Made by a program: the position numbers and the translations under genes
Shown: piece by piece, positions 1 through 58,602 of the stretch
Position numbering within the stretch: the first letter of the stretch is position 1
How the letters are laid out: every line of letters begins with the position of its first letter
The notes under the pieces: generated by a model
What the model was told of the DNA's origin: nothing
The model's database searches: none
Seen by the model: the letters and a program-made list of their open reading frames with translations, nothing else
Assembly: GCA_900128585.1 (NCBI GenBank)
Contig: LT642153.1
Location: 4,007 to 62,608 of the forward strand
Direction: 5' to 3'
Length of the DNA stretch: 58,602 nt
From: Stramenopiles sp. TOSAG23-3
Lineage: Eukaryota > Sar

Positions 1-229
1 AGAGTACCATATATATCTTCTGATACAATAGTATAATATTATAAAGTAGAAGTTATTATCTACATTATCACAGTCAAGAAGATATACGACTTTGAAACTA
101 AAGTGTTTGTCTTTACACAATATGAGAACAGTTTGCAAATTGAGTGGTGAATCATTACATTCCGCCAACCGTCTCAAAAGCAAGTAGAAGACCGCTGCTG
201 AAAACCGACCGCCCCAAACACTGTGGAAG
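1..229. other. AT-rich spacer upstream of SART1
   Basis: No open frame with coding character was seen. The stretch is AT-rich and ends directly at the SART1-like start codon, so it presumably holds that gene's promoter and 5' leader. The window edge cuts it, so the upstream neighbour is unknown. Confidence 0.5.
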
Positions 230-1459
230 ATGGCAGAGGCTTCAGGGAGGGTTGAGGCAATTCAAGAAAAAATCGATAGAAGGAAGCGGCAGCGACTCTT
301 GGGGCAGAAGAACTCTGGTAAAACGATTCTCGACGATGTGCCTGTGGACGAACGAGATTCTTCTGCGTCGGCATGGTTAAGTAAATGTGCAAATTTGGTA
401 GCCCGCTCAAAGAAAGCAAATGATAACCCTATCGTGAAGAGCCAGGGGGAACACCCTGCGAAATCTACGCCAACCAGCGGGACTGTGGAGAAGAAAAAAG
501 TAGGGAAAAGCAAGCGTGCCAAAATACTTCCTAGCGTATCTTTATTGCAGGATGAAGAGCGTCTTGTTTTCGATGGCAATTTTAACGAGGGCGAGATGAG
601 GGGGGGCAATATTGTAAGCGACAAAGCACAAGGCGGCAAAACAACAAAAATAAAAAAACGCAAAAAAGATAGGTCGAAAAAACGTAAAAAGTTCAAGCTT
701 AGAAAACACGATGACGAGCTCTTAGATGAAAGTACTAGTGGTCTAATACAGAAACAACAAACTCAGATACAAAATAATCCAGTAAAAAGAATTGTTAAAG
801 AGGAAAATGATGAGGTTGAATTGGATGCCTATCTAGCCCGAGCCCGGCGTTTAGCGTCTTCACAGAACCGTACTGCGTTTGCACCTTCTCATTTTTTAAA
901 GACAAATTCTGCCAAGTTAGATGCAAAACAAGTTCCGTCAAGCAATCGGGTTGATACCTTTTCTGGGGTTGTCAGCTTTGCCAACCACATTGCTGAAAGA
1001 CTTGAAAAGTCCACTAAAAATGTTAATATAACAAGAGACAGTGAACGAGAGGATTTGAAGTTGAAGAAACAAGCTCCGCGAAAAGAAGTCGTTGAAAGAG
1101 CTGTTGTTGGCACTGAGGCTAGTGAGCCTCGTACCAAAGCGCAAAAGAAAGATAACACGTCTGCTAGTAGAAGCGTAAACTCGATTATGTCAACTTTGAA
1201 CTACCTTCGCCAATCCAATAGCTCCAAAGAAGAAGTTATTGTAGGCCGAGCAAATGACAAAATTCTCAGAAATGAGAAAGGGGCATCCGGGAAAGAGATC
1301 AAGCTGGAATACCGAGATGATTTGGGGCGTCTTATGACACCAAAGGAAGCATTCCGACAGTTGAGTTACAACTTCCATGGAATAAAACCTTCAAAGAAAA
1401 CCAGAGAGAAACGAGAGCGACAAATGGAAAAAAGATTTGTACGGACAAAAAATACATAA
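230..1459 (+). CDS. SART1: SART-1/Snu66 family tri-snRNP protein
   Basis: This 409-residue, Lys/Arg-rich protein ends with a block of the type LEYRDDLGRLMTPKEAFRQ followed by LSYNFHG and a basic tail. That is the hallmark C-terminus of SART-1/Snu66, a U4/U6.U5 tri-snRNP protein needed for spliceosome activation in the nucleus. An N-terminal SASAWLSK segment followed by basic residues resembles the Trp-containing region near the family's N-terminus, and the middle is low-complexity basic sequence (KKRKKDRSKKRKKFK). The ATG at 230 is the first in frame with this block. Human SART1 is about 800 residues, so this is a short version; missing internal exons cannot be excluded, but the frame is uninterrupted. 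AATAAA lies at 1472-1477, just after the stop. The gene converges on the kinesin gene. The family call rests mainly on the C-terminal motif. Confidence 0.75.
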   Translation: MAEASGRVEAIQEKIDRRKRQRLLGQKNSGKTILDDVPVDERDSSASAWLSKCANLVARSKKANDNPIVKSQGEHPAKSTPTSGTVEKKKVGKSKRAKILPSVSLLQDEERLVFDGNFNEGEMRGGNIVSDKAQGGKTTKIKKRKKDRSKKRKKFKLRKHDDELLDESTSGLIQKQQTQIQNNPVKRIVKEENDEVELDAYLARARRLASSQNRTAFAPSHFLKTNSAKLDAKQVPSSNRVDTFSGVVSFANHIAERLEKSTKNVNITRDSEREDLKLKKQAPRKEVVERAVVGTEASEPRTKAQKKDNTSASRSVNSIMSTLNYLRQSNSSKEEVIVGRANDKILRNEKGASGKEIKLEYRDDLGRLMTPKEAFRQLSYNFHGIKPSKKTREKRERQMEKRFVRTKNT

Positions 1460-1737
1460 TAATTCCATTAAAATAAAAACACTTTGAAAACAAGAAAATT
1501 TATCTTCCTCCAATGTACCGCGAAAGTGAATTTGCTCCTTTTGTCCTACGTTCCTTCATGTCACTGCGAATTTATCTCTGTTCCTGTGATTTTACTAAAT
1601 ATACTCTTTATCATGAGCGTATGACATCAACATTTACTTTATAAAAAACAAAAGATTTGGCCAATTGTTTTGTTTTTAAGAATTACATTGGTATTTTGGT
1701 TTCCCAGCAAATTGCACTGCATGCCGCCCGTTCATCA

Positions 1738-3444
1738 CTACCGTCCTTTCCTTTTCCTGACATTTTTCCCCCTTTGGTTGCGCCTATATTTACCTTTCAG
1801 CGCTCCATTTCGTCCGGTAAGACGAGGGGTAATCAAAGCTTCTTTACCGCACAATGTGGCGGCTTTCGTTAAAATATGTTTAATGTTATCTTTTTCCAAA
1901 GAAGTTTCGCTGTCGTACTGAAGGGCGCTACATATGTCGAGCAAACGCTTGACCTCTACTGCTGCTAAGTTCAATGATTCGATTTCTAGCAGTAAATCGT
2001 TCTTGTTCGTCGCCGTTTTCTTAAACGAAGACCCTTTGCGGGCTTGAACACGTGTCATGTTCTGTATGCTGCGCGCCCGTTGTGCAAACTTTAATGTTGA
2101 CAAGGTTTCTTCGTAATTATCATCGTGGGGAGACAATGCTACTAACAGTGCAGTCTTTGCATCACCTCCCAAGGAGTTCTGAAGAATTCGTGTTAACTTC
2201 GAATCTCTGTAAGGTATGTGCTTCTTGTTCTTGCCCCGCTGTTTTTTTGGTGTGTCTCCTTGCGCATGTTTCGTGATGCTAGTTTTGGATAAAATGCCTA
2301 TGATTTTTCCCAGCGCAGACAAAGACTTGTTGATTGATGCAGCTTCTTTTAACCGGTCTCCTGCAGCTCCAGTTTTCTTAACTTTTTCACTGCCTGCTAA
2401 ATCGACTAAATGCAGCTTGCTTGATTTCTGGAAACCAGTTTTTTTATTTAACTGGTCCAAACGCAAGCACACTAAGCAATGGCTCCTTGAGCTCTCTGCG
2501 TTCATGTTCGTAGAACTTGTGGAACGATGAACAAACCCTTCTTCAATCATTGCTTCGATTTCATCAGCAGTCTCTACTCTTTTTTCTGCCAACCCTGCAA
2601 CATAAACCCCTTCGTTCGTTTTCTCTCTGAGCTGTAAATTTTTGCTGTTTTCTTCGATTAAGTCATTAATTTGCTCATTGTAGATTTCAAACATTGAGGC
2701 AAACAGAGCACGCCCATTTTCTTCACCGCCATCGTTTTTGTAAGTAACGATTTCTTCGCACGCCCTCCCCACGATACCAACCGTATCGGTATTTGTTTTT
2801 CCTGTGCCAAACATTGAAAATGTTTTTCCACTGCCAGTTTGACCGTAAGCAAATATTGTTCCGTTGAAACCTGCGCACATCGCATTCACAATGTTCTTGC
2901 CAATTCCATCATACACCAATTTTTGCGTGCTTTTGGTCCCATAGACATGATCGAATGTGAAGATATCTTTGTTGTACTCAATTTCTTGGCCGTGCGTTTC
3001 GTTAATTTTCAGTTTGTCGCTTATTTTTCCACTTCCAAGGTCTTTCTCTCGAGACACCAATGGTCTAAACCTGGCGGCCACAGCTATGTTGGACATTCCC
3101 GACATTTTCCGTAACTCCTCCGCTTCTTTGTCATGCTGCTCTGCCACAGCTATGTTTTCTTCGCAGATGGCACGATAAGACGAAATATACGACAAAGTAA
3201 GTTTTAGTCTTTGGCGGTCTTTGTCGTTTAATTCTGTTTTCCTTTCTGCCTCCTTTTCTTTCATTTCTTGGACTTTGGCACGCGCGGCACGTTTTCGGGC
3301 TACCGATTGTATCTTCGTGGCCGCATCATTCTCTTGCTGGATTTTTCTCTTTTCTGCATCTGCTTTTTCCTGTGCTTCTTGCTGCTTTCTCTTTGCATCC
3401 ATTTCTAACTGCAATTTTCGCTCTTCCTCTTCCTTTTTCTTCAT
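1738..3444 (-). CDS. Kinesin with N-terminal coiled coil and IQ motif (5' end probably incomplete)
   Basis: The 568 residues shown start at the ATG at 3444. Residues 1-40 are Glu/Lys-rich coiled coil, and residues 40-60 hold an IQ-like calmodulin-binding motif (AATKIQSVARKRAARAK). The kinesin motor runs from about 118 to 460, with NIAVAARFRPL at its start, P-loop GQTGSGKT (201-208), switch I NAESSRSH and switch II LVDLAGSE. INKSLSALG and IPYRDSKLTRILQNSLGG follow. The motor looks kinesin-1-like and lacks the kinesin-14 neck. An insertion of basic residues precedes IPYRDSK. About 100 residues follow, ending in a basic tail. The frame stays open upstream of the ATG to 3474, where a stop TAG coincides with a possible splice acceptor (CATTAG then GCGGAAGAG), so a further 5' exon is likely. 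Role: microtubule motor, cargo unknown. Confidence 0.88.
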   Translation of the reverse strand: MKKKEEEERKLQLEMDAKRKQQEAQEKADAEKRKIQQENDAATKIQSVARKRAARAKVQEMKEKEAERKTELNDKDRQRLKLTLSYISSYRAICEENIAVAEQHDKEAEELRKMSGMSNIAVAARFRPLVSREKDLGSGKISDKLKINETHGQEIEYNKDIFTFDHVYGTKSTQKLVYDGIGKNIVNAMCAGFNGTIFAYGQTGSGKTFSMFGTGKTNTDTVGIVGRACEEIVTYKNDGGEENGRALFASMFEIYNEQINDLIEENSKNLQLREKTNEGVYVAGLAEKRVETADEIEAMIEEGFVHRSTSSTNMNAESSRSHCLVCLRLDQLNKKTGFQKSSKLHLVDLAGSEKVKKTGAAGDRLKEAASINKSLSALGKIIGILSKTSITKHAQGDTPKKQRGKNKKHIPYRDSKLTRILQNSLGGDAKTALLVALSPHDDNYEETLSTLKFAQRARSIQNMTRVQARKGSSFKKTATNKNDLLLEIESLNLAAVEVKRLLDICSALQYDSETSLEKDNIKHILTKAATLCGKEALITPRLTGRNGALKGKYRRNQRGKNVRKRKGR

Positions 3445-3474
3445 TTCTATTTGATTTTGCCGTTCCTCTTCCGC

Positions 3475-4235
3475 CTAATGCAAACCTTCTCCCTTTTTCT
3501 GCAGTTTGCCAAAATAAAAATAGAGGCCAATTGAGGCAAACAAAATGAAAGTGATAGATCTTAAGCATACAAACAAATCTAACAAAATATTATTACTTTT
3601 CTCTTCTTTACTTCTCTACTTCTCTTTTTTTTACTTCTTCTTTTTTATTTTTTATTAATTATTGTTTGCTTGTATTATAATATTATGTTAACACAGCAGT
3701 ATAAAAGATAATAATATATTTTTATCATTTCGAAAAAAAAATGCTCATCTCATAAACCGTAGTAACATATTATAATTATTATTATATATACTATGATAGG
3801 ACTATAGTATTTATCACAACTTTATATAACGTCAAACGGCAAACCAACAACAACATGACAAAAATCGTATCTCTCAATACATTATTAAATAAATAACGAA
3901 CTATAATTATAAGATCAGTTCTATCGATACAATTGGGATAATAATCTTGAGAGTCTTAAAACATACCTACGTCGTAGACTATTGTTTTTCATTATTGTTT
4001 TTTTTTTAAATTATTATTAGGTTGAATCGTTTGACACTGTGTGTACGGTATATATAACTATCAGATTACGATGTTGGAAATTAACGGGAACGTACCATTG
4101 GCTGGTTGTGATCATCCCAAATTTTTGTATAAAAGAAGTCGATAAAAATTAGATGCACATCATATGACCATATGAACACAACTTGAATGACGACCTGAAA
4201 AAAAATCTTCCTGTTGTTGTTCTGCGTATTATTTT
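3475..4235. other. AT-rich spacer between kinesin and HDAC region
   Basis: Poly-pyrimidine runs on the + strand (about 3597-3650) and AT-rich sequence are present. Missing 5' exons of the kinesin may lie here on the minus strand, but none could be recognised. Confidence 0.4.
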
Positions 4236-4451
4236 TTAAGGCACAAAAATACCCGCCGCCCGCATCTGGCTCTTCGTTTCATCCACAATATAAAAATCAG
4301 AAAACACATATCTATTATATATACAGTAATTCAAAGCGAAGGAAGGTGCAACATCGGAATTCACTGTTGCCAACATTTCGTCAATAACTTCGAGTTTTAC
4401 ATTAGTCTCTAATTTAGATAAGTCTAATGGGCGGTACCCGTCTTCGAAAGC
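4236..4451 (-). CDS. Orphan coding-like fragment, possible 3'-terminal exon
   Basis: On the minus strand about 70 codons are open up to a TAA at 4236. The peptide begins FEDGYRPLDLSKLE and ends in RAAGIFVP. Amino-acid composition is balanced and looks like real protein, unlike the antisense of the adjacent HDAC frame. The GYRPLDLSKL stretch is weakly reminiscent of an ankyrin-repeat helix start. A CTGCAG at 4451-4456 could provide a splice acceptor, but no upstream exon in a compatible phase was found. The neighbouring sequence on that side is the opposite-strand HDAC gene. It may be the last exon of an intron-bearing gene, a remnant left by rearrangement, or a chance frame. Confidence 0.3.
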   Translation of the reverse strand, partial: AFEDGYRPLDLSKLETNVKLEVIDEMLATVNSDVAPSFALNYCIYNRYVFSDFYIVDETKSQMRAAGIFVP

Positions 4452-5510
4452 TGCAGCAGTTCCACGCCATCCCCCCGGAACGGCCGGCGGAGCCGGACCG
4501 CGGTGGTCTTTGACCCCCGAATGTGCCTTCACAAAAGCGCCAAACATCCCCACCACGAAGAATGCCCGGAGCGCATCCTCGACATATACAACGAGTTCAA
4601 CGCGTGCGGCCTTTGGGACCAGTTTGTGGGTGTTCCGAGCCGCATTGCGTCCCCCGAAGAGCTGGCGCTGGCCCACAACAAGGCGCACTGCAAAGACATG
4701 GCAAAGCTGTCGAAAGCGTCCCACCGGTCCAAGCGGGAGGAGGAGCTCTGGAGTGATTCCGTGTACTGCAACGAGCACACGTACTTTGCTGCCACGCTGT
4801 CGGCTGGGTCGCTTCTGTCGCTGGTAGACTCCGTTTGCAGCGACGATGACCGGGTGCGGAACGGGATCGCGCTGATCCGGCCGCCCGGGCACCATGCCGA
4901 GCACAACCAAGCCATGGGGTTCTGTATATTCAACAACTGCGCCGTCGCGGCGAGGTATGCGCAGCAAAAGTTTGGCCTAGAGCGCATTTTGATCGTAGAC
5001 TGGGACATCCACCACGGGAACGGCCTCCAGAATATCTTTATAGATGACCCGTCTGTGCTTTACTTTTCGGTGCACCGGTACGACAACGGCTCGTTCTATC
5101 CCGGTGGAAAAGCGTGGGGCCCGGGCGAATGCGGCACTGGTGACGGGGAAGGGTACAACGTGAACGTCGGGTGGAACGCCCGCATGATGGGGGACCAAGA
5201 CTACCTGGCGGCGTGGATGCACGTTTTGATGCCTATCGCGTACGAATACGACCCGCAACTAGTTATTATCGCCGCAGGCTTTGATGCCGTCGAGGGCGAC
5301 CCGTTAGGAAAATGCTGCGTGTCTCCAGCAGGTTACAGCCATCTGTTGTACCATTTGTCCAGTCTTGCGGAGGGAAAGGTTATCGTAGCATTGGAAGGTG
5401 GGTACAATTTGAAAATGCCAGCGGCGTTCTGTGAAATGGGTCTGGGAAGCGTGAAGCAAATTCCTTACAATCGATTTTTTGGTATAGTGGTACCAAAATT
5501 GTTCGTGTAA
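4428..5510 (+). CDS. Class II histone deacetylase catalytic domain, both ends unresolved
   Basis: The frame is open from 4428 (after a stop at 4425) and encodes a complete HDAC core beginning VVFDPRMCLHK near 4503. Conserved pieces include PPGHHAEHNQAMGFC, the zinc ligands in VDWDIHHGNG and GFDAVEGDPLG, and the catalytic Tyr in LEGGYNL, so all active-site residues are intact. It most resembles class II (HDAC6/10-like) enzymes that deacetylate histones or tubulin. No ATG precedes the domain: the first Met codon (4521) lies inside it, so a 5' exon is probable, with CTGCAG ending at 4456 as a candidate acceptor. After GGYNL the family's usual C-terminal helix is absent; the frame runs on to 5510 and overlaps the end of the opposite-strand GT25 gene. 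G+C is unusually high (42 of 60 bases at 4861-4920). Truncation, missed exons or rearrangement are all possible. Confidence 0.8.
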   Translation, partial: WAVPVFESCSSSTPSPRNGRRSRTAVVFDPRMCLHKSAKHPHHEECPERILDIYNEFNACGLWDQFVGVPSRIASPEELALAHNKAHCKDMAKLSKASHRSKREEELWSDSVYCNEHTYFAATLSAGSLLSLVDSVCSDDDRVRNGIALIRPPGHHAEHNQAMGFCIFNNCAVAARYAQQKFGLERILIVDWDIHHGNGLQNIFIDDPSVLYFSVHRYDNGSFYPGGKAWGPGECGTGDGEGYNVNVGWNARMMGDQDYLAAWMHVLMPIAYEYDPQLVIIAAGFDAVEGDPLGKCCVSPAGYSHLLYHLSSLAEGKVIVALEGGYNLKMPAAFCEMGLGSVKQIPYNRFFGIVVPKLFV

Positions 5511-6379
5511 GATACCAGGCCCCAGTTGACACAATAATTTTGTATTACGTCCGATGTTAATTCACAATCGTGGTCGTCTATGGGGTAAGATTCCCAAGCA
5601 GATATAATCTTTTTCAAAGCCTGGTGCCGATATAACGTAGCAAACCCACCACCGCAAAAATAACACCCGGACCATGTCTTGGCCCCATCGCAATGGCACC
5701 GCGAAAAAGAATTGTTGTGGGCAGCACGAAACACCGAATTACCGAGTGACGGATATTTCTGGTCTAACTCAGTCTTACATGCTTCAACGCAATCAAAACG
5801 AATCGTGTCCCAATATTTTGGAACAGCGTCCACAACGCATGGCAACGCCTGCTGAAAGTACGGCGACAAATACGTATCATCTTCAAAAACCAGATACAAA
5901 CTGTCCTTGCGCCCAATCCTGTACAAATGTTTTAACAAGTTTATATTTGTTTTCCGGATCCCTAACATTCCTTTCAGGAACGTCGGTTTGGTTCCTTTCG
6001 TGGGATTTTTCAAATGCTTTCGTGACTTATTTATCTCGGAATTAGTAGGTCGCAACGCTCGCCATCGTTGGATGGAAAACCCAAAATTGGCCGCCTGCTC
6101 TTCCATATGAGCACGCCTTTCGAAACTTTCATCTAAGTTTATATAATATAATTTTATTCTAGAGATCGCCGTGGTGGCTTCTTTCTCACACAGCCGACGA
6201 GGGAACTGCGAACCAACTCCAGAAAACAGCATCCACTGCACAATGAAAAGATACAGAAAAAATAATGCCACCAGAAAAAGAGTCATCTTCCTCATCGCAA
6301 ACTTGCGACTTGCCAGGCGCAACCACATATTATATATTCCGAAGTGTCCCTTTCCACAAACAGCTCCCCCTCTACGCAT
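5465..6379 (-). CDS. Type II membrane glycosyltransferase, family GT25
   Basis: The ATG at 6379 gives 304 residues; the frame extends to a GTG at 6427, but no earlier ATG exists in it. A basic N-terminus is followed by one hydrophobic segment (about residues 32-52, LFLVALFFLYLFIVQW), which suggests a Golgi type II anchor. The lumenal part has the GT25 signature YYINLDESFERR near the start, LVFEDDTYLSPYF (the acidic metal/nucleotide-sugar motif) and CGGGFATLYRHQ. GT25 includes bacterial LPS beta-galactosyltransferases and collagen Hyl-galactosyltransferases; the donor here is probably UDP-galactose but is not determined. Length and motif order fit a single GT25 domain. Its 3' end overlaps the trailing part of the HDAC frame by 46 bp. 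A GTAAGG donor-like string overlaps the stop codon, but no matching downstream exon was found. Confidence 0.8.
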   Translation of the reverse strand: MRRGGAVCGKGHFGIYNMWLRLASRKFAMRKMTLFLVALFFLYLFIVQWMLFSGVGSQFPRRLCEKEATTAISRIKLYYINLDESFERRAHMEEQAANFGFSIQRWRALRPTNSEINKSRKHLKNPTKGTKPTFLKGMLGIRKTNINLLKHLYRIGRKDSLYLVFEDDTYLSPYFQQALPCVVDAVPKYWDTIRFDCVEACKTELDQKYPSLGNSVFRAAHNNSFSRCHCDGAKTWSGCYFCGGGFATLYRHQALKKIISAWESYPIDDHDCELTSDVIQNYCVNWGLVSYTNNFGTTIPKNRL

Positions 6380-7121
6380 GTCCCAGTCACCCAGTTGGAA
6401 AGTGAAACTGCTTTTATAGATGTCCACTGTGATGCTATTTCACAAACTGCTCTATTCCACCGAAATCTCTTATTATTATTTATTGATTATTGTCTCCAAC
6501 ATTACCATTTGCATTTCAAATGCCTAATCGAATGTTCTGTGAGACAAGAATCAATAAGTAAATCGCCCGTCCAACCTCCTCCTCGACCCCGACACACCAC
6601 ACAACCAAAGCAAACCACCACAAACCCTCCAGGTTGAAATGCTGTGCGATGTATTTGTGTTTGCTGCTTGGATCAATCATTATTATACTTTGTATGATTC
6701 TGTATGATGGCCTACCGTACCGAACCCGTGATAACAATATTGGGAAAATACTACCAGGTACCGTAGTATAATAATAAAAGGGCAAGAAGCAAGAGGTACC
6801 ACCCTGTGGCCTGTGGACCACGGAAAGAAGTGTTTTATTAATACCAATGACATATGATATTATAGCTCTCTGACTGAAGAGAAGAAGAGAAACAACAACT
6901 CAAAAATTTAATTTACAACTTCTCTAATACTTTCATCTGTCTGTTGCATCTTGGTATGTTTATGTTATTTAGGCAAGGTACTAATTAGTTCATTCATATA
7001 TTGAAATTGCTAAAGATTACGTTGGTTCACAATTCATTGTGAAATCCCCACATAAGGCAGAGGATCACAGATTTTTTTAGCGGCGTGTAGCTGTCGTGGT
7101 TTCGTCCACTCCTGTCTCGAC
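6380..7121. other. Divergent spacer between GT25 and SBP2
   Basis: No coding frame was recognised. The spacer contains GGTACC palindromes at 6757-6762 and 6795-6800 and a related ACCGTACCG at 6714-6722. This word recurs in other long spacers of the window. It presumably holds the promoters of both flanking genes. Confidence 0.45.
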
Positions 7122-8684
7122 ATGGCGTCTGTGCGTAAAAGTAAGAGAAACGTCACAGGGGAGAAGGCCCTGGGGTCTGGTCATTCGGGTGGCGTTCCGA
7201 CGATGGGAGGTGCCCCATCAGTGACCGGGGGGCAAACGAGCAATTGGGCGAAGGTAGTTTCGCGTGGGAAGGGCGGTGCAAGAAGTAGTCCTGGCGTTCC
7301 ATGTAATGCAGATGGGAACAGTGAAGGGCTTAGAACTGCCGCGAAAACAAAAGAGCACAGCAAACGAAGCAAGCCTGATAAATACTTTGCCAAACAAAAA
7401 CTGAAAAAGAAAGAAGACAACAGCCTTTTTGCTCACCTTGTAATTGCGAGCAAAAACGCTAGGCAAAACAAGAAGAAAGGAAAAACCAGGGAATCAAACC
7501 GCCAGTCAAACAACGGAGGAGGAAGTGGGTCATCCCAGTATCGGAAAAAAGCACCAGAAAGATCAAAAAAGAGTGTGGTGATTGTGACCAAGCAGGAGCT
7601 AGAGTATACTCAAAAAGTAGTTCGGGGGGAAACTGTCGGCTCCGATAAAGATGCTGTTGTTCAACGGAAGAAGAAGAAAAAAAGGCCGACTCGCTTAAAA
7701 AAAGCGATCGTTAAGGACAGAAAAGCGCGATGGTTGAATGCAAACCCCATCCTGACTCTGGCAGAAAGGACATGTTTTGATGGAAACCTGTATAATGCTG
7801 TTGCGCGTGCACTTGACCTGAAGATGCTGGTGCCTTCTTGGGAAGAGCTCTCCTTTTCTAGAAGAACCAAGCTAGAGACCAAAATATTAGATTCAGTGCG
7901 CCCACGAGAAAAAACTGGATTTGAGCAGGTCGCTCAGAGTGACGGAACGAGCGAAAAGGCAGACGCCAAAGGAAAAAAGTCGAAGTTCGTATCGCCATAC
8001 CCAAAAGTTCCAAACTCGTTGTACATTCGCGAATACGTACACCAGATTGTCGATAAGGAGTTGGACGGCAAAGTGTCACTATTATTGAAAACTCTCAATC
8101 ACTTCCAAGAGAAAATGAGAAAAAGTGACCCTCAAAGAGCTGCCCTGAGGAGGCGGTTGGTGTTCGGGACAAGGGAAGTATTGAAGGCAACCCGAACCAA
8201 GAAAGCGAAGTGTGTCATTGTTGCAACAAACATTGACGAAGGAAGTGCGGCTGGAGGCCTGGACGACGTTGTTTCCAAAATTTTGAAAAATGCTGAAAGC
8301 AATGCTATACCTGTTATTTTCGCACTCCGCCGTCGAACTCTGGGCAGGGCCCTGGGAAAGTCGCTAAAAATGAGTGCTGTTGCTATCTACAATGCCGATG
8401 ATGCCAGTGGTACGTATAAGGAAGTTCTGCAGATGGCTGCAGAGTGCAAGAAGCGTTGGGAAATTTTACAGCACCTCAACCCGCAAGCCACGTGTTTCGT
8501 TCCGCCTGATGGCGCATCCAATCAAAATCTCGATAGTAAAGAAAAAGTTAGGGATTCTCTGAGCACCAAAAGTGGAAGTGCACATGAGAACCCGGCCGCG
8601 CCCTATGTCGCAAATGTAGATAAGATAAAGGTGCCCCTGGTTGTTTTTAATCCAAGTGCAGCTGAGTGGACTCCTGGGGTATAA
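7122..8684 (+). CDS. SECISBP2: SECIS-binding protein 2 (selenoprotein synthesis factor)
   Basis: The protein has 520 residues from the ATG at 7122. The N-terminal half is basic and low-complexity. A segment RPTRLKKAIVKDRK (about 188-201) matches the SBP2 selenocysteine-incorporation region. From about 300 to 450 lies the SBP2-type L7Ae/L30e RNA-binding domain: REYVHQIVDKELD, LLLKTLNHFQEKM, then RRRLVFGTREVLKATRTKK, KCVIVATNIDE, GGLDDVV, IPVIFALRRRTLGRALGK and SAVAIYN. This combination separates it from ribosomal L7Ae-type proteins. SBP2 binds the kink-turn of SECIS elements in selenoprotein mRNA 3' UTRs and recruits the Sec-specific elongation factor, so the organism should make selenoproteins. 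It is shorter than vertebrate SBP2 (about 850 residues), as is usual in protists. It converges on the gene at 8865. Confidence 0.87.
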   Translation: MASVRKSKRNVTGEKALGSGHSGGVPTMGGAPSVTGGQTSNWAKVVSRGKGGARSSPGVPCNADGNSEGLRTAAKTKEHSKRSKPDKYFAKQKLKKKEDNSLFAHLVIASKNARQNKKKGKTRESNRQSNNGGGSGSSQYRKKAPERSKKSVVIVTKQELEYTQKVVRGETVGSDKDAVVQRKKKKKRPTRLKKAIVKDRKARWLNANPILTLAERTCFDGNLYNAVARALDLKMLVPSWEELSFSRRTKLETKILDSVRPREKTGFEQVAQSDGTSEKADAKGKKSKFVSPYPKVPNSLYIREYVHQIVDKELDGKVSLLLKTLNHFQEKMRKSDPQRAALRRRLVFGTREVLKATRTKKAKCVIVATNIDEGSAAGGLDDVVSKILKNAESNAIPVIFALRRRTLGRALGKSLKMSAVAIYNADDASGTYKEVLQMAAECKKRWEILQHLNPQATCFVPPDGASNQNLDSKEKVRDSLSTKSGSAHENPAAPYVANVDKIKVPLVVFNPSAAEWTPGV

Positions 8685-8864
8685 TTACGAATTACGAGGG
8701 GAGGGGTTTTAGACACAGTGAAAACCGCATTAATGCGTAACAAATAAGGGGTTTAAAGGAGTAAAACGAACTTACGCTTTACGAGTAGAAAATAATTAAC
8801 GGAGTGTACACAACTAAAATATGTTATTCCTCGCGCACTTCGCAAACGCGCACACACGTTTTCC

Positions 8865-9335
8865 CTATAGCCTAAGCGTTCCCGACATAAGTGCCCCTCT
8901 GATTAACTTTTGAGATTGCACATGCTTTGTCGCTGCAGATAATTTTACGGGCGAATGATGAGCACTTTGCCACTCTAGTGTTTTTACAAGTCGGGGGTAT
9001 AGCGCATCCTTGTTCTTTAACGTAAACATTCCACTCTGTTTAATGACCGATTCTTTCATTGTTTCAACCTCTTCCGATAGTGAGCGTTGCAGAGCTAGTG
9101 CATCTTTCTCTTCGTCTATCGCTTTCCGCTGTATCTCGGCGTTTTTCTCACCAGTGTCTGCAGGTACCATTCCATGGATATTATCAACTAGAGTTCTGGT
9201 TGTTGCATCCAGGTTATCAGCGCTTACACTGCCAACATTTTGGCCAAGCACGTTCTTTCTATCAAAAATACAAACACTTATATACACTAAAAAAAAGAAG
9301 ACAGACGGTGCACCCTTCCTTCTTTGAAAAGACAT
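8865..9335 (-). CDS. Small protein with N-terminal hydrophobic segment, unknown
   Basis: The 156-residue frame starts at an ATG at 9335. A basic start (SFQRRKG) precedes a hydrophobic stretch (PSVFFFLVYISVCIF) that could be a signal peptide or anchor. The rest is hydrophilic and helical, with a Glu-rich centre (EEKDALALQRSLSEEVETM). No family was recognised. The frame sits tail-to-tail with SBP2, 180 bp apart, matching the strand alternation of the region, which supports it being a gene. An intron near the N-terminus cannot be excluded. Confidence 0.5.
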   Translation of the reverse strand: MSFQRRKGAPSVFFFLVYISVCIFDRKNVLGQNVGSVSADNLDATTRTLVDNIHGMVPADTGEKNAEIQRKAIDEEKDALALQRSLSEEVETMKESVIKQSGMFTLKNKDALYPRLVKTLEWQSAHHSPVKLSAATKHVQSQKLIRGALMSGTLRL

Positions 9336-10084
9336 GCGGAATACCTGACCTGAGCACGTGGAAAGTACGCCGCTACCCCTGCCTTTGGCTGTGAAACAGG
9401 GTGGGTGTAAACAACTCTTTCTGAAAATAAAATGAAATTTGGGACTGATGCCAGATAATTGTTGAACAGTGTGCAGGCCTTTTTTAGTTCTTTCAGCTAG
9501 TAGTCGGCTTTGTTTTAATTATTTACTTCTTTCTTATTACTTCGGTCATTCGGTCGCCCTTCTTCTTCTTGCTGCTGCCGCACAATGTAATCATCCTCCC
9601 GGCCGCCCCCCCCCCGCCCCCCATTCCGTTTTTTTTGTTTTTCCTTCTTGCTGTTGTTGTGTTAGGTATATTGTTGTTAATAATAATTTGTGTATGTATT
9701 ATTTTCCTTAATTCTAATCTCTTGTTCAGCCCATCAGTTTTTCGCTCATCGTCGAATTTTTTTTGATGCTTCGTTGGCTTTGGTTGTTTTGTTGCTGCTT
9801 ATGTTGAAGAAATAAAATTAGTTGTTTATATATTAGCTATATTAAGGCATATAATATTGTAAAAAATGCGGCATCGGGTTTTTCTTTTTTTTTCTTCCTC
9901 CTCCTCCTCCTCTCTCCCCCTCTCTTCTTCTCTTCTTTTTTTTGTGATTTTTTTTCACGAATTCAAATTGAAATTAAACCATAAAACACACAAACTAAAA
10001 ATCAATCGCGATAAACTTTTACTCTAAATTTAAGTTTTAGCTTTAATCCACGATCGTTTTTCCACGAAGGATATAAAAAGATAA
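9336..10084. other. Divergent low-complexity spacer
   Basis: The spacer includes a C-rich run (about 9600-9622) and a poly-pyrimidine tract (about 9885-9945, CTT/CCT units). Small frames here have homopolymeric translations and no gene character. It is the likely promoter region for the genes at 8865 (-) and 10085 (+). Confidence 0.5.
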
Positions 10085-11179
10085 ATGAAGAAGAGTCGTC
10101 TACAAAATCCGCACGTGCGTAAAATATGCCGCCCAAGACTTTTTTGCCCGAATGCCGTTTGTACCAACTCTGGTGGGTTTAAGGAGCTGCTGCGAGCTCG
10201 TTCTGGAGACTGTTACACTTTTGAATGCGCCACATGCAATGCTTGCCTTTCAGTATGTCCGTCCTGCTCGGCATTGATTCAAATAAAGTCAGCTAGCCTG
10301 GAAATTTGCCAATGCCATAGCTGTGGATTCTTGTCGCCTCGAGAACCACAGTTGTGTGTGTTTCTCGGCTTATCACCACTTCGACCGCTGGAAAGAAAAC
10401 GAAAACGACGGTCGCAGCGAGCCATAAGCGAAGAAAGGGTGATAAATCTAAGTTTTCGCAAATCCCAATGTGACCGTAATGAAAATAATTCTCCGGGTAA
10501 CCGATCCACCGCAAGACTAAGAAAAAAAACAGAGTTTTCGATCGGCACCAACGCTTCTTTACAAAAAAGGAAGCAGTTATTATGGTTTGAAAAATGCGTC
10601 GACCCTTTGATTAGGCAGATGGATATAAATCATTTCAAAAAGAGTCCTTGCATTGTTTTTTCTTCCGAGATGGTCGAACTGCTACGTTGTGGAAAACAAC
10701 TCGGCTATGGCGAGGCGGAAAATGGTTTAAAAGGTGATGTTGAAAATCTTTCGAAAAGATTTTTCGAAGACTTGCCAAATATGTTGAAATTGCGGGAAAC
10801 TATTTTAAAGGAGCCCCTCTGTAATCACGTAGGGAACACATTGGCTATTCATAATCATTCCACGGGCCGATGGAAACATTTAGTAGGACTATTGGGTGAA
10901 CAAAATAGAAACTTCGAACATAAAATACAGGAATGGCAATCTTTAAAAAATGTGTATTTGCCTTTGCTTGACGCTATAAACAAATATTTGAAATTTCTCT
11001 TCACTCGCGTGAAATATTTTCTCACGGGCGCAGAAGGATCAGTGCTTCCCGAAGACATAGGTTACAGTCCTTCTACTAGGCTTGTTGGTCATAATGGTAC
11101 CTTGCAACTTTGCAAACTCCAAGTTTCGCTGCTGCAAAAGCTTTACAGGACTGTGGGCAGCGTGATGCGTACAAAATAA
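10085..11179 (+). CDS. Cys-rich (zinc-ribbon-like) protein, unknown
   Basis: This protein has 364 residues from the ATG at 10085. The first 85 residues hold closely spaced Cys pairs (CPNAVC, CATC, CNAC, CPSC and CQCHSC), which suggests one or two structural zinc sites. Next comes a basic stretch (about 100-160, with ERKRKRRSQR and ARLRKK) that could be a nuclear signal, then a helical C-terminal half with no recognised motif. Function unknown; a nucleic-acid or protein-binding nuclear role is only an inference from the Zn and basic regions. It ends 138 bp from the converging acyl-CoA dehydrogenase. Confidence 0.6.
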   Translation: MKKSRLQNPHVRKICRPRLFCPNAVCTNSGGFKELLRARSGDCYTFECATCNACLSVCPSCSALIQIKSASLEICQCHSCGFLSPREPQLCVFLGLSPLRPLERKRKRRSQRAISEERVINLSFRKSQCDRNENNSPGNRSTARLRKKTEFSIGTNASLQKRKQLLWFEKCVDPLIRQMDINHFKKSPCIVFSSEMVELLRCGKQLGYGEAENGLKGDVENLSKRFFEDLPNMLKLRETILKEPLCNHVGNTLAIHNHSTGRWKHLVGLLGEQNRNFEHKIQEWQSLKNVYLPLLDAINKYLKFLFTRVKYFLTGAEGSVLPEDIGYSPSTRLVGHNGTLQLCKLQVSLLQKLYRTVGSVMRTK

Positions 11180-11317
11180 TGATTGCCAATAACAGGGTAG
11201 ACATAGTAATTTAAATAATAACAACCTTATTTTGATCTCTATTATCTTAAAAGGCGCTGTTAAAACGTTTTCCGAAAATCCAAACTATTCCCAACTGCAT
11301 AGACGGGTGTAGAACAT

Positions 11318-13276
11318 TCATAAGGCATGATCAAAGCTAAATTCTTCTTCTTTCATCGACATTACACTATTGATTGGTGCATGCATTGTAAGCTTGTGCG
11401 ATGCAACTCTTGGGAAAATGTTTTCGAAGTAAAATTCTGCAGACTTCATCTTTGCCTCGTAAAAGGCTTGGTCGCCTTCTCCGGATGCAATCTTTTTTGC
11501 CGCTGCCTCTTCCATTTTCAACCAGTGGTGGCCCATATTTATGTAGCCTGCAACCATCAAGTAATCTTGGGATGCCAAGCCTATGCAGTCACGGTTAGAT
11601 TGTCCTTTGGAGGCAATCCTGTAGGTATTGAAGTGTAAACTTGCGGTCTCTTTCAACAGCCGCCATGCATGGCTCTTCACGGAGGATGATGCGCCACTAA
11701 ACATGAGATCCTTGCAATCCTTGTACAACAGCGAGCAGTGGTAATTTATTGGCTTCAATTTCCCTTCCAACAAAATTTTTCGTCCCAACAAGTCCAATGC
11801 CTGAATTTGGGTCGTCCCTTCCCAGACAGCACTAATGCGGGAATCACGCACAATTTGTTCTTGGCGGTTGCTCTTGATGTAGCCATGCCCCCCGTATACT
11901 TGAATACCCATGTTGGCAGCTTCGACGCCAACTTCAGTTAAAAACCCTTTCAAAATAGGCGTTAAGAACCCGAGGCGGTCTTCAAGCGCTTTTGCGTTTG
12001 CGTCGTCTCCGCGCGCTTCGGCTTCCAACCGTTCGTCGTTGATGAGTCCGCATTCGTACACCATGCTACGCCCTGCCTCTGCAATAACTTTCTGCGTAAG
12101 CAGAAGGCGCCGTACAGTAGGGTGCACGATAATAGGATCGGCAGGGCCATCCGGGTTCTTCTTCCCGCTCAACGACCGCATCGCCAAACGCTCTTTTGCG
12201 TACCACAACGCGCCTTGATACGACAGCTCGGCCGCGGCCACCCCTTGAACCGCTGTTCCAACACGGGACGTGTTAATGAAAGTAAACATATGGTTCAAAC
12301 CTCGGTTTTCTTCACCAAGCATGTACCCCTCTGCATCTTCAAAATTGATCTCGCAAGTAGACGAGCCGTGGCATCCCATCTTATCTTCGATTCGTCCGAT
12401 TTTGCAGCCATTCAACTCTCCCACTTCGCCCGCCTCAGAAACGAGGCGCTTTGGGACCAGAAATAGGGATATGCCTTTTGTGCCTTCTGGGGCGTCCGGC
12501 AGTCTTGCCAGAACGCAATGCATGATGTTATCTGTCAGATCATGCTCTCCACATGAGATGAATATTTTTGTGCCAGTGAGCTTGTAAGTTCCGTCTTCTT
12601 GGGGAACTGCCTTGGTGGATACTTGTCCCAAGTCAGAGCCACATTGGGGTTCAGTTAAACACATCGTGCCAGTCCATTCGCCAGATACCAGACGCGCCAA
12701 ATATTTGTCTTTTAGTTCGTCAGATGCATGAGACACCATGGTGTTTATACACCCTTTGCTTAACCCTGGGTACATTGTCCAGGTGAAATTTGCTGTTGCA
12801 GCCATGTCCGCTGCAAAAAGGCTTAGGGAGTACGGGAGACCCTGGCCACCGTACTCTTCAGAGTTGCTTAAACCCTGCCATCCGCCCTCGACATAAATAT
12901 CGTATGCCTCTTTGTATCCCGGAGGTGTTTTCACGGTGTGTTCGTCGATCCATTCGCACCCATGCTCGTCCCCAACGGCATTTAAGGGCCCAAGCGTTTC
13001 CTCGCAGAACGAAGCGTGGGCCTCCATTACTTGCATGACAAACTCGGAGTCCACTTCGGAGCCACCGGTGTGCTCCATCTTTTTATAGTGCGATTCCACA
13101 TCGAATACATCATTCAGGACAAAGTTCATTTCTTTCAACGGGGCCCTGTAATTTCCGTCCATTGCGATCGAGGTTGTCTGAAAGCCACGTGGTGATATAG
13201 AGGCCGCTGCCGGCTGCCTTGGAAGAAAAGGCTTTTGGCCCACCTTGAACCGTCGGCCTATCGCTCGAAAAAACAT
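11318..13276 (-). CDS. Mitochondrial acyl-CoA dehydrogenase, DmdC-like subgroup
   Basis: This 652-residue FAD enzyme oxidises an acyl-CoA to its enoyl-CoA. The first 40 residues (FFRAIGRRFKVGQKPF, no acidic residues, Ser/Ala/Arg rich) look like a mitochondrial presequence. YRAPLKEMNFVLNDVFD then opens the catalytic part. Family motifs are MCLTEPQCGSDLGQVST (flavin-binding), KMGCHGSSTCEINF, VYGGHGYI and SAVWEGTTQIQALDLLGRK, the last placing the C-terminal FAD/dimer contacts. The extra C-terminal helical domain and the opening motif are those of the DmdC (3-methylmercaptopropionyl-CoA dehydrogenase)/long-form ACAD group of bacteria and many protists, rather than short-chain ACADs of about 400 residues. 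Substrate could be methylmercaptopropionyl-CoA or a medium/long acyl chain; sequence alone does not decide. The subgroup is common in bacteria, so ancient transfer or a mitochondrial ancestor is plausible. Confidence 0.9.
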   Translation of the reverse strand: MFFRAIGRRFKVGQKPFLPRQPAAASISPRGFQTTSIAMDGNYRAPLKEMNFVLNDVFDVESHYKKMEHTGGSEVDSEFVMQVMEAHASFCEETLGPLNAVGDEHGCEWIDEHTVKTPPGYKEAYDIYVEGGWQGLSNSEEYGGQGLPYSLSLFAADMAATANFTWTMYPGLSKGCINTMVSHASDELKDKYLARLVSGEWTGTMCLTEPQCGSDLGQVSTKAVPQEDGTYKLTGTKIFISCGEHDLTDNIMHCVLARLPDAPEGTKGISLFLVPKRLVSEAGEVGELNGCKIGRIEDKMGCHGSSTCEINFEDAEGYMLGEENRGLNHMFTFINTSRVGTAVQGVAAAELSYQGALWYAKERLAMRSLSGKKNPDGPADPIIVHPTVRRLLLTQKVIAEAGRSMVYECGLINDERLEAEARGDDANAKALEDRLGFLTPILKGFLTEVGVEAANMGIQVYGGHGYIKSNRQEQIVRDSRISAVWEGTTQIQALDLLGRKILLEGKLKPINYHCSLLYKDCKDLMFSGASSSVKSHAWRLLKETASLHFNTYRIASKGQSNRDCIGLASQDYLMVAGYINMGHHWLKMEEAAAKKIASGEGDQAFYEAKMKSAEFYFENIFPRVASHKLTMHAPINSVMSMKEEEFSFDHAL

Positions 13277-15023
13277 GTCAAGAGGGGAGGGGGGGGGAGC
13301 GGGGTGAAAGTTTGAGTGTGTTGTGGAAACTAGGGATGGTACTTCGCAGTAAGCAGATTCTTACCAAAATGCTGGGTTTCTAGGTGAAAGATTAGCGAAA
13401 TACGGTGTACTTTGCGGATTGCGTATCCATATCTAACTACTTGCGTTATACCACAGACCCGGAGAGCATAAACAGTAAAATGCGTCGCATGCGTCGTAAC
13501 GAAAGAAAGGAGGAGGATGATGGAAAGGAGGAAGAGGGGAAGACTGACTCTGACCACGAAGTAATAGTATTATTAGTCAAAGCGTCAGTACGTACTTATA
13601 ATTCGTATATATAATTATAAATATTTCTAAAAAAATTATAATTACATGTACACATCATATAAATTCAGCTTTTTTCGCCGTTTTGTTTTCGCTGTAGTTT
13701 TATTTTAGCCCTATATAGAGCTACTAGACTATGTATTAATGTACATATGATGAAGCGTTTAGAGAGTGGATGCCATCGATAATTCCAATAATAATTTAAT
13801 AATTATTTTAAATCATAATACACATAATTACTTAACATATAATTTCATAATTTATATTTTTATATACTAATAATGTGTTTTGTTTCTAAAACTGAAAGTT
13901 AATATTAAGGGAATTGAATCTTCATTATTCTTCACAGTTGAGAAGTTCGAAAGTTTTTGTTGTTCTCACTGTATCGTATCCATTTTTCCACTTGCTTTTG
14001 CTGTCCAACACCTACACTTTTTTTTAAATTTATAATAACAATTTTTTACATGCTGTACTTACATTTTTATTGTTACTTAGACGACTGTATCTATCGGTAT
14101 TATTATACGCACGTCTTTTTAAGATTTTTTTTTCCGTCCGTCTCGTCCCTCGTCCCTCGTCCCGTCCGTCCATCCCTGACTATTTTATTATTATTTTATC
14201 GAAATGTATTATAATAAATAGTAGTACTACTATATTTATATAAGCTATTTATTAACAAATAATTTTTTGCCTATTTCTTCAGCAATATTTTAGATTATTA
14301 TTTATTATAGACTATGTACTAATAATACAGTACTAGAACAGAGACGACCGGTCATCGTAGTCGTCTTTCATCATTTTTTAGCTCATAATACATCTACGTA
14401 GTCTTCTATCTATCTATCTCCTCCATCCTACCTCCACCTGTAAAAAAATTTAAAAAAAAACACGCACGAGCTGCTAATGCTAATTAATGCGCACAATTTT
14501 TTGTTTCTGTTCCTTGCTATTTCAATATTAATATTGTTTTAATATAGGCATTATTATCATTCTAAAATATGCACCCTATCTACTTAGTTATCTTCTTCAT
14601 TATATCTTAACACTATATAATTTTATCTCTACGGTAGATTACAATAAGTATACTACTATATAGAAGTACTATTTTTTAGTCGTCTTCTATCTATTGAAAT
14701 TTGCTTATTGCTAGAATGCATGATGCAGCAACAAAAACAGCAAATAATAAAAAAAAAAAAAAAAATTATAATAATATATTTCTTCATCATCGTCGAAAAA
14801 AAAAAATATACAATAATAATAATTATTATTAGTTAATAATTGTATTAGAGTCTATATATTTGTACATTGCTGTTAGTATTTTATTAACGGGTGGAAGGGA
14901 TGAAATATAAATCAAAGAAATTGCAGAGAAAAACGTTGTGCCTATAAATTACAACGTCAACCACTACTGCATTGTTTTTCTCCTTCTCCTTTCTTTCCAA
15001 AGTTGCTGAAGTCGACAAGAACC
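13277..15023. other. Long AT-rich divergent spacer (1.7 kb)
   Basis: No gene is seen. The spacer holds AT-rich sequence, a CGTC/CCTCGT pyrimidine-rich repeat at about 14136-14172, poly-A runs near 14750-14765 and AT palindromic stretches. A G-run (13286-13296) lies just upstream of the dehydrogenase start. Frames at 13405 and 13957 have low-complexity translations and are not believed. Confidence 0.5.
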
Positions 15024-17276
15024 ATGACCGATAACAATGAAATAATAACTTTCGAGACCGGATGGGGCAATATTGTGCCGCAGCTGGATCGTTTGAAAAC
15101 TATGTTGCAGACGGACTACAAAGACAACAAGCAGAAATCGTTTGACAAAAAATCTTACATGAAGGTGTACACTTCCGTGTATAACATGTGCACGCAGAGG
15201 CAGCCTCACAATTGGTCTGAACGTTTGTACGAGCGACACGGATCAACAATCAGAGACTACTTGAGGAAAGTCGTATTGCCGCAGATGCAGCAAGCTGATG
15301 CCAAAAATCTACTTTTGCAACTTCAGCGGCACTGGAAAAACCACAAAGTCATGAACAAGTGGATGCGACTGTTTTTCACTTACCTCGACCGGTTTTACGT
15401 GTTGCACCACTCTTTGCAATCGCTGGAAGATGTGGGGACACAGGCGTTCCGAACCGATCTGTACGACAAAGTAAAGAGTGCCGTGGCGGCCGAAGTGTTG
15501 GGATTGATTGAGGAAGACCGGAACAACAGGCCCGTGGACTTCGCGCTTTTGAGAAATATCGTGTCCGTCTTTGAAGCCATGGGCATGGGCACGACTAATA
15601 TATACCAATCTGATCTAGAAGAACCGTTCCTGAAAGTTTCACGAGAGTTTTATAGCACCAAAGGTGTCGAGTGGGTCACCACGGACGACACGCCGTCGTA
15701 CATGAAGAAAACGGAGCAAGCCCTTGCAAATGAAGCTGGACGAGTCAAGGAGTACATGATTGGAATGACGGAGTCCAAAATTTTGAAAGTGTTGGAAGAC
15801 GAGCTTCTAAAAAAGCACGAGATTGCATTGTTGGAAAAGGAGGGTAGCGGGTGCAAGGCATTGCTTGAGAACGAGTCCCTAGAGCACTTGAATCGAATGT
15901 ATCGTCTGTTTCTCAGAATACCGGATGGCCTTCTGCCGATGGCCGCCTGTATAAAATCGCACATTGAAGAAAAGGGGGTGGGGGTCATCAACGATCGCGC
16001 GCATGAAATCAAAGAGAGTGGAAAGGATAGTACGTCCGACCCCGCTTTTGTTCAAAATTTGATGGGTCTTCACGAAAAGTTTAAGTCCATCATCGAGCAG
16101 CAGTTTGATTCTAACGCACTGTTTCAGAAGGCCATGAAGGAAGCGTTTGAAGTCTTCGTAAACCGTGACGCCGGGTCACACTCCAACGCAGAAATGCTTG
16201 CTTGCTACTGCGATAGGTTCTTAAAATCGGGAGGTGATAGGCTTACGGAGAAGCAAGTTGAGGAAGAGCTGGACAAAGTCGTGCAGCTGTTTACATTCTT
16301 GCAAGACAAGGACATGTTTGGTGAAATTTACCGTAATTTACTAGCTAAGCGGTTGCTGAACCATCGGTCGGCCAGTGATGATGCCGAGAAAAGCATGATT
16401 GGCAAGCTAAAACTGCGCTGCGGCGCGCAGTTTACTCAAAAAATGGAAGGTATGATAAATGATTTAGCCATTGGTAAAGATCATCAAGAGAAGTTTAGTA
16501 GCACTCCCGAGATGTCCCAGCTATCCCCCGACTTCTCTGTACAAGTGTTAACGACAGGATTTTGGCCGTCGTATGTTACCTTCGAAATGGAACTTCCTAC
16601 CACGTTGCAGGCTTGCGTCGATGCCTTTCAATCGTACTACGAAAAAGATACAAACCATAGAAAGCTCAAATGGGTATACTCTCTAGGGAGCAGCAACGTG
16701 CGCATGTCTTTGAAAGACAAGAAAGGGAAGAAAGCCAATTTTGATCTGGCAGTGTCGACTCTGCAAGCATCGGTATTGGTCATGTTTCATGACTTTGAAG
16801 GAGAACTGTCATTCGAAGAAGTCAGCGCCAAACTGAACGTACAAGCGGGAAGGGACGCTTCCGTTGCCAAGTCGATAGTGAAGAAGACCCTCCACTCGTT
16901 GTCTTGCGGGAAACACAAAGTTTTAAAGAAGAATCCGAAGGGTAAAAGCATCAACTCGAACGACCGGTTTAGTGCAAACGCAAGTTTCAAATCCAGAACG
17001 ACTCGGATCCGTATTCCGATGGCATCTTTGGAAAGTTCGCACAACGCGAAAAAAATTGAAGAGGATCGAACCCATACCATCGAAGCTGCCATAGTGCGAA
17101 TCATGAAGACCAGGAAAGAAATGCAGCACAGTCTTTTAATTTCAGAAGTTGTACAACAATTGATATTTTTTAAGCCAGCCCCAAAAGCTGTAAAGCGGTG
17201 CATTGAAAATCTGATTGACCGAGAATATTTAGAAAGGCACGAGAGCCAACCAGGTCACTATCGTTACTTAGCATGA
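15024..17276 (+). CDS. CUL1: Cullin-1-type SCF ubiquitin-ligase scaffold
   Basis: The first ATG is at 15024 (an in-frame TTG lies at 15003), giving 750 residues, the normal cullin length. The N-terminal cullin repeats start with TGWGNIVPQLDRLKTML and contain the Skp1/F-box-contact region (VYTSVYNMCTQR). The cullin-homology domain includes LFTFLQDKDMFGEIYRNLLAKRLL and the winged-helix part ends in HYRYLA. The neddylation motif IVRIMKTRKEMQH places the acceptor at Lys 695. Among cullins it is most like CUL1, which links Skp1/F-box substrate receptors to the Rbx1 RING; an F-box-like protein is encoded at 39059. It is intronless. It acts in nucleus and cytosol, controlled by NEDD8 attachment. Confidence 0.92.
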   Translation: MTDNNEIITFETGWGNIVPQLDRLKTMLQTDYKDNKQKSFDKKSYMKVYTSVYNMCTQRQPHNWSERLYERHGSTIRDYLRKVVLPQMQQADAKNLLLQLQRHWKNHKVMNKWMRLFFTYLDRFYVLHHSLQSLEDVGTQAFRTDLYDKVKSAVAAEVLGLIEEDRNNRPVDFALLRNIVSVFEAMGMGTTNIYQSDLEEPFLKVSREFYSTKGVEWVTTDDTPSYMKKTEQALANEAGRVKEYMIGMTESKILKVLEDELLKKHEIALLEKEGSGCKALLENESLEHLNRMYRLFLRIPDGLLPMAACIKSHIEEKGVGVINDRAHEIKESGKDSTSDPAFVQNLMGLHEKFKSIIEQQFDSNALFQKAMKEAFEVFVNRDAGSHSNAEMLACYCDRFLKSGGDRLTEKQVEEELDKVVQLFTFLQDKDMFGEIYRNLLAKRLLNHRSASDDAEKSMIGKLKLRCGAQFTQKMEGMINDLAIGKDHQEKFSSTPEMSQLSPDFSVQVLTTGFWPSYVTFEMELPTTLQACVDAFQSYYEKDTNHRKLKWVYSLGSSNVRMSLKDKKGKKANFDLAVSTLQASVLVMFHDFEGELSFEEVSAKLNVQAGRDASVAKSIVKKTLHSLSCGKHKVLKKNPKGKSINSNDRFSANASFKSRTTRIRIPMASLESSHNAKKIEEDRTHTIEAAIVRIMKTRKEMQHSLLISEVVQQLIFFKPAPKAVKRCIENLIDREYLERHESQPGHYRYLA

Positions 17277-17570
17277 AAGAAAACACCGGCCAATTCTGGT
17301 TTCAAAAAGACAGAGAGCAGCATTTTGAAGAAGAAGTTCCGTACGAGAAGAAGGAGTGTGTGTTCAAAAATAATATTTTTAAAAGAGGTGGCAAGTAGGA
17401 CTATCATAATTAATAATCAAATAACGAAAACAGCATATATATAGTAGTGGTAGTAAATACAGGTAAATAGTATGATGGAAATGAAGAATTAGTGTTGTGC
17501 TCCACCAGCCCTCCTCCTCGCTCTTTATTTAGACACAAAACCTTAATCTTCAGAATCGGCGGCGCGTCCG

Positions 17571-18710
17571 TCACACCACGTCAATGGAGGCAAAGGTAAT
17601 CCCTCTGGCCTCAAACACAATCATCGTTTTGTTGTTACGGTCAAATAGAATTCCAATGCCTGCATTCGTATCGCCCGGTTGGCCCAGTAACGTCAGGGCA
17701 GAGTACCCGGCTGCTTTTTTCCATACTTCCCGGAACGGCTGCCAACTTTTCCCGTCATCGTGGCTGACCTTCAAAACCATGTCGGTGCGCAGCAGAAACG
17801 AGTTCGGGCCCGAATGGTACAATTTCCCGTTAGGGTGGACTAAAATAGAACTTTCGACTCCATCTATGGGTGATGGTAAATCATGGTTCGGTTCAGATTC
17901 GCTCCATGTCATCCCATCGTCGGTAGAGAACGCTATCTGTTGGTACCCTATTTTCTTTGAGTTTCGGCCTGTCACGACGAGCAACCCATCCCGTATTTCC
18001 ACCATTTGACACTCGCCCCCGTTCGACATCGCCCCACGTGCTTTTGCCCACGTCTGGCCACCATTGTCGCTATAGATGGCATGGCACGGGCCATGCATAG
18101 GCACCAACAACCTCCCCGTTCTCGACAATTGCACGCCTCCTGCATGGCCCGTTCCAATAAAACCTGGCGGTTCACGATGACCGTCGACGGAGCCAGAAAT
18201 GTTCACAGGAGGGGCCCACGTCACGCCCTCGTCCGCGCTTTGGGTTTGGTAAACGTCACGATTGTTGCGGGTAAAAATGAGGTGTACGATGCCAGTGCGT
18301 CGGTCTTGGACAGGACACGCATCCCCAATTGTGGTGTTTTGTCCACTCTGGGCTTCGCTATAAACGGTGATCGCGTGACTCCAGGAAAGCCCGTTGTCAC
18401 TGGACCTGCGCATTCGCAGGTCGATGTTTCCCCCATCCCCACACTGCACGTGCCGGGCTTCGACGAAGGCTAACAAATTTCCCTTGGCAGTTCGAATCAA
18501 TGAAGGTATTTTGTAGCACGCAACGTTTTCGTCGCCCATTGATGGGGAAACCCCCTGTGCCCCCGGGCACCAAAGATCGACCATTCCATTCTGATGTGGA
18601 AGGCAGCCCGGAGGTTTTATTGGCGGAACATACGGTTGTCCCCCAACGAGCGAGTACGATACGCAGCAAAGCGCAACCAACGTTTGGACGATTATGGGTA
18701 AGGCTCGCAT
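17571..18710 (-). CDS. Secreted exo-alpha-sialidase (GH33)
   Basis: This 379-residue protein starts with a clear signal peptide (MRALPIIVQTLVALCCVSYS). The six-bladed sialidase fold is marked by a YKIPSLIRT motif (family Y/FRIP, first catalytic Arg) and five Asp boxes: SSDNGLSW, SADEGVTW, YSDNGGQTW, STDDGMTW and SHDDGKSW. FVEAR follows the YKIP motif, GGECQ carries a candidate catalytic Glu, and SFLLRTDM supplies a second arginine. The enzyme releases terminal sialic acids from glycoconjugates outside the cell or in lysosomes/vacuoles. There is no membrane anchor. Length is typical of compact bacterial and eukaryotic GH33 enzymes. It converges on cullin-1, 294 bp apart. G+C is a little higher than in neighbouring genes, so lateral origin is possible but not shown. 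Confidence 0.9.
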   Translation of the reverse strand: MRALPIIVQTLVALCCVSYSLVGGQPYVPPIKPPGCLPHQNGMVDLWCPGAQGVSPSMGDENVACYKIPSLIRTAKGNLLAFVEARHVQCGDGGNIDLRMRRSSDNGLSWSHAITVYSEAQSGQNTTIGDACPVQDRRTGIVHLIFTRNNRDVYQTQSADEGVTWAPPVNISGSVDGHREPPGFIGTGHAGGVQLSRTGRLLVPMHGPCHAIYSDNGGQTWAKARGAMSNGGECQMVEIRDGLLVVTGRNSKKIGYQQIAFSTDDGMTWSESEPNHDLPSPIDGVESSILVHPNGKLYHSGPNSFLLRTDMVLKVSHDDGKSWQPFREVWKKAAGYSALTLLGQPGDTNAGIGILFDRNNKTMIVFEARGITFASIDVV

Positions 18711-18894
18711 CTTCTTTTCGGTTGTGACTTTTGCGACCGAAAGACCGAAGGGAAGAAAAGCAAGGGTGCAGTTTCTTCTTTTCCTGTCACGTTTTAAATT
18801 CGTTTCATCCTCCTTGACTGATAAACTCTTCCTCTCCTATTTCTCTCTTTAATCTCTGATTACCCCCTATAAAAAATGTATACTTGGTCATTTG

Positions 18895-18992
18895 TTCTTT
18901 TTCTTTCTTTCTTCTTCTTCTTCTATCTCCTCCTCCTCTTCTTCTTCTTCTTTTTTTTTCTTCTTCTCTTCTTCTTTCTTCTTCTCTTTTTT
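18895..18992. repeat. Poly-pyrimidine (CTT)n-like tract
   Basis: Almost pure C/T on the + strand for about 100 bases, mostly TTC/TCC units, 185 bp upstream of the sialidase start. Comparable tracts occur in other divergent spacers. Confidence 0.8.
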
Positions 18993-19316
18993 GTGTGTTG
19001 TTTCTTGTTGTTGATTTGATTTGCCTGTAGTATAGTGGCAATTATATGTATAGGTAAATATTAACTACTTAATTATATTATTAGAATAAATTCATTTTTC
19101 CGTTATTATTAAATTGTTGTACTCCTCTAAATACAAAACTATTCCTATTAAACTCACCACCTACCAACAACAAGAATGGACAAATGCTGAGTTAGATTCA
19201 TTTTTCGCGATGATAATATGAGGAAGATAAGCTTTAATTGTTTTTTTTATGATATAATTCATATATAGACACTACCGTAATAATCTTCAGTAGTATAGTT
19301 TGCCTTCCTCGTACAT

Positions 19317-19626
19317 TTGTTCTGACCTGCCCGATTCTCACAGAACATTCATTTTTTTGAATTTAAGCTTGGTGGCGAAGATCTTACGACAACTCTAACA
19401 TCTAACAGCATTATCTATATTAATAGTGATAATTTATATTCAGCGCAAAAAAAGTGTTGTTTTATATCTTCGTTGTTCTGACCTGCCCGATTCTCACATA
19501 CCATTCATTTTTTTGAATTTAAGCTTGGTGGCGAAGATCTTACGACAACTCTAACATCTAACAGCATTATCTATTAATAGTGATAATTTATATTCAGCGC
19601 AAAAAAAGTGTTGTTTTATATCTTCG
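19317..19626. repeat. 156-bp direct tandem duplication, two copies
   Basis: Copy 1 runs 19317-19472 and copy 2 19473-19626. Both begin TTGTTCTGACCTGCCCGATT and end in TTTTATATCTTCG. They differ at a handful of positions (for example CAGAACATTC against CATACCATTC, and a 2-base deletion in the ATCTATATTAATAG part). Near identity implies a recent duplication. Confidence 0.92.
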
Positions 19627-19938
19627 GACAAAGTTAGAGTCCTTACGTACCAATATAATGAGATAAACATAGTGTGTAATAAAAAACTTGTTGTGGTTGT
19701 TAAGAAAAATATAAAAAGAGGGGAGGAGTAGGGGAAGAGAAAGGGGAAAAAAAAAGGATAAAAAAAACAGTTCCCCGACCGGCAATTTTTATTATGGTAT
19801 TTTTAGAATTTCTTTGAAAATATGGAGCGGAAGGTTCACACAATTCTTCGCCAACATCAAAAATATATTAACTGAATAATTTTGAAAAAAAAAAATATTT
19901 TAATATTTACCCGTTTAACAAACAAAAAAAAACACAAC

Positions 19939-20826
19939 ATGTCTACAGAGCTCTTCACGGAAGGAGAGTTTTCTTACCACGTGCTGACACCTAGGCACAA
20001 AGACGCAGCACACGCAGTGTTGGCTCGCGCGTTCTGCTCTGAGCCTGCATGCAAAGATATTGCTGAAATACGTCCTGAAATGGAAACGAAATTCATTGAC
20101 TGGCTTGAATTTGTCGATTATTGGATGGACCCTGCAAAAGCTGCAATGAAAGCTTGGGCCGTGAAACAATTATCTGCCAAGGAAATAAAAGGGCTTGAAA
20201 AGGGATTCAAAGCCATCGACATTGACAACGATGAGACGTTAACGGAAGACGAACTATCGCAGCTCCTTCAGCTACTGCGCATTAATATGACTGCAGAGAA
20301 ACTTCATGAGATGTTTAAAGAAGTAGATATAGATAACAGCGGTGCGTTAGACTTTGCCGAATTTCTAGTATTGGCAGCCAAAGCCAAGGACATGGGAGGG
20401 AAACACGCAAAAGCATTTTCGGCGATTGTCAATGCTCAAAGCCGTGCCCAAGAAAGCCGAGCTGTGCGGAACCAGCTTTCAAAACTTGCAGAAAAAAAAG
20501 TGAAGGAAAAGTTAAATGTGTCTTTGCAGAGAGAAGCAATGGCAGCTTCCCGTGCAGTGAAACACACAAAAGAGAATGCAACTAAACGCAAACAGAACAA
20601 CCAGAAACGGGCCAAAAAAATAGAAATGAGGCAAGCCGCCATCACAGACAAAAACGAACAAGTACTGGCCCAATCAGAAAAGCGACTTGCAGATAAGACA
20701 AAAGACCATAAGAAGAGGTACGCCAAGTCGCAGAAAGAGAGAAAAAAGGAGCAAGATAGAGTTGCGAGGTCAAGACGCGAAAGGTCGCAGCAAGCAAGAG
20801 CAAAAGCCGAGCTTTTGAAAAACTAA
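19939..20826 (+). CDS. EF-hand pair protein with GNAT-like N-terminus and charged tail
   Basis: The first ATG is at 19939 (an in-frame TTG lies at 19882), giving 295 residues. Residues 1-60 (YHVLTPRHKDAAHAVLARAF, CSEP, then FIDWLEFVDYWMD) resemble the first strand and helices of protist GNAT acetyltransferases. The acetyl-CoA-binding part never follows, so no acetyltransferase activity is expected. Two canonical EF-hand loops follow: DIDNDETLTEDE and DIDNSGALDFAE, a calmodulin-type pair expected to bind calcium. The remaining half is extremely basic and helical (KKVKEKL, KRKQNNQKRAKK, KKRYAKSQKERKKEQDR), suited to RNA, microtubule or membrane contact. Partner unknown. The GNAT likeness is from pattern memory and is tentative; the EF-hands are certain. 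Confidence 0.8.
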   Translation: MSTELFTEGEFSYHVLTPRHKDAAHAVLARAFCSEPACKDIAEIRPEMETKFIDWLEFVDYWMDPAKAAMKAWAVKQLSAKEIKGLEKGFKAIDIDNDETLTEDELSQLLQLLRINMTAEKLHEMFKEVDIDNSGALDFAEFLVLAAKAKDMGGKHAKAFSAIVNAQSRAQESRAVRNQLSKLAEKKVKEKLNVSLQREAMAASRAVKHTKENATKRKQNNQKRAKKIEMRQAAITDKNEQVLAQSEKRLADKTKDHKKRYAKSQKERKKEQDRVARSRRERSQQARAKAELLKN

Positions 20827-20867
20827 AAAGAAAGAAAAATTGAAAGAAAGGTGGCCCGTAAATCTCT

Positions 20868-21057
20868 AAAAACAAGAAAATTGGCTGTTATTTAAGTATG
20901 ATTTTATGAAGAAAAATACAAACTAATATCTCTAGTAAGCATTACTACATAATTTGTTTTTTTTTTTGATACGACACTTAAATTAAATTAGGGGTTCGGT
21001 TCGCAATACATTTTAATTTTACTTACTTAAAATTAACAGCCAATTTTCTTGTTTTAA
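20868..21057. repeat. Inverted repeat, MITE-like
   Basis: The left arm (about 20868-20898) and right arm (about 21022-21057) are reverse complements over about 30 bases sharing ACAAGAAAATTGGCTGTTA and TTTAAGTA, with one small indel. The arms enclose about 125 bp of AT-rich DNA in the convergent spacer of the EF-hand and RWD-like genes. A third, less perfect copy of the right arm lies at 24381-24412. It could be a small non-autonomous element or a paired 3'-end signal. Confidence 0.7.
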
Positions 21058-21074
21058 ATTAATGTATTTAGCAA

Positions 21075-21989
21075 TCACCCTTTCTTCTTGCCTTTGGTGG
21101 CTTTGCTTCCCGGGCCCTCGTATTTTTTCTTTGCAGGGCCAGTTTTTGCCATCCTTTTGTGCTTCGCTTTGTATTCTGCTTGGGCTTTCAATTCTTTCTT
21201 GGATAATTTCTTGGGCAAAGACACGTCCACGCCCTTTTCTCTGAGGGCCATCGCCTCTGCTTTTTTGCGTTCCGCTTCTTGCGCACGAACTTCTGCCTCG
21301 CGTGCCCTTTTTATCCGCTTTTCTCGCTCGCGTTCTTCGCGTAACTTCTCACCTAACTTCAGCGCCTCTAGTTTCGCCGATGATATGGCTTCATTTTCCT
21401 CCTCGTTTAATTGCTCTTCCTTTGTTTTCGTTTCTTCATGCTTTTTCGGGACAACGATGGCGAACCGGCGTATCGTCACTCCATCGTCGTTAGAACCAAA
21501 GTAAGATTCAAGAAATTCGGGCGCGACCCGGAGCAGAGCACCATATTGTTGTTCGCACCACTGAAAAATACTATCCATTTGCCAGCCCGTGCGCAAATGC
21601 TCTGGCAAATCCTGCTCCTTTTGCAGTTCTGCTATCCATTTTTCTTTTATAGTACCTGCAATAGACAGCTGCATTCTTTGAGGTAGGTGCTTGTTGCTTA
21701 TTTCAACATTAACTGGGAACTGTTCCAAGTGCGGCGACTGAATTACCAGCCTAATACGTAGGTCAGGAACATCGTACATTTCTGCCTCTTCTGTTCTCCG
21801 AATAATGCGCAGCGCACGGACAGGCCATGGCGGAGGTGGACGTGTCCACATTGGCTTAAAATCATCGCCCCATTTGCTTTTCATTTGCTGTAACTCAAGT
21901 TTTATCTTTTTAAAACTCCCTTTCTTTGCACCTGCGCCCGAAGGTTTCCCCGTGTCACTGGCCTCACTGGAGGCAGCCATCGAAGCCAT
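21075..21989 (-). CDS. Charged protein with possible RWD-like N-terminal domain, unknown
   Basis: The first ATG is at 21989 (the frame reaches a TTG at 22055), giving 304 residues. Residues about 25-170 contain a compact hydrophobic region (VPDLRIRLVIQSPHLEQFP, LPQRMQLSIAGTIKEKW, WIAELQKEQDLPEHLRTGWQ). Its order of strands and a final helix recalls RWD domains, but the match is weak. The C-terminal half is a long Glu/Lys/Arg coiled coil (EKLREEREREKRIKRAREAE) and the protein ends in a Lys/Gly tail. No family is assigned. It converges on the EF-hand gene, which also has a basic coiled-coil tail. Confidence 0.65.
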   Translation of the reverse strand: MASMAASSEASDTGKPSGAGAKKGSFKKIKLELQQMKSKWGDDFKPMWTRPPPPWPVRALRIIRRTEEAEMYDVPDLRIRLVIQSPHLEQFPVNVEISNKHLPQRMQLSIAGTIKEKWIAELQKEQDLPEHLRTGWQMDSIFQWCEQQYGALLRVAPEFLESYFGSNDDGVTIRRFAIVVPKKHEETKTKEEQLNEEENEAISSAKLEALKLGEKLREEREREKRIKRAREAEVRAQEAERKKAEAMALREKGVDVSLPKKLSKKELKAQAEYKAKHKRMAKTGPAKKKYEGPGSKATKGKKKG

Positions 21990-22926
21990 ACTTAAATTGT
22001 AAATTATAGAGTAATTGTAAATTATAGAGCACGGTCGGTGTTGCTCGTGTGTCAATTAATTCCCGTGTGAGTCTTGGCAATGCTTTAGCGAGTAGCAATG
22101 GGGTGAGATTATGCAAAATATGGAAGGTGTGGTCTATGTTTTAGATTTGTAAAAATGAAAACAAACGAGTTAATTGTAGTATTGTCGTCTTCTTCCTTCC
22201 TTCTTCTTCTATATTATATTATGGGGTGGGTGGCCACAGCAAGTACCTTACAACCGGAAAATTATTTATTTCTTCCCTGTGTGGTTTGTATTGTTGTGTG
22301 ATGACGGATAAAAAAAGAAAACACGAAAAGATATTAATTTGATAAAAACAACGAAGAAGACAGGAGCACAGAAGCGAACGGGCGGACGAGTAAGTAAGAT
22401 TTCCAAAGTAAATAATATATCAATATCCTTACTTAAAGTAGTAGAAGAAGAAGCAACAACAAAAATAATAATAATATAACAACAACAATGAATAATAATA
22501 AAAATTTATTAGGCCATCCGCCTTCTTCTTTCTTCTTCTGAGGGATGGATGAGGAGGAGTTCGTTCACTTTCTTCTTCTTTCTTCTATCTTTCTTCTTTT
22601 TCAAACAAACACAAACAAACCAACAACAACAACAGACCACCATGATTAAAATTAATCTCTTCTTCTACTGGTACGGTACCGTACCTGTACGGTACCGGTA
22701 CCTACTACTACCAATGGAAGCTCTTCTTCTTCTTGTTGAACCTGGTTGGGGGGCCGGAAGAGTTTTCAAGAAGATTGTTGACGTGTTTTTTTCATTAAAT
22801 ATATTTGCGATGAAACATATAGGGTCTTTCAACGTTTTTTAAAGAAAGAGAAAGAGTGGGCATCTCATAGATTTTAAGTTTTGTAGGATTATTTAAAAAG
22901 AAGAACAAATAATTAGTGTCCGTAGT
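21990..22926. other. Divergent spacer with palindromic GGTACC cluster
   Basis: The spacer contains AT-rich DNA, (AAC)n/(AAT)n stretches near 22450-22500, and overlapping GGTACC palindromes at 22669-22705. No gene was recognised. Confidence 0.5.
22669..22705. repeat. Nested GGTACC/CGGTACCG palindrome cluster
   Basis: Within 37 bases GGTACC occurs three times (22675, 22691, 22697), separated by GTAC-containing linkers, giving several overlapping perfect inverted repeats able to form a cruciform or bind a dimeric factor. The cluster lies about 220 bp upstream of the aminotransferase start. Confidence 0.7.
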
Positions 22927-24146
22927 ATGATCTTTTCTGGTTTTATTTCAAAAGCAGCAAGAAAGTGCAACTCGGTGCCTTTGCGCACCATTGCTTCTGC
23001 GCCTCGGCAGGCTCGCGGGACACCTGCGCATATAACCGATCGATGTGCGCTTTTAGACGCTCGTAAAGATAATTTGCCTCCCAACAGTTTGACATGGCGT
23101 GCATTTTATGACTCTTCGATCGGAAACGATGGGGCTGGGGCAATAATAACAGACCCACTGTTTTTCACTATCCCAGTGGACGACCATGGCTTTCACCGAG
23201 GCCATTGTGTTTTTGATACTTGCACTGTTTCTGGGTCGAAATGCTTTGGTTTGGACTTTCATCTGGACAGGTTTTTGCAATCGGCATCGAGGGCTCGAAT
23301 TGACCATTCGTACTCAAAAGATTGGCTTCGAGACACCATTTTGAGGACTATTGCTGCGTCGCAGCAGCGAGAAAATACTTTCGTGCGGTACTGGTTAACT
23401 TCTGGTAAGTCAGGTGCTTCGTTCCTGAGCACGATGCAAACAGCTTCTAACAACAACATTTTTTCAACACTCCTATGTGCTTTCCCATTCACTCTGCAGG
23501 CCGTGGTGATTTTGGCATAGTGCCTTCCCCTGAAACTACCTCCGATCCTCGTTTCTATGCAGTGGTGCACGACTACGGTATGGAAAAAACGCGGGAAAGG
23601 GAGGAAGGTGTTGCAGAAGTATTTGTGAAAGATGTCCCTTTAAAACCAAAGCTTCTAGCGGAAGTAAAGAGCAATAATTATATGCTCAATGCATTGTTGA
23701 CTCTTCGTGCAAAAGAACTTGGTGGGTCGCTCGGAATAGCTGTCTCTGAAGATGGCCGCTTGCACGAAAGTAGTATTGCAAATGTTGGGATCGTCACGGA
23801 TGATGGAGTTTTCAAAACTCCTCATTTTGATGGAATCTTGGCTGGGACCAGTCTGAAGCGGATGCATTCATTAATTGCAGATGTACTTGCGGCTGGGCAT
23901 TTAAATGGCTTTGAATTTTGCGATATTTATGCGGATGAAGCACTTCGTGCATCAGAAGTTATATTTTTTGGTGGTGGTTTTTGCACTCCAGTCGTAGAGC
24001 TTGATGGCAAGCGCATTGGCAATGGATGCCCCGGGGATGTGTTCAAGAGTTTCGATCGTATCATGAGAGCAGACATGGTGATGGATTTTGAGACCGACAA
24101 TATCCCATATGAAATGTTCGAGAAATCGAAAATCACGCCCCATTAG
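22927..24146 (+). CDS. Class IV PLP aminotransferase (D-amino-acid transaminase-like), one intron
   Basis: Exon 1 is 22927-23404 and exon 2 23500-24146, giving 374 residues. The 95-nt intron has GTAAGT at 23405 and CTCTGCAG ending at 23499; joining restores VRYWLTSG followed by RGDFGIVPS, conserved in this fold. Other family blocks are RGHCVFDTCTV and FHLDRFLQSASRARI. Also present are EVKSNNYMLNALL (Lys 216 is the likely PLP Schiff-base lysine), LHESSIANVGIV (the ES.N phosphate-binding motif) and GILAGTSLKR. The family covers branched-chain and D-amino-acid aminotransferases and aminodeoxychorismate lyase. This subtype resembles the D-amino-acid-transaminase-like proteins of plants and algae. 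The first 40 residues are basic with no acidic residue, so a mitochondrial or plastid target peptide is likely. Substrate undetermined. Confidence 0.88.
23405..23499 (+). other. Spliceosomal intron, 95 nt
   Basis: The GTAAGT donor and poly-pyrimidine-rich CACTCTGCAG acceptor flank a segment that breaks the aminotransferase frame. Removal joins two conserved halves in phase 1. Confidence 0.9.
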
Positions 24147-24620
24147 CTTCGGAAGATTGAATATAACAAGCAAGAAAAAATAAGAAAAAAATAAATTTCC
24201 CAAAAAGTCTGATGAATTTATGCTTACTCGCGCAATTGATTTTTCTCTTAATTCTAAAACACAAAATATGTGTGCTATATATAAAGAAAGCATTTTGTTG
24301 AGAACTTTTTACCCTTATGATCTAATGGACAAAAGGAGCAGATTCATTTTCGCGGGATACATGAGAAAGCTAAATTTTAATTACTTAAATAACAGCCATT
24401 TTTTTGTTTTTAAATTAAAACTAAATGCATTTTGGTTTTCTCTTTACTTAATATGAAAACGGTTTTCTCTTTACTTTAAAAAGTTAAACTTATTGCTTGA
24501 ATACTTCTGAAGCAAACCGTTAAGTTTAAGGGAGGGAAATCATTCTCCCCTTTAAATACCTAAAGTGACTTGCCCGGGGTGATTTAAAAAATTATGATCT
24601 CTAATAAAAGTGTGCAGAAG
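24147..24620. repeat. Convergent spacer with dispersed repeat fragments
   Basis: The spacer contains a degraded copy of the inverted-repeat arm (24381-24412, TTACTTAAATAACAGCC), an AGATTCATTTTCGCG word at about 24340 that recurs at about 19195, and a local duplication of GGTTTTCTCTTTACTT (about 24433-24475). No gene was seen. Confidence 0.5.
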
Positions 24621-25754
24621 CTAATGATGGCGACTTTTAGACTTCCTACGTCGTCGCTTGCCTTCCCCATGGCTTGATCCAGAACTAGTTCCACTTCTGT
24701 CATTGCTTCCACTACTTGCTCGATTCGACGCTCTTCCTGGCGATGATGGCTCGTTGGCGAGTTGTGTCAAAAGTGTCTTTGCAAGAGCGGAGCGTTTCTC
24801 GTCTTTTTTCCTCGGAAAAATCCCGGCATCGATAAGGTTCGTCGGCGGTATTGTACGAGAAGACCCGTTCCGTAAGGGTTCAATAATCATTTTTTCTTGC
24901 AGAATGCAATGCAACACCATAGTCCACGTGAGAGGCGACTGGTCCCACCGTGCGATGACTTTCTCTTTGGAATTGCAATCAAACATATTGTCCTTCCCAG
25001 CTTCGGTTTTTCCAAAAAGCAACGCGTTGAGAGTATTATTGCTGGCAGCACATTTCTTAAAAAGTGCAGCGCACACTATTTCTATCGGCGGGTAGGCAGT
25101 TGAATTTTTCTTTCTACGTTCGTGGCTTTGTCCAAGCGCAAGTACTACAGCGCTCGAGGATGACATATCTTCTTTGCCATAACATGCCATTCTTAGAGAT
25201 GTTACAAAGTCTCCGACTGGAACGACCAACGACTTTTCGTCGTTTGAGTTTTTTAACACATTCGCCAGAGTGGTGAATAGAGCCCGGGCTTCATAGAAAA
25301 ATTCTTTGTAGAAAAAAAATGTTTGGACCATGGCCGATACTGTCCCAAAAACGAGTTGGCTTTCAGAAACCCCCAAAAGCGATTCATCGACTATTTCTTT
25401 TGGAAAATCTGGACATAAAAATGTTAATAGCTGGTGGTAGTCTGCAGGTGTTATGCGTTCTGAGTCCGATAGGTTTGGGTAACATTTTTGAAAGTGACGC
25501 AAAAACGCAAGGCGGTTACGCTGGGACGCAAAGACATATTCATAGCCCCGAGACGCGACATGGTCCCCAGCACGAACGCTCTTAAAATATTCATACACGA
25601 TACTAACAGGTCTTTCCTCACGGCGCCCCAAGACTAATTTCACAACGTCCTTTAAGTACAGCTGAAGCTCGTGCTTCTCTATATACTCCTCGGCAGTGAG
25701 CGGGGAGGGAGTAGAAGAATTCGTAGGTCCTCTTGTTTCTGCAATAGTACTCAT
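24621..25754 (-). CDS. CSTPP1: CSTPP1 (C11orf49) homologue, tubulin polyglutamylase complex regulator
   Basis: The 377 residues run from the ATG at 25754. Residues about 20-200 align by eye with human C11orf49/CSTPP1: EYIEKHELQLYLKDVV, then VSIVYEYFKSV, NRLAFLRHFQKCYPN, DYHQLLTFLCPDFPKE and a helix containing FFFYKEFFYEA. CSTPP1 is a centriolar-satellite protein that binds the TPGC polyglutamylase complex and controls tubulin polyglutamylation on cilia and centrioles, so its presence implies a flagellated stage. The C-terminal 60 residues are Ser/Arg-rich low complexity ending RRRRKSKSRHH, unlike the acidic vertebrate tail. It is intronless and followed on the same strand by the Varp-like gene upstream, 773 bp away. 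Confidence 0.8.
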   Translation of the reverse strand: MSTIAETRGPTNSSTPSPLTAEEYIEKHELQLYLKDVVKLVLGRREERPVSIVYEYFKSVRAGDHVASRGYEYVFASQRNRLAFLRHFQKCYPNLSDSERITPADYHQLLTFLCPDFPKEIVDESLLGVSESQLVFGTVSAMVQTFFFYKEFFYEARALFTTLANVLKNSNDEKSLVVPVGDFVTSLRMACYGKEDMSSSSAVVLALGQSHERRKKNSTAYPPIEIVCAALFKKCAASNNTLNALLFGKTEAGKDNMFDCNSKEKVIARWDQSPLTWTMVLHCILQEKMIIEPLRNGSSRTIPPTNLIDAGIFPRKKDEKRSALAKTLLTQLANEPSSPGRASNRASSGSNDRSGTSSGSSHGEGKRRRRKSKSRHH

Positions 25755-26527
25755 TTTTTCCTTCGTTTCGTTTTACAGCACCGTGTATTTTTACGTATTA
25801 GTTTTCTCTCTACACTTCCGCCCGCTTCGGGATTCTACTCTTCGTTCCGGTGTACGGGAAGGAGGCGGCCGCAATCAGCAAGGAATCAATCCAACGTAGA
25901 AGCCCCCAGTCGTGATTAGGTTAGTTCTGTGTGGGTGTCCGTTTGTAAACAAATCACTACATCTTGGAAGTTATCAAACTGTGGCTGTGATTCCACTGCA
26001 GAAAGCAACATTGTATATATATATATAAATATGAATTCAGTTTAATTTCTTCAACGATCATCTTAATACAAAAAATATAATAAAAAAATACCAGCAGCAG
26101 TATTATTATATATAATTGGAATAATAGTAGTTTAATACTATAGTACCTGGTTACCGTAGTAGAAGTACGAGGAGTTCGAAGAAGAAGAAGAAAGTGTTGT
26201 TTTTTTTTTTGAAATTAGTTGTATTATTATAATCTATAATACTGTGGTAATATTAATACAGGTATCTATAGACTACTATAATAAAAGTAAAAGAATAAAA
26301 ATATATAATATAGAAGCTATTATTATTCCAATTATACAACATGATTTAATAGGAGTTAATAAATAAGTAGGCCAAAAAAGTAGAAGAAAAGTAATGTTAT
26401 AATTATGATCAAGACTTATGCAGTAAATGATTTACTTTTTTTTAAAAAATTTAGACCGAGTATATGAGACGAATTGAACTACAGACAAACGGGCAGAAGA
26501 AAGCACTGTTCTCTGCCTTTATCGCAA
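25755..26527. other. AT-rich spacer upstream of CSTPP1
   Basis: Contains an AT-repeat run (26010-26030), purine-rich GAAGAAGAAGAAG (about 26178) and a GTACC/ACCGTAG word cluster at about 26143-26160. No gene was recognised. Confidence 0.45.
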
Positions 26528-27934
26528 CTAAACTCCTGCCCCGGAGTCTGCCTTGTCCTCCTCCTCCTGAGAAGAGGAATCTTGACCTTCAGGCATTTTG
26601 ATGGGATGCACAGACGTCCCCTTCGTCGCAGCCTCTATAGCATCCCCTTTCCTGGTAAGGTTTTTGATGTAAATAATTGCAGACTCGAACGTTGCGAGGT
26701 AAAACCCATACTTTCCGTTTAAAGTTTCGCTTGGGGCGAATGTTCGCATAAATTTTATGTTCGCCAAAAGAAGTCCGGGTGCTGTATTTAAAACAACGTG
26801 GATATATATAGGCAATAACTCGTCGGTCGCCAAGGATCCCCTTCTGCTTTTGATTCTTCGCTTCCCTTTCTGTTTGGACCGCTCCTTCTCCTCCACTTTT
26901 GCTTGAAAAGAATTGAAACCCTCAGCTATCAAGTCGCCAACTTTAACTATAACGTCTAGCTTAGCCAAGGGCGACCGCTCGTTGTTAATAGTACGCAATT
27001 CAACGACCGCGCTCTCTTCCAGACCAAGACCATCCCATTTACAATTTTCCTCGCTCGAACCACGAGCACGCATGCCATGCAATTGAATTTGCAATGTATT
27101 CTCTTCCTCCATTTCTGCATTGCAAATCGCACTAAATACATTGGGATAAATTTCTTCGTGAATTAGGGTGTGAAATGATTTTGATAACATATGGAACAAT
27201 GCAGGCTGCTTTAAAGCGCATGCGTAATTTATATTCCGCTTTATAGCTTGGCCAACCAGGGTATGGCACTCTTCGTCTATGGCATCGATTAAGTTTTCAA
27301 CGGCGTCATGCCGGATGCCTGCTTTTCCAACATCACCATCCACCCCATCCTTGCTTTGATTCTCCTGCTCAAAAAGCAGGTATTTCCCTGACGAAATTTC
27401 TTCGTTGATGCCAGCTGCAAACGCCAAAGAATTTCGCACAACGAACTTGTTAACCCTGGAATGTTTTATCATCATGACCCATTCTTTAGCGCTCCGCGCG
27501 GACGAAAAGAGTTCTTTGTTGTCGTACGTGCTATAAACGACGTCACCAGGCCCGCTAATTGGCCGGTTGATACAATAGACTTTAAAACTGCTGTCCCCAA
27601 TAAAAAACTCTTCCTCGAACAAAACTCGCACGGTTCTTTCCTCTGGGAATGCGCCGCCGGCGTCACTGGCTTCGCTGCATGCTTTCAGCGTTTTCTTCTC
27701 CGCGTTAAATTCTACGGACTTTCCGTTTAAGGTGAGAAAAAATCCTTGGTAATATTGATTAAGCGGTTGCAGTATATGGCTAAAAATAATCGATTTTGTG
27801 GTGAACTTTGCAGCTTGTATGGACGTAGATTGCGGAATCAACAACGTCCATGATCGACTCACCGCCTCATTCTCTAAATCGGGGAAAATTTGCCGCATTG
27901 CAGCAAAAAATTTATTGTGCTGAAAGTCCTCCAT
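26528..27934 (-). CDS. VPS9-domain Rab GEF resembling the N-terminal half of Varp (ANKRD27)
   Basis: This protein has 468 residues. The N-terminal 160 follow the pattern of Varp: opening NKFFAAMRQIFPDL, then SHILQPLNQYYQGFFLTLNG, RVLFEEEFFIG and FKVYCINRPI. After a helical middle comes a VPS9 catalytic core at about 370-430: DELLPIYIHVVL, LLANIKFMRTF, then NGKYGFYLATFESAIIYI, with the Asp of DELLP and a Tyr in GFYLATF in the usual catalytic places. VPS9 domains exchange nucleotide on Rab5/Rab21-type GTPases on early endosomes. Metazoan Varp continues with two ankyrin arrays that bind Rab32/38 and VAMP7; here the protein stops after an acidic tail (SSSQEEEDKADSGAG), so those functions are absent or elsewhere. 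The VPS9 call is firm, the Varp link moderate. Confidence 0.78.
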   Translation of the reverse strand: MEDFQHNKFFAAMRQIFPDLENEAVSRSWTLLIPQSTSIQAAKFTTKSIIFSHILQPLNQYYQGFFLTLNGKSVEFNAEKKTLKACSEASDAGGAFPEERTVRVLFEEEFFIGDSSFKVYCINRPISGPGDVVYSTYDNKELFSSARSAKEWVMMIKHSRVNKFVVRNSLAFAAGINEEISSGKYLLFEQENQSKDGVDGDVGKAGIRHDAVENLIDAIDEECHTLVGQAIKRNINYACALKQPALFHMLSKSFHTLIHEEIYPNVFSAICNAEMEEENTLQIQLHGMRARGSSEENCKWDGLGLEESAVVELRTINNERSPLAKLDVIVKVGDLIAEGFNSFQAKVEEKERSKQKGKRRIKSRRGSLATDELLPIYIHVVLNTAPGLLLANIKFMRTFAPSETLNGKYGFYLATFESAIIYIKNLTRKGDAIEAATKGTSVHPIKMPEGQDSSSQEEEDKADSGAGV

Positions 27935-28682
27935 AATAGCACGGTACCAGCGAAAACCGGACCCGCAAAGGGGTTGAACTGAAGGTGGGGGGGTCTGCTA
28001 CTACTCACTGTATTTTCTCCGCGAATCTCTCTACGCCCGTCAACCTGCACTGCAATCGTGATAGACAAAGCTAACAAGATTTCTAAAATTACAATGCGAC
28101 TTGTGTCGTTTCCTCATGATGGCACAATTGTGCTGCATTTTTTATGATATATTTTTTGTTATTAATAGACGAGTCGTCGAAATAATAATATAATAATAAT
28201 AATATTAAAATATATATATTATAGAAGATGATCGACGACGATTATTTATTATAAAAAAAGAGAGATCTTCTCAACAACGACAATATTATTATATCACAAT
28301 CAATCATCATGCAGCATCAGGCGAGCGAGGTGAATAAAAATAATTATTATATTGCTGTGGTTGGGAGGAGGAGGCCAACAAAACACAATGGTAATAATAT
28401 AACTTATTATGATGTGGAATTATTCACCAATAAGTTTTACCTAGAAAATATACAGATTATATAGTTAAACACAGTAATTTATTTTGTGTACGAAATATTT
28501 TTTTATCAAAATAAAATAATATCCTGTTCTTCGTTCTTCTTCCTAATCATTTGTAAAAATATTCATCTCTTTTTGTCGACGCCCACCTTATATAAACCCC
28601 GCGCGCGTGGTTTCAAATTGGGTGCGATTCATTCACTTCAATTGCTCTTGCGCATCTGTCGATCCTACTGGGCACACGGGCC
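27935..28682. other. AT-rich spacer upstream of VPS9 gene
   Basis: AT-rich with TAATAATAATA runs (28185-28205). No coding frame was recognised. Confidence 0.45.
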
Positions 28683-29768
28683 CTAATACATGAATGTAAC
28701 GCCGTATGCAACCAAAACCAGAATAAAAAACGCATAGCCCAGGTAAACTATACTTTTGGGGTACGGGGAAGAAAGACTTTGGACATCTTGTTTTGTTAAA
28801 TGTGACAGCAAGCCAGACGAACTACCATCGCCTGAGCGAGATCCAATCCCCCCCTGCTTTCTGCCATGGGCGTTCGTGTCCTTTCTTCCTGCCTCGGTGG
28901 GGGCCTTCTTCTGTTCCCCTTTTCTATTTCTAGCACGCAGTGAGTCTTCGTTAATAGCTGGAAAAGCTGATTTTTGGCGTTTGGAAGACAACATAGAGGG
29001 CTTCCTCTTGTCTCCGAAAATGTTTTTTGTTTTGTTTCCTTTCGCTAATGATGATGGGGATTTTTTCTTCGGCTTTTTTTCCAACAGCTTTCGGCGGGCA
29101 TCACGCTCCATTTGGTCCAGGCGCTGCTCAGTTGCCAGCATGCTCATTTTCCTGCGCTGCAAGTCCTTCTCCAGCCTTTTTTTCCTCTCTTCAAGTTTTA
29201 CCACTTCATTCCTATCTTCGTTTTCTTTACTATCTGCTTCAAATGAAAGCGCCTGTGGTCCGCCGTGCTTTGTATTATAATCTTTCGATATTGGCGATAA
29301 TGATACCCGACCTGTTTCAGAAAGAATTTTCTGTGATGTTGGCAGGTTAGGGGACGTGATCTTCGGTTTTTGTCTGTGTAATTGTCTTCCAGGCGTCGTC
29401 CTTCGACTCGGCGAATTTCTCTTTTTCCTTCGGTCAAACGGTTTTTTTTGGGGGATTTTGTCGTCGCTATCCGTCGATGCTTTTACAACCACCTTCGGCT
29501 CCGCCGAGGGGGGCACAGACTCCGCAAGGTCAGTGTTTGTACTCCGTTCCTCCTGTTTATGTGCAACCGAAGTTTCAGTCTTTTCAACCGCACTGGAGCT
29601 GACAACTTTGGAACTGCCCGGTTTCGGGGCAGCGTTTACTATATTTTTCCACTCAGGCATATCCTTTTTGCAAAATGCCATCTTCAATATTGGTGAAGTT
29701 GCCTTCCCGCTTCCCAGACCAACCATAAGGTGTGTCGTCGGCGGAAGTTCCTTTTTATTATCCCCCAT
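28683..29768 (-). CDS. Tail-anchored, Ser/Lys-rich protein, unknown
   Basis: The first ATG is at 29768, giving 361 residues. The frame stays open upstream to about 29846 with protein-like codons (IEHRPSVKIDTVRSGRPQGL) preceded by a possible CCAG acceptor, so a 5' exon is plausible. The protein is low complexity and basic with a coiled coil (EERKKRLEKDLQRRKMSMLA). It ends in one hydrophobic segment (IVYLGYAFFILVLVAYGVTFMY) only two or three residues from the end, typical of a tail anchor in ER, nuclear envelope or mitochondrial outer membrane. No family recognised. Confidence 0.6.
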   Translation of the reverse strand: MGDNKKELPPTTHLMVGLGSGKATSPILKMAFCKKDMPEWKNIVNAAPKPGSSKVVSSSAVEKTETSVAHKQEERSTNTDLAESVPPSAEPKVVVKASTDSDDKIPQKKPFDRRKKRNSPSRRTTPGRQLHRQKPKITSPNLPTSQKILSETGRVSLSPISKDYNTKHGGPQALSFEADSKENEDRNEVVKLEERKKRLEKDLQRRKMSMLATEQRLDQMERDARRKLLEKKPKKKSPSSLAKGNKTKNIFGDKRKPSMLSSKRQKSAFPAINEDSLRARNRKGEQKKAPTEAGRKDTNAHGRKQGGIGSRSGDGSSSGLLSHLTKQDVQSLSSPYPKSIVYLGYAFFILVLVAYGVTFMY

Positions 29769-31148
29769 GGGTACTCTAGTTAACCCCTGTGGTCGACCGG
29801 ACCGCACAGTATCAATTTTAACAGATGGGCGATGTTCAATCTGGATCTACAAGGAATACTCCCTTTCTCCTTCTGTGAGAACTACTTGAAATAAAGAAAT
29901 TAAGAAAGCGAAAGAAAGATAAGATCATTTTAGTGATTCAAGCATAATATAATTTCTTAGAAGAAGGGGGGTCTCGGTGGTCAAAATGTAGTAAATAAAA
30001 AAAAAAAGAAGAAGAACGACGACGAAGAAGAAAAGAAAAAAAAAAGAAGAAGAAAGAAGAAGAGAAAGAAGAAAGAAGAAGAAGAAAGAAGAAGAAAACC
30101 ACCTCTTCTTCTAGGGAGGGAGGTCAATAAATAAAATCATGAAAATATATCTTCTATTTTAAATTATTTATTCTCATGATGATCATACTGTAAATAGTAA
30201 ATATCATCATAAAAATAAAATATTATTATAAAGACAGAAGAAGAGAGAGAGAAGAGGCTTCTACGATAATTGGATAATACAATGTATACGGTGGTACATC
30301 AGAAGAAATGAAAAGTTATTAATAATGAGTATACAAATATTTGTATTTGTATAACATAGGTATATAATCAGCATACAAGTATATTAATATATAACTAATC
30401 GTCTTACTTTCCTTGTTCCACTAGTGTGTTGTTGGTTGGACTGCTCCTCTTTTATTGAACTTCTGATAAGATCATCTCGAGCTCTAATCTTCGTAGACGT
30501 CTCTACGTATTATTAATAATACGATACATTATAATACCAATTGGTACCTTGGTATTCTACGAGGATATTATTAGTCTTTAAACTGTATACTGACTGTACC
30601 AACTTCTTTCTCTATTTTTTGAAATTGGTCGATCGACGACGATAAAGAAGGAATCATCTAAAACATACACACTGAATAGCATACGACTATATTATATGAA
30701 GAATACAAAGTCAGGTATACATAAAAATATAATAATGCTGTGTAATGTATCTTTGTATCTTAGCTTTAGAGACATTTCCCGCCACAACAACAACAAAAAT
30801 AAAAAATTAAATAATAGAAAAGGAAAGGAAAATCTTTATTATTAATTATATCATCATTATCACAGCAGCAAGAAGAAAGAAGAACAACAAGAAGACAATA
30901 ATAGTAAACGAACCCGAGAGGGGAGGGAGGAGCCATATTATTATACACGACAAGCAAAAGATGAAAACCGAAAAAATGACATTGAATTCAAAAGAAAGTC
31001 AACCGATTAAATGGATGAGTTTGATTTCCTCATTATTGATAAGTATTTAAGATAGACCGTGGTTGACCAGCAGGAATAAAAAAAAAGGTTTATATCCTTG
31101 AAAATACACTGCAAGAGACTACACTCACAATATTTTTAAAGCCCAGGT
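29769..31148. other. Divergent spacer upstream of primase gene
   Basis: Contains a poly-purine tract (listed separately), GGTACC at 30543-30548, AT-rich sequence and TACTAC-type repeats. No gene was recognised; the small frame at 30766-30957 (-) is low complexity. Confidence 0.5.
29996..30098. repeat. Poly-purine (GAA)n tract
   Basis: About 100 bases are nearly all A/G on the + strand (AAG/GAA units), interrupted only by GACGACG. It is in the divergent spacer of the tail-anchored and primase genes and could form triplex DNA. Confidence 0.85.
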
Positions 31149-32606
31149 ATGAACGTCGTTACCTCCGCCTCCTCGCTGCCAAACAGACGGGCGCAATCCA
31201 AGCGCAGTGCCACTGTCGAACCGGCCTTGAGCCTCTACCGGTTTCCTCCCAGCCATAATGTCAGCATTGATGAATTTGAGAAACTTGCGATCCAAAGGTT
31301 GCAGCTGCTGAGGACTATCGAAGCCCTTCATTCCAGGAATATTAAGGGAACCGATTTTAAACAGGCCCTGACAAAGGCGCAAAATCTGCTGCTCCCAATG
31401 GGAACGGCTGAAGAGCGTATGGCGGACAATACCTCCCACTTCGTATTGAGACTTGCGTACTGCAAAAGTGAGGACTTGAGGCGCTGGTTTCTCCAGCATG
31501 AATGTGATCTATTCCGCTTTCGGTTTCAACATAACTCTTCCTCTGCACAGATCGATGCATTTATGCGTGAGAACAATTTGGGGTATTCGCCGATAACACA
31601 CGAGGAAAAACGGGCCCTGAGGGAGCCGCTTCGCGCCGTATATTTTGGGAATATGCGTTCTGGGACAGCTGTCTCGAAGATCGAAGACTCGTTCTCTAGC
31701 CTAAAGTACTACAAGGTTCCTTTTTCGGAAGTATTGTCCATGGTGTCCCGAAGACAAGTCTACATACATGATGGTTTTGCGTACGTTCCCCGGGACTCTC
31801 TTATTACACTCCTGCAAGGCCGCTTTCGAGCATCCCTATCCAAGGAGCTGGCGACTGCATTTCAGGCCTTGCCGCAAATATATGACGACAAACGAATAGC
31901 GCCACTGTTGAGAAACATTAGCAAGCTGTACGTCGGAAAGGATTACAATTCTTCGGCGGCCAAAGGGGAAGTCAAAGCTGGGTCGATCGACGGTTTGGTC
32001 ACAGAAGGTGCAATGCCAGCATGCATGAGCGAGCTGCACAATGCCCTCAAGCGCGATCACCACTTGCGCCATGCGGGGAGGATGCAATATGGACTGTTCC
32101 TCAAGGGCATTGGGCTGTCCCTCGAAGATGCGCTCATATTCTGGCAACGAGAATTTACAAAGAAAGTCACCCTCGAGGTGTTCAATAAACAGTATGCGTA
32201 CAACATTCGCCACAACTACGGTAAAGAAGGGAAACGCGCCGACTACAGTCCTTACTCTTGCCAAAAAATTATATTGGGCGCTGCACCTGGCCACGGTGAA
32301 TTCCACGGCTGCCCCTACAAGGAGTATGATAGCGTTCATTTGACAAATATGCTACGAAAAATGAAGATTGGATCAGGTGACATATCTGATATCGTAGAGA
32401 CAGCACAGAGAAAAGATTACCAACTTGCTTGCAGAAAGCAGTTTGAAGCCCGCCACAAACGTATTGGTGACGACGTCGGGAACCACCCCAACGCATTTTT
32501 TGAGGCCAGTCAAATGGGAAAACAGCCTGGAAGCGGGGACGATGCTGCAAGCAATGGGCACAAAACTGCAGTGCCGAGTGAGAAAGCTGACGGATTTGTT
32601 GCTTAA
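31149..32606 (+). CDS. PRIM2: DNA primase large subunit (4Fe-4S)
   Basis: This 485-residue protein matches PRIM2/p58 of the DNA polymerase alpha-primase complex, which makes the RNA-DNA primers of nuclear replication. Family blocks are ALSLYRFPPSHNVSIDEFEKLA near the N-terminus, DNTSHFVLRLAYCKSEDLRRWF and MREN. The C-terminal iron-sulfur domain has MPACM, then HHLRHAGRMQYGLFLKGIGLSLEDAL and YNIRHNYGKEGKRADYSPYSCQ. GEFHGCPYK and YQLACRKQF complete it. The four cluster ligands are Cys 292, 371, 388 and 428, all intact and spaced as in animal enzymes. The ATG at 31149 is the natural start. It is intronless. The small subunit is not in the window. Confidence 0.93.
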   Translation: MNVVTSASSLPNRRAQSKRSATVEPALSLYRFPPSHNVSIDEFEKLAIQRLQLLRTIEALHSRNIKGTDFKQALTKAQNLLLPMGTAEERMADNTSHFVLRLAYCKSEDLRRWFLQHECDLFRFRFQHNSSSAQIDAFMRENNLGYSPITHEEKRALREPLRAVYFGNMRSGTAVSKIEDSFSSLKYYKVPFSEVLSMVSRRQVYIHDGFAYVPRDSLITLLQGRFRASLSKELATAFQALPQIYDDKRIAPLLRNISKLYVGKDYNSSAAKGEVKAGSIDGLVTEGAMPACMSELHNALKRDHHLRHAGRMQYGLFLKGIGLSLEDALIFWQREFTKKVTLEVFNKQYAYNIRHNYGKEGKRADYSPYSCQKIILGAAPGHGEFHGCPYKEYDSVHLTNMLRKMKIGSGDISDIVETAQRKDYQLACRKQFEARHKRIGDDVGNHPNAFFEASQMGKQPGSGDDAASNGHKTAVPSEKADGFVA

Positions 32607-32917
32607 AAAACTTACAGACTCTCGTGTGTGAAACTGTAAATTATTATTGGATCCCGCGGAAAATGACGAGCGAGACAATTTAAATTTATTTCTTCATTTT
32701 TTTAAAGCATTTTAAATGTGAAAAATGTATACATGCTTGAGTGCTATATTTTACGAATTCAGCTTTATTTTTTTAAAAACAAATTATAAAAAAACTAATG
32801 ATATATAGTATGCTTTAAGCCTCTCATTTTATAAAGCATGAAAGCTTAAGTTTTAAATTTCCAATTTTGATGATTGTCTTGGAACCCCACCCATTCCCAT
32901 GCCAGAAGGGCAGAACA
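32607..32917. other. Convergent spacer, PRIM2 / Myb-like gene
   Basis: AT-rich 3' flanks of the two converging genes. No other feature is seen. Confidence 0.5.
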
Positions 32918-33400
32918 TCAACATTGAAAATCGGGGATTTCATCTTCATCAATTAGAAGACCGTGGACCCACCGTTCTGTAGACAGGCCAATTTTTCTGT
33001 TTTTTTCAAGTTCTGTTTTAATCAACTCTTCTCCGCCTTTCCATCCATTGTACTTTTTAAGGTTCTGCGCGCCAAGCAAACGGCAAGCTTTCAACTTCAA
33101 TTCTAACTCGTCCCATGCTGGCAACAAATTTCTGCGGATGTCTGACCAGTGGCCAACACCAAAACGTTCGATTCCACACTTTAATAGTTTAGCTTCCGCA
33201 GCCCCCCAACTCAAATTCTCAGCACTCTTTGGCTTAAAATACAATTTATCAAATCTTCCTAACCCATCAACCATCCCCTTGGGACACATAACGGTTCTAA
33301 TTTTGTAAACCCAGTTGGTATCGCGTTCGTACAAGCCTTCACACTTCTCAGCACCGTTCGAGTTTCCTTCGGCAACGTCGCCAGAGATTAAACTGGTCAT
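32918..33400 (-). CDS. Small Myb/SANT-like protein
   Basis: This 160-residue protein contains one Myb/SANT-like helix-turn-helix at about residues 64-100 (LSWGAAEAKLLKCGIERFG, then GHWSDIRRNLLPAW), with tryptophans in the usual places. A second helical segment with LKACRLLGAQNLKKYNGWKG follows, and an acidic end (LLIDEDEIPDFQC). A nuclear DNA- or histone-binding role is plausible. Family beyond Myb/SANT-like is not recognised. The start ATG at 33400 leaves no large upstream open frame. It converges on PRIM2. Confidence 0.65.
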   Translation of the reverse strand: MTSLISGDVAEGNSNGAEKCEGLYERDTNWVYKIRTVMCPKGMVDGLGRFDKLYFKPKSAENLSWGAAEAKLLKCGIERFGVGHWSDIRRNLLPAWDELELKLKACRLLGAQNLKKYNGWKGGEELIKTELEKNRKIGLSTERWVHGLLIDEDEIPDFQC

Positions 33401-34519
33401 CGGACTTTAGGGGGTTATTGTTACTATCACTTGCCAACTAACTAGAAACGGCAGGTACTAAATTCTACGTGTGTGTCTTTACAGTTATATCGTCATATTT
33501 ATCATGTACTTCTTATCGTTCATATATGAAATTCATGTAATTGCTATCATGATAATGGTTCCAGACGTCTCTTTCGACTAGTTAAACACTCAAGAAGAAG
33601 AAGAAGAAGAAGAACAAGAAGAAGAAGAAGAAGAAGAAGAAGAAAAAAGAAGAAACACAACACAACACACAACACTCAATAGAAGGAAGAGAAATAGATG
33701 ATGATATTATTTTTCATCCTCTTTTTTTATAATTAATACTATCCATATCGTATACTAACCAATTCTGTATCCTATAAAAGGAAGAAGAAAGAAAAAAGGA
33801 AGGCGCGGGAAGCGGGAACGTAACACTATTAATATATTCGATATTTTTTAATAAAAAACTATATAAATATAGGAATACTATAGGGGACGTACATATTATT
33901 AGATAGGTTTAGTATTCGGTATAGACTAGTAGAAGTTATTCAAGTACGGTTATAATTATAATGTACTGGGTTCGTACTACTCATAATACTTTTTTCTTTG
34001 AATGCTGCTCTTCTTCTTCTTTGCTTTTATTATTTTACCGGTCGGTACCCTTGGGTGGGCAGCAGCGCTAGCTAGCTGCTTTTTCTTCTGCCAAAAAAAT
34101 AATATTATTAATAAAAAATAAAATAATAATAAAAAATAGATAGATTATTATAATAATCTAAATTTTCAAACACAACAACAACTGTTTCAACAGGAATGAA
34201 TATAGACCGTAGTGGATAGATAAATAGAAAAAAATCATTATTTTGAATATGGAGAGTCTTTCGATTTTAAATAAAAAAACAACAAACTTGGAGCTGCGTG
34301 CCTTCATGCGTATGTCATTTTTAATTTATTCGAAGGTTTAATTGTTTAACTGCACTTGTACTGTCTGAGTTGTTCGAATACTTGGTTGCTACTTACTTAG
34401 CAAGTTACAGCGGCAAAAACAAAACTGGGTTCACGAGGGGAGAGTCGTGGTAGACCGGATTGGGCTTTCGTTCAACGCCAAGCGGTAACATATAGAAAAA
34501 AATAACTTAGTTCGTAGCA
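33401..34519. other. Divergent spacer upstream of GCP5/6 gene
   Basis: Holds a (GAA)n tract at 33592-33655, AT-rich DNA and the word GGTCGGTACC ending at 34049. No gene was recognised. Confidence 0.5.
33592..33655. repeat. (GAA)n microsatellite
   Basis: About 20 units of AAG/GAA with one C interruption near 33615. Purine-only strand is +. Confidence 0.85.
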
Positions 34520-37500
34520 ATGAGTCGGCAGTCGACACCCTTAAAAACGGGGCCAAAGTTCGCCATTGCTGCTTCTTTGACAAAGGGGTTGCCCAGGAAC
34601 AGTCATCAAAGTTCGCCCGCAGCCAGATTCAGCGGACAAAAAGGTGAGCGCAAGGCACCGAACAGTCGGAATGGGAGTGCTGGAAGGCAGTCCAGTGCGC
34701 CTAAAAAAATTGAGCCTAGGCAACAACAAGAAAGTGTATATAGTCTGATTAGTTCCCTAGCGAACAAACTTGCAAGAGCAGACATCGACGACCCGTTTGA
34801 CTTTGAACGGTCAAGTTTCGTGCTCCAGCGACAGAAAAAGATATTCAAACGGCTCTTTGACACTCTACTCAACGTTGACGGTAGTTCTCCAAAGAAAATT
34901 GTCTTAGACCCTTTTGTAAATTGTGACGGGTGCTTGTTTTCCATGAGGCGCAATAATCGCAACATTTCCCGTGCGACAAAGCTTGAGAAGGCCCTTAAAC
35001 TTTACTCAAATGACACGGGCCATACATTTAACAAGCCGCTCGCTCTGCGAGTCATTTTTGAATTGAGGTGTATGACTGCGAAGGATAAATTCGCGCAAAG
35101 TGGGAAAGAAATTTCGAACCTTACATTAGGTAGCAAAATATTGAATACTGTAACCAAGGGGTTGACAGGAAAAGCTGTGTATATGTGCAAACCTTTTAGA
35201 GACTTAGAGCGAACCGCTGAAGACCTAGTGTCCGTTAAAGGAATGGAGCAATGGGTCGGGGGCACATCTCATACGACGAAGCACGGCGAAACCGACGAAT
35301 CAAGGACAAGAATGAATGGTAGTGCAGAAACACTGTTTGGGGCATTGTCTCATCGACCGATGTCATCTTTTTCTAGCGCTTTTCTTCGTTTTGATTATGC
35401 TATACAAATTCCACAGTTGAATTCCCAGGAGGTAAATTTACTAACAAATGTAGAAACGAAAGATATGAATATGTCAGCGTTAAAAACAAAACAAACCGTT
35501 CAAAAGGATCAACCCCGCCCCAGAACAAATGTCGTAGACCAAGAGGGAAAATTTCCTTCGGAACAGGAAGTCCAAACGCTTGAAAATAATCCAATTGATT
35601 CTGTAATGAATTGGGAAAATCTAGAAAATAGTGGTCGTGTAAATTGTGCGTCCGCGAAAAGGGGAACTGGTGATTCGCTTGGAAAGTTCCACGGGTTTTC
35701 AAAATTTCGAAACTCCCTGCGCACAAGAAAAGGAAACGGACCGTCGTATTCAACCGACTATAGTCTTCTGGGTAATCAGGCCGGTAAATCCGGTAGAAAT
35801 GCCATTGACAAGAAAATTGACCACTCTAGCGACATAACGTGTTTGATGTTGCTCGTGCAAGGGATTCCTTCTCCCAAGTATAAATTCAATATTGCGGAAG
35901 AGCGATTTGTGCCGTGCTCTTCGGGGAAAGTTTCATCAGCTTGTTCGTCTGTTCTAGATGGCTTAACGGCTCCTTGGACGCGCTGCGGTACAATGTATCG
36001 ACGGCTGGAGCGTGGTTTGTCGTATTTTTCCAATGAACAAAACGGCGGTAAAATTATGGCAGCGTTTTCAAGTGCAGTTCTGTCTTACTTTGCGACACAT
36101 TGCGCGTACGCGGTATCTTTGTCCGAAACCATTAGCATTCGTCAAAATCCAAGGGAACCCTACACAAGTGGGGTCCATGTTGTCGAAATAATCTCGTATA
36201 TGGAACCATGGATACAGCGCATTTATTGGCTCGCTGATTTATGCTATGTCGATGATTCTGAACTTTCTGAAGATGTTCAACCTGGATTCCGACTTCCGTA
36301 CCGGGGAGGTCAATTACTATCGTATATACACGAAGAGCTATCAGCCGAGGCACTTATGTTTGGCCATTCCAATAATTCAAATTTTAACGAGTCCTCGATC
36401 AGACACACGATACTCAAACACCTGTTTGTTCGCTCACTGGCGCCTTGGACTGAGTATTTGTGCACTTGGCTGTTTACTTCCAATGTTCAGCAAAAGCGCC
36501 AGTGCAAAAGCGAATTTTTGATTGAGGCAACTGATAATAATAGTGCTTTTAAGAATGACAATTTTTTTGAACTGCAGTTCAAATTTTTGCGAAAAAATGA
36601 GGTTCCCTCTTTTTTAGACAGTAACATTTGTCGCTGTATTGTCCGTGCCGCAGAGTATCTATATTTACTGAGCATGTGCGACATGAAACAGACGAGGACA
36701 TTAATACCTTCGCTCCTTAACAATGCTAGCCAAAGAGGTGCTGTTGGTCTTCAACTCCCCACGCCCGAGGACGTCGTCGCTGCAGGCAACAGTAATGTGT
36801 TCAAGAATCCCAATGATGGTGCTGATGACGCTGTGGGTAGGGAAGAACTAAAAGCCCCTGGTAGTTTGACTTCAGCCGATAAAATTAGATTGGCGGCGGC
36901 GGAAGACACAACCGAACGGGATTTTTTGGTGGCCGCTGCCTTCGAACGCAAAAGAGTGTATTTACGGAGCCTGAAATCTCAGGCAAGTGAACTCGATAGG
37001 AAGAAAAGAGAGTTGGAGTATGAAAACAATAAATTTGATCTGTTTTTTCTTTCGAAGCTAGCAACCGAGACTCCACGTGCGCTTGGCGGCGGCGGTGCTT
37101 TGCCAGACAACGACAATTTAAAACGTGCTGCAAAATCGTTGCTTCTGGAAAAATATGGCGCCAAAATTCAGGCAGCGGAACTGCGCACAAAACTGGCAAA
37201 GTGGCGAGTGAGGCGGCAGCAATTATTGCCCCGATCGAAGACAGCGTTGAAAAATATGCTTTTGGAAGAGGCAAATAATGAGAGATCCAGACGCAAGACT
37301 GGACAAGTCCACGATAGCAATGTTTTGAGTGACAGGCCTGGCATTCAGGCTGACGACGGAGTGGTCGCATCTTCAAAGCAAGATGAGCAAAGCGGGGAAG
37401 AAAACCGACCCGCTGGCTCTACTCTCCAACACGACACAGAACAATTCGACATAAACCAGTCTGTTGGCGAGAAAATATCCGATGGTCAGCAAGAACGAAC

Positions 37501-38992
37501 TGAAATGGTGCACACCGACGAAGAGAATAATGGTACCGAATCCGATGGGGGTGCCATTTCGCACACAACTGCTGCTAGTGAAGAAGATAGGGGTGAAGAG
37601 CCTGGCCCAAGTAAAAAAACTCTTGCTCAATCCGGTAGTTATCAGATTCCATCAGACGTGGGAGGGAATGTTGTCGCAGCCTTCCCCCAAACTAATATTG
37701 TCACAAAAAATAAGATAGGTAAAGATGTGCTGGTTAAGGGGGCTAGGTCTCCCATGAAGGAAGTCAATCATGAAGTGAGTCAATCTGAAACCACAAGCGA
37801 AAAGAGCAACGCCCATATAGGGGGGCTGCCCAAAAAATCGATGCTGGTCGTAGACGTCAAAAAGAATGAGCATACGCCAGACAAATCAGCCAAGAACTCG
37901 CATGATAATAAATACCAAGACATTTCCATTTTCGTTAAACGAATTGTTTTGGACCCAGCACTTCGCCAATGTAAACTTATCAACAAGGCGGCCCTGAAGT
38001 ACTTCGTGGAGACCCTGCAGATTAAAAATGTTTTAGTCTGTATCCGCGACTACGTATTGATGAACAAAGGGCATGTGATGCAAGAGTTTGTCGGAAAAGT
38101 TTGGAACGGGATACGTGCCCCTGGCATTTTCCTGGACTGGTCTCTTGAAAGTGTTGTCAACGGGGCGTTTAAGGGCGCTCTCAGCACATTCAAGGCGGAC
38201 GAAAATGTTGTTAAAGAGTGTCTCTTTCACAGGGTGTCCCAGAATCCTACCACAACTCGTGAACGTGGTACGGCGTACAGCCCATTTTCTTTGGATTATA
38301 TTTCTCCCGAAATACAGCTGAAATGGCCTTGCAATGTCGTGATTACGAAATCGCATTTGACGTCCCTGGTAGAAGTCAATACTACGTTGATGCGACTACA
38401 GGTCATGGCCCACATGTTACATCGATCGTGGGTGAGTCTGAAAGTTATCTGCGCAGAGCGACGGAAGCTAGATACTTTTAAAAAGTTACCAAATGTGTTT
38501 CACATATACCGTAGAGATGCCAGTCAGTTTGTGGACGCGTTTTACAATTATGTGGTGCAATCTGCAGATGTGTCTTGGGTTACGTTATACAGAGAGCTGG
38601 AAGGGGCTAATACAAACGCTGTTGAAGACCTACATGGTTTAATTTTGGCATTTGAAAACTTTACGTGTTCAACATTGGAAAGGACGTTCATTCGCAACAA
38701 AAAAGTGATGAATTGTCTGATAGAAAACTTAAGCACCATTGCTGAATTGTGTGCAATGATAGAAACCTTGTACGTGTCTGTCACGGCGCTTATGGTATCT
38801 TCTACATATGTAAACAACGAAGTGTTAAAGGACAGTGTGTCTCAATTTGACCTGTTCAACCAACAAATGCACCGCTCATTTCAGAAATTCAATCGTGGGA
38901 AGAAGTCCTTGCAGTCTATACTTACGGAACTCAATGCTGGTAGGTCGCAAGAATATTACGGCAGAGAATTGTTACTGAAACTAAGTTTGTAA
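34520..38992 (+). CDS. Gamma-tubulin complex component, GCP5/6 type
   Basis: At 1490 residues this is the largest gene of the window. The N-terminal third includes LISSLANKLARADIDDPFDF. The GRIP1 region starts near residue 434 (SDITCLMLLVQGIPSPKYKF) and runs through VVEIISYMEPWIQRIYWLADLC, YIHEELS and ILKHLFVRSLAPWTEYLCTWLF. A charged, poorly conserved insert (about 740-1130) contains coiled coil (ERKRVYLRSLKSQASELDRKK) and disordered Glu/Ser/Thr sequence. GRIP2, which binds gamma-tubulin, spans about 1134-1490 (FVKRIVLDPALRQCKLINKA to the end). A large insert between GRIP halves is the mark of GCP6 (GCP5 has a smaller one), proteins that nucleate microtubules in the gamma-TuRC at centrosomes. 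AATAAA at 38997 follows the stop closely. The end is only 66 bp from the converging F-box-like gene. Confidence 0.85.
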   Translation: MSRQSTPLKTGPKFAIAASLTKGLPRNSHQSSPAARFSGQKGERKAPNSRNGSAGRQSSAPKKIEPRQQQESVYSLISSLANKLARADIDDPFDFERSSFVLQRQKKIFKRLFDTLLNVDGSSPKKIVLDPFVNCDGCLFSMRRNNRNISRATKLEKALKLYSNDTGHTFNKPLALRVIFELRCMTAKDKFAQSGKEISNLTLGSKILNTVTKGLTGKAVYMCKPFRDLERTAEDLVSVKGMEQWVGGTSHTTKHGETDESRTRMNGSAETLFGALSHRPMSSFSSAFLRFDYAIQIPQLNSQEVNLLTNVETKDMNMSALKTKQTVQKDQPRPRTNVVDQEGKFPSEQEVQTLENNPIDSVMNWENLENSGRVNCASAKRGTGDSLGKFHGFSKFRNSLRTRKGNGPSYSTDYSLLGNQAGKSGRNAIDKKIDHSSDITCLMLLVQGIPSPKYKFNIAEERFVPCSSGKVSSACSSVLDGLTAPWTRCGTMYRRLERGLSYFSNEQNGGKIMAAFSSAVLSYFATHCAYAVSLSETISIRQNPREPYTSGVHVVEIISYMEPWIQRIYWLADLCYVDDSELSEDVQPGFRLPYRGGQLLSYIHEELSAEALMFGHSNNSNFNESSIRHTILKHLFVRSLAPWTEYLCTWLFTSNVQQKRQCKSEFLIEATDNNSAFKNDNFFELQFKFLRKNEVPSFLDSNICRCIVRAAEYLYLLSMCDMKQTRTLIPSLLNNASQRGAVGLQLPTPEDVVAAGNSNVFKNPNDGADDAVGREELKAPGSLTSADKIRLAAAEDTTERDFLVAAAFERKRVYLRSLKSQASELDRKKRELEYENNKFDLFFLSKLATETPRALGGGGALPDNDNLKRAAKSLLLEKYGAKIQAAELRTKLAKWRVRRQQLLPRSKTALKNMLLEEANNERSRRKTGQVHDSNVLSDRPGIQADDGVVASSKQDEQSGEENRPAGSTLQHDTEQFDINQSVGEKISDGQQERTEMVHTDEENNGTESDGGAISHTTAASEEDRGEEPGPSKKTLAQSGSYQIPSDVGGNVVAAFPQTNIVTKNKIGKDVLVKGARSPMKEVNHEVSQSETTSEKSNAHIGGLPKKSMLVVDVKKNEHTPDKSAKNSHDNKYQDISIFVKRIVLDPALRQCKLINKAALKYFVETLQIKNVLVCIRDYVLMNKGHVMQEFVGKVWNGIRAPGIFLDWSLESVVNGAFKGALSTFKADENVVKECLFHRVSQNPTTTRERGTAYSPFSLDYISPEIQLKWPCNVVITKSHLTSLVEVNTTLMRLQVMAHMLHRSWVSLKVICAERRKLDTFKKLPNVFHIYRRDASQFVDAFYNYVVQSADVSWVTLYRELEGANTNAVEDLHGLILAFENFTCSTLERTFIRNKKVMNCLIENLSTIAELCAMIETLYVSVTALMVSSTYVNNEVLKDSVSQFDLFNQQMHRSFQKFNRGKKSLQSILTELNAGRSQEYYGRELLLKLSL

Positions 38993-39058
38993 ATTTAATA
39001 AAAATGTAAAATCCAAAAAGGAAACACGCCCCTTCGTAAAATAATTAAAATATAATTC

Positions 39059-40795
39059 TCAATTCCACGTGCTGGAATACCCAATGGAATATTCTTCTTT
39101 CCTAACTTGGGCTTCTTTCTGCCCCAAATCTCTCACTTCCGGGCTGCTTACTTTAACCCACAGGGACTTATCAGCCGCCTCTTCTGTGCTCGTTTTGCCG
39201 GTTTCAGGCGCAGAGTCTTCTTTGGTGAGGGTCGTGTCTTCGTCGCTATCGTTTGCTCCCAAATCACCTGCCGTATATTCTGTTTTTTCACGGAAAAATA
39301 TGGCCACAGCCGCCTCCTTCGCGGGATTTGGCCCATCGCGCTCCCAACTAGCAACTCGCCCATGCGCCCATGCCAATATATTGGCGTGGTGAAAACGAGT
39401 CCGGACGATATTGATTGGTGTTGGCCACACCTGTGACTCACGGTCAATTGCGGGCAACACACACCGAACAGTAATTTTGTAAAATAACTCTTCCGTTCTG
39501 CGCCCTAAACCGTTCCGCAAATTTTGGCTTTGCATTTGCACATACTCGTTCCAAAGCTTTGTCCCCCCATTGATTTGATGGTGCTGTGGTCCCGAAGGGC
39601 TTTCTTGAAAATATAACTTTCCATTGTACATGTTTATCGCCATGAAAACATAGCCCAGGTCGTTGCAGAGACCCCAGACGCCTGACATAAAGTTTCTTCG
39701 AGAAAACGGAGTTTTATATTTGAGAGCAATTTCGAATAACGAAGAGAGTTCTGGTGCCCACACTTCACGCGTTTGTGCATATGATTGGGCAATAGAGCCG
39801 ATGCTAGCGAAGTCCCATGAATGGCGTGACATACTGTCGGAGATGTCTGGGTGGTTTCCACCCCACACCAACTCAGTGCGTTCACCGTTAGCCAACAAAT
39901 ACTTCTGGCATACAGACAATAGCATCATCGCAAATGATTGGCGGTTCAAAGGGCCAGTTACTTCACTTTGATCTTCAGGCCCAAACATGACACCTTTTTC
40001 CGCGCCAATTAAATTAGGGACATTTTGAAAAATTGTGTCAAGGGCGTTTACCAATTTCTGCAGGCCGTGATATTTAATTAGCGGTAAAAGGCGGTACAAA
40101 ACTTGCCCAGCCGCATCTTCAAACTTGAAGGACGATAAAATGGACATGGCATCTCTGAATTGTTTCGCATCGATCAACAGTGGTGCCCTTTCCCTCAAAA
40201 TGGGGAGAGAAAATCTACCACGAGCCAAGTCCACCTTCAAAACCGTAGGAGAGTACTGGTCAAACTGTAAACTCAAAGTGCTCTTTTTTCTGCTATACCT
40301 ACATTTCAAGTTCGCATGGCGATTGTACAAGTGGCTGAACAACTCCAGGGAATGAATCGACACAATAGTGCAGTCCCATTTCCATTTAATGGGCTCAAAG
40401 TCCTTAACCATCAAAGATAACTTTGAGCACGCCAGCTGTCTATAGCTCAGTGGGTGCCAAAACTTCTTCGGCGACGGCCGTGTATCATCCCTAAAACTGC
40501 GTCCTCGTGAAGACTCTTGCCTCTTTACACATTTTACTGGCTCAAGATATACTATCCTACGCTTCCACATTGTATCATCACTCAGCATATGTTTCCACGC
40601 GCGACAAACGCAATAACATTCCTTCCATTCATGTAGGCTTAACATGTTTCGTCCTACGAAAGAAAATGCTAAAGCATAAAGACGTTTTGATTTTATTCGC
40701 TCATTCTTTCGACTGGTTCTTCTGTTGTGTTTATAGGCAGCAAGTAACTCCCTGGCTTCCCTGTCTGCTTTTGCTTTACTCCGAGCTTGAAACAT
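39059..40795 (-). CDS. F-box-like protein, unknown substrate domain
   Basis: This 578-residue protein has an F-box-like segment at about residues 40-87 (LYALAFSFVGRNMLSLHEWK, then CYCVCRAWKHMLSDDTMWKRR) with the family's Leu/Val-Cys-Arg-x-Trp pattern. That suggests an adaptor binding Skp1 in an SCF ligase; the matching scaffold cullin-1 is at 15024. The C-terminal 450 residues show no known repeat (no WD, LRR or Kelch), but include LYRLLPLIKYHGLQKLVNAL and WAHGRVASWERDGPNPAKE. The tail is acidic (NDSDEDTTLTKEDS). Target unknown. It converges on the GCP gene. Confidence 0.65.
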   Translation of the reverse strand: MFQARSKAKADREARELLAAYKHNRRTSRKNERIKSKRLYALAFSFVGRNMLSLHEWKECYCVCRAWKHMLSDDTMWKRRIVYLEPVKCVKRQESSRGRSFRDDTRPSPKKFWHPLSYRQLACSKLSLMVKDFEPIKWKWDCTIVSIHSLELFSHLYNRHANLKCRYSRKKSTLSLQFDQYSPTVLKVDLARGRFSLPILRERAPLLIDAKQFRDAMSILSSFKFEDAAGQVLYRLLPLIKYHGLQKLVNALDTIFQNVPNLIGAEKGVMFGPEDQSEVTGPLNRQSFAMMLLSVCQKYLLANGERTELVWGGNHPDISDSMSRHSWDFASIGSIAQSYAQTREVWAPELSSLFEIALKYKTPFSRRNFMSGVWGLCNDLGYVFMAINMYNGKLYFQESPSGPQHHQINGGTKLWNEYVQMQSQNLRNGLGRRTEELFYKITVRCVLPAIDRESQVWPTPINIVRTRFHHANILAWAHGRVASWERDGPNPAKEAAVAIFFREKTEYTAGDLGANDSDEDTTLTKEDSAPETGKTSTEEAADKSLWVKVSSPEVRDLGQKEAQVRKEEYSIGYSSTWN

Positions 40796-42035
40796 GTTCT
40801 TTCTGGCCTTTATTTTTATGCTCCTTTCGACGCCTTACTTTTAGGTTGAACATCTATCGTCTTTTACTATTTTCCCCGTTTTAACACAAATGATTTTTTC
40901 TTTTACACAAGAAAATGTTGAAAAGAGAGCGAACGGTATGGAATAGGATAAATATAATACCACCCCACTCCCCCCAATTCGACGACCGTTTTATTATTCT
41001 TCTTCTACTACTATTTGTTTATATATACTACAACAGCAACAACCAACTCACTGGTATAATAATTATAATAATAATATTACACTGCTTTACTAGACTTCTT
41101 CTACGGCAGTGATGATGAAACTGATGTCACCAAAGTGTTTAAAATGTGCTTGCTATCAATATTATAGACTATATACCGTACTCGACTCGTAGATTACGAA
41201 GTAGTCGTCGCTCTTCTTCTTCAGATTTTATTCATTCTCGCTCCCGTCCGTCCTCCTGTGGTTTCTTTCTTTCCTTGGTGTGTCCTGTTTGTTGTGTTTT
41301 GTTGTTGTTTATAGTCTATATAGTTAATTAATTAATTATAAATAAAAGCCAACCTCCACACTGCTACCTCTCCCCACTTCATATATTTAATACTATTACA
41401 TTGTATTATAAATACCATTTAGTATTACCTCCTTCTTCTTCCTTTTATTATTATAATTTAATAAAACCTTCCCCCCGTCGTTGGGCGGGGAAGGAAGGGC
41501 CTGGCCCCCCTCCCCTTTCCTTTCCCTTGCTCCCTCACTCCATTGGCACCTACCTACCTACCTTCCTTGCTTGCGCTTGCTTCTTTCTTCTTGTTATTGT
41601 TGATTATATTATTGAAAATAATATATAATAAGAAGGAGGGAGCGAGGAGGAGAGAAGAAGAAGATGAAAAAATAAAAATGTATAAAAAATAATAAATAAA
41701 ATAAGGAGGAGAGAGAAGAAGAAGAAGAGGAGGAGGACGGAGGTCTGTTGATATTTCTTCTTCTTTTACTGTAGTATTATTATTATTATATTTATTAATA
41801 AAATAATAAATTAGAAGTCATCAACAACAACAAAAGTAAAAAAAAAATTATTTACTTATTATTATCCATGGTTTGTTTTTCTGTTTAAGTTTATATCCCA
41901 TATCAGTGTGTATGGTCGGTACCACCGTTTCTTTAGTATAGAGCATACGATTAAAAGAAAGGAACAAACAGGTATATCAACAACTACATATGTAAATTGA
42001 CAAGTGATATTGCGTTTCATATATACCAAGAAGAC
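40796..42035. other. Divergent spacer with low-complexity DNA
   Basis: Includes CCTACC/CTTGC repeats (41550-41590), poly-purine stretches (41636-41745), AT-rich repeats and GGTCGGTACC ending at 41923. The frames at 41146 and 41401 (+) have low-complexity translations and are not believed. Confidence 0.5.
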
Positions 42036-42488
42036 ATGTCGAAAAAACGTCCTCGGTCAGAGTCAACAGAAGGGAACGACGATCGCTTGGCAATAGCAGA
42101 GAAACATTTGCTTAGCGTGTTGCAAAAGCTAGACATTTTTGAAAATGAGTTGTCGGATAGTCTGAAGGACAAAGCAGTAGATGGTATTGCTGGTAACCAT
42201 GAGGAGGCCCGGGATGCAGTCCTGCAAAAGTTAGCAGATAGTGTTATGGGGTATCAAAACTCTTTAGTGACGCTTGTAGATTGGTGTAAAGAAACAGAGA
42301 AGAGCAAAGAGTTTCCAGATATCAAAGTGCCGGAAAGTTACTACAAAAGGATCTTTGAAGACAACGAGCACTTCACTAATCCCGAGATCGATGTAACCAA
42401 AAATCTTTTAGAACTCAAAGATCAAAAGAAACAACTGGAGCACGCCGATTTTATCTTCAGGAAGGTGGCTGAAGGAATACAAAAATAG
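42036..42488 (+). CDS. Small helical protein, possibly Mediator subunit 10
   Basis: The first ATG is at 42036 (the frame also reaches a TTG at 41997), giving 150 residues. After a basic start (SKKRPRSES) the protein is helical and acidic. The stretch DIKVPESYYKRIFEDNEHFTN, followed by a long helix (LLELKDQKKQLEHADFIFRKV), recalls the MED10 pattern (VP..VYEYID.GRNP, then helix), and the length suits MED10. The match is suggestive only; other small helical subunits would fit. It converges on the SARNP gene, 394 bp apart. Confidence 0.5.
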   Translation: MSKKRPRSESTEGNDDRLAIAEKHLLSVLQKLDIFENELSDSLKDKAVDGIAGNHEEARDAVLQKLADSVMGYQNSLVTLVDWCKETEKSKEFPDIKVPESYYKRIFEDNEHFTNPEIDVTKNLLELKDQKKQLEHADFIFRKVAEGIQK

Positions 42489-42882
42489 CATGTGGGCGAT
42501 TTTGAGGAGGTGCAGTATTTTTGGTTTGGGTATTGAGTCGTACCATCTCAATCCGTCACGGGCAGAATATAGCGCGATCGTTTACTTCGTGCTGGCGAAT
42601 CTTGTATATACTTCGTATTAAGTAAATTCTTTTTGTTTTTCTTTTAAATATAGACATGACATTATTGATTTAAAAAAAAAAAATATTACGGAACTAGTAC
42701 ACAAAGTACGATCGTTCGTACTTCGTCAAATAAAAAATAAAATCCATTCTCAGAGAAATTGTCTCCCGAGAAAGTAATAAACGCAGGGGCGTGCGTGAAA
42801 AAATAGCATTGCCATCACGCGGGCATTACTCGTCCATCCACTTAGTAATAAACGTTACAATCCATTACGTTGCGGTCACTCT
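42489..42882. other. Convergent spacer
   Basis: AT-rich 3' flanks, with small hairpin-capable strings (AGTACGATCGTTCGTACT at about 42704) and a TATACTTCGTATTAAGTA word at about 42608 that recurs at about 46048. No gene is seen. Confidence 0.45.
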
Positions 42883-43875
42883 TTAGTTGCGATTGAAACG
42901 AGCATTTCGCTTCCGACGGCGTGCTGCTTCTTCCTTGGAAACTTTCTTCTTCTTTTTCTCTGGCACTACAACTTTTCTCCTATTCTTTTTGTTCTTCTGG
43001 TTGTTATTCTTTCCACCAGATTTTTGCCCTGTCTTGAAACTGCCGATGCGGTTGTTCCGCTCCGGTGTTTTGCTCCTGTTTTTGTTCTGTCGGCCTTGGT
43101 TCGTGTTGTTGTTTCGTCGCTTTTTCGCGCTAGGACTTTGCTCTCGTGCCCTCGCGTTATTCTCATTGCCTCGTTTTCGCTTATTCTTTTTCTTTCCCTG
43201 AGGAGTATTGGCTCTTTGGTTGTTGTTTCCCTTCTTCTTTTTGTTCGGAGTATTGGCTCTTTGGTCGTTGTTTCCCTTCTTTTTCTTCTTCTTGCCTTTG
43301 GGGGGGTTTGCACCACTTGCGTTCCTCTCAGATTCAGGAGGAGGTGGGACGAACCCAAACCGCTTTTGTCGCCTGAGCAATTTCACTTGTTCCACAAGAG
43401 GATCAACGTAGCCAAATTCTTTCGCTCGAGCAACCCGTTTGTCGAATTCTTCATCAGACATATCTTCAACTTTGGACTTCGTTGCCTTTGGCGCTGTCGC
43501 TTTGGGCATTTCAGTGCCAAAGCGTTTTGCTCTTTCTACGAGACGAGCGAACTTTTCTTGCTCGTCGTCCAGGTCGTCTGTCGCGCCGGCTGCCTCTTCG
43601 GCTACGCTTTCTTTTGCTGCGCTTGCGCCTGCCTTAGCGGTTTTTGCAGGAGACTTCTTCTTGCTCTTCGGTGGGGAGGCAGGCTCCGCTTCTTCGTCTG
43701 CATTATCCTCGCCGCCATCTTCCACGGCATCCTCGGTGCCTAACAATTCCGCGTCCAGGGCCTCTTCCAATCGCTCGATCAGGGCGGCCTTCAACCCGGA
43801 CGTGTCGAGGCTTCGCTTCTTCAGTTCGTCTCGCAACTCTGCAACCCTAAGCGCTCTTGGGTTTATGTCTGACAT
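42883..43875 (-). CDS. SARNP: SAP-domain ribonucleoprotein, SARNP/Tho1-like
   Basis: The 330-residue protein starts with a SAP domain (residues about 9-43, LRVAELRDELKKRSLDTSG, then LKAALIERLEEAL), which binds DNA/RNA. In the middle are two copies of the SARNP/Tho1 motif: KFARLVERAKRFG and KRVARAKEFGYVD followed by KLLRRQKRFG. The C-terminal half is a Lys/Asn/Arg-rich tail with repeated KKKKGNN-QRANTP units. The yeast Tho1/human SARNP (CIP29) family works with TREX and the DEAD helicase UAP56 in nuclear mRNA export. The tail is longer than in SARNP (210 residues). The repeated RFG/FGY motifs match the family's helicase-binding pattern. Confidence 0.83.
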   Translation of the reverse strand: MSDINPRALRVAELRDELKKRSLDTSGLKAALIERLEEALDAELLGTEDAVEDGGEDNADEEAEPASPPKSKKKSPAKTAKAGASAAKESVAEEAAGATDDLDDEQEKFARLVERAKRFGTEMPKATAPKATKSKVEDMSDEEFDKRVARAKEFGYVDPLVEQVKLLRRQKRFGFVPPPPESERNASGANPPKGKKKKKKGNNDQRANTPNKKKKGNNNQRANTPQGKKKNKRKRGNENNARAREQSPSAKKRRNNNTNQGRQNKNRSKTPERNNRIGSFKTGQKSGGKNNNQKNKKNRRKVVVPEKKKKKVSKEEAARRRKRNARFNRN

Positions 43876-45278
43876 CGCGATATTTTTATCAGGTAGAACT
43901 CTTTAAATCTGTGAGGTGCGTGAAAGAAGTAAGTAAGTAGTAATGAATGTGATTGAATATTATGTCAACTGAAGTCCCACGAAAATTTCAGATTCGATGA
44001 ATAGGAATGGTTGCAATTAGTTTATCGTTTGATTCAAATGTAAACGATACAAAAAAATGCAAAAGTAGTTTGAATTAAAACAATATAATAATTATTATTA
44101 ATAAAAAAAAAGAAGCAGCAACAAGAAGAAGAAGAAAGAAGAAGAAGACTGAGATGATAGGTAGAGCTATTTATTATATATACTATTCCACTGATGTTGT
44201 TTTTATTACAATAATATTCATTATATTTCCTTCTTTCTTGAGATTTGTGCTATAGTGTGTTCCTGTAGTTAATTAAATGATCGAAGCGTGGGGTGGTGGT
44301 GGGAAGGGGGGAAAAGAATGTGTGGTGTGCATACATCACACAGCATCTGAATAGGACGCGATCAGCAGAACACAGAACATTCAAAAAACATAGGGATGAA
44401 ACTGGTCACAACATCACACTACCTGGTAGCTTGCTTTGTTAATATTTTAGTGTAGTAACATATAGAAGTTAAAGTAGAGCCATCATGCGTTTCGTGCCAT
44501 AGAGGTAGGTATTAACTAGGTAGACAGTGTAAAGGAGGAAAGAGGCGCGAGATGTTTCTTCCTTTCGCCGCGCCGCGCACATAACAAATACATGAATGTT
44601 GTTGTTTATAGGGTTAATATAACTTCCATTTAAAATAATGGTTTAACACTTTTTTAATTAAATTTGTATAAAATTAATATTATTTATGGTGAAATATGAC
44701 ATAATATCTTCATTAACACTATTAAAACATTATTTTATAATATTACATTTTAATACTTTATTTACATATTTTATGTTCAAACGATTTATAATTTTAATAA
44801 AATAGACAAATATAGAAAAAATTAAACAGTTATAATATTTTTGAATAATATATACATATTATGAATATGTATAATATATTTGTGTGCTAAAGTTATAAAA
44901 TAGCATAGAAAAAGCATTATTTTTTACAAAAACTGTTTTTAACTATAAACCTAACATTAACACTAACTATGTTGAGGAGGCGTAGTCATCATTTTATTAT
45001 ATTTTTTAGTAGTCGCGTCAGGCATCAGGCAGGAATCGCGGACGTCCTGTCATCATCACACTCCGCACATCAATTTAATTTTGCCCCTCCTTCGTTCAGT
45101 TCGTTCCTTTGCTTTGAGTTAAAAGCCATATTAGTTCGTTTTATTATATCTTGCTTACCGTTTTTTAACTAAGCTGTGGTTTTGTCTACTTGAAATAATC
45201 AGTAAGTTAGTTCCCTACATCAAGAAAATTAAATAAACACTTGGCACGTTTTTTGTCCCAGCTCGTCGAGTTTTCCCT
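43876..45278. other. Divergent AT-rich spacer
   Basis: Contains a (GAA)n run (44110-44150), a G-rich run (44289-44315) and long AT-only DNA (44600-44950). No coding frame was recognised. Confidence 0.5.
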
Positions 45279-45911
45279 ATGTCAGCTTTTGCATCCTCCA
45301 CGAAGAAGGACGCTGGCAGTAGTGAAAGTAGTAAGCCGTCAGCGTCCAAGCCGCAATATTTTTCTGTTGAAGCCAAGATCCAGAAAGCTTTAGGGTATAA
45401 GGAAAAGGGCAATGTGTCATTTAAAGCCAAGAAGTACAGAAAAGCAATTCGTATGTATCATTTTATGTTTGCATACATCACAGGTTTACCAGGGCAGTCC
45501 CTATCAGGAGAGGCAGGTGGTATGGCAAACTTCCTACAGGGTGTGCAGGGTGAGACGGAAGACCCAATGTCTGAAACAGAGTCACAGCAAATCAGCGATT
45601 TACTCGCAACAGCCAATTTAAACATATCAAGCTCCTATATACAACTGAAAGATTCTGAAAATGCCTTAAAGTTTGGCAAGGCCGCTCTTGCGAGTGACCC
45701 AAACCGCTGGAAGGCCCACTTGCGAAAAGGTCAAGCATACATGATGAAGAAGGACTTTGAAAATGCAAAGGAGGCACTAGAATGTGCGCTGTCGATGCAA
45801 GGTGGAACAGAAAAATATATTCTTAAGGAAATGAAACGCTTGAAGCTGCTGGAGAAAAGGGAAGATAACATAGCAAAGAAGCGTTACAAAGGAATGTTTG
45901 AAAAGTTATGA
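45279..45911 (+). CDS. TPR protein, TTC9-like
   Basis: This 210-residue protein has a Ser/Lys-rich N-terminus, then three tetratricopeptide-like helical pairs. They are YKEKGNVSFKAKKYRKAIRMY, then a pair around LLATANLNISSSYIQLKDSENALKFGKAAL, then KAHLRKGQAYMMKKDFENAKEALECAL. It ends with KKRYKGMFEKL, a closing motif shared by TTC9 and the TPR part of FKBP-type immunophilins. An insert between the first and second repeats (GQSLSGEAGG...QGETEDPMSETES) also fits TTC9. There is no peptidyl-prolyl isomerase domain. Likely a cytosolic Hsp90/actin-linked adaptor; role inferred. Confidence 0.75.
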   Translation: MSAFASSTKKDAGSSESSKPSASKPQYFSVEAKIQKALGYKEKGNVSFKAKKYRKAIRMYHFMFAYITGLPGQSLSGEAGGMANFLQGVQGETEDPMSETESQQISDLLATANLNISSSYIQLKDSENALKFGKAALASDPNRWKAHLRKGQAYMMKKDFENAKEALECALSMQGGTEKYILKEMKRLKLLEKREDNIAKKRYKGMFEKL

Positions 45912-46155
45912 AAGGCATCTCTATCTACGTGCGTAAGAATGATCTGCGTTCGGTAGTCGTTGTTGTTGATGATTTCGACCCCCGACCAATTTATTCGGTC
46001 GTCGATCAAATGAAAAGGTATTTCATTACTCCCTGTATTTGTATACTTCGTACTAAGTACTCGTATTAAATACTTTGGACGTTAATATATGTATATATAT
46101 TTTGTGGTACAAGCACCCTAATGCAATAAACCAACCACATTCCACCATGGCCGAC

Positions 46156-47172
46156 TCAGCCTTCGACAAAGCTATAGAGCGCGCCCGTGAAGTAGTCGAT
46201 GTTGAACGGTGAGTCGCAGCCGCGGTGTGTCGCACCTTGGCAAAGGGCGGTCTTGGTCGTGGCATTGGACGTCAGCGAGTAGCTCACTAGCACCGGGTAA
46301 ATGTCCGTTTTCGACGCGAAGGCCATCCCGTAGATTGTGCGGCGAAGGGGGTCCCACGCCGAGATACCGTTGGACACACTGTAGGCATCAAAACCAGCCA
46401 GGATGGTTGGCTGAAAGGAGCTCGTCTCGATCGTGAAGGCGTAGGGCTTGAACGTCGCCGCATCCAGACCGAGGGCGACGATGTCGCCGGTGTGCGGATC
46501 GTGCTCCATTGCGTGGACCATCTGCGCGGCTGGCAACGTGCGGCGCGCCGTCTCTGTTCCCTTTGTGAGATCGATGGCGACCAGGTCGAAAAGGCCGCTG
46601 ACCGAGTAGTTCTTGGCGGGGCTCATCAGCCAGTAGGTCGAGCTCACGACATCGAAGCAGTGCGGCGCGTCCAACAACCCCTCCGCGCCGGCGAGGAAGC
46701 CTTCGGAGAGCTTCTGCACCGCGTGGCCCTTGGAGGGGTCGATTATGTATGCAGTGTGCTTCTGGGTTGCCGTGTCGATACCGGAGATCACGAGGCCATG
46801 CTTGCCATATGCATCGATCGTCATGCCCACCCCGATCTCCACTGAATTCTGCAGCAGAGGAGTCTGGAAGACGCCGGTGATGGACGCATCGGCCAGCGAT
46901 ATGCCGACGATTGAAGTCTCAACGCCGTCGGTTTTGTTCAGTGCCAGTACGTACATCGTTGCCGTATCCTCCCAGATTGTGCTCAGCTGCGGGCCGATTG
47001 GGTTAAATTGCTGCCCGAGGTCGACCTTGCCGATGGTCTTGTTGGTGCCGTTTCCGTCGATGTGGATGAGGTAGTCTTGCATCTGGCTCAGCGAGTACAT
47101 GCCCGCAGCCGGTGGCGGCTCGCGCGTCGCGGCGACGGCGAGCGTGGATACGAGAAGAATGCACGCCAGCAT
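46156..47172 (-). CDS. Secreted GC-rich protein, possible beta-propeller
   Basis: The 338 residues start with a signal peptide (MLACILLVSTLAVAA). The mature part is rich in Gly, Thr, Asp and hydrophobic strands repeated about every 50 residues (for example HGLVISGIDTATQKHTAYII, FDLVAIDLTKGTETARR and GDIVALGLDAATFKPYAF), a pattern of beta-propeller blades without a named family. Several Asn-X-Thr/Ser sites (NGT, NKT, NYS, NAT) suit an extracellular glycoprotein. G+C is far above the neighbours (41 of 60 bases at 46501-46560), so codon use differs from nearby genes; transfer or strong expression could explain it. It converges on the TTC9-like gene. Confidence 0.68.
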   Translation of the reverse strand: MLACILLVSTLAVAATREPPPAAGMYSLSQMQDYLIHIDGNGTNKTIGKVDLGQQFNPIGPQLSTIWEDTATMYVLALNKTDGVETSIVGISLADASITGVFQTPLLQNSVEIGVGMTIDAYGKHGLVISGIDTATQKHTAYIIDPSKGHAVQKLSEGFLAGAEGLLDAPHCFDVVSSTYWLMSPAKNYSVSGLFDLVAIDLTKGTETARRTLPAAQMVHAMEHDPHTGDIVALGLDAATFKPYAFTIETSSFQPTILAGFDAYSVSNGISAWDPLRRTIYGMAFASKTDIYPVLVSYSLTSNATTKTALCQGATHRGCDSPFNIDYFTGALYSFVEG

Positions 47173-47779
47173 GGGTTCTCGGCGGCGACGGGCCGCGGTG
47201 TCTCACACAAGAAAAGTAAAAAGTACAGTGGCGCGACACCACTCAAACCCCAGAGTACTGTGCCTGCGGTCTAGTATAGCGGAGGTGATAACCCCCACCC
47301 CACCCCATGCGTGGTCAGAGTTCACAGAGCTGAAGCAACTAAAAAAATTAAACTGTGTAATAATAGTGTGGTGGTGTGGCCACTATTATTAAAATACAAA
47401 TTTATTGCCCATTATATTATTATATAATATTTTTTTGCAAGTACCCTCCTTGGTAGTATAATATTATTATTAATATTTTTGTTTTTAATTTAATTGATAC
47501 ACAACAACAGCACAACAACAAAATAACAGTATGATTCTTCAAACAACCAAAAAAATTCAGAGATAATAAATTTTAACAACAAATTATTAGACCATATATA
47601 TTAAAGAGAAAAAAAATACGAGTAACATTTTGATCTTGAACACACGTAGATTTCGTTAATTCATGCATGCATCAAAAACAACTAGACCTAAAATCTGAAA
47701 TAATCATGAATCCCATTCGTGTGCGAATTTTTTCTTGCTTCTTCTTCCTGGATGAAAAAAACCAAAGACATTCGTTCCG
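47173..47779. other. Same-strand spacer between secreted protein and aldolase/SDR
   Basis: AT-rich DNA. No gene was recognised. Confidence 0.45.
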
Positions 47780-50140
47780 TCATCGTGGGCTAGCACTAAT
47801 GTTCCCACCATCAACAGTGAATATGCACCCAGTTGTTTTCTCGCTAACAGCAAGGTGTAAAAATGCCCGCGCAACATCCACCGACAGCACCTCACGTTTC
47901 AGCAAATTGCTCTTGAAATATTCTGTGGCTGTCAGCCCTCTGCTCTTGGCGCGTTCTTCGACCAGCTTCATGTCAAACAGATTTGTACGAACACGGTCAG
48001 GGTTTACTCCATTGGAGGTAATCCCGTTCGTTCCATATTCAATGGCATATTGCCTCATTAATGCTAATGTTGCCGCTTTCGCGACAACATACGGACCCAG
48101 CTGGGGTCCTGGGTTTAAAGGCGCTTTCGAAACATTATAAAGGAGGGACCCCCCTACTCCTTGGGCCAGCATACACTGCACAACGGAAGAACTGACGATT
48201 TGATGGCCAAAAAAATTTATGTTCATACTTCGCGACAGATCGTCTTCATTGCACGATGCCATGCCTGGTGCAGCCTGAATCACTATCCCTGCGTTTGATA
48301 CCAGGATGTCAATCCCACCAAAGATAAAAGAAGCTTGGTGTACCGAGTTTGCCACGGCAACACTGTTGGTTACATCAACTTGTGCGCCGGCTACTTCAAA
48401 CCCTAACTTTGATAGTCTTTGAACTTCGTCGTCCACTCGGTCCTTTCTTACGTCAGCAATAAAGATACACGCACCTGCGTTGGCAAACAATTCTGCGGTG
48501 GCTAAACCTATACCGGATGCTCCCCCAGTAATATATGCCACTTTACCATCTAACGCACCTTGCTTCTTCGCGCCTATTTTCAATTTTCTCTGTTCTAATT
48601 CCCAATATTCGCATTCAAACAGATGGGACTCTGACACTGGGCGATACCCGCCAAGCGCCATGCAGTTTAAAATGACTGGCACGGTGTGCTCGTATATATC
48701 TGCAGCAATCCTCGCTGCCTTGAGCGTTTTTCCCACCGTTACTAGTCCCATCCCTTCGATTAGGATTACTCTTGGCAAGGGGTCTAGTTCAATTTTTTCC
48801 CCGTTCTTGTTATTGCGAAGGAAATAGGCATGGTAGCTTTCTTCGTATTCCTGTAATTTTGACTCGCAAAATTGAAACAAAGCTTTGTACATATCTCCCC
48901 TTGAAACATTGTCAATTGAATTGCCCATGTTGTAAAAGCAACTAATGCCTCTTACCACTAAAGGGCATCCCTTCGTGCGTATGACATGGTCCGGTGTTAT
49001 TGTTCCAATCTGACTCCATTCTTCACACTGGGAACTGTGAATAAAGGCTTCGACGACAGGATTCTTCCGAATGCTTAAAATCCATGAACGTGAACTCCGT
49101 TTCCGAAAAACACCTCGAAATGCGTTCATAACACACGATTTAAAATCATCAGAAAGCATCAAGCAGTTAACATAACCCGGTTTTGACAGCGAGTTGCGAT
49201 TAAAATATGCAGGCTGTGGATTCGGCAAATAAGGAGTTAACAGTGCTGGCAATTTCATACGGCATTTGTTGACGATGTACTTTCTTGCTATTTCGACGCA
49301 TTTTATATGCATCTCGTATGATTCTCTGGCGGTTCTTCCCCATGTAAACAAACCGTGTTGCAACAAAATCAAGCAATCAACGTTTGGGTTCTTTTCGTAG
49401 TGTTTGTCACAGAGTACTGCCAACTTTATCCCAGGCATTGCATACGGGATCACACCGACAACGATGCCATGGGGCGCAAACGCTTCCTGGATTGCTGTGG
49501 TCGAATGTTGTTCGCCTAAATCGCCGATGGTGACAATACTATCTGCATGGCTGTGATCTACGAATTTGTACGGGAGCATTGCGTGCAGCAGGGTTTCTAC
49601 ACTCGGATTTGGAGAACTAGCGTCAACCATATGTGTGCGCAATTCGTTTACCATTTGTGGGTCGCTTAGTGCCTCGAGCTTCAAAAGTTTTCGGCAGTGC
49701 GCGGTATCGACTTGTGGAAAACCTTCGGGGGGGATCATGTCCAGTCCGTAGCCGCTACCTTTTACAGCAGTGAGATCAATTGTCTCCCCTGTTATAACCC
49801 TCTTTGTCAGTTTCACGGACGTGTTTCCACCTCCATGAAGGACGAGATCTGCCTCTTTTCCAATCAAATTTGAAGTGTAGCACCGTAGAGCTAAATCTTT
49901 TCCCCACGCTCCACCGTACTTTCTTACGTAACTTTGGGCGTCCGCTTCCGAGTACTGAGGAAAGCCACTTGGTGCTTTCGAGTCAACCGCAGAGCTGCTG
50001 CAAGGATTCCCATTTAGCTGATATGCCAATTTTTGCATACGTCGACGAGATGACTCGGAGGCGGCTACTCGCGAAGCTTCAGTTGAAAAAGAACAACAAC
50101 CATTTTTTTGGCACGTAGACTTGTTGTGCACACTGTCCAT
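47780..50140 (-). CDS. Bifunctional class II aldolase / short-chain dehydrogenase fusion
   Basis: At 786 residues this matches the bacterial 'bifunctional aldolase/short-chain dehydrogenase' family (rhamnulose-1-phosphate aldolase/lactaldehyde dehydrogenase-type RhaDE). The aldolase part (about 60-430) has LVLHGGGNTSVK, KGSGYGLDMI, the metal-binding DHSHAD (His 196 and 198) and ILLQHGLFTWG. The C-terminal SDR part (about 530-786) has the NAD-binding TGGASGIG (538-545), SNAGIV and the catalytic Tyr-x3-Lys (Tyr 684, Lys 688). In bacteria it cleaves the phosphorylated deoxysugar and oxidises the aldehyde. The first 60 residues are an extra Ser/Cys-rich N-terminus without a clear targeting signal. 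Substrate in this organism is unknown. Since the fusion is typical of bacteria, lateral acquisition is likely, though similar proteins occur in some protists. Confidence 0.87.
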   Translation of the reverse strand: MDSVHNKSTCQKNGCCSFSTEASRVAASESSRRRMQKLAYQLNGNPCSSSAVDSKAPSGFPQYSEADAQSYVRKYGGAWGKDLALRCYTSNLIGKEADLVLHGGGNTSVKLTKRVITGETIDLTAVKGSGYGLDMIPPEGFPQVDTAHCRKLLKLEALSDPQMVNELRTHMVDASSPNPSVETLLHAMLPYKFVDHSHADSIVTIGDLGEQHSTTAIQEAFAPHGIVVGVIPYAMPGIKLAVLCDKHYEKNPNVDCLILLQHGLFTWGRTARESYEMHIKCVEIARKYIVNKCRMKLPALLTPYLPNPQPAYFNRNSLSKPGYVNCLMLSDDFKSCVMNAFRGVFRKRSSRSWILSIRKNPVVEAFIHSSQCEEWSQIGTITPDHVIRTKGCPLVVRGISCFYNMGNSIDNVSRGDMYKALFQFCESKLQEYEESYHAYFLRNNKNGEKIELDPLPRVILIEGMGLVTVGKTLKAARIAADIYEHTVPVILNCMALGGYRPVSESHLFECEYWELEQRKLKIGAKKQGALDGKVAYITGGASGIGLATAELFANAGACIFIADVRKDRVDDEVQRLSKLGFEVAGAQVDVTNSVAVANSVHQASFIFGGIDILVSNAGIVIQAAPGMASCNEDDLSRSMNINFFGHQIVSSSVVQCMLAQGVGGSLLYNVSKAPLNPGPQLGPYVVAKAATLALMRQYAIEYGTNGITSNGVNPDRVRTNLFDMKLVEERAKSRGLTATEYFKSNLLKREVLSVDVARAFLHLAVSEKTTGCIFTVDGGNISASPR

Positions 50141-51154
50141 TTCTGTAACTTCCCTTCGAGAGATATGACTGAAAACGGTTTGTTGGTTTGTATATAGTAT
50201 ATTTTCTCTGACAACCTGTATTACTTATCTATCCCTCTCCATTCTGTTTCAGAACCTTTTTCGTAAGGATACATATATATATATATATAGAAGGAAACAA
50301 CTGCTTGTTACTTTTTTGTTGTTGATTGATTGAAGTGATCACAGATCACAGATCACCATATTATTATAGAAGAGAGGAGGAGGAGGAGAGAAGAGATAAT
50401 AAAATATAATTTATTTATCATCTTCTTATTATCTGGTACCGGTACTACGGTATCGTCGGTCGCGGTCGGTCGGTCGGTCGGTCGTCGGTGCGTCGTCGGT
50501 GGTGGTTGAGAAGAGGTATTTATAAATCAATATACATACACACAGCATGAGGTATTTATTTTAATACCTTTTTATATAGTATTTATATTATTATATTACC
50601 TAATTATTATTATCTGAAGGATGGATATGGATGGTGGATGGGGGCAGGTGGCAGTATTAAATATTAATAACCCGGACACAACAAACAACCAACAATCAAT
50701 CAAACGAAAAATCAAAAGAAGAAGTCTCACTATATTTTATAAATGATAAATATTAATAGTCATTCTATAGGTTAATTACGGAAGTACCTTTGGTATTTTA
50801 ATATTAAGCCATGCTCTGGTGGGTTAATAATAAATACTTCGGTATACTAACCGTATGAAATAAATCTACTATTAATACTACTACGTAGTAGGGGTAGAAG
50901 GAAAAAAAAGAAGAAGAAAAAAGAAGACAACAAAGAAGGTCGGTCGGCGGCGGTCAGTCGATCGGTTGGATGTTTATAATATGATCGATCATTGTAATTG
51001 TGGTTGGATAATCAAAACTCACGGTCTGTGGTTATGTCTTTGTATTTAAGACCCTTCGTTATCCATTCAGCAATTAGTGAAGCTAGCGTTTAGTTGAATG
51101 AACCACTTTTAAAAACAATTGGCGTTCAGTAGTTTGGTTGACAGAAGAAGCCAA
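50141..51154. other. Divergent spacer with GGTC repeat
   Basis: Contains (AT)n at about 50274-50288, GGTACC at 50435-50440, a (CGGT)n microsatellite (50456-50503) and (GGTC) words again at about 50939-50965. No gene was recognised. Confidence 0.5.
50456..50503. repeat. (CGGT)n microsatellite
   Basis: Repeated CGGT units (five in a row in the middle) with short GTCGTCGG variants, on an otherwise AT-rich background. Confidence 0.85.
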
Positions 51155-52585
51155 ATGTTGAAAAGTGACTCCGTCGAAGGTGAGCAAGTGCAAAAGTTGA
51201 CAGAAGTAATAAGTCTAATCGAGGAGATTTTGAATGATGTTGCGGCCATTTCAATCGGGGGCGATAATGCTGATGCTCTGGTGAAATATCTAAAACAAGT
51301 GGTGGAAACATGGGCAGCTGGAAACGAGGAAAACATCCCTGCTGACCAACTCAAAACGTTAGACCGGATCTTTTCTATTTTCAAAACGGCCACTCGGAAA
51401 AATATGGACGGTTGTTCAGTTCTATTCACAGAAATCTTTGTCGACGTTTGTATTTTGTTGTTATCAAAGGGCTCTGTACTGGCCGAGACTAAAGCAGGAG
51501 AAGAATGCCGCACCCAATGTTTGTCGGCATTAAACAATGCTGCAATCAGAGCCCCAGGAAATGGGCTGTATGAAATGTTGCTCGAACGCCCGGGTTTCGG
51601 AGGGGATGCCTCCAGGCTGGATCAGCTCATTGGGACAATGAGGCTCCGTTCTTCACCAGCATACTTGACAATTATGGCAAATTTGCTGTACCGGTGCATG
51701 GCAAGTAATGCGGTAATTTTTGAACATGTTGTAAAGGAGGCACCGGGTGGAAGGTGCTTCTTGTTAGAGATTTTGGTCGCGACACTCGCATCGTGTGTGT
51801 GGGATGGCTCTAAAAATAGATTGCCGCTTCCAGCGACAAGGAAGAAGATCGATTTGGCAAGTGCACTGTTTCGGATTGCCTATTTATACATATCATCGGA
51901 GAAGGATAAGGTTGCAGATGAGAGGAACGTTTCTCTAAAAACAAGTTTTGGTTTGATCCTCCTGAAGGTGTTTTTCCTGGATGACGACGTTTTCCAACAC
52001 AGCTACCAGTTGAAGAAAGATGCGGTAATGGTACTCACCGTAATGCCAAAATCATACTTGTCGTATTTCGTAAGTTGTAGGGGTGTGCGGCCTTTGTGTC
52101 AGCATTGTATACAGGTTTTGGAGTGTTGTATGCTTAACAGTTGCAAAACGTCACTGACGGAAGCAGAATCAAATTTGTTGATTCCATTGCTTGTTGCAAT
52201 GTACAAGATAGCAATGGAAAGCGGTGCCGGACGCAGTGAGTTCGAGAGCATAATTTTTCCATGTGTTCAGGATTTACCCGGCCGTAGCATTGGCGACACA
52301 AATGCTGTTGACCGTCACCAAGATGCAAACGACGGACCAACAAAACCAGACACCGTCTATAAGCCATCGAACGCCCCCGCCTTTTCTTTTCGCTACCATT
52401 TAATCAGTTTACTTTTGAAAACTTCGAATGCAAACGTACTAATCCCTTTAGGCGATTTTTTGTTGGCATTGTGCAACGAGGATGTTGACATATTTGTTGG
52501 TCGTGTGGGTTTAGGTTATGGTGCGGGTGTGTTGCAAAGAAAAGGTTCGTTGGCTCAAATAATGTCACGACAGATGCACAGTTAA
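51155..52585 (+). CDS. RIC8: Ric-8 type chaperone/GEF for G-alpha
   Basis: The first ATG at 51155 gives 476 residues (the frame reaches a TTG at 51119). The protein is an all-helical armadillo-like array. The C-terminal block LGDFLLALCNEDVDIFVGRVG followed by LGYGAGVLQRKGSLAQ matches the Ric-8/synembryn signature (LFVLCxExVxRxIKYTGYGNAAGLLA). Earlier helices, such as LLYRCMASNAVIFEHVV, SFGLILLKVFFL and DAVMVLTVMP, are in the right order for Ric-8. Ric-8 folds G-alpha subunits and acts as a non-receptor exchange factor, so this organism should use heterotrimeric G proteins. Family length is about 530, so this version is slightly short. Confidence 0.72.
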   Translation: MLKSDSVEGEQVQKLTEVISLIEEILNDVAAISIGGDNADALVKYLKQVVETWAAGNEENIPADQLKTLDRIFSIFKTATRKNMDGCSVLFTEIFVDVCILLLSKGSVLAETKAGEECRTQCLSALNNAAIRAPGNGLYEMLLERPGFGGDASRLDQLIGTMRLRSSPAYLTIMANLLYRCMASNAVIFEHVVKEAPGGRCFLLEILVATLASCVWDGSKNRLPLPATRKKIDLASALFRIAYLYISSEKDKVADERNVSLKTSFGLILLKVFFLDDDVFQHSYQLKKDAVMVLTVMPKSYLSYFVSCRGVRPLCQHCIQVLECCMLNSCKTSLTEAESNLLIPLLVAMYKIAMESGAGRSEFESIIFPCVQDLPGRSIGDTNAVDRHQDANDGPTKPDTVYKPSNAPAFSFRYHLISLLLKTSNANVLIPLGDFLLALCNEDVDIFVGRVGLGYGAGVLQRKGSLAQIMSRQMHS

Positions 52586-53359
52586 AAGGACCGTGCATTG
52601 CGTATTTCACTTTTGGTGCTCGTGAGTGGTGGTGACCTCGGACTGGCAAATTATTAATTTTTGAGCACACGAGGCGAGTTCCTTTCTACCGTACCGTAGT
52701 AGTTCCACAGAAGAAGGAAAGGTGAAGAAGGAGGAGGTACCGGTACGGTACAGTATTAATAATGTCATTTTATTGTTCTAAGAAAGAGGTTGGTGGTCTT
52801 ATTTTTTGTAAGATTTATAAGATAATCCTTTGTTGGTAGTCTAGAGTAGAACTGACAATTAGTAAACTGATGTATTTATATTATAAATATTTGAAATATG
52901 AAGTGAGAGGAGGAGAAGGCAAATATAATAAATAGGAGGAGCAGCATCCTATATACAACTTGGTGTAGTCGTCTATTAATATTGTATATCTCTTTATCAT
53001 ACGTATTTAATGGCCCCCCCCCCCCCCCACAACAACAGCAATTATTATTCATCACATGTCATCATAAGTTCATAATAATAAGTCTATATATTGTATGAAA
53101 TACCAAGTATGAACTGAACGAGTATTTAATGAGTATTTGTATCACATGAAGATGTTTTCATTATTACCGAAAATTATGATGATTAATTACACCGTCGTCG
53201 TCTTGAATATTGTTTGCTTTCGTCGTACGTTTCATAACCTTTGCTGGATTGGAATAAGCCGAAGGTTTGGACCCGTGTAAAGCACTCTCGGGATAATACC
53301 GAGTTGGCACAAACTGGTGAAGCCCTTGCTATCCGTGGTACCTTCATTGGCTGCCGAAA
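52586..53359. other. Same-strand spacer RIC8 to polycystin
   Basis: Holds GGTACC at 52736-52741 with related ACCGTACCG at 52688-52696, a run of 15 C (53014-53028) and AT-rich DNA. No gene was recognised. Confidence 0.5.
53014..53028. repeat. C15 homopolymer
   Basis: A pure run of 15 C in AT-rich DNA, a sequencing-slippage hotspot and a possible i-motif or G-rich complementary strand. Confidence 0.85.
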
Positions 53360-56300
53360 ATGCATAAGTTGAAAGACCGGGGAGAAGCACAACTTCAATT
53401 CTTGCGACGAAACCTTGCCCGTTTGCGCGATGACATTGATGGCAAGCACAGGCAACTTCACCTCTTGGGTTTAGAATTGGATAATATCGAATATTCCGAA
53501 TCGTTTCATGAAGATGAGATCCGCCAGATTAGAAAAAGTGCCAAGCAAGATAAAGGTCAAATTAGGCGTGCCCGACGGAAAAGAATAAAGAAAAACATTG
53601 AGAAAATAATGAATGATCCTATCTCTTTCAACATTGCAATAGATCACTTCGCATCTGTAGTCCCAAAAATGTCTGGGATGGCCCATGATGATACGGAACG
53701 AACACAACCCTTCAATGCACCTGCATTCACTGGTTTCCTGCACGGAAAGTCAGCGTCAAATGTCTTCAATACGGCGGATGATAAACATGCTGGTTCAAAC
53801 AGTCCATCTTGTCGCAGCCTTCGGGTGGGTGCCGCTGCATCTTCAACCCCTTACTACGTCTGTGTTCGATCAGCAGACGATCGGGAACTGAAAATAAACC
53901 TTGCCAATACGTCGGAGTTGACTTTCGAAATGCTCTTGTCGTTTGTCAGCCAATACTGGGGCGTTGACGACAACCAATACATGTTACAGACGGACTACAG
54001 TCTCCCTGTGCCGTCAAAACGAAATTGTTTGGATTGGTTGCAACACTTGGCTGTGAGTGATCGCGTGTTGCATAGAGAGCAACCAAGGTACATAGGGCCT
54101 CGCGAAGCTTTCCAAGTAATAGACGATGACAAGTCGGGGCAAGTTGGCGTCAATGAGTTTGTAAAGTTATTCGAACGCAGTCGAATTCCACAGACAAAGA
54201 TGCAAGCCCCGTACGTCTTCGCAGCGATCGACAAAGATGATAGTGGGGAAGTGACGTACGCTGAATTTGCACAGGAATGGGACGTCATATATGACGTGCT
54301 GAAGCGCGACATATCTTGGGATGAACTCCCTCTGGTATATTTGATACCCCGCCGAGTCCATTTACGAACAGCAGCAGAAAACAACGGGATCAGTAACTTT
54401 AGTATTGGCTCTGGGAAAGGCAGCGAGAACCCTCTAGGCTCCCTCGTCAAGCCCGAGAGTCTTAACATGAGCCCGTTGCTTGCATTTGAATTGTTCGATA
54501 GTGATCAAACAGGAAGCGTAAACTTTATTGAATTCCAGGCAGTATTTAATAAACTCAATACAGACTCAGAGCAACAAAGCGAATTTAGAGCCGAACTAAG
54601 GGAACTCTTTAACGAGACTAACACCAGCCATTCCGGTGAAATTGTAAGTAAACGATTGATTCGTACGGCATTTCTACTCGCACTTGCATTATTCAAATTA
54701 TACTCTTGACACTAACAAAACAAACACGCACTACGAACACAGAATTATGGAGAGTTCCAGCAGAACTTTTCCAAAATTTTGGAGACAATGGCAGAACATT
54801 CTCGTCTCTTTGAAACAGGTGAAGTCTTGAACGAGTTAAGCGATGCTATTGGCACCAGTGCTAAAAAAAAGCTCTCGCGACGTTTACCAGAATACGCTGC
54901 TCGATTGGTACGAGGGATATTTGGCTACATTGTGTTTGTTGTTATTTTGTCCATATCCGTGATAGGAAATGCAAGCTTAGATGCTTCATACTATTATAGA
55001 GAATCGATTCGGTCAATTGCGGCAGAGGAGAAATTCGGACATGTGATATGGCTCGGATCTTATCCGGGCAACCATCCTTTCTCTTTAAAATCTCGGGCTC
55101 CTAGTACATTGTTGAACATCACCAGCAATGTTACAGCGTCGCCCTTGGAAACAACATTTGCAATAAACGGTGACGACCCGCAAGCAAAAGCATTTGCAGA
55201 AGCCTTAGATCTCGATAGTAATGGGGAAATATCCTCTTCTGAAGTAATATTGAGCCTGACAGAAAACTATTGGCTTTTACAAACCGACGCAAATGAATTA
55301 TTGAAGAACCTACCGGCACTGTTGAAAGTAACCACTTCACCAAATGAGTTTTTAAACTCTGAGATAGTGTCGGCGTTTCCATCAATTGCCCAATTTGCAA
55401 ATAAAAAAAAACGAGCGCGAATAAATTATGCGAGCATCTTTTCTGTTGATGATGTATGGCAATGGGTGCGACATGCTTTGCGACATGCGCTAATACAAAG
55501 CAAAGCAAAAACTTACCCTGTAGATAATGTGCCGCTGAGAAAAAGGAACGCTCGACTGTACAACGAAAATGTTTATGCTGGGCGCTCAGACAAATACAAT
55601 AATAGTTACTCCTTGTTTTCAAATAGACTTGTTGGCCATCTCACGTTGACAAAAACGGAAAATGCTCCATCATCCTGCGCCCACGGAACTGGGACAAATC
55701 CCTTTCGTAGCTATCTTGGTAATGACAAACAGCCGAACGAGTGCTCCAAACAAAATCGCCAGGAGTCTATTGTGTTAGCCCACGAAAACAAAAACGATTT
55801 TAAGAATCAAATAGACGACTTGATTGATAAACGTTGGTTGGAAGAAGACCTGTTAGGGAACCTGAAACTAGAGGGCCTCTTGTACAACCCAAGCATCAAC
55901 AGATTCATGCAAGTTACATTTACAATCGACCATTTATCTTGCGGAACATATCGTACTAGTGTAGATTTTGCACAGATTCAAATAGACCAGCTTGTATTAG
56001 ACCGCGATCGTGCCAATTTTGTTTTATTTGTGTTTGCAACACTTTATTCACTTTATATGATCACTGAACAAGTATCATGGTATCGGCGGAGAAGCGCTCT
56101 TGGGCATAGCTTTCGTTCGACGTTGAAGAACTATTGCTTATCAATGCACCTAGTCTTACAGACGGTAATGATTGTTTTTCAGCTGCTTTCGGCTAGTTTT
56201 CGGCTCGCCTATTTTTTCAACAACGACAGGTTGGAATTTGCGATAGGTATCAACACATCAACTACGTTGTCCTTCTTCTGGCTTTACAGGGCTATTCGTA

Positions 56301-57034
56301 TGCTTGATACGGTGGTCACAACATTTGCTTGGATTCGCATAGGCCATTATTTAAAAATTAGCCAGTTTATTAGCTTTATGAGCGAGGTTATTTTCGAAGT
56401 TTCCAAAAAGGCAGGGCCATATTTATTAGTGTTTATTTGGGTAATCTCTGGGTTTAATGCTTTTGCCGTTGCAATCTTCGGCCCCCATAGCAGGTTGTTT
56501 TCTGGGTTTTTTCAATCCTTTGTAACACTGTTTCAAATGGTATTTGAGAAGGTCGATATGGAGGATGCGACGGTCGCAAATCCCGTGTTATCCTCGATAT
56601 TTTTGCTCGTATATTATGTCACGATTGTTCTAGTAATGCGGAACATATTTGTAGCCATTTTCATTGATGGTTACAGGACAGCGGCTGAAAAATATGAGCG
56701 AGCCCCTCCCCCGGTTATTTTGTGGACATTACGAGGTGTGCTAGGTGCTATTTTCCCGTCACTTCAACCACAGGATATGGTTAAACCGAGCGACCCCGTT
56801 ACTTTAATCGATACAGTCGGAACCACAATGGGAAACCGCTTGAAGAGAGTGGACATTCGAACAGTGAAAGACTTGCAGGAATTAACTGATCGTGACATCA
56901 GTGTTGCAATCAGCCGCACAGCCTTCATATCCAAAACGGCATTGGAGAACTACAGGCGAGAGGCTCGCGTGCTTGTTGATGCATACAATGCCGTCCGGGA
57001 AAAGGAAGAGAGCACGAGTGATGTAAAAAAATGA
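53360..57034 (+). CDS. EF-hand polycystin-type (TRPP) cation channel, one intron
   Basis: Exon 1 is 53360-54643 and exon 2 54743-57034, giving 1191 residues. The 99-nt intron (GTAAGT donor, ACACAG acceptor) interrupts the fourth EF-hand and is in phase 0. Residues 1-90 are basic coiled coil. Cytosolic EF-hand loops lie at 255-266 (DDDKSGQVGVNE), 291-302 (DKDDSGEVTYAE), 380-391 (DSDQTGSVNFIE) and 421-432 (NTSHSGEINYGE). S1 is at about 484-504. The large extracytosolic polycystin domain ends in LYNPSINRFMQVTFTIDH and carries a fifth loop, DLDSNGEISSSE (584-595). S2-S6 lie between about 853 and 1068, with pore segment FFQSFVTLFQMVF before S6 (YVTIVLVMRNIFVAIF). PKD2-like channels conduct calcium in cilia and ER. 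A helical C-terminus follows. The N-terminal EF-hand block is unusual; PKD2 carries one in its C-tail. Confidence 0.9.
54644..54742 (+). other. Spliceosomal intron, 99 nt
   Basis: GTAAGTAAAC donor and ACGAACACAG acceptor. Removal joins the frame so that the loop NTSHSGEI continues directly with NYGEFQQNF, completing an EF-hand. Confidence 0.9.
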
Positions 57035-57233
57035 CACTAACGCTAAATACCAAAACATATCTAACCTAATTAAAAATACTTTTGGCACATTACGCGTCGC
57101 TCACAAAGTTAGCAGCAGGTCCCTTGCACTCACTAACATATTTCTCTTTGAAACGGCCCGAGCAGTGCTCTAGGGGTCTTACAAAGCAAAATAGTTCAAG
57201 TATTTTTGGATGCCAACAATAAGGAGCAGCAAC
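57035..57233. other. Short convergent spacer
   Basis: 3' flanks of the polycystin and DYNLT genes. No other feature is seen. Confidence 0.5.
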
Positions 57234-57596
57234 CTAGAAACTCACTACCAAAACGTTGGCAATGCAATACATGGTTTTATTTCCATCCCCCTTCTTGTCA
57301 GTTGGCCATTTGACCGTTACTAAGCCGTCGTTACTGGGGTCTACCCACAGCGAGTTGGCTGAATGAACACCGGCACCGTTTTTCTGCATTATCATAGCTG
57401 TTACAACATATTTGAAAGGTTTCCCTAGATCCACCAACTCTTCCATACATTTTTCACATATTTTGTCGATCCATTGTGCTACCTTCTTTCCATCAAAATC
57501 CTCGTTTTTGATCACCGACTCGATTGCAGGAATCACTATTTGTTCTATTTCCTCTGACACAAAAGCGAGCTCTTCAGAGGACTGAATGTCTTGCAT
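57234..57596 (-). CDS. DYNLT1: Tctex1-type dynein light chain
   Basis: This 120-residue protein matches DYNLT1/Tctex-1 end to end: FVSEEIEQIVIPAIESVIKN helix, KVAQWIDKICEKCMEELVDL, then LGKPFKYVVTAMIMQKNGAG, HSANSLWVD, and the C-terminal strand MYCIANVLVVSF. Its length is standard (about 113). A short insert (PTDKKGDGNK) precedes TMYCI. DYNLT light chains dimerise on dynein intermediate chains in cytoplasmic and inner-arm axonemal dyneins. The gene converges on the polycystin channel. No targeting signal. Confidence 0.92.
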   Translation of the reverse strand: MQDIQSSEELAFVSEEIEQIVIPAIESVIKNEDFDGKKVAQWIDKICEKCMEELVDLGKPFKYVVTAMIMQKNGAGVHSANSLWVDPSNDGLVTVKWPTDKKGDGNKTMYCIANVLVVSF

Positions 57597-58602
57597 GGTT
57601 TAAAGCTTTGCAACAGGCGTTGAAGCAACTAAGCAAAGGGTCAAATGCAAATACTCTGAGTTCTTCTTATTTTAAATAACGGGGGTGTACTATTAAGGTG
57701 TCCAACAGTCTCTTGTGGCATTAGTATTGGGTACAGGTTTCAAAGGCGAGTGTATATGAAAAAACTTGCAATTGCGTCCGTTCTGTCTTTCTTTTTCTTT
57801 CTTTCTCCTCCGAGACTGAGGAGAGGAGAGGAACCGTTTTTTAATAATAATAATAACATATACACTCTTTAATCATCCGTCGATGATCGATGATAATAAT
57901 TAAATAAGTACACCATCGCAAAAGAAAATCCGGTAAATCTAAAATTAGTATAAAATAATATTATTTATACGACACAGCATGGAATTAAATTCAAAAGGTA
58001 TTTATTCGAGATCATAAAATAATTTATAAAATAGAGGTAGAGTATATAGAGTACCACTATTACTTACGCAAGGCAGGCAGGGATAGGTAGGGCTAGGGCT
58101 AGGGCTATATTAAATATAATACCACACAGTGAGGATAACCCTTTTGTTTGTAGCATTCAAAAACCAACAAAACAACAACGCACAAAAACAGAAGTTCCGA
58201 AGAAAGAAAAAATAGTTTTATTTATATTATACAGTAATAGCAACCAAATAGGGTGTAACATCAATTGTTTGCTGACTGTGCTAAATTGTTATGTGTTTAC
58301 CTGTAATAGTCTAATACATAATAAAATGCAATACTGAACCTACCAATCGAAGAACTAATTTTAACGTAGTTAATTATTTCAGTATTTAAATACCGAAGTA
58401 AAAGTAGTAGTTGTCCCATTACTTGGTATAATAACATTCTAAAAATACTATCAATTTTTTCTTCTTCTCTTCATTTTCAATAATAATATATTTTTATTGC
58501 CACCAAAAAAATGAAGAAGATAACAAGAAGAAGAAACCGAACCGTAGTATTACATTTATTATACCTGTCTGTACCTATATAATAGAAGAAGAAGAAATTA
58601 TA
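57597..58602. other. AT-rich region to the window end
   Basis: Holds upstream sequence of DYNLT, TTTCTTTCT runs (57785-57810), a TAGGGC repeat (58083-58106) and GAAGAAG runs near the end (58584-58598). No gene was recognised. Confidence 0.5.
58083..58106. repeat. TAGGGC repeat, telomere-like
   Basis: Three consecutive TAGGGC units preceded by GGGATAGG-type sequence. They resemble degenerate telomeric G-rich repeats but are far too few to mark a chromosome end. Confidence 0.6.

What the first reader, a model, noticed from the sequence alone, without database searches (positions are those of the whole stretch)
230..57596. Strict alternation of coding strand, with short tail-to-tail and long head-to-head spacers
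The first 14 genes alternate + and - without exception, and 23 of 27 adjacent pairs are on opposite strands. Convergent ends lie 66-474 bp apart (one pair overlaps), divergent starts 742-1747 bp apart, and the four same-strand pairs 607-774 bp apart. Random strand choice would not give this. It suggests selection for tail-to-tail packing, with shared AT-rich divergent promoter regions, or a genome-wide rule for transcription topology.
Basis: seen in the sequence. Interest (0 to 1): 0.75.

Follow-up and report, generated by a model that had tools for sequence, protein, structure and literature searches.

The report
Neighbouring genes mostly face opposite ways
In the stretches examined of this uncultured protist's genome, neighbouring genes sit on opposite DNA strands more often than chance would give, yet the arrangement seems to save no space, because each gene appears to carry its own start region and its own end region.

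Summary
In four other contigs, 61 of 86 pairs switch (0.71; p 6.5e-5 against 0.5), so it is not local. Caller controls are clean. A neutral inversion model gives 0.53-0.555, less than observed.

Spacers are additive within error: medians are divergent 1119, tandem 736, convergent 294, so alternation saves no measurable space. Microsatellite tracts are enriched 200-350 bp upstream of start codons, in divergent and tandem spacers alike. A divergent spacer thus looks like two promoters back to back, not one shared core.

Protein trees ally the organism with stramenopiles, near MAST-4. The stramenopile Ectocarpus has a published tendency to opposite-strand neighbours, with the reverse spacer geometry. 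My best reading is selection against co-directional neighbours through interference or torsion. That mechanism is inferred, not shown. The sample is 2.4% of the assembly. New variant of a known kind.

The parts
230..1459 (+). gene 1, SART-1 family
   Evidence: Pfam PF03343; HMM
1738..3444 (-). gene 2, kinesin
   Evidence: PF00225
4521..5510 (+). gene 3, histone deacetylase; 3' end overlaps gene 4 by 46 bp
   Evidence: PF00850
5465..6379 (-). gene 4, GT25-like glycosyltransferase (HMM bounds 5562-6328 differ)
   Evidence: PF01755
7122..8684 (+). gene 5, L7Ae domain
   Evidence: PF01248
8865..9335 (-). gene 6, no family; ORF and HMM call only (HMM end 9624)
10085..11179 (+). gene 7, no family
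11318..13276 (-). gene 8, acyl-CoA dehydrogenase
   Evidence: PF02770 and others
15024..17276 (+). gene 9, cullin
   Evidence: PF00888
17571..18710 (-). gene 10, BNR-repeat protein
   Evidence: PF13088
19939..20826 (+). gene 11, EF-hand
   Evidence: PF00036
21075..21989 (-). gene 12, no family
22927..24146 (+). gene 13, class IV aminotransferase; intron 23405-23499
   Evidence: PF01063 on both exons; sequence; HMM
24621..25754 (-). gene 14, no family (last of the alternating run)
26528..27934 (-). gene 15, VPS9
   Evidence: PF02204
28683..29768 (-). gene 16, no family
31149..32606 (+). gene 17, DNA primase large subunit
   Evidence: PF04104
32918..33400 (-). gene 18, weak hits below cut-off
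34520..38992 (+). gene 19, gamma-tubulin complex component
   Evidence: PF04130
39059..40795 (-). gene 20, F-box-like below cut-off
42036..42488 (+). gene 21, weak hit below cut-off
42883..43875 (-). gene 22, SAP domain
   Evidence: PF02037
45279..45911 (+). gene 23, TPR
   Evidence: PF00515
46156..47172 (-). gene 24, no family
47780..50140 (-). gene 25, aldolase II + short-chain dehydrogenase fusion
   Evidence: PF00596, PF00106
51155..52585 (+). gene 26, Ric8-like
   Evidence: PF10165
53360..57034 (+). gene 27, EF-hand + polycystin-type channel; intron 54644-54742
   Evidence: PF13499, PF08016; sequence; HMM
57234..57596 (-). gene 28, Tctex-1 (HMM start 57101)
   Evidence: PF03645
18909..18959 (.). 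microsatellite tracts about 200-250 bp upstream of gene 10 start
33592..33642 (.). AAG tracts about 190-240 bp upstream of gene 18 start
14749..14823 (.). A / AAT tracts about 200-275 bp upstream of gene 9 start
26014..26027 (.). TA tract about 260-273 bp upstream of gene 14 start, in a tandem spacer
28190..28219 (.). ATA/AT tracts about 256-285 bp upstream of gene 15 start, in a tandem spacer

Best explanation
This is a stretch of the nuclear genome of an uncultured stramenopile allied with MAST-4, in which adjacent genes switch strand in about 71-74% of pairs, as a nearest-neighbour rule with no sign of longer memory. Each gene is a separate transcription unit with its own module: about 560 bp upstream, including a zone 200-350 bp before the start codon enriched in microsatellites that I read as the promoter / nucleosome-poor region, and about 150 bp downstream. 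Spacer length is the sum of the two modules that meet. The excess of alternation is most likely kept by selection against co-directional neighbours. Read-through or positive torsion from the upstream gene would disturb the next promoter in a tandem pair, while divergent promoters share favourable negative torsion and convergent ends can run into each other at little cost. Shown: the excess in five contigs pooled, additivity within error, and the enriched zones. Inferred: the promoter role of the zone, selection, and interference or torsion as its cause.
For: 23/27 in the window and 61/86 in four other contigs. Mean 6.8 switches per 10-gene window in 9 windows, against a peak between 4 and 5 in Plasmodium, Tetrahymena, Arabidopsis and human (PMC4083563, passages). 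No calls in 300 kb of simulated background; in six replicates of 108 randomly flipped gene units, called and true switch rates agree to within 0.015. A neutral length-weighted inversion model gives 0.53-0.555; p 0.003 for the four other contigs against 0.56, taking pairs as independent. Additive spacers: mean(div)+mean(conv)-2*mean(tan) = -75, 95% interval -446 to 268; with medians -52.5, interval -254 to 225 (score >= 20). Tract bases at 200-350 bp: divergent 1336 of 2757 against null 671+-106; tandem 312 of 825 against 161+-41; in 29 divergent spacers of 1 kb or more coverage is 0.123 there and 0.034 at the midpoint; seen separately in the window and in the four other contigs. The torsion model of PMC4154641 (passages) predicts orientation-dependent coupling over about 1 kb.
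Against: Surviving tandem pairs are not spaced more widely than additivity predicts, as they should be if read-through were costly. A codon-score proxy does not differ between tandem and opposite-strand pairs (p 0.13). Two of four extra contigs are not significant alone. The additivity intervals are wide, so saving or sharing of up to about 250-450 bp per divergent-convergent set is not excluded. Tracts are also common further out: any tract at 150-450 bp in 62 of 82 divergent sides and at 450-750 bp in 43 of 74, so the zone is an enrichment, not an exclusive site. There are no RNA data, and no relative's DNA was compared. The torsion model predicts mutual repression for convergent pairs (more in bacteria than in eukaryotes), which alternation does not avoid.
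Confidence: 0.45

Rival explanations
1. Packing and shared bidirectional promoters: alternation is kept because paired promoters and paired terminators save space.
For: Alternation is real. In Ectocarpus, divergent pairs under about 600 bp share one nucleosome-depleted region (PMC7784034, passages).
Against: Spacers are additive within error, so no saving is seen. 1 of 41 divergent spacers is under 600 bp, and it rests on a doubtful HMM intron. Tracts are enriched near each start and poor at the midpoint. Ectocarpus has the reverse geometry: divergent median 409, tandem 2293.
Confidence: 0.12
2. Neutral rearrangement: inversions break long, promoter-side spacers more often than short terminator-side ones, which raises alternation without selection.
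For: By simulation, length-weighted breakpoints give 0.53-0.555 rather than 0.50; if breaks were tolerated 27 times more often on the 5' side, 0.73 would result.
Against: Measured or free lengths give at most 0.555; observed 61/86, p 0.003 against 0.56. A 27-fold bias is not suggested by the spread of convergent spacers, most of which lie between 66 and 527 bp.
Confidence: 0.2
3. Inherited stramenopile layout: an alternating ancestral order is frozen because rearrangements move whole convergent pairs, with no current benefit.
For: Ectocarpus, another stramenopile, also shows the tendency (PMC7784034, passages). Moving whole tail-to-tail pairs preserves alternation (reasoning, not simulated).
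Against: Gene loss and duplication should steadily create tandem pairs (reasoning). The order shows no longer memory. No relative was compared.
Confidence: 0.18
4. Artefact of gene calling or of picking an unusual window.
For: 9 of 28 window genes have no family above cut-off. The sample is about 306 kb of 12.88 Mb and only from long contigs. Of the genes outside the window only 10 of 90 were scanned against Pfam; 8 of those 10 have a family above cut-off.
Against: Caller controls are clean. Four contigs not chosen for orientation repeat the pattern when pooled.
Confidence: 0.05

Closest known systems
Ectocarpus (brown alga) opposite-strand gene arrangement (PMC7784034, passages read)
   Same: Stramenopile; [quoted passage not shown] 61.7% of genes flanking TSS-adjacent regions were in divergent pairs; the nearest comparable figure here is 82 of 111 genes (74%) with a divergent upstream neighbour.
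   Different: There divergent spacers are shorter (median 409) than tandem (2293) and close pairs share one nucleosome-depleted region. Here divergent spacers are the longest (1119 against 736) and the microsatellite zones are separate.
Chromera and Vitrella head-to-head excess (PMC4501334, one passage)
   Same: A head-to-head excess over chance is stated for these chromerids.
   Different: Stated only for genes less than 1000 bp apart, as data not shown; nothing on tail-to-tail pairs or alternation in the passage.
Yeast inter-CDS spacing (PMC3128071, passages read)
   Same: Order divergent > tandem > convergent; convergent spacers hold no promoter. Fungi pooled show the same order, means 1343, 1230, 688 (PMC2871058, passages).
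   Different: In S. cerevisiae (old regions) means are 489, 412 and 205, so divergent is well short of additive; the authors suggest shared promoters for the shorter divergent peak. Here spacing is additive within error.
Unidirectional gene clusters of dinoflagellates and trypanosomes (PMC7789003, PMC5177918, PMC4083563; passages)
   Same: A genome-wide departure from random gene orientation.
   Different: Opposite sign: 0.15-2.32 changes per 10 genes in the dinoflagellates quoted, 6.8 here.

Membership tests
Ectocarpus-type alternating gene organisation | Adjacent genes on opposite strands more often than chance | tested here: met
   61/86 outside the window, 23/27 inside
Ectocarpus-type alternating gene organisation | Divergent spacers shorter than tandem ones | tested here: not met
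   Divergent median 1119 > tandem 736; p 8.6e-6 that divergent is longer, score >= 20 set
Ectocarpus-type alternating gene organisation | Shared nucleosome-depleted region in close divergent pairs | not testable with these tools
   No chromatin data; 1 of 41 spacers is in the <600 bp range where it occurs in Ectocarpus
Bidirectional-promoter gene pairs | Divergent starts under 1000 bp apart (definition in PMC2871058, passage) | tested here: not met
   12 of 41 divergent spacers are under 1000 bp (29 are 1000 or more); so not met for most
Bidirectional-promoter gene pairs | One promoter core shared between the two starts | tested here: inconclusive
   Start-anchored tract enrichment on both sides with a tract-poor midpoint speaks against it, by sequence only
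Unidirectional gene clusters | Long runs of same-strand genes | tested here: not met
   Longest same-strand run is 4 genes; 66 of 87 runs are single genes (score >= 20)
Stramenopiles, MAST-4-allied (organism) | Proteins group with MAST-4 or other stramenopiles | tested here: met
   Partial CPSase: 53% identity to a MAST-4 protein; clade of query, MAST-4 and one environmental row 100/100, query with MAST-4 91/73, long branches flagged by the tool. Primase falls with oomycete, Ectocarpus and MAST rows, support 84/86, midpoint root

The most novel reading that the evidence does not exclude
Compact stramenopile genomes obey a genome-wide nearest-neighbour rule against co-directional genes, maintained by transcription-generated torsion or read-through interference. 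It is independent of promoter sharing and of genome compaction, and is the mirror image of dinoflagellate unidirectional arrays. Microsatellite-rich zones mark a separate promoter for each gene.
Probability: 0.3. Interest if true: 0.75.

Novelty: new variant of a known kind. Interest (0 to 1): 0.5.

Why it matters
In the passages I read, gene orientation is called random in Plasmodium, Tetrahymena, Arabidopsis and human, and strongly co-directional in Symbiodinium and Trypanosoma. A genome that alternates at about 0.72 while its spacers stay additive would separate alternation from the usual explanation, promoter sharing to save space. It would then offer a clean system for asking whether transcription interference or torsion shapes gene order. 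The start-anchored microsatellite zone gives a possible sequence mark of promoters in a lineage known here only from environmental sequence.

Tried and rejected
Packing was rejected because spacing is additive within error. A shared divergent core is disfavoured by tract positions. A neutral inversion model was simulated in six forms; only an assumed 27-fold breakpoint bias reaches 0.73. A codon-score proxy for expression and gene length showed no difference between tandem and other pairs (p 0.13 and 0.97). Word search upstream of starts: the strongest positional clustering was of microsatellite words (TATTAT, AAAAAA and the like), which led to the tract test. Some other words also stood out and were not followed: AAAACG near the start (18 of 27 within 100 bp), and TGAAAT, ATCTTA/TAAGAT and GGAAGG/CCTTCC by count. 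No tRNA and no Rfam family was found in the window. A U2 search rang in no genome, controls included, so it is uninformative. The 'longest tract' distance is not a good anchoring test on its own: its median (288) is close to the value expected for uniform placement (280) and it correlates weakly with spacer length (rho 0.29, p 0.016). The circular-shift test is the one relied on. HMM bounds give three doubtful introns in window genes 4, 6 and 28, which distort four spacers; the window ranges quoted therefore use plain ORF bounds, while the pooled statistics use HMM bounds. Rows dropped before the pooled counts: 3 of 124 calls with score under 15, and 3 merges of same-strand fragments less than 50 bp apart. 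Without the merges the figures are 84 of 116 in all and 61 of 89 outside the window. Trees used part of the listed hits: 50 of 120 and 31 of 120. On novelty: PMC2871058 has a supplementary figure and table on orientation in 64 species, some described as less random; I did not see them, so further precedents may exist.
Full report
WHAT WAS CHECKED. The window is bases 4007-62608 of contig C413 in an unnamed assembly of 12,883,446 bases in 660 contigs. A simple ORF list, Pfam and a home-made intron-aware HMM gene caller agree on 28 genes. Two apparent extra same-strand pairs are single genes split by GTAAGT...CAG introns: 23405-23499 in the aminotransferase and 54644-54742 in the EF-hand/polycystin gene. 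The first 14 genes alternate, 23 of 27 pairs switch, and every stated spacer range is exact, including the one overlap (46 bp, HDAC against GT25). 19 of 28 genes have a Pfam family above its cut-off; the other 9 rest on open frames and coding score.

IS IT MORE THAN CHANCE, AND IS IT LOCAL? Because the window was picked for its pattern, I fetched four more long contigs. They were chosen because the kinase search placed matches far along them, not for orientation: C409 1-70000, C412 whole, C418 whole and C415 1-60000. Together with the window this is about 306 kb, 2.4% of the assembly. At score >= 15, with same-strand fragments closer than 50 bp merged, 61 of 86 pairs outside the window switch strand (0.71, interval 0.60-0.80, p 6.5e-5 against 0.5), and 84 of 113 overall. 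The six settings tried give 0.685-0.735 outside the window. By contig at score >= 20: C409 18/22, C412 14/23, C418 13/15, C415 16/25; C412 and C415 are not significant alone. The rule looks nearest-neighbour: the chance of a switch is 58/77 after a switch and 21/29 after none (Fisher p 0.80). In nine non-overlapping 10-gene windows the mean is 6.8 changes. The passages I read report a peak between 4 and 5 for Plasmodium, Tetrahymena, Arabidopsis and human (PMC4083563) and 0.15-2.32 for dinoflagellates (PMC7789003, PMC5177918).

CONTROLS. On 300 kb of simulated background the caller made no calls. When 108 real gene units were randomly flipped, shuffled and rejoined six times, called switch rates followed the true ones (for example 0.453 called against 0.449 true; largest gap 0.015). 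The caller does not create alternation. Of the 90 genes outside the window I scanned 10 against Pfam; 8 have a family above its cut-off.

SPACER LENGTHS ARE ADDITIVE WITHIN ERROR. Pooled medians are divergent 1119 (n 41), tandem 736 (n 29) and convergent 294 (n 43). In the four other contigs the mean of the divergent and convergent medians is 730 and the tandem median is 721; in the window 683 and 760. In the score >= 20 set, mean(div)+mean(conv)-2*mean(tan) is -75 with a bootstrap interval of -446 to 268, and the median version is -52.5, interval -254 to 225. So each gene brings about 560 bp upstream and about 150 bp downstream whatever its neighbour, and an alternating layout is not measurably more compact than a tandem one; the intervals leave room for a modest saving. 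The order divergent > tandem > convergent is itself ordinary: yeasts and fungi show it too, though in S. cerevisiae divergent regions are shorter than additive (PMC3128071; PMC2871058; passages).

MICROSATELLITES ARE ENRICHED AT A FIXED DISTANCE FROM STARTS. Words such as TATTAT, AATAAT, TCTTCT and poly-A/T cluster roughly 200-350 bp before start codons. Simple tracts (mono >= 8, di >= 5 units, tri >= 4 units) occur at 4.56 per kb in divergent, 3.28 in tandem and 1.74 in convergent spacers, and 0.25 in coding sequence. Triplet tracts are in 33 of 41 divergent, 19 of 29 tandem and 3 of 43 convergent spacers (the classes differ in length). Against circular shifts within each spacer, tract bases at 200-350 bp are 1336 of 2757 (null 671+-106) in divergent and 312 of 825 (null 161+-41) in tandem spacers. 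In the 29 divergent spacers of 1 kb or more, coverage is 0.123 in that zone and 0.034 at the midpoint. The window alone (356 of 663, null 151+-44) and the other four contigs alone (1292 of 2919, null 680+-107) both show it. It is an enrichment, not an exclusive site: 62 of 82 divergent sides have a tract at 150-450 bp, but 43 of 74 also have one at 450-750 bp. I read the zone as the nucleosome-poor part of each promoter; that is inference. A divergent spacer then holds two promoters back to back.

COULD NEUTRAL REARRANGEMENT DO IT? Inversions whose breakpoints fall in proportion to spacer length do favour alternation, because long divergent and short convergent spacers break unevenly. Simulation gives 0.548-0.555 with measured lengths, 0.53 with free lengths and 0.498 with equal lengths. 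The four other contigs exceed 0.56 with p 0.003, taking pairs as independent. Only an assumed 27-fold breakpoint preference for the 5' side reaches 0.73.

WHOSE GENOME. Primase large subunit places the query with environmental proteins among oomycetes, Ectocarpus and a MAST-labelled protein (tree of 50 of the 120 listed hits, midpoint root). The partial CPSase read from contig C415 has a MAST-4 protein as its best named hit (53% identity; 1487 bits, against 1082 for the best hit outside this group). It forms a 100/100 clade with that protein and one environmental row (query with MAST-4 alone 91/73), on long branches that the tool flags (tree of 31 of 120). Kinesin, Tctex-1, a gamma-tubulin complex protein, a polycystin-type channel and an ODAD1-like protein fit a flagellate. 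Two MAST-4 co-assemblies have 15,508 and 16,260 predicted genes (PMC8163842, passages). At 2.59 kb per gene this assembly would hold about 5,000, so it is probably partial. The words strand and orientation do not occur in the main text of the two MAST genome papers searched by term (PMC5778133, PMC8163842).

COMPARISON WITH WHAT IS KNOWN. [quoted passage not shown] The nearest like figure here is 82 of 111, 74%. Geometry is reversed: there divergent 409 and tandem 2293 with shared nucleosome-depleted regions under about 600 bp; here divergent is longest, and 1 of 41 is under 600 bp, by a doubtful call. So this does not look like an array of bidirectional promoters. Chromera and Vitrella are said to have a head-to-head excess among genes under 1 kb apart (PMC4501334). 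I recall that the original Ectocarpus genome paper reported the alternation, but it is not held. Ten paper searches were made; supplementary orientation tables for 64 species in PMC2871058 were not seen, so other precedents may exist.

MOST LIKELY WORKING. Shown: excess alternation in five contigs pooled, additive modules within error, start-anchored tract enrichment. Inferred: selection against co-directional neighbours through read-through or torsional interference. Against it: tandem survivors are not spaced wider than additivity predicts, and a codon-score proxy shows no difference. A breakpoint bias or an inherited order remain live rivals. The work is limited by a 2.4% sample of long contigs, no RNA and no relative's DNA.

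Noticed in passing
window spacers, e.g. 18909-18959, 33592-33642, 14749-14823: Triplet and mononucleotide microsatellites are enriched 200-350 bp upstream of start codons in the five contigs examined.
   Followed up: yes
53360-57034: EF-hand region and polycystin-type channel are one gene with a 99-bp intron.
   Followed up: partly
4521-5510 and 5465-6379: The coding ends of the histone deacetylase and GT25-like genes overlap by 46 bp tail to tail.
   Followed up: partly
upstream regions of five contigs: The word AAAACG clusters within 100 bp before start codons (18 of 27 occurrences in the 500 bp examined).
   Followed up: no
17571-18710: BNR-repeat (sialidase-like) protein with what looks by eye like a signal peptide.
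   Followed up: no
C412 336-5348 (L017): Three + strand calls only 14 and 28 bp apart, possibly one gene split by a frame break or an intron.
   Followed up: no
C413 1-4006 (L009): The contig before the window reads N in the held copy.
   Followed up: no
C418 3235-13056 (L023-L024): A single uninterrupted 3273-residue reading frame.
   Followed up: no
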